Of a stretch of DNA of 32,357 bases, positions 1 through 32,357 are shown one piece after another; the first letter of the stretch is position 1; each line of letters starts with the position of its first letter. The notes beneath the pieces were generated by a model. It saw nothing but the letters and a program-made list of their open reading frames with translations, did no database searches and was not told the DNA's origin. The position numbers were made by a program, and so were the translations under genes. Source of the DNA: Prasinococcaceae sp. CCMP 1430 (Eukaryota > Prasinodermophyta > Palmophyllophyceae > Prasinococcales > Prasinococcaceae); NCBI GenBank assembly GCA_013416795.1, contig RQSC01000554.1:44310-76666 (forward strand). The letters run 5' to 3'.

Positions 1-521
1 GCCCGGCGCGCGCAGTGGGGCTGCGGGCGCGCGCGCGCGCGCGCGTTCGAAAACCACTCTGCGCCGGTGCCCGACCCCGCGCGACCCCCGGGCTGACCGC
101 GAGGGCTTCGATTGGAGTTCTGGGATTGTACGGAGGGCTAGACCCGGTCATCTCGCGCGTCAGACCGGGCCTGGGGGGGAAAGGCTCCAACGAGCGAGCG
201 AGCGAGCGAGGGGGCGCGAACGCACGCACCGGCGCGGAATTGGGGCCGCGAGCGGCGCGAATTGGGCCCGCCGCGCTCGTGGCACGCCGAAGGGCGTTTG
301 GCGGGGCGCCTGACTGCGCGTGGAGCCGTTTTCGGCTCCGCAATTCGAGAGGGGAGGAACAGAACTACGCCCGAGCCCGAGGGAGGGAGGCGGCGGCCGC
401 GGCTGTGTCTTTGACGCGCGCGCGCGCGGCGGGGCGGCGCGCTGCAGGGTGTGTACGACGCACACTGCGCATCGGTCGGCGACGGCCGTGTTATACACAT
501 ACTGTACAGTTGCCGGCGGGC
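1..521. other. No recognisable gene; GC-rich flank
   Basis: Long open frames exist on both strands here, but they are a by-product of extreme GC content and translate to Arg/Ala-rich low complexity with no domain. A GAGC-type tetranucleotide repeat lies at about 190-207. A small A/T-rich island at about 489-508 (TTATACACATACTGTACAG) resembles the islands at the tail-to-tail gene boundaries of this window, for example the one at 11465-11490. It may mark the 3' end of the minus-strand gene suggested at 522-849. Confidence 0.5.
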
Positions 522-849
522 TCAGACCATCGCCGCGCCCACGAAGGCCATCCCGGTCTTGGCGGCCGCGAGCGCCGCGCGACAGTCGCCGCATGCGCCT
601 CGGGAGGCGGCCGCCTCGGCGGCCGAGGCCGCGCCGTGGAGCCACTCGAATGCGCCCGCGGCCGCGCACTCGCGGGCCATGCAGAGCAGAAGCTGCGCGA
701 GGGCGCGGGCGGGCAAAGGGCCAGACGCAGCGGGGCCGGAGGACCGAGGCACCGGAAGCGTCAGCGCCCGAGCGCGCGCGAGCCGCCGGCGCCGCGCAGA
801 GGCGCCGGCGTAAGAGGGACGTCCGCGGCAAGGGGCGCGTTCACGCACC
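522..849 (-). CDS. Possible 3' end of an unidentified minus-strand gene (two exons)
   Basis: On the minus strand a protein-like Ala-rich segment (ALARVARAVAEWESALSVGDPQ region) ends at 849 exactly at a good donor (CAG|GTGCGTGA). An acceptor (GCGCAG) ends at 693, giving a 156-nt phase-0 intron (848-693). The last exon (692-522) encodes LLLCMAREC followed by a CGDC pair and ends AFVGAAMV-stop. No ATG lies in frame upstream before the coding region of the phosphatase on the other strand, so a start and a 5' end are missing. I do not recognise the protein. Its strand and its A/T-rich 3' flank fit the alternating layout of the window. It could also be a chance open frame in GC-rich DNA. Confidence 0.25.
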
Positions 850-1044
850 TGCGGATCTCCGACGCTGAGCGCGCTCTCCCACTCGGCGACCGCGCGCGCC
901 ACCCGCGCGAGCGCGTGCAGCAGCCGCGTGGGTCTGAGACCATCCGACGCCGGCAGCGCCCCGAACGCCGGCCGGCCGCCCGCGCCCGCGCTCGACGCGG
1001 CCGAAGCAGCAGCGACTCGGGAGGCCGGTGAGAGGAGTGGGGCG

Positions 1045-1977
1045 ATGGAGGTTACGTCGGCGCGCGCCGTCGAGTACCCGGCGGCGAGGCGCGTCGTGGC
1101 CATAGGCGACGTGCACGGCGACATGGACAAGACACGGCGAGCCTTCCGACTCGGCGGGCTGATCGATGAGAACGACCGGTGGGCGGGAGGCGACACGGTC
1201 GCGGTGCAGGTCGGCGACCAGCTGGACAGGGGGCCCGACGAGATGCCGGTGCTGTACCTGCTGGAGAGGCTGCAGCGCGAGGCCGAGCGGGCGGGCGGGC
1301 GGCTGCACGTGCTCAACGGCAACCACGAGACGATGAACGCGGCGGGGGACACGCGATACGCCCACCGGGGCTCGCACGTCGACTTCGCGCACTGGCGCGA
1401 GTGGATGCGACTGGGCAACCGCCTGGTGTCCAAGTGCGGCGCGGCCGCCATCGCCACGAGCGTCACCAGCGACGACCCTCGCTCGGAGGCGCTCGCGGCC
1501 GGCGGCGACGTCGCGCGGCGATTCTTCGCGCGGCAACCGACGGTGGTGCGCATCGGCGAGACCGTCTTCGCGCACGGCGGCGTGCTGCCCAGCCACGTCG
1601 AGCACGGGCTCGGCAAGCTCAACGCGGAGGTCGGGCGCTGGATGGAGGACGGCCGCAGCAGGGGCTCGCTCAAGCACGTCAAGGGGCGCGACGCGGTGGT
1701 GTGGACGCGCGCTTACTCCCATCAGGACACCGCGCGCTGCGACTGCGCCACGCTGCAGAGCGCGCTGCGCATGATAGGCGCCAGGCGCATGGTGGTCGGG
1801 CACACCATCCAGGACGGCGGCATCACGCAGGCGTGCGGCGGCGGGGTGCTGCGGGTGGACGTCGGCCTCAGCCGCGGGTGCGGGGACGGCGCGCCGCAGG
1901 TGCTCGAGATCATCAACGACACGGAGGTGCGCGTGCTGCGCGAGACCAACGCGGGGGCGCGAGCCATGGGCGCCTGA
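1045..1977 (+). CDS. Shewanella-like (SLP-type) metallophosphoesterase
   Basis: Predicted 310-residue calcineurin-like Ser/Thr or Tyr protein phosphatase. Visible metal-binding motifs, in order: GDVHGD (residues 21-26), GDQLDRG (57-63), GNHE (92-95), FAHGG in the second half, and VVGHT near the C-terminus. The order and spacing, with a long insert between GNHE and the FAHGG histidine, match the bacterial-like PPP phosphatases of plants and algae (SLP/Shelph family; Arabidopsis SLP1 is plastidic). The ATG at 1045 (context GCGATGG) is preferred because the upstream in-frame extension starts only with GTG and is low complexity. No clear transit peptide is present from this start, so localisation is open. 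The gene is intronless as read. It runs tail-to-tail into the RavA gene, 149 nt away. Confidence 0.88.
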   Translation: MEVTSARAVEYPAARRVVAIGDVHGDMDKTRRAFRLGGLIDENDRWAGGDTVAVQVGDQLDRGPDEMPVLYLLERLQREAERAGGRLHVLNGNHETMNAAGDTRYAHRGSHVDFAHWREWMRLGNRLVSKCGAAAIATSVTSDDPRSEALAAGGDVARRFFARQPTVVRIGETVFAHGGVLPSHVEHGLGKLNAEVGRWMEDGRSRGSLKHVKGRDAVVWTRAYSHQDTARCDCATLQSALRMIGARRMVVGHTIQDGGITQACGGGVLRVDVGLSRGCGDGAPQVLEIINDTEVRVLRETNAGARAMGA

Positions 1978-2038
1978 GCGTTCGTGCCTCCGTGCGTGTA
2001 CACACAACGCGGGCGAACGCGCCCGTCCCCCACTTCCC

Positions 2039-2054
2039 TTTTTTTTTTTAATTG
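2039..2054. terminator. T-rich tract between convergent genes
   Basis: Eleven consecutive T followed by AATTGG lie between the phosphatase stop (1977) and the RavA stop (2127). It is one of the few A/T-rich spots in the region and is a candidate 3'-end processing or polyadenylation zone for one or both genes. This is an inference from position and composition. Confidence 0.4.
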
Positions 2055-2126
2055 GCTCGGCGAAATTGTGCACCGCGCGCGTCGCGCGGCGTCCTGGGAG
2101 GTCGAGCCTGCGCCCCCCGCCTCTAG

Positions 2127-3152
2127 CTAGGCGGACGTGCCCCGAATGAAGCTGTGCCACAGGTCCGGCAGCAGCAAGGCCAGCACGTGCGGCTCCCCGC
2201 TGCGCTCCATGGCGACCTCGAGCGTGAGCACGTCGCGGTACATCGCGCGCTGCGCGGAGCGCCCCTTGGTGAAGACCGGCGCGAGCGCCTGCGCGGCGTC
2301 CTCGGCCTCCTCGGCGCTCATCCACGGCGAGTCGGCCATCGCGGCCATGCTCGGCCGCCCCACCGAGCCGCCGAGCGCGCGCTCGATCTTTTCGAGCTCC
2401 AAGCCCACCAGCTCGCGCAGCGACGCCAGCTCGTCGCGCAGCGCCGCCAGCTCGGACTGCTGCGCGGTGGCCGCCTCGCCGCCCTCGCCGGCGTCGGCGC
2501 CCTCCAGCGCGCCGCTGTTCACGCGGCAGGCGCGCGCGAAGAGGCCCTGGAGCAGGTACGACGTCTGGTCCATGCTCTGGTCGCCCGCCAGCCGCTCGAG
2601 GATGTAACGCTGCACCTTGGTCGCGTCCTCCGGCCTCTGCCACATCACGTGCTGCAGCAGCAGGCAGTCGTACATCGACACCTGCGAGCGCCCCGCCGTG
2701 TAGGCGGCCACCTTGAGCATCCCCACAGCCTTCACCAGCCGCCGGTCGCTCACGTACACGGGCGGCTCGCACTTGTCCTGCAGCCACGCGCGCAGATCGA
2801 CCAGCAGGTCCACCACCTCGTCGGGCACCTCCACGCTCTCCTCCGCGGCCTTGCGCACGCCGCGGAAGTCGTCCACGTCGAGCTCCTCGCCCGCGGCGTC
2901 GCACGCGTCCTCGGCGTCGGCGTCCGCCGCGCGCGCGGCGGGGCTGCCGCCCGCCGCCGCCCTCAGAAGCTCGGGCAGCACGCCGGTGGACACCTGGTCG
3001 ACCGCGCGGCGGAGGAGGAAGCGGTCGTACAGCGCGTCGAGCTCCTCTGACTCGGGCAGCTCGTTGGACGCGCCCACGAGGCACAGCAGCGGCACGCGCA
3101 CGCGCTCGACGCCGTTGTCGTACAGCCGCTCGTTCAGGATGGTGAGCAGCGA

Positions 3153-3185
<33 letters not shown>

Positions 3186-3556
3186 ATCCACGAAGGCCAC
3201 GTTGGCGTCGGGCAGGTAGCCGTCCGTCTTGCGCACGTACTCGTCGTTCTCGAGGCCGCGCAGCGACACGGGGCCGAAGAGCTCCTCGGGCACCGAGAAG
3301 CGCGTGAGCAGCCGCTCGAAGTACTTGGCCCCGCACGTGCCGTTGAGGCGCCGGCCCAGCTCCGACTTGGCGGTGCCCGGGGGACCCAGCAGCAGCAGGT
3401 GCTCGCCGCAGAGCGCCGCCAGCAGCAGCAGCCGCACCTCCGTGCCGCGCTCCACGAGGCCCTCCTGCATCTTCGCCAGCGACGCGTCGATGCGCGGCCG
3501 CAGCGCCGCGCCGTCGCCCTCGCCGCCAGCGCTCTCGGCTGTGTCCTCGCGAGGGG
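2127..3556 (-). CDS. ravA: RavA/MoxR-type AAA+ ATPase, 5' end interrupted
   Basis: AAA+ ATPase of the MoxR/RavA group. It has Walker A GPPGTAKS, Walker B with the FVDEIFKAN box typical of RavA, sensor-1 GASNELP and the DRFLLR arginine segment. A RavA-type helical C-terminal part follows, then an Ala/Glu-rich coiled-coil-like stretch and the end [11 protein letters not shown]. Bacterial RavA acts as a hexameric chaperone-like ATPase; its role in algae is not established. The first in-frame ATG is at 3470, but the conserved lead-in [10 protein letters not shown] lies upstream, so the true start must be further 5'. There the host-like sequence stops at about 3556 and a bacterial cysT fragment begins. 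Beyond that fragment, minus-strand ATGs with codons for Met-Ala-Ala-Met-Thr-Ala-Ala (about 3845-3866) could be the displaced start. This gene converges on the phosphatase. Confidence 0.85.
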
Positions 3557-3856
3557 GCCAACCTGCCCTTTGTCGTTCGCACCGTGCAGCCCGTGCTCGA
3601 AGAATTTGAGGCCGAACTCGAAGAAGCCGCGGCAACGCTCGGCGCCAATCGCTGGCAGACCATCACGCGGGTCATCCTTCCGCGCCTGACCCCGGCCATT
3701 CTCACGGGCTTTGCGCTGGCCTTCGCGCGTGCCGTCGGCGAGTACGGCTCGGTCATCTTTATTGCGGGCAATCTGCCCAACATTTCAGAGATCGCGCCGG
3801 TGCTGATCGTCATCAAGCTCGAGGAATTCGATCAGGCAGGTGCCGCCGTCATCGCC
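3557..3856 (+). pseudogene. cysT: Fragment of bacterial sulfate ABC permease CysT (inserted or chimeric)
   Basis: About 100 codons read in one frame as the C-terminal half of CysT/CysU, the membrane permease of the sulfate/thiosulfate ABC importer. The order [53 protein letters not shown] and [14 protein letters not shown] matches the family, including the EAA loop that contacts the CysA ATPase. There is no start, no N-terminal half and no end: similarity begins abruptly at AAC-CTG (3560) and fades by about 3856 into C-rich host sequence. Codon use differs from the neighbours (five GAA against one GAG in the first 14 codons, with TTT and ATT common). It sits on the opposite strand, inside the 5' end of the RavA gene. 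Either it is an assembly or library chimera with a proteobacterium, or a recent insertion. Confidence 0.85.
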
Positions 3857-4681
3857 GCCATCGCTGCCGAGCGCGCCCTCCGTCCGCGCGCCTCCTCGCT
3901 CACCCCCCACCCCCACCGCCCGCCCCTCCCAGCTGCGGTGTGCCCGCGTTCGAAGCCCCCTCCCGCCGCCCCGGTGCCGCCGCGGATGCTGCCCGCCGTC
4001 GCGTCGCCTGCTCGCCCTGGCCCGCGCACTCGCGCGAGTGCCGTGTGGCGCCGCGCACGCCGCCCCGAGCCATCGCCAGAATCCCGTCCCCCCCTCCATC
4101 CCTCCGTACCCCCCCTCCCCCCTGCAGTCCCACCGCCCCGCGCGCAGAGAGCGCGGCGCCGCGCGCGCGCGCGCGAGGCGCGCGCCACGCCCCAGAACCC
4201 AAACCCCCGCCGCGCCCGCAGCGCGTCCTCGTTGCTCCTTGCGCGCGTCCTCTGCGTGTTGTGTGATGAAATACATAAACCCTTTGTTTGTATGAACCTC
4301 AAATACCGTGGCGCATCGAGAGGCGCGCGCGCGCGCACCCCCGCCCGGCCGGGACCGCCCGCAGAACCCAAACCCCCGTCGCCCCTCGCGCCGAGCGCGT
4401 ATTCATGATCTTGAAAAGAATTTGTAGTTTCCTTTGGACCCTGAATGGCATTTGAACCTCAATTTGCGACTTTCCGCCGCGGATCGCGGCCGCGCGGCGC
4501 GCGGCGTGTGGTGCACAGCGCGCGCGCGACACGCAGCCGGGCGCCACCAGCCGGGCGCGAAAGGCACTGGAGTCATTAGAACAAAAAGGTCGATTATTGT
4601 ACCCACGGGAGATCGGTTTTTGCATGGGATTAGAATGCACGCGATTGAGTCCCGCACACTCCCTGTTCGCTACCCCGCTGA

Positions 4682-4697
4682 TGATGAGTTCTCATCA
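4682..4697. promoter_or_regulatory. Short palindrome TGATGAG-TT-CTCATCA
   Basis: A perfect 7-bp inverted repeat with a 2-base spacer in the lower-GC block upstream of the acetylglutamate kinase gene. It has the form of a dimeric transcription factor site. No factor can be assigned. Confidence 0.35.
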
Positions 4698-4989
4698 GAG
4701 ATCTTCAGTGCTGCGAGAACCGGTCTGCCATCTCGATGGGCGCCCTGCTTTTTGACGGGCAGGTTGCGGTGCAATGGGAGGTGATGGCGGTTGCGTGAAG
4801 GACGGGCGGGCCGCGCGCACCGATGGCCGGCGGCGGCTCGCGGAGCGCGGGCGAGGTGCGCGAGGGGAAGAGGGGGAGCGGGGGAGGGGAGATGGGGGGT
4901 AAGAGAGAGTGTGGCGTGGCGTGGGGTGGGCGGTGCGGGTGGCACAACGCGCGCGGCGGATCTCGCCCCGTTCCCCGCCTCGCCCCACC

Positions 4990-5048
4990 CCACCACCACG
5001 CACGCACACGCACACGCACACACGCACACGCACACGCACACGCACACC
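4990..5048. repeat. CA/CACG microsatellite in the 5' flank of NAGK
   Basis: Alternating CACACG/CACG units end 15 nt before the kinase ATG, preceded by CCACCACCAC. A similar pyrimidine-then-CA tract precedes the bZIP and TPR-armadillo genes. Confidence 0.8.
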
Positions 5049-5063
5049 TCGCGCGTCAGACGG

Positions 5064-6026
5064 ATGGCGTCGATGGCGGCACGCCCGCGCGCGGCAGCCG
5101 CCGCGGCCGCGGCAGCGCCGCGGCGCGCGGCGGCGCGCGCGGCGGCCGCGGGCGTGTCGATCGACGGCGTGTCGCTCGACGAGCGCGTGGCGGTCATCTC
5201 CGAGGCGCTGCCGTACCTGAAGCGCTTCCGCGGGAAGACCATCGTCATCAAGTACGGCGGCGCGGCGATGAAGGACGAGTCGCTCAAGGCCAGCGTGGTC
5301 GCCGACGTGCTGCTGCTCGCCACGGTGGGCATCAACATCGTCATGGTGCACGGCGGCGGCCCCGAGATCAACAAGTGGCTCGAGCGCGTGGGCATCGAGC
5401 CCAACTTCCTCAATGGCCTGCGCGTGACCGACGACGACACCATGGACGTCGCCGAGATGGTGCTCACCGGCCGCGTCAACAAGTCCATCGTCTCCCTCAT
5501 CAACCAGCAGGGTGGCCTGAAGGCGGTGGGCATCAGCGGGAGGGACTCCGACACGCTCAAGGCCAAAGTGCTGAACGAGGACCTGGGCAAGGTCGGGGAG
5601 ATCACGAGCGTGGACACCACCCTGATCGACGCCCTGTGCAACGCCCACCAAATCCCCGTCATCGCGACGGTCGCCACCGACGAGGAGACCAACTGCGCGC
5701 TCAACGTCAACGCCGACACCGCCGCGGGCGAGATCGCCATCGCGATGGGCGCCGAGAAGCTCATCCTGATGACCGACGTGCCGGGGATCATGCGCGACCC
5801 CTCGGACATGGGCACGCTGGTGCGGCAGGCCAACAAGAACTCGCTGCAGACGATGATCGCGGAGGGCATCCTGCAGGGCGGCATGATCCCCAAGTCGCAG
5901 TGCTGCATCAGGGCGGTGAACAACGGCGTGAGCGCCGCGCACATCATCGACGGCCGCACGGCGCACTCGCTGCTGCTCGAGGTGCTCACCGACATCGGCG
6001 GCGGCACCATGATCACCAAGGAGTGA
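5064..6026 (+). CDS. NAGK: Acetylglutamate kinase, plastid-type (NAGK)
   Basis: Phosphorylates N-acetyl-L-glutamate with ATP, the second and usually rate-controlling step of arginine synthesis. The 320-residue protein starts with an Ala/Arg-rich segment of about 30 residues (MASMAARPRAAAAAAA), a plausible plastid transit peptide. The amino-acid-kinase fold follows: KYGGAAM (ATP phosphates), MVHGGGPEIN (substrate loop), GLRVTDDDTM, GISGRDSD, NVNADTAAGEIA and KLILMTDVPGIM. The C-terminal part with GMIPK and GRTAHSLLLEVLT is the arginine-sensitive hexameric type, which in plants binds the nitrogen sensor PII. The ATG at 5064 (context CGGATGG) is the only in-frame start before the conserved domain. 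The gene is intronless and converges on UTP25, whose stop is 140 nt away. Confidence 0.95.
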   Translation: MASMAARPRAAAAAAAAAPRRAAARAAAAGVSIDGVSLDERVAVISEALPYLKRFRGKTIVIKYGGAAMKDESLKASVVADVLLLATVGINIVMVHGGGPEINKWLERVGIEPNFLNGLRVTDDDTMDVAEMVLTGRVNKSIVSLINQQGGLKAVGISGRDSDTLKAKVLNEDLGKVGEITSVDTTLIDALCNAHQIPVIATVATDEETNCALNVNADTAAGEIAIAMGAEKLILMTDVPGIMRDPSDMGTLVRQANKNSLQTMIAEGILQGGMIPKSQCCIRAVNNGVSAAHIIDGRTAHSLLLEVLTDIGGGTMITKE

Positions 6027-6061
6027 CCGGGGTGTAGAGCGTAGGGCGTAGGGCGGTGCGT

Positions 6062-6100
6062 GTGGTGTGTGTGGGGGGGTGGAGAAGGGGCTGGGGGGGA
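6062..6100 (+). other. G-rich tract, potential G-quadruplex
   Basis: Downstream of the NAGK stop the plus strand carries runs of seven, two, four and six G separated by short spacers. This could form a G-quadruplex in DNA or in the 3' UTR. It is a prediction from base composition only. Confidence 0.4.
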
Positions 6101-6142
6101 GCGCACCTCCGTGGCGGGCGCGGCGCGTCGGCGCCAGGTGCA

Positions 6143-6160
6143 CGATAATTACATTACTTC
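6143..6160. terminator. A/T-rich island between NAGK and UTP25
   Basis: CGATAATTACATTACTTC stands out in the tail-to-tail gap, six nt before the UTP25 stop on the other strand. It is a probable 3'-end processing zone, by analogy with the other convergent junctions here. Confidence 0.4.
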
Positions 6161-6166
6161 AGCCAA

Positions 6167-8821
6167 CTAGGTGGCAATGACGGACGCGCGCGAGTCGCTG
6201 TTGAGCATGGTTTTGCCGCGCGCGTCGCCGACGATGCGCTTGAGCGCCAAGGCGTCGAAGCGCGTGTACAGCGCGTGCGACTGCGGCGCGGTCGCCCCCT
6301 GCGTGAATCTGAGCACCTCCTCGTACGTGCGCGGTGCCGAAGGCAGGCCGTAGAACACCACGGCGCTCGCGCCGCGTATTTGCTGTCTGCGATAGAAGTG
6401 CGCGCGCTCGGTGTACACGAGCACGCCCGCCTTGCCCGTTGCGAACGCCGCCTTGGAACGCGCCGTCTCCGAGTCGCTCGAGTACTCCGACACGAACACG
6501 ACGGCGCATTGGTCCACGTCCGCGATCGCCTTGGCATCCGGCGACGCGAAGAACGCGCGCAGGCGCGTGAAGTCGGCGTAGGTGGAGCAGAGCACGAGCG
6601 TGCCGTCGCCGCCCGCGCCGCTTCGCGGCGCGCTGGCGACGGCTGGCCACGTCGACTTGTCGAAACGGTCGAAGAGCGCATCCGCGGCGGTGGACGCCGA
6701 CGAGGCTGCCACTCGCTCAAACTGTTGCCGGCAGCCGAGCGGCGCGCGCCGCGCGGCGCACGCGTGGCGCGACGTGGGCGCGTGCAGCCGCACGCGCCCC
6801 GCGGCGCTCGCACAGCCGCGCTCGATGACCGCGCGCATCGCGGGCGTTTCCCACTCCGCCAGGACGATCGTCTGCCGCAGGTGGCGCCCGAGGCCGCTCA
6901 GATACGCGTGGCGCGCGCGCGTGAGGTCCGCGTCGCGCTGCGAGCTGGGCATCTCGCTGAGGCTGTCCATCACCGTGCTCACGTGTGCCCAGTTCTGCAG
7001 GCTCAGCATGTGCGCGTGGTCGACCACCGCGATCTCGATGGAGCTCAAATAGTCGCACGTGCCGGGGGCGTCCACGTGGGTCAGGTCGACGTCGTCCTTG
7101 TTGGTGCGGTCGAACTTGCTGCCCTCCTTCTTGCTCTTGCCGCCCTTGCCCGCCTGCTTGCCCGCCTGCTTGCCATCCTTGCCCTGGGCTCGCGTGGGAG
7201 AGGCGCGCGCGACACACACGCGCGCGCACAACGCGCCAAGACCGTCAGCGCCCTGCACGGCGCGAACCAACGGCGCGAAACATGCCGGCGCGCTCCGCGC
7301 TCACTCCGACGGGGCTCACCTTTGGGGGCACGGACCCTCGCTCGATGCGCACGACCAGGCCGAGGGGGCTCGCCACGATGATGTCCGCGCCGTACAGCCC
7401 CGCGAAGAGCCGCACGCTCTTGCGCGTGAACTTGATTCCCACCACGAAGTTGTCGTCGTTGTTGCCGCTGAAGAGCGCTCTGAAGTCGTCTGGCTTGGCA
7501 CGCCGGCGCGCGCGCGCCTTGCGCCGCTCCTTGCGCAGCGCCGCCCGCGCGCGCCGCTCGGCCGCACCGGCGGCCGCGTTTCCGGTGATGCTGTTCCTCG
7601 TGCCATCACCCGCCGCGCGGGCGCCTCCTTCGCCCGCGCCCTCGCCCTCGCTGCCGCTGCCGCTCTCGTCGTCGGTGTCGGCGTCGCTGTCGGTCTCCTC
7701 GCCGGGGCCGAACCCGTCGTCGAGCCTGTCCTTGCCGACGACCTCGACAGTCTGGCTCGCGGGACACATCTCCAGCAGGCGGCGGATGGCACGCCACGCG
7801 GCGTTCCTGTTGGGCAAGAGCAGGAGCACCTTGGGGCGCGTGAAGCCCTGGTCGCGCTGCGGCTCGAAGGCCGCATCGCCGCGGCGCTGCGCGTCGGCCT
7901 CTTTCTCCGTGTTTTTTGCGACGGTGTCGCGCGTCTTCAAGACGTGGTTGATGCAGTGGAGCAGATAGGCGTCGCCCACCGCGCCAGGCGCGAGGCGCAC
8001 CGGCGGGCGACGCGGCGTTACGATCGCGTCGCGGTAGTCGTGGAATGCGTCGTACGAGAGCTGCGCCAGTGGATCGCTCAGTAGCACGTCCGCGCCGGCC
8101 GCGCCAGGGTCGAGCTCGTTGAGGCGCGCGAGGAGACGCGCCTTGACGGCATATGCGGCGCGCGGCCGGCCCGCGCATGGCGCAGGCTCGACGTCGCTCG
8201 CAGCCACCGCGCCCTCTGCCAGCTCCGGCGCCGCGCACTTGTGCACGAGCGGCGGTCGGCCGCTCGCGAGCATTGCAGTGACGTCCGCGACGTCGTCTCG
8301 GTTGAGGTGGACGCGAAACGGGTCCACGGAGGGAACGGCGGACGTCGCGGCGACTCCTTCGCCCTTCCCTTCGTCCCCGCTGTCCGTCTCGTCCGCCTCG
8401 GCCGCGAGCGCCGCTGCGTCCTCGCGAGCCCTCGCCTCGGCCTCGGCAGCGAGCTCCTCGCGCTGCTTGAGCGACAGCTTCTTCCGCTTCGGCTCGCCGC
8501 GCCCGACGCCCGTGCCAGCACCCGCCGGCCCGCCTCGCGGTGCAGCGAGAGCCCCGGCCGTCCTAGGCTTTCGCTTGTTGCCGCCCTCGCTCCTGTCCCC
8601 CCCCACCGCCGCGAGCAGCGCGGCGTACGCATCGGCGCGCGCTCCGCGGCCACCGCCGCTGCCGCCGCGCGGGGCGCTGTCGCCCCAGCCCGGCTTGCCG
8701 CGCAGGCAGATGCCGTACACGCCGTTCTTGGGGTCGTGGATCTTGGCGGCCACGGCGCGCCCGCCGGCGCGCCCGCGGCGAGCTCAGCGAGCGTCGGCGT
8801 CGCGCGCCGGCGCTTTCCCAT
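6167..8821 (-). CDS. UTP25: UTP25 (digestive organ expansion factor), rRNA processing
   Basis: Homologue of UTP25/DEF, a helicase-like but ATPase-deficient component of the small-subunit processome that handles 18S pre-rRNA in the nucleolus. Exon 1 is 8821-7320 and exon 2 is 7183-6167, with a 136-nt phase-0 intron (AAG|GTGAGC ... GCCCAG). Landmarks in order: LLHCINHVLKTRDTVAKN, QGFTRPKVLLLLPNRN, an acidic Asp/Glu/Ser stretch, DDFRALFSGNNDDNFVVGIKF, a DIIVASPLGL segment, DYLSSIEIAVVDHAHM, LRQTIVL, DRFDKSTWP and the last YEEVLRF block. The start MGKRRRATPTLAELAAG at 8821 (context ACCATGG) is convincing but is one base out of frame with KIHDPKNGVYG about 70 nt later. The downstream frame has no ATG of its own, so one base is probably missing in the assembly. 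Confidence 0.92.
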
Positions 8822-9529
8822 GGTCGAAGCGCACGCGCGCCTACCGCCGCAACCGCCGCCGCCGCCACCACCACGCACACCCACGCCCACCAACGCCACA
8901 CCCCCTCTGTGTGGCGCGGCGCAGCAGCCGCCAGCGCACACGCGCAGCCGCCGGGTTGCTCGAACACACTTACGGTTACATCAAAAACCGCAACACCCTT
9001 GGGGCCAGCCTGTCGCCGATGAACATGTGATCGCATCAGAATGAGACGCGCGTTTCCATTGTTGAACCCTGAATGTCAAATGCGTTTTGATGGGCGTTCG
9101 CGCGCGCCAACCGTTCCCGGTTCCCGCCCGGCCGCCAGCTGTTTCGCGGGCACGCGCGCGCGCTTCCGCGCGGCCGAGCGCGCGACGCGCCGCCGGCTGC
9201 CACAGCGCGCGAGGGGGAGAGAGGCGAGCGGCGCGCGCGAGGCGAGGCCCCGCGCGCGCGCCGCTCTCCCCTTCGTCCTCACGTTCTCTTGGCGGCGGCC
9301 CGCGGCTGCGTGCCGCGTGGTGCGCGCCGAGCGGGCGCTCCCTGAGCGCGGGCGAAACTCGCGGGGGGCGCCGCGTGGCTCCTTGTTCGCCACAGGGTGT
9401 GTGCCGCGACGAACAACCCCTGCCAGCCTGCCCGTCCTCCTCCCCCCCCCCTCCAACACACACACACACACACGCACGCACGCACGCACGCACCGTCTCA
9501 CGTGAGCGTGCGTGCCTCCATCGGGCGGC
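8822..9529. promoter_or_regulatory. Divergent intergenic region, UTP25 / bZIP
   Basis: No gene is supported. A less GC-rich patch at 8965-9095 contains GTTGAACCCTGAATG, which shares ACCCTGAATG (9066-9075) with the RavA/NAGK promoter region (4438-4447), and CGTTTTGAT, which recurs at about 26382. The rest is GC-rich until the CT/CA tract at 9434-9493. It is a likely bidirectional promoter. Confidence 0.5.
9434..9493. repeat. Pyrimidine tract plus (CA)n/(CACG)n microsatellite
   Basis: C/T-rich stretch followed by pure CA and then CACG units, ending 36 nt before the bZIP ATG. Same architecture as upstream of NAGK and, on the minus strand, of the TPR-armadillo gene. Confidence 0.8.
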
Positions 9530-11379
9530 ATGGAGGGCGGCGCCCCGCCGCCGGTGGGCGGGGGCCAGGCGTGGGGGCAAGCACAGGCGCAGGGCGCCGA
9601 CGGGGGCCAGCCGCGGCAGCAGGGCGACGCGGGGCAGGCGGTGTTTCAGCACGCGCCGGCCGAGCACGGCAGCAGCGCAGATGCCTTCGTGACGCAGCTC
9701 AAACAGCTCCAGCAGCCGCCGCTGCAGCGGCAGCCGCAGCAGCAGGTGTCACCTGCGGTCCACGACACAGCTGTGACGGGGCCGGCGCGGCTGGCCCAGG
9801 CGCCAATGGAGGAAGGGGCGGGGCAAGCCGGCGTAGGCACAGTCGCTCGGGCGCGACATCACAGGCGTGCGATCAGCCTCGATGCCGCCGGCATCGCCGC
9901 GGCGATGGGGCGGCAGTCGCAGCCGCAGCCAACCGTGCGCGACCTTGTGCTCCAGAGGCAGGAGCTCGAGCCAATGCCCCGGCAGGACGGCGGGGCCGCG
10001 CAGATACAGGCGAACATTCAGGCGGCCATACAGCGGAGCCTCAAGTTGGCGACGGCGCAGCCGCAGCCATTCTCTGCTCCAGCGCACGCGTTCCAGCGGG
10101 GCGCTGCCTCTGGTGTAGCCCTCGGTGGAGGGAGTGCCTGGGCTGACCCGGGCGCGCCGAGCGCAGCGGGGCACATGCCTCTGCGGCCTCAGCACGGCCA
10201 GGATGCGCAACAGCAAGCCGTCGGCGGCGGCGATGTCGGACCCGGCCCGTCCAGCGATGCGAGCGCCGCCGTCAACGCCGGGATTCAGGCGCTCATGTTC
10301 GCGGACGGTGTGAAGGAGGTCAAGAAATTGGTTCAGAGCGGGAGCATCGACAATCTCATGGACTCGGTCACGGAGATCTCCGTGCCCGCGACACACATGG
10401 CCGCTGCGCAGGAGCTCGGCCTTCCCCCGGACGAATCGTGCGCGATGAGCATCGTGCCTGAAGACTCGACAGTGTCGATGCAGGCGCAGCAGGGGGCGGC
10501 TGCGACGGCCGGCGAGGATGAGGCGCACACGGCCCTGCGTGCGAATGGCTGCGCCGGCGCCAGCGCGAGCGGCAAGAATGCGCGCAAGCAAGACTTTGCC
10601 GAGACGGCGCGCGCGCACCTTCCCAGGCACAAGCGCTCCAAGTCTCTCGACGCGAGCCAGCTCGGGTTGTCCGCACTGGCCAACGCGACCGCGCAAGCCA
10701 CTGCGCGCATCGCCGCGCCAGGCATGAATACGAGCGCTTCCGCCAGCGGTCTCGCGGCCATCGCCGACGCGGACACTGCGCATGCAAGAGCAGACAGCGC
10801 GGCCGGCGCGGGAGGCGGCGGCGGCGCGCTCGGCGAGGGTGCGGCGACGGAGGCAGGCACGAGCGGCCAAGCTGCCAGCGGAGCAGCCGGTGCAAGTGGT
10901 GACGCCGACGCTGCGCTGGATCCGAAGACGGCAAAGCGCATCCTGGCCAACAGGCAGGCCGCCGCGCGTTCCAAGGAGCGCAAGACGCGCTATGTCGCAG
11001 AGCTGGAGAAGCGAATGACGCATGCAGAGGCCAGCAGGGACAAGGTGGGGCGATGCGCGCGCCTGCGCCTGGGGCTGTCTGTGTGTGTGTGCGCGCGCGC
11101 GCGCGTCGGGCGCGGACCAGCCGCCTGGCACCACCGCGCTGACAATGGCATGCGCGCGCGGCCCCTGCGTAGAACATGACGGACCTTCGCGAGCTGAAGC
11201 AGGTGTCGGCATCCCTGGAAGACGAGAAAGCCAAGCTCGTCGCGGCCATACTCGACTGCGAGAACGCGATCGCGGCAAAGACTGGCGCCCAGCACCTCCT
11301 CGCGGCCGAGTCTGAGGCTTTGAAACAGCGCCTCGGGCTGCACCAGCTGTCGTCGCAAGTGCGCCCATCGCCGCAATGA
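9530..11379 (+). CDS. bZIP transcription factor, plant group I (VIP1/RSG-like)
   Basis: 573-residue DNA-binding protein. Exon 1 is 9530-11044 and exon 2 is 11173-11379. The 128-nt phase-0 intron (AAG|GTGGGG ... CGTAG) falls inside the leucine zipper and carries a TG/GC microsatellite. The first 460 residues are Gln/Ala/Gly-rich and disordered. The basic region KRILANRQAAARSKERK (N-x7-R type) continues as YVAELEKRM, as in VIP1/RSG/PosF21 factors of plants; exon 2 adds several zipper heptads. Two motifs of the form H-x-R-x-x-S-L-D-A (around residues 110 and 370) resemble the phosphorylation/14-3-3 sites by which such factors are held in the cytosol; that use is inferred. The ATG at 9530 is the first true ATG. 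Its targets are unknown. It converges on KRI1. Confidence 0.88.
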
Positions 11380-11464
11380 CTCCGTGCGGGCACGCTCCCG
11401 GGCAAAGCCCCGCGCCTGCACAACGCACACACAGGACCTTCTGGCAGATCGGGTGGGTCCTCGC

Positions 11465-11490
11465 GTAAATAATATACATACGTAGATTTT
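11465..11490. terminator. A/T-rich island between bZIP and KRI1
   Basis: TAAATAATATACATACGTAG followed by ATTTTAA spans the 109-nt tail-to-tail gap and reaches the KRI1 stop. It is a likely polyadenylation zone for both genes. Confidence 0.45.
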
Positions 11491-13372
11491 AAGCACCAGG
11501 CTCGGCTGACCCCTCGGCGGTCGCCTTCGCCTCGCCTGTGCTCGAGCGTTTCTTGGCCTTGTCGCGCTTGTCGCGCTTGTCGCGCTTGTCGCGCTTGTCG
11601 CGCTTGTCGCGCTTGTCGCGCTTGTCGCGCTTGTCGCGCTTGTCGCGCTTGCCAACCTGCCGGTGGCCCTTCGCCGCGCGGCGCGCGTCCCTGAGCGCCT
11701 GCTTGTTGGGTTTGAGCTTTTCGTGCTTGTACGGCGCCAGCCTCTTCAGGCTGACGATCTGGTTGAGCTCCTTGTCGTCCAACCACAGGATCTCCTCGGG
11801 GGTGAGGCCACCGTAGTCGGGCTGTACCTGCCTGTATCGGAAGCGAGTCTTGGTGTCTCCGATGACGTCCTCGAAGTGCATGGCGTCCATCTCTTTCTCG
11901 CCGCGCTCGTACGCCTCCGCCGCCGCCCCGGCCATCTCCACATCCTCGCCGCCGCCGCCGTCGCCGTAGTCCTCGTCCTCCTCCCCATAGTCGGGTATCT
12001 CGATGTCGTCCAGCTCCGCCTGCGACATGGGCCCCGCCGCGGCGCCCCCCTTGCCCGCGGGCTTGAAGCCCGCGTCCTTGGCGTCGTAGTACTCGTCGCT
12101 GAATATGGCGGCCATCTTGCGGTCATGTTCCTCAGGGTCGAACTCGTCGTCGAGGTCGTCCGCACCAATGGCGCCCGCAGCGGCGGCACCCTCCTCCGCG
12201 CCCTCAGCACCGCCGTCCGGACGCGGGTCGAGCCCCGCGGTCTGGGCAATCTCCTTCAGCCTGCTCTCAATCTCCTTGCGCTTGAGCGCCTTGAGGCGTT
12301 TGAGCTCCTCGACGGCGTCGCGGCGCGCCTTGGATTTCTTCTCGGCCTTGCGCTCGCGCGCGGCCTTCCTACGCTCTTTCTTGGGGTCCTTGCGCACGGT
12401 GGCGTCCTGAGCGCGCGCGTGGCTGACGATGTTGGCGCCTCCGGGCTCCTCGAAGCGGAAGTTGTACGCCGCCTCGAACGCATCCGCCTGTTCGAGCTCG
12501 CGCTCGTCCTCGCTGTCGTCGCCGGCGAGGTCTGCAAGGCGCGGGCGCGAGGCCGCGCCGCCCGCCTCCTCCTGCTCCACCCAGCCCTTGTTGCTCAGAT
12601 AGTCCTTGAGGAAGCGCTCCTGCGCGTTGAGCTCCTCTACCTTGCCGAAGTACGACGCCAGCAGCGCGTCGGCCTGCGCGGCGCTGTCCTTGCCCGAACC
12701 GAGCACCGCATTGTCGAAGCCCATGCCGCCACCGCCGCCGAAGGCGCCGAAGCCCGCGCCCCCGTCGCCGCCCTGCGCCTCGGGGCGTTCCGCGGCCTTG
12801 TTGAGCGTGAACATGTCGTCGTCATCGTCGCTGTCGCTGCCGCCGGCCGCGCCGCCGCCGAAGCCGCCCGCCGCACGGAGGAACGCGCCCTTGACGTTGC
12901 CCTGCTCCTCCACGTAGGTCGGGCCCGCGCCAGCGTCGCCCGCATCGTCCTCTGCGACTGCCGCCTCGGCGCCCTCCTCCAGCAAGCGCTTCGCCTGGTA
13001 GTCCTTCAGGTACACCGGTTTTTCCTTTTTGCCCTTTGCGGCGTCGGCAGCCTTGGGCTGCGGCGGCGTGAAGAGCTCCTCCTTCGAGCCCTTGCTGAAG
13101 AGCTTCGGGTCGCGGTTCTTGATGCGCAGCAGCGCGGCGGAGAACTCGGCGTCCGCCGAGGGGTCCATCGCGCCCTCATCCTCGGACTCGTCGTCGCTCG
13201 AGCTGTCGTCGTCCGCTTCGGCCGCGCGCTCGGCGAGCCGCAGCAGCTCCTTCTTGCGCTTGTGCTTCTCGAAGGCCTCCGCGTAGCCCGCGTTCACCAC
13301 GAGGCCGGCGGCCTCGCCCCGCTCGTAGCCGCCATCGTCCAGCGCCTCGCCGAGCAGGTCCGCGCCGCCCAT
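11489..13372 (-). CDS. KRI1: KRI1 ribosome biogenesis factor
   Basis: 627-residue nucleolar protein of the KRI1 family. In yeast KRI1 works with KRR1 in early 40S assembly. The N-terminus has NAGYAEAFEKHKRKKEL, a long acidic Ser/Asp/Glu region, then the core VYLKDYQAKRLLEEG and the SYFGKVEELNAQERFLKDYLSNKGW segment. Lys/Arg-rich coiled coil (AARERKAEKKSKARRD) follows, an acidic block, and the conserved C-terminal domain ending FRYRQVQPDYGGLTPEEILWLDD. A tail of ten Lys-Arg-Asp repeats closes the protein. The ATG at 13372 (context GCCATGG) is chosen because the longer upstream frame is Arg-rich low complexity. No intron is needed. It is divergent from the secreted Pro-rich gene. Confidence 0.92.
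   Translation of the reverse strand: MGGADLLGEALDDGGYERGEAAGLVVNAGYAEAFEKHKRKKELLRLAERAAEADDDSSSDDESEDEGAMDPSADAEFSAALLRIKNRDPKLFSKGSKEELFTPPQPKAADAAKGKKEKPVYLKDYQAKRLLEEGAEAAVAEDDAGDAGAGPTYVEEQGNVKGAFLRAAGGFGGGAAGGSDSDDDDDMFTLNKAAERPEAQGGDGGAGFGAFGGGGGMGFDNAVLGSGKDSAAQADALLASYFGKVEELNAQERFLKDYLSNKGWVEQEEAGGAASRPRLADLAGDDSEDERELEQADAFEAAYNFRFEEPGGANIVSHARAQDATVRKDPKKERRKAARERKAEKKSKARRDAVEELKRLKALKRKEIESRLKEIAQTAGLDPRPDGGAEGAEEGAAAAGAIGADDLDDEFDPEEHDRKMAAIFSDEYYDAKDAGFKPAGKGGAAAGPMSQAELDDIEIPDYGEEDEDYGDGGGGEDVEMAGAAAEAYERGEKEMDAMHFEDVIGDTKTRFRYRQVQPDYGGLTPEEILWLDDKELNQIVSLKRLAPYKHEKLKPNKQALRDARRAAKGHRQVGKRDKRDKRDKRDKRDKRDKRDKRDKRDKRDKAKKRSSTGEAKATAEGSAEPGA
11561..11650. repeat. Ten perfect 9-bp tandem repeats inside KRI1
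   Basis: Ten copies of GTCGCGCTT without a mismatch, encoding (Lys-Arg-Asp)10 in the tail of KRI1 on the minus strand. Perfect identity, including third positions, points to recent slippage. Length polymorphism between strains is likely. Confidence 0.97.
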
Positions 13373-14624
13373 GGCAGCAGCAGGCGCGGAGTTGCGCCGC
13401 CGCGGCCGAAGCGGCCGGCCGCGGCCCTTGGGGCGGGGGGGCGCGCTCTGGTCCCGTCCCGCGACGGCGCGCGCGCGCCGGCGCGCCCAGCCGCCGGCCG
13501 GCGGCCCGGTGGCGGAAAACGCGCGCTCGCATCGCATCGCTTCCGCAAGAAACCATGCCGTTTTACATCCGACACGTCAACATTTCGCGGCGGGCTTTCC
13601 TGGGCGCATTTCGCAGCGTTGGCCGCACACTGCACCCGCCGGCCGCGGGGCGTTTCGCACCCGCGTCGCCGGCGCCAATTTCGCGGATATGCAGTCTTGC
13701 CGTACCGCGAATTTCCGACGGGCGGCGCGCATCCCGGCCCTCCGAAGGGGCGCGCGCCGCTTCGTTCGCGGCGCGGCCCGCCCGAGAGGCGCGGGTGATG
13801 AGCACCCCGCGCGCCGGCACGCGCGCGCGTGTACTGCGCGTGCGAGGGGAGAGGCGGCGGTGGACGTCTATGGAGACCGACGCACGCAAGCAGGCGTCGT
13901 GTACCGTGCCGGAGGGCGGGAGCGTGTGCCGTGTCGAGGGAACGTCGCTTGGGCCCACGACAGGTCGGGCCGCGCGTGCCGGCTGGCGGTAGTGCCGAGC
14001 AATGGCGGCGCCTGGAGGAGTTTGCCGACGAGCGTGCTCGGTAGTCCATCGATGCGGGCGCAGACCTGGGAACGTGCAGACGTCGCCGCCTGCCCGGCCC
14101 GCCTTGTTACGCACCGCGTATGCTCGAGCGCTCGATGGCGTGCACGAGCGGCGGCGCTGTCAAAGGCACTCGTGGGGTCGCTGAGTGCCGCCGCGCGGGG
14201 GCCGGGAGCAATCTGCGCGCGCGCGCCGGCGCGCATTTTTGTGTCGCCGCGCGATCGCATCAAATGCTGTAGTTGCCGCGGCTGCGCCTGCACAGCACGG
14301 TGCGGCGGGCGGGCGGCCACACGGCGTGCGCGCGCGCGCCCCCCTTGCCGCGCGCGCCTCACCCGGGGGGTCGAGAGCTGGTCGGGCGGGCTGGCAAGGC
14401 CGCAGGCGGGGGAGAAGAGACAAGCGTGGGGAAGGGTGGGTTTGTGGGAGAGGAGCAGTGCGCAAAGCGCAAGCCACCGCGGTGCGCTCGCGCACTGCCC
14501 CGCTCTGCGCAAGCAGGCCGTGTCGCGCTGTAGCTCTGTGGGAGATGCATCGGAGCTAGGGCGCGCGCTCGGCTGCACGCAGAGTGGAGAATAAGAGGGA
14601 CAGGCGGTCGGCAGCGCCCGTGGC
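13373..14624. promoter_or_regulatory. Divergent intergenic region, KRI1 / secreted protein
   Basis: 1.25 kb without a supportable gene. A 145-codon ATG frame at 13555-13992 begins MPFYIRHVNISRRAF but soon becomes Arg/Ala-rich without any domain and lacks a convincing end. A lower-GC patch at 13545-13595 lies about 175 nt upstream of KRI1 and could be promoter sequence. No repeats or RNA genes were recognised. Confidence 0.45.
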
Positions 14625-15071
14625 ATGCGTGCCGGTCGAGAGCACGCGATGAGGAAAAATTGGTCTGCTGTCGACGGCAGGTTGCGAGGGCGGCGTGGCC
14701 ACGGCCGCCGCGCGCACAGAGTGCTGTTGCTGCTCGGTAGCTGTTTAGTAGCGGCGCTCGCGGTGCGAGCCCAGCCGAGCGCAGCGCCCAGCGAAGTCGC
14801 CACAGCGGCGGCTTACGACCCCGACGAGCAGCGCGACCGCGAGCTGCGAAAAGATGCGATCGAGAGCGGCAGCCTGAGCGTGAAGCTTGTGCCCGAGCGA
14901 GTCGATGGAGATGTTTCAGTGGCAGGCGGTGCACCCGTCGAAGAGCCAACGGACAGCATGCCGACCGACGTGCCGACGATCATCGTCACACGCGCCCCAC
15001 AGACGCCACCGCCAGAGCCAGAGCCTGAGCCCGAGCCTGAGCCGGAGCCGGAGCCCGAGCCGGAGCCCGAG

Positions 15072-15126
<55 letters not shown>

Positions 15127-16265
15127 CGGAGGCGACCAAGTCGACCGACGCACCCGTGGCGGCCCCCACGGCGCCTGAGCCAACTGAGCCACCCGTTGCA
15201 CCGCAGAAGGACACGCCCAAGTCGACTGACGCGCCCGTGGCGCCCCCCACGGCGCCTGAGCCAACGGAGCCGCCTGCGGAGCTGCAGACAGGCGCGCCCG
15301 CGGTGGCCCCGACGACACCCGAGCCAACGGAGCTGCCCGTTGCGCCGCACAACGAGGCACCCAAGTCGACAGACGCGCCCGTGGCGGCCCCGGCGACACC
15401 CGAGCAAACGGAAGCACCCGTTGCGCCGCAGAAGGACGCGCCCGAGTCGACGGACGCGCCTGTGGCACACACAACGGCGCCTGAGCCAACGGAGCCGCCC
15501 GCGGCACTGCAGACGGACGCACCCCAATCGACGGACGCGCCCGCGGCGCCCACGACGCAGCTACCTGCAGCATCTCCGACGGAGATGCCCCTGGCATCCC
15601 CGACGGAGGCGCCCGGCCTGACGGAGCTCCCCGTGGCGCCACCGACGCCGGCACCTGGTCCGATTGACCACCCAGTAGCATTTCAGACGACGGTGCCCGA
15701 CCCTCCGATCGAGACCCCCGTGGCACCTCCGAGTCAGACGGAGACACCCGAGCCAGCTGAAGACCTGCCACCGGCCCCGACGGAGGCGCCCGAGCCGGCG
15801 GAGCCCCCCGCGGCGCCCAAGACGGAAGTGCCCGGGCCAACGGAAGCGCCAGTGTCGCCCCCGACGGACGCACCCGCCCCTACGGAGAGCCCGAGCGGCG
15901 TGCCCGTGTGTGCTCCATGCACCTGCTCGCCAACTGCTGCCCCGACGACGTCTCCGACAGAGCAGCCCACCAAAGCCCCGACTGTCGGTGTGCCAACTGA
16001 TGCACCGGTGGAGCCGGTGTCTCCCACTCGCCCGCCGAGGCGCCGGCCAGCATCGTCGAGTGGGCAGGACCTGGACGAGGACGATGAACCTACGAGGAGA
16101 ACTCGCAGGGCGAGGAGGAGGAGGACGAGCAAAGTGGAGAAGGGAGAGGAGGGGGAAGAGCGCGCCCGCGGCGACAAGGGGGGGCGACGAAGGAAAAAGC
16201 GTCATGGCAAGACCAGGAGGGCGAAGAGGCGAAGAATGCGCAACAGGCGAGATGCAGACGACTGA
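14625..16265 (+). CDS. Secreted Pro/Glu/Thr-rich repeat protein with basic tail
   Basis: 546 residues, unidentified function. After a basic N-terminus a hydrophobic stretch ([19 protein letters not shown]) looks like a signal peptide, best read from the second ATG at 14649. Then come (Pro-Glu)20, about 300 residues of imperfect repeats around [17 protein letters not shown], a single Cys cluster (CAPCTC), more PTxAPT units, and a very basic, Lys/Arg-rich C-terminus of about 80 residues. PTEAP-type repeats occur in extracellular and cell-surface proteins of algae and stramenopiles, where Thr and Pro can be glycosylated. The alternation of an acidic rod, a neutral stalk and a polybasic end suggests a matrix or wall protein. 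The gene is intronless and converges on the ArfGAP gene. Confidence 0.75.
15012..15131 (+). repeat. (CCAGAG)n, 20 Pro-Glu units
   Basis: Twenty consecutive 6-bp units encode (Pro-Glu)20. The first part varies at third positions (CCT, CCC, CCG); a central block is pure CCAGAG, so the array seems to have grown recently in its middle. Confidence 0.95.
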
Positions 16266-16317
16266 TGCCAGGGGCATCAGCCAGTGGCGAGAGGGCAACC
16301 ATTCCTCTGACGCGTCG

Positions 16318-16334
16318 CATGTAATTGCAAAAGC
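16318..16334. terminator. A/T-richer spot between convergent genes
   Basis: CATGTAATTGCAAAAG lies in the 276-nt gap between the secreted-protein stop and the ArfGAP stop. It is a candidate polyadenylation zone, less distinct than at the other junctions. Confidence 0.3.
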
Positions 16335-16541
16335 CCAACACTGCATGCCCGCCGTCCTCGCCGCGCACGCGCAGGAACGGGACGTCGGCTGCCCCTCAAC
16401 AATTGTGTGTGTGCGTGAGGGTGGGTGGGTCCTCCCCGTCTTACAGGCGCGCGGCGCGGCCAATGCGGCCGACGGCCGGTGCGCTCGGCGCGCGGGCTGT
16501 GATGGTATGAATGTCTCCCTCTGCGAGCGGCGCGATGGGCG

Positions 16542-18020
16542 TCAGTCGAAGCCCGCGCCGGTCCATCCAGCCTTGTCACCAGCTGTGGGCGTGCCCTCGT
16601 CGCTATCCTCCCAGCCCGCCCACCCGTCGTCGGCGGCCGCCGGCGTCTTTGAGGCCGCGGGCGTTGGCGCGGGCGCGGGCTCGGTGTTGCTCGTGCTGCT
16701 GCCCCATCCATCGCCGTCGTCAGCGTCTTCGTCGCCCCAATCGTCCCAGCCCTCAGCCTTGGCCTTGGCCCTGCCATTAATGGCGGCGGCGCCAGTGCTG
16801 GGCTTGGCCGATGCTCGTTGGGTCTTGGCCCACGATTCAAATGACGGCTGCGAGGCCGATCGCTCATGAAGGGCGGCGGCCGCGTTGGCGGCGGCGGGGA
16901 GCTCCGAGCGCCCCAGCACTGGCTGGCTGCCAGCGCGCTGCCCCATGCCCCCCCGCGACGCCGCGCTGCCGCCACCGCCCACGCTCGTGTTTATCGAGCC
17001 ACTGCGCTGGTACTCCTCGGCCATCGCCTTGCCTTTCGCAGCGACGTTGCTCGCGAAGGATGTGAACGCGCCCCACCCCGACTTTGCCGCGGCGGCCGCC
17101 TTCTCGGCGGCCACCTTGCTCGCCTCCGTGGCACGGTTGGCCATCTGCTCGAGCTGATCCTTGTCGACGCCGAGGTCGCCCGACGACACCTTGGAGCTCA
17201 CCTGCTCGAACGCGCCCGACGCCGCGCGGGCGCCCCCGAGGGCGACCGAGCTCAGGCCGCGCCCGAGCGACGAGAGGGTGTCCTCGATCCCGCCGCTGGA
17301 GCTCTTCGCCTGGCGCGGAGGAGGCGCCGATCCAAAGCCCACGTACTTGCCGCCCTGGGAAGGCGCCACGCCCTCGGGCCGCGCGGCGTTCTGCATCTGC
17401 TTGCGCGCAAAAAAGTCCTCCTTCTTGGCAGCGCTCGCCATCAGCTGCTCCTTCGTGTACGCGCCGCCGTCGCCGCCGAACTTGCCCGCCCCGCCGCCGC
17501 CGCCCTTGGCGCTGGGCGCGTCCCAGTCGTCGCCCCACCCGTCGTTGCTGGAGCCGCCGAACTTGCCCGCGCTCGCCGCGCCGCGCCGCGACGGCGCCGC
17601 CGACGCGTTGCCGCCTCCGCCGAGGGTCTCCTTGAACGGCGCGGGCATCGCGAACGGCTGACCCTTTGACTCGGCGTCGATCTTCCGGCGGTATATCTCG
17701 GCTGCCTTGGAGTTGTACTTGAGCTTGATGTCAGCCGTCTTGTCGATGCCGTATTGCTTGAAGTGCGCGATCAGCTTGGCGTTGCCGCCAGCCTTCATCT
17801 TCGCCAGCTGCTGCTCGTTCCACGCGTCCATGCCGACGGAGCGCACGAAGGAGAGGTGCACGCCCAGCCCGCGGTGCACGCCGGAGCACTCGAGGCAGAA
17901 GAAGCACCCGTAGCTCACGCTCGCCCACTGGGGGTTGCGCGTCGGGCAGTCCACGCACACCTTGTTCTCCGGCCGTGACTGCAGCTCGCGGAGCACCGCC
18001 GCCGCCGCCGGCGACGCCAT
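16542..18020 (-). CDS. ARFGAP1: ARF GTPase-activating protein (ArfGAP1 type)
   Basis: 492-residue GAP that makes ARF hydrolyse GTP and so controls COPI coat release at the Golgi. The N-terminal ArfGAP domain (residues about 8-125) has the zinc finger C-x2-C-x16-C-x2-C followed by HRGLGVH with the catalytic arginine, then [15 protein letters not shown] and a [12 protein letters not shown] helix. The rest is low complexity with Gly-Trp-Asp repeats ([23 protein letters not shown]); such WD/WE motifs in ArfGAP1 tails bind coat and adaptor proteins. Ser/Gly/Ala-rich amphipathic stretches (for example around [22 protein letters not shown]) could be curvature-sensing ALPS-like helices. The ATG at 18020 (context GCGATGG) directly precedes the domain. 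No intron is needed. Confidence 0.93.
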
Positions 18021-19024
18021 CGCGCGCCGCCGGTCGCGCAGGCGCCGGCTGATCCCGCCCCCGGAGAGCAGCGCGCCGCCCGCGCCGCCGCCCCGGCCGT
18101 AGCGCAGCGGCGCACCCACCCCGTCCCTTGCCGACGATTCAATGCTCTCAATCGGATCGATGTCGATCGATCGCGCCGCGTATACCACACTCGAATTCCT
18201 CCATTCGGGTTTGCATTCGCGCGCCCTGGGCGCACGCCGGGGGTTCGGACGGATGGATGGATCTGGATCTGATCTGTGGCGCACATTCGTCGGGGCAGCG
18301 GGGAAGAGCCCGCTCGCTCGCCGCGCGGCCCCTCGGGCGCCGCGGCGGGCAGGTCGAAAGCGCATGCGCGCAGGCTAGGCATGGGCATGGGCGGTGAGGA
18401 ACCCTACCTAGGTACCTGAAACACAACTTTTTGATCCAATTGGGGACGTGGTGGTGGAGCGGGAATAAAACCTAAACTCTCGCAACGTGCGCGCGGGGCC
18501 ACCGAGATTCCGTCCGTGGATGTTCGTCTAGGATGGCCGAGTGCTCTCATCGAATCGTGCATGGAATTTGCGAGGTGGAGGTGGAACTTCGCGGCGGTGT
18601 CCCTCGCCTGGCGGATGTTCGCCCAGGATTGGACGTTTTTCGCCGGCCGCGCTGCTCCCGGCCAGCCGCTCGGTCGGTTGTTGGCGCCGCTCGTTCGGAA
18701 CGACTGCGGTTGTTCGCGAGCGACGGCGCAGTGCGCGGGGCGCCGGGCGGGGGCCGAGGGCGCTCGCGCACAGCGGGGGGGCGCCACACCGCGCAACGCG
18801 GCGCGGCCCGAGCGGCCTCTCTCTCTCTTTCTCTTCCTCTCCTCCCCCCCAACGCACCCTTTCCCCTCGTCGCCCAACCAGGAGGGACCAGCGCCCGCCC
18901 TCCCCCCGGTCGTCGAGGTGAGGGCGACGGCGCGGCGGCGGGCCTTCGGCCCGGCCGCCGCCGGCATGCACACGGCATGCACGCGCGCGGCGGCGGGGCG
19001 GGCGGCGCGGCGGCGGGGCAGAAC
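18021..19024. promoter_or_regulatory. Divergent intergenic region, ArfGAP / PAPS transporter
   Basis: No gene is supported. Lower-GC blocks lie at 18125-18280 (rich in GATC and GGAT, e.g. GATCGATGTCGATCGATCG at 18156-18174) and 18405-18480 (contains AATAAAACC). A CT-rich tract at 18812-18870 includes ACGCACCCTTT, also found at about 26089 in another divergent region. It is a probable bidirectional promoter. Confidence 0.45.
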
Positions 19025-20314
19025 ATGTCGCTGGACGTGCCACTGCTCGGGAAGATCACGCTGGCGGAGGAGGCGGAGTTCATGGTGTGCGTGGTGGGGA
19101 TCATGTCGAGCCTGGTGGTGTACGGCCTCATGCAGGAGCGCATCGTGAGGCACCCGTACGCTGCGCCCGGCAGCGACGCCGCGGAGTTCTTCAACAGCTC
19201 GCTCTTCCTTGTGTTCTGCAACCGCATTTTCACGTGCGCGAGCGCGGCCGTGTGGTCCAAGGCCAAGGGGCAGCCTCTCGCGCCTGCGTGCCCGCTGTAC
19301 AAGTACGGCTCCATCTCGCTCAGCAACGTGGTCGCGACAACTTGCCAGTATGAGGCGCTCAAGTTCGTGTCGTTCCCCGTGCAGACGCTGGCAAAGTGCG
19401 CCAAGATGATGCCCGTGCTGGTGTGGGGGACCCTCATGAGTGGCAAGCGATACAAGGTAAAGCCCTCGCTCGCGCGCATGCGCGGGCCGCGCACGGCACA
19501 TCTTGCAAAGCGCTCACTCGGCGCGCTCGCTCACCTCCTCTCTCGCCCCCTCCCCTCCCTTTCGCCCCGCTCCGCCTCGCAGGTGTCCGACTACGCAGCA
19601 GCAGCGGCGGTCACTTTGTCCTGCACGTTCTTCTTGCTAGAGAGCGCGGGCGACAACGACGCAGGGAACGTGCGGCCGAACGTTGGCGCCATGGGCGGCG
19701 CTGTGGCCACCGCGTACGGCGTGGGCCTCATGGTGTGCTACCTGAGCTTCGACGGCTTCACCTCGACGTTCCAGGACAAGCTCTTCGCAGGGTACGAAGG
19801 GATGTCCATCATGAACCAGGTGTTCTGGGTGACCACGTTCTCCACGGGCGTCACGTTGCTCAGTCTGGTGTCCTCAGGGCAGCTCTGGCCCGCCCTCGCC
19901 ATGCTCATGCGCCACAGCTCGCTCGCAGGCCACGTCGTCCTTTTGAGCGTCGCCGCGACCGCAGGGCAGTTCTTCATCACGTACACCATCAAACAGTACG
20001 GCGCGCTGCCCTTCGCCACCATCATGACGACCCGGCAGCTGGTGTCGATCCTGCTCAGCTGCTTCATGTATGGCCCGCCGCTCAATCTTCGGCAGTGGAT
20101 CGCGCTCGTGGCAACCTTCGCGTCTCTGTACCTGCGGAACTATGGCAAGATGCAAGGCAAGAAGGCGCGCAGGCGAGGTCACGGTCCAGAGGATGCGAGC
20201 GAGGCAGGCGAGGGCGACGCCGAGCGCCTGGTCGGCGCCGATGCCAGTGGGGGTGACATGGAGCTCGGCAACCCGACGAGGCGAGCGCCGTCTGTAGTCG
20301 CGGAGGTGCGATGA
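19025..20314 (+). CDS. PAPST1: Golgi PAPS transporter (SLC35B2/PAPST1-like)
   Basis: Nucleotide-sugar-transporter family protein that most resembles carriers moving 3'-phosphoadenosine 5'-phosphosulfate into the Golgi for sulfation. Exons 19025-19456 and 19583-20314 give 387 residues. The intron (19457-19582, AAG|GTAAAG ... CTCGCAG) is 126 nt, phase 0 and stop-free. Family landmarks: YEALKFVSFPVQTLAKCAKMMPVL, LSFDGFTSTFQDKLFAGY, the MRHSSLAGHVVLLS block, GQFFITYTIKQYGALPFATIMTTRQ and LLSCFMYGP. About nine to ten hydrophobic segments are visible. The basic C-terminus (KKARRRG) ends in an acidic, Gly-rich tail. The ATG at 19025 is used; in-frame ATGs upstream (about 18965-18977) are possible but give Gly/Ala low complexity. 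Sulfated polysaccharides would be the likely products served. Confidence 0.88.
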   Translation: MSLDVPLLGKITLAEEAEFMVCVVGIMSSLVVYGLMQERIVRHPYAAPGSDAAEFFNSSLFLVFCNRIFTCASAAVWSKAKGQPLAPACPLYKYGSISLSNVVATTCQYEALKFVSFPVQTLAKCAKMMPVLVWGTLMSGKRYKVKPSLARMRGPRTAHLAKRSLGALAHLLSRPLPSLSPRSASQVSDYAAAAAVTLSCTFFLLESAGDNDAGNVRPNVGAMGGAVATAYGVGLMVCYLSFDGFTSTFQDKLFAGYEGMSIMNQVFWVTTFSTGVTLLSLVSSGQLWPALAMLMRHSSLAGHVVLLSVAATAGQFFITYTIKQYGALPFATIMTTRQLVSILLSCFMYGPPLNLRQWIALVATFASLYLRNYGKMQGKKARRRGHGPEDASEAGEGDAERLVGADASGGDMELGNPTRRAPSVVAEVR

Positions 20315-20385
20315 CGTGGACGCCGACGACGGCAAAGTCATTGGCGCGGGGGCTGGCTGGGCGCGCGCGCAGGCGGGCTCATCTC

Positions 20386-20410
20386 CATTAATATTCTGAC
20401 GTAATTATGT
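20386..20410. terminator. A/T-rich island downstream of the PAPS transporter
   Basis: CATTAATATTCTGACGTAATTATG lies 70 nt after the transporter stop. As at the other tail-to-tail junctions it probably marks 3' ends, and it supports a minus-strand gene ending just to the right. Confidence 0.45.
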
Positions 20411-20438
20411 GAGTGTCGACGATGGCGGCGCGCCTCTG

Positions 20439-20745
20439 TCACGGCCGCACGTGCTGTGGGTGCATGTCGTGCGCATGCGCTCGCCTATCTGCCCTCTCGC
20501 CCCCCGCCTCAAGGTCAGGCTCCCTCCTGTGGTCGAGCTCTTTGTCAACAGCGTGCCACGCGCGCGCGGGCCTCGCCAGCTGCGCTCCGCTCGCACCCCC
20601 GCCAAGCGCGTACGCTTCCCGCGACGTGCGCGGCCCATAGAGCCTCGCAACGTAGACCATAGCGCCGACGAAGACGAGCACGGTCACCGTCACACAGGCG
20701 GCAATGGCGGTGGTGCGCTTGGTGCGCTCGCGAGAAAGGGGGGAC
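20439..20745 (-). CDS. Possible small single-pass membrane protein (3' exon)
   Basis: A minus-strand frame contains RTKRTTAIAACVTVTVLVFVGAMVYVARLYG, a textbook transmembrane helix with basic flank. An Ala/Arg-rich then charged tail follows, ending at 20439. A pyrimidine-rich acceptor-like run (GTGTCCCCCCTTTCTCGCGAG) sits just before it, so the segment may be the last exon of a spliced gene. No ATG occurs in frame nearby, and the first exon was not found. It lies where the strict strand alternation predicts a minus-strand gene, and an A/T-rich island follows its stop. I do not recognise the family; it could still be a chance frame. Confidence 0.35.
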
Positions 20746-21338
20746 ACAAATTTGCGGTTGGCGCACGCCAAATGCCCGCGAAATCCAAAGCGTTTTTTGG
20801 TTCCTTTTGGTTTCGCTGCGTGGGGGGCTGGCGTGGCATCGATGGCTGCGTGGCATCTTCGGCCGGGGCGCCGCCTCGCTCTCGCGCGCCTCGCGGCGAA
20901 TTCCCGCTCCGCGGTTTGCGCGCAGGCCGCCCCGCCCAAACACTTTACGGCGAAGCCGCTCTGAATTGCAGGTGCGCCGCGGGATCGCGTATTCTATCCA
21001 TGCGGCGGCGCGCGCGTGGCGCGAGCGGTGGTGCGTGCGTGCGTGTGCGGGGGGGTGCCATGCCGGCGCGACGTCCGGGTCGCCACACGGCGCGCGCTGC
21101 CATCGCGCATCTCTCTCCAACCCCCCACCCTGGGCGCCTCGAACGGCGGCGTGGAGTCGCCCCGGCGGGGTGCGCGCCTCGGCTGCGGGGCGGGTTGAGT
21201 GCTCCGCGAGTGCGGGGAGGCGGGAGGGCAGGGGCCGCCGCCCGCGTGGCCTCCTCTCCGGCCGTTCGCGCGCACTCGCCACCGCGGGCACCGACCGCTC
21301 CCGTCGCGCGCACGCCCATCCTTCGCCCCTCGTGAGGG
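20746..21338. other. Intergenic region before the VTT gene
   Basis: Apart from a possible missing 5' exon of the minus-strand membrane protein, nothing is supported. A lower-GC stretch at 20748-20820 (CAAATTTGCGG, TTTTTTGGTTCCTTTTGG) may be promoter sequence. The remainder is GC-rich low complexity. Confidence 0.4.
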
Positions 21339-22216
21339 ATGGCTGCGGCTGCCGCCGCTGTGCGCGGGTGCGCGAGGGACACCCCAGGCCGCCTCTCGAT
21401 CAACCGCGAGACGCTCGAGACGACCGGTGAGACTAGGACGACGGCGCCCGCAGCCGCGATGGCAGCGCCGGCGGCGAGGACGAGGGCAACGGCTTGGGCC
21501 TGGGCGCTGGCGCGGGGTTGGGGGCCGCGGTTGGCCTGATCCTCGTTTTCGGGGTGACGGTGGGAGGCTCCATCGCGTACAAGGACCAGCTCACCGCCGC
21601 GCTGGACGCCTTCACGGCCTTGCTGGCGTCGCAGGGGTTGGCGCTGGGCTTGCTCGAGTACGCGGCGGTGTACATCGCGCTGGAGTTGCTGGCCGTGCCC
21701 GCCATCCCGCTCACCATGAGCGCGGGCGCCCTCTTCGGCACGCCGCTGGGCCTGGCGGTTGCGAGCTTCTCCTCGACCACCGCGGCGACCCTCTCCTTCT
21801 TGTTTGCGCGCACCATCGGGCGCGAGCGTGTGCTCAAGATGATGGAGGGCAACAGGAAGCTGCAGGCGGTAGACGAGGCCGTCGGCCGCGATGGATTTCG
21901 TGTGGTGGCTCTGCTCAGGCTGAGCCCGCTGCTGCCCTTTGCGCTGAGCAACTACGTGTACGGCGTGAGCAGCGTGGGCCTGCCCGCGTACGTGGCGGCC
22001 TCATGGCTGGGCATGCTGCCGGGGACGCTCTGGTTCGTCGGCGCCGGCTCGCTCGGCCGCTCGGTGTTGGCGGAGGGCGCGTCGGCGGGTGCGGGCGCAG
22101 GGGCTGCGGCTCTGGCGGCGAGCTTTGCGCTCAGCGTGCTCAGCGCGGGCTACGTGGGCAAGCTCGTCTCGGATGCCGTCAAGTCGGTCGACGATGAGGA
22201 GGCAACACTTTCGTAG
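21339..22216 (+). CDS. VTT-domain (TVP38/TMEM64, DedA-like) membrane protein, frame break
   Basis: Polytopic membrane protein with a VTT/SNARE-associated domain, related to TVP38/TMEM64 and bacterial DedA proteins, which include lipid scramblases. Domain landmarks: AVPAIPLTMSAGALFGTPLG, SSTTAATLSFLFAR, then FRVVALLRLSPLLPFALSNYVYG and a G-x-x-W-x-G segment, followed by a last hydrophobic helix. A plausible organelle-targeting N-terminus (MAAAAAAVRGCARDTPGRLS) begins at the ATG 21339. It is in another frame than the domain, whose frame is open only from 21437 and has no early ATG. One missing base between 21437 and 21536 would join them; this is likely an assembly error in GC-rich sequence, because the only donor-like site (CCG|GTGAGA, 21425) does not give a usable intron. 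Plastid homologues exist in plants. Confidence 0.82.
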
Positions 22217-22581
22217 CGACCACTGGTGCGTGGCGGTGCGAACTCAGGGGGTGGGGGGGTGGGGGGGGAGGGGGACGCACCCCGAGCGCAGCAAGCGGGC
22301 GCTGCCGGCGTGCCCAGCGTGATCCAAACACGGCAATGCGCGCGCGCTCGGCATTTCGAGTATCTCAGCGTGCTCGCGTGCCATGGCAGCAGACGCACGA
22401 CCACGGCGGTAAGAGCACAATTTTTTGTTCCCGATCCGAGTGGGGGCGTGAGCTGCGCCCGCGCGCGGGGCGACCGCTTGCACCGTTGAGCGGGGCGCTC
22501 GCGGGCGCGCTTGTATCGGCCGCACGTGCACTACCGCACTACCCCGCGCTCGGGCTGAGACCCTGTTACAGGCACGCAGTC
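22217..22581. other. Tail-to-tail spacer with G-rich tract
   Basis: The longest convergent gap of the window. It holds a strong G-rich stretch at 22243-22275 on the plus strand (runs of 5, 7 and 8 G; potential G-quadruplex) and a small A/T-rich spot at 22417-22430 (CACAATTTTTTG) that could serve 3'-end formation. No gene was seen. Confidence 0.45.
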
Positions 22582-25500
22582 TTATGGTGTCGCGCTGTAG
22601 ACGTTGAACCAATACTCCGCGTCTACGTCGGGCATAGAGAAAAACGCAAAGCCCGAGCTCTCAAGGTCTTTGCGCGCGGTGCCGACGAGCGTGTCGTAGA
22701 ACTCTTCGACGACGACGACTTTGCCCGCCGGATTGAGTCGAGAGTGCAGCGTACGCACCTGCTCCTGGCGCTTGGAGGCGTCCTGCGATCAGAGCACACA
22801 AACGGCGTGCGATTGCACGTGAGTATGATGACGGCGCGCGCGTGCGGGCAAGCGCGCCGGCCGGCCGGCCGGCCGGCCCGCCCGCCAGCGGACCGACCGC
22901 TCGGCACGCGCGCGCGCGCTGGCGCGTGCCGCGCACGCACCTCGTCGCCAAAAATCTCCGTGTACGCGTTGCAGCTCACAACGATGAGGTCCACTGGCAC
23001 TGGGAGCGCAGTCACATCGCTCGCACTGTCCGTCTTGACCACGCCGATGAGGCGCTTGAGCTCGCGCGCTCCAACGCGCGACTCGACGAATTCGGCCCAC
23101 ATGCGGGTCTCGAGCGCGCAGTAGCAGAACGCCTCCATGCTCTGGCCCGCGAGTGCCTCCGCGAGGTTGCATGTGAGCGCACCAGTTTTGTCACCGAGCA
23201 CCGCGACGGTCGGCTTCGGCGGGAGCAGCGTTCGCATGTAGCGCGCGGCCTTGACGCAATCGAACCTGTTGGCGAGGGCGTCGCGTGTGGTGGCCTCCGA
23301 TTGGAACTCGCCCAGGGCGGTATACTCTTCGTCCGCGTCCCGCTGCAGCGACGCGCCGCCGGTCGCCGCCGCCGCGCGCGCCCGGTTGAGCGCTTTGAAG
23401 TCCTCGAGGAACTTTGCTAGCTGCTCCTCCTCAACGCCACCCGTGAGGTACTTTGCCCCTGACTCCTCGGCAAGCACAAGCCAGAGGACGCCCTCGACGG
23501 CCTCCTGGCACTCGCCTGTGCGCGCGTACCACAGATCAATGAGCGTCTCGAGAAGGCATGGGTGTGCGCTGAACACGTCCGCCAGCTTGGCAGCATCATG
23601 GCGCAGCGCGTGCTCCACCGCGCGCGAGATGCACAGCAGCAGCTTGTGCGGCGTTGCATGGTTCAGCATTGCGACCATCGCATCGATGCCGCCGTGCGCA
23701 CCCGACTGCGACATCTCCTGCTGGAAGGCCGCGGTGGTCGAGCACGCCATGAGCGCCTCGGCCGCGGCTTCGCGCGTGCCCATTGAACAGGCGCCCTCGG
23801 GCGCGGTGACAAGCTCGAGCAGCGCGCCGGACGCGCCCAGCTCGGCGACGACCGGTGACACCTCGGGCGCGCGCGCGCACGCGCGCGCCAGCACCAGCGC
23901 AGCAGCCGCCTCCACGGGGGCGGACGAGTCGCGCAGGAGCGGCACGACCTGCAGCCAGCCGCTCGGCGAGGCGTGCAACAGCTCGACGAATTCTTGGCGC
24001 TTGCAAAGCGCGGCAAGGGCCTCGAGGGCGCCCTGCACAGCGCGGCGAGTGCCATCCGCCAGGCGTTCCACGGCGCGGAAGCTTCGTGCGGGCAAGGATG
24101 ATGGCACGATGCGTCAGCGCGGGTGCGAATGAGACCATTGGCGACATTCGCTGGCCCCGCCGCGCGCGCGCGCGCGTGCGCACCTCATGGCGATCCCCTT
24201 CCCGAGCGCCACATTTCGCGTCTCCGGCGCCTTTCGGCACTCGAAGTCGAGAAGCTTCAGCAGCGCGTCACACGTCGACTGCGTGCCCATCCTCTCGCAG
24301 AGCGTCGAGTCGCCACCCGCCGCCCCAGCCGCGAGCATGGCGGCGCACAGGCGTGCTTTGGGGTTGTCCGCCGCGGCGCCGCGGGCGACTGCCGCTGCGA
24401 GGGCGGCGCCGCAGCCGCGCGCGGCCTTGCGTGCGGGCGCGTGTTCCTCCATGAGCGGTGCCAGCACCGCAGCAGCCTTGTCTCGCAGCGACGCGGGGCC
24501 TTTTGCCATCATCTCCGAAAGGGCAGTCATGGTGGCAGGCGTCGCGAGTCCCGATGTGGCCGCACGGACCTTGCGCTCGAGGAGCATCTCGAGCAGCTCG
24601 AGGCCGCTATCGATGACCGCCACACGGCGGTCGCCCACCGTGCCGACAATGCGTCCGACAAGCGCCGTTTCCTTGGTAATGGCATCGAGCGCCTCATCGC
24701 ACGCGCTGGCGGCCGCTGCAAGCGTCGCGAGCACGCCCAGGTTGTCCTCGCCGTACACGGCGGCGAGCGCACGCACGCCGCCGAGGGCGGCGAAGTGCTT
24801 CGAGTTGCACGCCGCACCGCCGAGCAGCCTTCGTAGCTTCGTGAGGTCGAAGCGGATGGCCTTGGTGGTGGCGAGCCCGTCCTCGGCAGTGCGCGCACCC
24901 GAGCCTGCGGCGGTGGCAGCCGCCGCCGTCCCATGCGCGACGAGTCGCGCGACGCACTCCTCCGTCTCGAGCAGCTGGGCGCCACGCGACCCAGTCCCCA
25001 GCGCCCCCGAGGCCTTGGCGATGCGGGCATCAGCTACCTCGCTGCTGAGCGCCTGTGCAGCGACTGCGCGCTCCTTGGCATACGCGATGCTCTCCCGAAG
25101 CCGCAGTAGCTCGCCGTTGGTGGGCTCGAGCTCGAGCGCGCGCTGGCAGTCGGCGAGGGCCTCGTCCAAGCGGCCGAGTTGCTGGAGAGCCGATGCGCGG
25201 CGCATGCGCGCCTTCACGTGGGAAGCGTCGAGGCGCAGGGCCTTGCTGGCGTCGCTTGCCGCGCCCGCGGCGTCGTGCACCTTCAATCGCGCCATCGCAC
25301 GGTTCGCCAGCAGGGCCGCGCTCGGGCCATAGCGCAGGCCCTTCCAGTACTCCTGGCACGCGCCTGCGTAGTCGCCTCTGTTGAAGAGCTCGTTCCCCTC
25401 ATCGCGCGCGCGCTGCGCGCTGGTGGCGGCCGTGCGCGCGGCAGCCTCGGCGAGCTGTTCCTCGCGCGGCACCTCCTCGAGTCGCTCCTCGACGATGTAC

Positions 25501-25850
25501 CCGTCGTCGCTCTCATCGCCGTCGGAGTCGCCGGGGTCGAAGTTGTCCCACGAAGAGTAGTTGGTCTCGTAGCGCGCCGCGCCGGCCCCGGCGATGCTGG
25601 TTGCGCGCGCGGCGCCAGTCCCTCTCGGGCCGCCGTTCTCGTTTCGTTCCGTGCTATCCTGGCGCCGCACCTTGCGCGTGGTGACGCGCACGCGCCCTGA
25701 GTCGATGTCCGCCTGCGTCGCCATGAGTTCCGCGATGCGCGCACGCACCTGGTCCTCGTCGCGGAGGTCGACGTCGCCGAGCATCCGGATCACCTCGGGC
25801 GGCAGGTCGTTGAGAGGCCCTGCCATGCCCGACTGTACTGGTAGCAACAT
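22582..25850 (-). CDS. TPR-armadillo protein with C-terminal Rossmann-like domain
   Basis: Three exons, 25850-24184, 24081-22941 and 22782-22582, give 1002 residues. Introns are 102 nt (phase 2, ATGAG|GTGCGC ... CACGAAG) and 158 nt (phase 0, GAG|GTGCGT ... CGCAG). N-terminal region with PPEVIRML and an acidic WDNFDPGDSDGDESDDG stretch; three TPR units (about 145-255: GNELFNRGDYAGACQEYWKG, ANRAMARLKV, RRASALQQLGRLDEALADC). A long armadillo-like alpha-solenoid follows to about 790. TPR plus armadillo is the plan of TTC12, a cytoplasmic dynein-arm assembly factor. The end is different: TVAVLGDKTGALTCNLAEAL, PVPVDLIVVSCNAYTEIFGDE and GKVVVVEEFYDTL have the strand/loop pattern of a degenerate class-I methyltransferase fold. 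The start may be MLLPVQ (25850) or MAGPLN (25826). Confidence 0.75.
22855..22882. repeat. GGCC-rich palindromic repeat in intron
   Basis: Five to six CCGG/GGCC units inside the second intron of the TPR-armadillo gene. The run is self-complementary and may be troublesome for sequencing; no function is suggested. Confidence 0.7.
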
Positions 25851-25908
25851 GCCCACCGCAAGCGGCAGATGCGCGCAGTGGGAGCTGCCGAGAGGGCGGC
25901 TGGCGGTC

Positions 25909-25933
25909 GTGTGTGTGTGTGTGTGTGTGTGTT
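25909..25933. repeat. (GT)n microsatellite upstream of TPR-armadillo gene
   Basis: Near-perfect GT dinucleotide run, read as (CA)n in the 5' flank of the minus-strand gene, next to CCACCACCAC as at NAGK. Confidence 0.9.
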
Positions 25934-26110
25934 TGTGGTGGTGGGGGAAGACGGAGCGGCGCCGTCCCCCCGCAGCCGCCCGCCGCCCGGCCGGCCGCTC
26001 GCCTCGCTCGGGAAGTGCCTGCGCACGCGCGCAGCAGGCCGCGAGTGGCGAGCGGCGAGTGAGGAGCGACTCTTCCCCTCCAGACGCACCCTTTGCGGCC
26101 CCTTGTTCCG

Positions 26111-26153
26111 TCTCCCCCCCTCCCTCCTCCCCCCCCTCCACACACACACACAC
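26111..26153. repeat. CT-rich run plus (CA)n microsatellite
   Basis: Pyrimidine run followed by seven CA units on the plus strand, about 370 nt before the first ATG of the HAD gene; very similar to the tract at 9434-9493. Confidence 0.85.
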
Positions 26154-26685
26154 CGCGCCCGCCGCCCGGCCCTTCGTGCGCACGGCGGTTTGCGGAAGCC
26201 GTTACGACTCGCGAGCCGCGCGGCGGCCGCGCGCGGCACGAGGTCAAAAGCAAAGGCGAACAGGTCGTGAAGCGTCGCGGAGCCGGGAACAAACGCATGC
26301 GCCATGCGGGATGAGTGGGTGGCGGATACAACTCGCCCGTGGTATGTTTTCAGTTGTCATCCATTTGTACGTGTCCATCGGATTCGTTTTGATATGGCCA
26401 CGGGGCGCGCAGTGCGGCGCGCGCGCGCGCGTCGGGGAATTCGCGGGGATGCGCTCGCAAACGCCGCACGCCGCCGTTTGGAAGGACGACCAAATAAATA
26501 TGCCTTCTTGTGCCTGAGCGCGCGGAATGCGCTCCGAAATGGCAGGGGAGGCGGGTGCGCAGCGGACAGACATGGTTGCGGCGCGACGGCGTGCGCGCCC
26601 GCGGCCGGCGGGCGGCGGCAGGGAGCCGAAGGAGCCGAACGCACGCAGGCCCTTGACGCCGCTGGCGGCGGCGCGCGGCGACACG

Positions 26686-27527
26686 ATGAGCACCGCTGGC
26701 GCGCCAGCCGAGGCGTCCGCCGCGGTGCCAGCCGCACGGACCGCGACATTCTTCTTCGACTGCGACGATTGCCTGTACCAAAACAACTGGCGCACCGCCA
26801 AGCTGCTCACCCAGCGCATCGATGACTTTTGCTACGAGCGCATGCAGCTCGAACCAGGCCGTGCCTACGAGCTCTACAAGACGTACGGAACTTGCTTGCG
26901 CGGGCTGCTCGAGGAGCGCATCATCGAGGGCGACGCCGCAGTCGAAGAGTTCCTTGCGTTTTGCCACGACGTCGACCTTTCGGACATCACAGCCGACGAC
27001 GAGCTGCGCAGCATCATTCAGAGCGTCGCGCCCTCGGTACACAAGTACGTCTTCACTGCGAGCATCCGCGAGCACGCCCAGCGATGCCTGAAGCGCCTGG
27101 GCATCGAGCACCTCTTCATCGACATCATAGACTGCCGTTCGACCGAGCTCCATACGAAACACAGGTGCGAGACGCGGTGCGCTGCGGGCGAGCGCACGCG
27201 TTGCGGATTGCCACGGATCGCGCGGACTGCGTCTCGTCGCCGGCTGACGCGAGGCCATGCGCGCATGCCCGCGCCTCCAGCGAGGAGGCGTACCGCCTCG
27301 CGATGGCGCGTGCGGGCGTGTCGGACCCCTCGAGCTGCTACTTCGTGGACGACTCGGTGAGCAACATGAAGGCGGCCAAAGCGATGGGCTGGAACACGTG
27401 CCTCGTGGGCAGGATCCAGCGCGACACAGGCGCGCCGCTGGTGTGCGAGCACGCCGATGTACAGGTGGGCTCGCTGCACGAGCTGCGCGAGCTCAAAGAA
27501 TGGGCGCACCTGTTCTCCGACAGCTAG
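26686..27527 (+). CDS. HAD-family pyrimidine 5'-nucleotidase (SDT1/PHM8-like)
   Basis: Haloacid-dehalogenase hydrolase of the SDT1/PHM8 group, which removes phosphate from UMP/CMP or related nucleotides in yeast and plants. Exons 26686-27164 and 27281-27527 give 241 residues; the 116-nt intron is phase 2 (CACAG|GTGCGA ... CCTCCAG). Motif I is FFFDCDDCLY with the nucleophile and acid aspartates. YKTYGTCLRGLL belongs to the cap region. YVFTASIREHAQRCLKRLGIE carries motif II. The Lys of motif III falls at the splice junction (HTKHSEEAYRLAM). SCYFVDDSVSNMKAAKAMGW is motif IV. In-frame ATGs at 26527 and 26539 would add 50 residues of Arg/Pro-rich sequence; 26686 is preferred. The 3' end converges on the CK1-like gene. 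Confidence 0.9.
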
Positions 27528-27589
27528 AGACGCGACCTGGCGTCGAGCACGCGCGCGCTGGCTCGCTCCGTCGTCCGTCCATTCCTCGT

Positions 27590-27606
27590 TCCAATTATTT
27601 TACAAG
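27590..27606. terminator. A/T-rich island between HAD and CK1-like genes
   Basis: CCAATTATTTTACAAGG sits in the middle of the 108-nt tail-to-tail gap; a probable shared 3'-end zone. Confidence 0.45.
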
Positions 27607-27635
27607 GAGCTGATGGCATTCATTCGCCCTCGGGG

Positions 27636-29109
27636 TCACACGCGCACGATGCTCCCATCCTCGCGCCATGACACGCCCTGCGTCTCCCAATCCCATGGTA
27701 CATCTGTAAGTCGGCGTCCCGCAGCAGCGCGCGCGCGCGCGCGTGCGCGTGCGTGAGTGCGCGTGCGTGAGTGCGCGGCGTAGGGCACGGTGCAAGCAGA
27801 GGAGCTCGCGTCCGGAGCGACGCGCCTAGGAAGTCGGCGCGCGCGCGCGCGCGCGCGCGCGAGCATGCAGAGCCTACCTTGGTCTCCTCCTGCCTCCTTC
27901 AGCAGCACGAGCACTGCATCGTAGCGCACAGCCCGCCCCTCGGCGCGCGCGTCCTGTGCTTCGGCGGCCACACCCGCGAGGGTGGAAAACACCGCGCGCT
28001 CCGCCTCTTCGATCCTGACGTTGCCCTCTGCGTCGAGCCAATCGACGAAGCACGCGGCGTCGCGCGCACAGCGGCGCTTGTGCGCGGCACGCGAGAGGGC
28101 GTCCCCGACGTCCGCCCCGCACGCCCACGGCAGCTGCCCGCCACTGAGAAGCCACGCCATCGCCCACGCGAGCATCTCCACATCGTCAGCGGCCTCAGCG
28201 CTGCCGCCCTCATCGACCGCCGCCGCCACGAAGGCGTCCGCGCCGCGACTGTCGCGCTCGTCTGCACGAAGCTCACCGCACGCGCTCGGACCATCCTTCA
28301 CGCGCACCGCCAGGCCCATGTCGAGGAGGAAGAGTGTGTTGCGCTCGTCACAGGTACCCATGAGGAGATTGGTCGGCGACACGTCGCGATGCGCGTAGCC
28401 AGCCGCGTGGAGGTCGCGCAGGCGCTCGACCGCCTGCGCGGCGAGGGCGAGGGCGGTCGGCGCCGACAATCCGCCGCCGCCCGCGGTCTCCCAGCTGAGG
28501 CGCTCAAGCGAAGGACCGCAGAGCGTCATCACCGCACAGAGGTGGCCGGCTCCGCCCTTGCCGCCGGCGGGCCCGAAGTACATGACGTCTGGAAAGCCGC
28601 GCGCGTGCGCGAGAGCGCGAAGCACACTCACTTCGCGCTGGAGGCGGCGCTCGCCGTCGGCGCCGTCCGCGCGCACGACCTTGACGGCCGCGAGCCTCCC
28701 GGTATCGCTGCCGCGGGCGAGCAGCACCTCCCCTTCCGCACCCTCACCGAGGACGATCCGGGGCGCGCGGAGCTCTGCGAGCGCCCTCCGCGCGAGCGCC
28801 AGCCGGTCGCGGACGCGTAGCTTGTCGCGCTTGAGCGCTCGCGCGGGGGCGCTGTCGGAGCGCGCGCCGCCGCCGGCGCCACGGGCCATCGCATCGACCT
28901 CGTCGTCGAGCGCGGCGTGGCGCTCCTCGAGCGCGTCGATCAGCGACACCAGGCTCTCCTCCTCGGGCGACACCCTGCGACGCTCCGCGTGGCGACCAAC
29001 CACGGCAGCAACCGGCGCGGCCGCCACGCCATGCCCGCCTCCGCGCGCGGGAAGCACCACCCACGCCTCGCTGCCCCCGCTGCTGCCGCCGCCGGCCGCG
29101 TCGGCGCCC
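27636..29109 (-). CDS. Divergent CK1-like protein kinase
   Basis: Protein kinase most like casein kinase 1: GEGAEGEV glycine loop, AAVKVV (VAIK lysine), GFPDVMYFGP, CGPSLERL (CK1 hallmark GPSLE-L) and a HRD loop. Two key positions deviate. HRDVSPTNLLMG has Ser for the usual Lys, and LLDMGLA has DMG for DFG. Activity is therefore uncertain, although the catalytic Asp, Asn and metal Asp are kept. Last intron 27877-27704 (174 nt, phase 1, CAAG|GTAGGC ... TTACAG), stop-free and in frame; the last exon encodes DVPWDWETQGVSWREDGSIVRV. The 5' end is unresolved: no ATG precedes the kinase domain in frame. An acceptor at 29110 (CTGTTTCAG) opens the exon used here, and a donor upstream connects in frame to a DUF89-like exon. 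Confidence 0.75.
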
Positions 29110-29158
29110 CTGAAACAGGCGCACTAGCAGGCGCGCCAGATCCGCTGGTGCCACGTAC

Positions 29159-29247
29159 ATTCCGAGCCACATGTCCGCACCGGCATTGTCTACGAAGACG
29201 ATCGCCTTCTTCCAGGGCGTAGCACTCGAAGTCCACTTTGCCTTGAA
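29159..29247 (-). pseudogene. Orphan exon of a DUF89 / pantothenate kinase-type protein
   Basis: Twenty-nine codons on the minus strand read FKAKW, then PWKKAIVFVDNAGADMWLGM. This matches the DUF89 metal-dependent phosphatase domain fused to plant and animal pantothenate kinases (consensus around W-KKA-IFVDNSGAD-ILG). It is bounded by an acceptor-like NAG (29250 is an ambiguous base) and a donor GTACGT at 29158. No other part of that domain is visible on either side. Splicing over 49 nt (29158-29110) would join it in frame to the kinase exon. Options are a relic of a duplicated gene, a true 5' exon of a fused gene, or an assembly join near the N. Confidence 0.5.
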
Positions 29248-29499
29248 CTNTGACAGCGGCGCATTTTTGCGCGCGTGGCTGCGCGGCTGCGGCGCGGCGC
29301 CGGCGGCGCCACTGCGCGCGCGGCAGGCGCCCCTCCCGCGGCCCGGGCAGCGTGTCGGGATTTGACTGCGACCTTGGACGCGTGAGAGCGCGGGCACTCC
29401 TCGCGTGGACTTGCGCGCTCGCTCCCGCAGAGCACCGCCGCGCCCCCACCCGCACCGCTCGACAGGCGACGCGGGGCGGTCGGCGACGGAGGACAGGCG

Positions 29500-30519
29500 A
29501 TGCGGGGCTCGCGCGCGACGGTGATGTGCGTGTGGGACGCGTCGACCATAGAGGCGGAGCAGGTGCTCAAGGGACATAGCGGTTTGGTGACTTCGGTGTG
29601 CTGGAGCCCGGACGGCTCGCGCCTGGCGTCGTCGGCGAGCTACGACAAGACGGTGCGCGTGTGGGACGCGTCCACCGGCAAGGCGGTGCACGTGCTCGAG
29701 GGACACAGCTATTGGGTGTTCTCAGTGTGCTGGAGCCCGGACGGCTCGCGCCTGGCGTCGGCGAGCTACGACAAGACGGTGCGCGTGTGGGACGCGTCGA
29801 CCGGCAAGGCAATGCAAGTGCTCAAGGGACATAGCGGTTTGGTGAACTCAGTGTGCTGGAGCGCGGACGGCTCGCGCCTGGCGTCGGCGAGCAGGGACAC
29901 GACAGTGCGCGTGTGGGACGCGTCGACCGGCGAGGCGGTGCGCGTGCTCAAGGGACATAGCAGTTGGGTGAACTCAGTGTGCTGGAGCGCGGACGGCGCG
30001 CGCCTGGCGTCGGCGAGCTACGACAAGACGGTGCGCGTGTGGGACGCGTCCACCGGCAAGGCGGTGCACGTGCTCAAGGGACATAGCTATTGTGTGACTT
30101 CGGTGTGCTGGAGCCCGGACGGCTCACGCCTAGCGTCGGCGAGCCAGGACGGGACGGTGCGCGTGTGGGACGCGTCGACCGGCAAGGCGGTGTACGTGCT
30201 CAAGGGACACAGCGAATGCGTGGTCTCCGTGTGCTGGAGCCCGGACGGCTCGCGCCTGGCGTCGGCGAGCGAGGACGGGACGGTGCGCGTGTGGGACGCG
30301 TTGACCGGCGAGGCGGTGCTCGTGCTCGAGGGACACAGTGAGTACGTGTTCTCAGTGTGCTGGAGCCCGGACGGCTCGCGCCTGGCGGCGGGGAGCACCG
30401 ACTACACGGTGCGCGTGTGGAAGTTTGCCTTGGGACTGCCTGGCATTTACATGCGCTTGCGCTCGCGCGAGGTCAGCAGTGTGCGCGCGCGCACGTGTGT
30501 GCACGCCTGCACGGTGTGA
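29500..30519 (+). CDS. WD40 protein of seven near-identical repeats
   Basis: 339 residues forming one predicted seven-bladed beta-propeller. Each unit is 42 residues (126 bp), starting at 29572, 29701, 29827, 29953, 30079, 30205 and 30331, of the form GHS-xx-V-x-SVCWSPDGSRLASAS-x-D-x-TVRVWDASTGKAV-x-VLK. The seven are almost identical apart from a few fixed positions. A partial unit (VMCVWDAST) precedes and would close the ring with the last WK strand. The first unit has one extra Ser codon. The C-terminal tail after FALGLPGIYM is basic and not repeated. There is no NACHT or kinase domain in the same frame. Such uniform WD40 arrays occur in NLR-like and other recognition proteins of fungi, bacteria and algae. 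It is divergent from the kinase and ends 45 nt from the PCS stop. Confidence 0.9.
   Translation: MRGSRATVMCVWDASTIEAEQVLKGHSGLVTSVCWSPDGSRLASSASYDKTVRVWDASTGKAVHVLEGHSYWVFSVCWSPDGSRLASASYDKTVRVWDASTGKAMQVLKGHSGLVNSVCWSADGSRLASASRDTTVRVWDASTGEAVRVLKGHSSWVNSVCWSADGARLASASYDKTVRVWDASTGKAVHVLKGHSYCVTSVCWSPDGSRLASASQDGTVRVWDASTGKAVYVLKGHSECVVSVCWSPDGSRLASASEDGTVRVWDALTGEAVLVLEGHSEYVFSVCWSPDGSRLAAGSTDYTVRVWKFALGLPGIYMRLRSREVSSVRARTCVHACTV
29572..30425 (+). repeat. 126-bp tandem repeat array (seven units)
   Basis: Coding minisatellite underlying the WD40 array. Long stretches, such as the WSPDGSRLAS and TVRVWDASTG segments, are identical at nucleotide level between units, including silent positions, which indicates recent amplification or gene conversion. 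Confidence 0.95.
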
Positions 30520-30575
30520 TAACAATAGCTTCGAGACGCACATGCACGAACCATAAGAATGCGTTTATAAAATTG
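30512..30575. terminator. A/T-rich overlap of WD40 and PCS 3' ends
   Basis: GTGTGATAACAATAGC after the WD40 stop, and TTTATAAAATTG over the PCS stop codon. With only 45 nt between the stops, the two 3' UTRs must overlap if either is longer than that. Confidence 0.45.
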
Positions 30576-32166
30576 ATTTGCTCGCGAGCTGCCCGTGCGC
30601 TCCCCGCAGCTCGTCCTCCGCGCGGTAGACCTCCTCGAGCTGTCTGGCGAGGTGCCGTACAACGGCCTCAACGCGCGCGTCTCGCCGCGCGTCGCCCAGC
30701 CCTGCCTCCACCGCATCGAGGCGCAGCGCGCCACTGTCGCCTTGGCCAGCCACCGTCCGCGCCACGCGACACGCGGCCAACAGCAGCGCGACGGCGCGCT
30801 CGCTGAGCTTGCCGTCGACGCCACGCGCGCGCGCGCGGAGGACAGGCGTGCCGGGCATGCCCGCGATGGCCGAGCGCGTCGAGCACGAGGCGAAGCCGCC
30901 GCCGATTGGCCGCGACGCGTGGGCGACACCTGCCATTGAATCGCAGCCGCAGTCTGGCTCGCCTGCCGGCGCGCCCGCCTCCTCGCCGCCAACGCTGCCG
31001 GCGGCGCCATCGCCGTCGCCCGCCTCGGCGCCAGTCGCATTGCCATCGGTGACGAGGCCGAGCTCGGCGATTGCGCCGCACTTTGCGAGCGCCCAATCGG
31101 CCCAGTCGCCCCCTTGGCCCTCCGGTCGGCCGAGCTCGTCCACTATCTGCAAGGCGAGCGCGCGCGACGCGCACGGGTCGGCGCCTTCAGCGAGTGGCCG
31201 CAGGCTGAGTGTGAAGGGTGCGGCGGCCGCGCTATCAGCGGCCGCCTGGTCGGCGCGCACGAGCATGTAGCCGCGCTCGCGCCCTGTGGCGCTATCCTCC
31301 CAGCGCATGGCCTCAAAAAGCTGCTCGGCGGGCACGAAGTGCATCGGGTACTTGAAGCGCGCCGTCTCGAGGATGAGCACGCCGTTGGTGTACTCGTCGT
31401 ACGCGCCCAGCACGGCAAAGTGGCCGTCCCCGGTCTGGCCGAGCGCGCGCCGCGAGTAGGACGCGATGAGCAGCTCGTCCGAGTCCTCCGAGCAGGTGCG
31501 CCGCACGTCGTCCAGGAACGTGCCGAGCGTCACGCCCGCGTCCGACGGCCGCTTGACGGTGACGCTGGCGCCCGTGCAGCGCGCGAGGCACGTGAGCTCG
31601 CCGAGCGTCACTCCCTCCTTTTCCACCACCTCGAGGGGCTTGCAGCAGACGAGCTGGCGCTCGTCGTACCACCGCCACGGTCCCTTCCACGCACGGCCGG
31701 GGTCCACGCGCAGCGTGTTGAGCGCGGTGGCGAGCGACGCGAGTCCACAGAATGCCGGCTCGTTTTGCGTCTGGTGCGCCTCGAGCGCGCGGAAGAAGGC
31801 GCCCGCGTACCCGGCAGCGTCGGCGCGGCGGATCGCCTCGCGGCCGGGGGCCGACGTGAGCGCCCACGCGGGCGGCGGCAGCTCGCGGCGGAAGAGCGTC
31901 TGTGGCGGTTGCCGTGGCGCACATGTCGCGCTGTGCGTACCATCCGCTGCCCGCGAGCTTCGTTGGCGCCTCAAACACTGGAGTGCATGCGTNCGCGTGC
32001 CCGCCTGCGGCCGTCCGGCCGCCCCGCCCCCCCGCGCGCCTGCGCCGTCCCGGCCGCCATCAAAAAGCACTTCTCTCGCGAAAAGGGCGGGTGCGTCGCC
32101 GCCGCCTCCCCCTTTTCGCACGCGCGCCCGCGCCGCCAATTGGCGCCGAAAAGAGGCCCAGAGCAT
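30565..32166 (-). CDS. PCS: Phytochelatin synthase
   Basis: Cys protease-fold transpeptidase that builds phytochelatins from glutathione and detoxifies Cd and other metals. Core landmarks: LFRRELPPPAW, NEPAFCGLASLATALNTL (nucleophile Cys codon 31749-31747), DPGRAWKGPWRWYDE, LVCCKPLEVV, GDGHFAVLGAYD (catalytic His codon 31422-31420) and LILETARFKYPMHF. In plant PCS the third triad residue is Asp (Asp180 in Arabidopsis PCS1); here the aligned residue is Glu (codon 31368-31366). The C-terminal half is variable and contains CGC, as is usual. The start is uncertain. The first in-frame ATG is at 32166 and the frame crosses an ambiguous base (31993). An acceptor-like CCGCCACAG just before TLFRREL (about 31906) suggests that a spliced 5' exon is possible. 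Without intron it gives 533 residues. Confidence 0.9.
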   Translation of the reverse strand: MLWASFRRQLAARARVRKGGGGGDAPALFAREVLFDGGRDGAGARGGGAAGRPQAGTXTHALQCLRRQRSSRAADGTHSATCAPRQPPQTLFRRELPPPAWALTSAPGREAIRRADAAGYAGAFFRALEAHQTQNEPAFCGLASLATALNTLRVDPGRAWKGPWRWYDERQLVCCKPLEVVEKEGVTLGELTCLARCTGASVTVKRPSDAGVTLGTFLDDVRRTCSEDSDELLIASYSRRALGQTGDGHFAVLGAYDEYTNGVLILETARFKYPMHFVPAEQLFEAMRWEDSATGRERGYMLVRADQAAADSAAAAPFTLSLRPLAEGADPCASRALALQIVDELGRPEGQGGDWADWALAKCGAIAELGLVTDGNATGAEAGDGDGAAGSVGGEEAGAPAGEPDCGCDSMAGVAHASRPIGGGFASCSTRSAIAGMPGTPVLRARARGVDGKLSERAVALLLAACRVARTVAGQGDSGALRLDAVEAGLGDARRDARVEAVVRHLARQLEEVYRAEDELRGAHGQLASKSIL

Positions 32167-32202
32167 ATCCACTTCTTCATTCTTTGGTATTGAAACCCTC
32201 AA

Positions 32203-32357
32203 AGGATCGAAACCTTAAAAATCAAAACCCTTACCGAGCGCCTCGGTGTATCTCTTTCCCCCCTCAGCTCCAGTGTGTATGTACGGTAGCTCCTCGGGAC
32301 GGGCCGCGGGCGGCGACGCGGGCACGGGAGGTGCGCTCGCGGGCCTAAGCTTCGCCG
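32203..32357. promoter_or_regulatory. 5' flank of PCS, A/T-rich block
   Basis: 32185-32232 is unusually A-rich for this genome (TTGAAACCCTCAAAGGATCGAAACC, then AAAAATCAAAACCC) and lies just upstream of the PCS frame. It is likely promoter or 5' UTR. GAAACC occurs twice. No gene was seen to the window end. Confidence 0.35.

Follow-up and report, generated by a model that had tools for sequence, protein, structure and literature searches.

Non-random gene orientation is a phenomenon of an already known kind. In dinoflagellates (Symbiodinium), genes are arranged in unidirectional blocks (PMC5177918, PMC8110479), and 0.6-2.3 strand changes were counted per 10-gene window (PMC5177918). In the apicomplexan Theileria (T. 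parva, T. annulata, T. orientalis, and T. equi), whose genomes are compact, opposite-strand pairs make up ~46-53% of neighbours (PMC4761415; percentages computed from its table), and the median gaps of T. parva are 154 nt for tail-to-tail, 493 nt for head-to-head, and 309 nt for tandem genes (PMC4761415). In the chromerids Chromera and Vitrella, close genes are head-to-head more often than expected by chance, according to the available text of the genome report (PMC4501334). Auxenochlorella is a compact, GC-rich green alga, and the available part of its description reports overlapping isoforms of neighbouring genes and some bidirectional promoters (PMC12636532).

Here we describe gene order in Prasinococcaceae sp. 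CCMP 1430, both in a window of 32,357 nt (the whole stretch of DNA that was analysed, at positions 44310-76666 and thus at the end of contig C105) and in a sample of the assembly outside it. As in Theileria, tail-to-tail gaps are the shortest class (154 nt there, 168 nt here), and head-to-head gaps are about 0.4-0.5 kb (493 nt and 443 nt). However, opposite-strand pairs account for ~73-80% here, compared with ~46-53% in Theileria. Moreover, tandem gaps in Theileria are intermediate and near the additive expectation (309 nt), whereas those found here (484-504 nt) are as long as the head-to-head gaps. The chromerids share the head-to-head enrichment in a photosynthetic protist, but there it concerns close pairs only and is given without numbers, and the available text describes no chain-like alternation. 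Gene strand in dinoflagellates is non-random as it is here, but with the opposite sign, since the rate here corresponds to ~7 strand changes per 10-gene window. Auxenochlorella shares the streamlined genome of a green alga, and alternating neighbour strands were not found in the available part of its description. In the literature searched, with partial coverage, there was no matching report of alternating gene strand in algae, nor, with the same incomplete coverage, a genome in which three-quarters of neighbours are on opposite strands.

Sampling and gene calling

The assembly comprises 24.5 Mb in 145 contigs. About 220 kb were drawn from it as stretches, and a stretch of C1 that was mostly N was left out. 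The sample outside the window consisted of ~160 kb of readable sequence at five places (C105, C52, C73, C82, and C75) in this one assembly, which contains runs of N. The GC content of the sampled readable sequence was ~64-70%.

Genes were called with a home-made HMM that combined a three-periodic Markov model, splice-site matrices, and start and stop codons, with the window and stretches of further contigs as its training data. Since this gene finder is able to fuse same-strand neighbours, its bias was gauged by a flip-null, in which the sequence was cut in the middle of the gaps, the blocks were randomly flipped, and genes were called anew. In addition, adjacent genes were tallied by hand where both had a Pfam match with an E value of at most 0.001. 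Gap lengths were measured over the entire sample, with a maximum intron length of 400 nt.

For the chlorophyll a/b-binding family, 22 matches were counted in the assembly. Two of these were searched, and their nearest solved structures are LHC proteins of the green lineage, which identifies the organism as a green alga. One light-harvesting protein (L022 157-669, C68:264357-264869) had LHCI-2 of entry 9vfj as its best PDB match, with 257 bits compared with 158 bits for the best other entry. LHCI-2 of 9vfj is a 620-residue chain, and two stretches of it match this sequence.

Genes of the window

The preliminary description of the window had claimed fifteen well-supported genes. The self-trained HMM gene finder returned the same 15 genes, on strands that fit the alternation (Table 1). 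A Pfam domain was found on the called strand in 14 of the 15, and the bZIP and HAD matches are the two that fall under Pfam's own cut-off. The gene at 14625-16265 had no real domain match in Pfam, only a composition-driven repeat match. Judging from their sequences, the amino-acid kinase would be acetylglutamate-kinase-like, and the TPR/armadillo protein would be UNC45-like. The KRI1-like gene contains, at 11560-11650, a 9-nt unit (CTTGTCGCG) in tandem copies, which encode a short basic peptide repeat.

Table 1. Genes and candidate genes of the window, with the support for each.
Feature	Position	Strand	Support or remark
Calcineurin-like metallophosphoesterase gene	1045..1977	+	Pfam PF00149 3e-9
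MoxR-type AAA ATPase gene	2127..3545	-	Pfam PF20030 3e-63; 5' end abuts bacterial-like fragment
Amino-acid kinase gene	5064..6026	+	Pfam PF00696 2e-43
UTP25-like ribosome biogenesis gene, 2 main exons	6167..8741	-	Pfam PF22916 5e-47
bZIP transcription factor gene, 2 exons	9530..11379	+	bZIP 2e-4, below Pfam cut-off
KRI1-like ribosome biogenesis gene	11489..13372	-	Pfam PF05178 and PF12936, both ~5e-18
Pro/Glu/Thr-repeat protein gene, start uncertain	~14625-16265	+	coding log-odds 108, this frame only
ArfGAP gene	16542..18020	-	Pfam PF01412 7e-33
UAA-family nucleotide-sugar transporter gene, 2 exons	18977..20314	+	Pfam PF08449 9e-23
Weak candidate gene, one apparent membrane helix (sequence reading)	20439..20745	-	coding log-odds 22.4 at 20496-20729
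VTT/DedA-domain (TVP38-like) membrane protein gene	21339..22216	+	Pfam PF09335 6e-23
TPR/armadillo gene, 3 exons	22582..25826	-	TPR 7e-10
HAD-family hydrolase gene, 2 exons	26686..27527	+	PF00702 1e-4, below Pfam cut-off
Protein kinase gene	27636..29109	-	Pfam PF00069 1e-12
WD40 repeat gene	29500..30519	+	Pfam WD40 2e-95
Phytochelatin synthase gene	30565..31899	-	Pfam PF05023 8e-67
Weak candidate gene, poorly supported	522..849	-	whole-span log-odds ~-1.8

A stretch of ~300 bp with lower GC (3551-3871), which adjoins the MoxR gene at its 5' end, codes for a partial sulfate ABC permease (CysT) of proteobacterial type. It shows 81% protein identity to rhizobial genomes, and no further copy was found in the assembly. 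This piece was rejected as a 16th gene because it is a fragment with neither start nor stop. It probably arose as an assembly chimera or by a recent insertion.

Strictness of the alternation

When the weak candidates were left out, 13 of the 14 neighbour pairs formed by the 15 solid genes switched strand. The sole same-strand pair consists of the UAA transporter gene, which ends at 20314, and the VTT-domain gene, which starts at 21339. Both are on the plus strand and are separated by a gap of 1,024 nt. Among the solid genes alone, the - + alternation reported earlier held at every junction except this one.

The minus-strand ORF at 20439-20745, which lies in this gap, had the highest coding log-odds of the 74 gaps tested (22.4). 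In a 1-kb non-coding null (300 trials), which is more regular than real intergenic DNA, the 99th percentile was 9.7 and the maximum was 10.0. No relative of the ORF was found in Pfam or PDB. Its coding signal suggests that it is probably a real gene, and if it is accepted, the alternation is complete from 1045 to the end of the window. The candidate at 522-849 had its best sub-exon at 525-680, with a score of 11, and no Pfam match below E 0.09. One of the two weaker candidates named in the preliminary description had a strong coding signal, while the other had negative log-odds over its span (Table 1).

Strand switching outside the window

Outside the window, 82%, 78%, and 71% of neighbour pairs switched strand under three intron settings, whereas the means of the flip-null were 62%, 56%, and 47% (z 2.4, 3.8, and 3.7). 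Comparing strand switches elsewhere with randomised strands was a test named beforehand, and in the sample its outcome agreed with the proposed alternation. Simulations with known switch rates calibrated the true rate to ~0.73. None of 32 runs simulated at 0.5 came up to the observed value, which lay between the outcomes for 0.6 and 0.8. Among the Pfam-supported neighbour pairs outside the window, 28 out of 36 switched strand (two-sided P 0.001). The other eight were on the same strand (for example, VIT1/PDE and CCB1/DUF1997), and thus there is no strict rule of alternation. Long same-strand runs, as in the unidirectional gene blocks of dinoflagellates and trypanosomes, were not found in the sample. 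These results show that ~73-78% of adjacent gene pairs in the genome switch strand, and strand alternation is a real tendency and not a strict rule.

The chance of the arrangement in the window had been put at 2^-15. This is far too small, since the background switch rate is ~0.73-0.78 and not 0.5, and with a rate of ~0.75 such a figure is the wrong measure of surprise. With a background of 0.75 and an assumed number of 8,000 gene pairs, ~20 runs of at least 16 switches are expected, compared with 0.06 at a background of 0.5. The run in the window is thus typical of what this biased genome would yield as an expected extreme, and the window is not a special locus.

Gap lengths and sequence signals

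The 35 convergent gaps were the shortest class, with a median of 168 nt from stop to stop, and the 30 divergent gaps had a median of 443 nt. Short tail-to-tail and long head-to-head gaps, as first described, were confirmed in the window (45-365 nt and ~0.33-1.3 kb), but in the wider sample head-to-head gaps ranged from 3 to 1,674 nt. The 16 tandem gaps had a median of 504 nt and were not intermediate between divergent and convergent gaps. They exceeded the additive expectation of 321 nt, which is half a divergent gap plus half a convergent gap (P 0.027). When the two tandem gaps in which a gene on the opposite strand is probably concealed were excluded, the median was 484 nt (P 0.047); with an n of 14-16, the excess is marginal.

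The two strongest hidden coding signals of the 74 gaps were both in tandem gaps, and both were on the opposite strand. The second of them (20.5) is on the minus strand at C82 330384-330602 (L021 ~384-602) and is flanked by plus-strand genes for a serine acetyltransferase and an Arf-like GTPase. It is likely to be a small gene that was overlooked, and with it the alternation there would be complete again.

The poly(A) signal of green algae is TGTAA. Convergent gaps contained it on both strands (9 copies forward and 10 reverse), with a density of 2.6 per kb compared with 0.45 per kb for divergent gaps. In tandem gaps it was confined to the sense strand (6:0). This strand asymmetry supports the strand calls independently. 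AATAAA was absent within 200 nt of 90 stops. In divergent gaps, there was no strong strand-symmetric promoter motif, and only a weak enrichment of ACCCTA/TAGGGT was seen. In the upstream 400 nt of the sampled genes, ACCCTA/TAGGGT was about fourfold over the Markov expectation on both strands, and it resembles the plant telo-box.

Possible causes of the alternation

We regard it as an even call that same-strand pairs are depleted throughout this compact, GC-rich green-algal nuclear genome and that the window is one local run of this bias, with read-through and the sharing of zones as the mechanism that we infer. Where there is little room between genes, the promoter of a same-strand neighbour would be invaded by read-through from the preceding gene. 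Tail-to-tail genes could share one 3'-end zone, head-to-head genes could share one open promoter zone, and rearrangements that left genes tandem and close would be selected against. The convergent gaps, which are short and have poly(A) signals on both strands, are suggestive of shared 3'-end zones. Tandem gaps longer than the additive expectation are suggestive of a read-through cost. The avoidance of read-through that had been proposed for the window is thus weakly favoured by the tandem gaps (484-504 nt compared with 321 nt, P 0.03-0.05). All gene models in the sample come from the home-made gene finder, in which some same-strand genes are merged. The lengths of divergent gaps vary greatly (3-1,674 nt), and therefore promoter sharing would not be uniform. 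Tentatively, the alternation may even be a strong preference that is actively maintained genome-wide, with a true rate of 75-85%, which would be higher if tandem gaps hide opposite-strand genes.

It is unlikely that selection acted mainly for bidirectional promoters, with one nucleosome-free zone for each pair and the tail-to-tail arrangement as a by-product. Divergent gaps were less than 1 kb in 24 of 30 cases and half of them were under ~440 nt, and distances of this size are commonly regarded as compatible with bidirectional promoters (PMC2871058). However, convergent and divergent pairs are equal in number to within one along a chromosome. Therefore, only the depletion of same-strand pairs is observable, and counts cannot separate promoter sharing from 3'-end sharing. 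The selection for bidirectional promoters suggested in the preliminary description is thus something that strand counts are unable to show. Moreover, no common function of the divergent partners in the window is evident from their Pfam domains, and the divergent gaps lack a strong strand-symmetric promoter motif.

A mutational origin, in which tandem copies were lost by recombination or rearrangement was biased without selection on transcription, has a low probability. The loss of tandem duplicates would reduce same-strand pairs, and there were no adjacent duplicates of the same family among the sampled Pfam-annotated genes. But random inversions push switching to 50% and not higher, so that a special bias would be needed.

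It is more doubtful still that the excess arose from gene calling, by the merging of same-strand neighbours through false introns and by antisense ORFs in GC-rich DNA that were taken for opposite-strand genes. Such a bias is real, since random strands were called at 0.56-0.64 when introns were allowed, and one fusion (CCB1 with DUF1997) was found. However, the excess survived the flip-null (z 2.4-3.8) and harsher intron settings (0.71 switches observed, 0.47 in the null), the tally restricted to Pfam-supported pairs still gave 28 out of 36, and the TGTAA asymmetry backs the strand calls. Plain chance in one window of a genome with 50% switching is very improbable, since scanning many windows does select extremes, but the same bias was present in independent samples elsewhere and 50% switching predicts 0.06 runs of 16 switches per 8,000 pairs.

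Significance

The eukaryotes for which figures were compared switch strand at about half of their gene junctions or fewer, whereas the genome studied here switches at about three-quarters. A genome of this kind is a natural experiment on what determines gene orientation, be it read-through, promoter sharing, or supercoiling. In practice, when two same-strand neighbours lie far apart in such a genome, the other strand of the gap is worth searching for an overlooked small gene, such as the candidate at 20439-20745. If the alternation is a strong preference that is actively maintained across the genome, it would mirror the one-strand blocks of dinoflagellates, and transcription interference or supercoil balance would be a measurable force on gene order.
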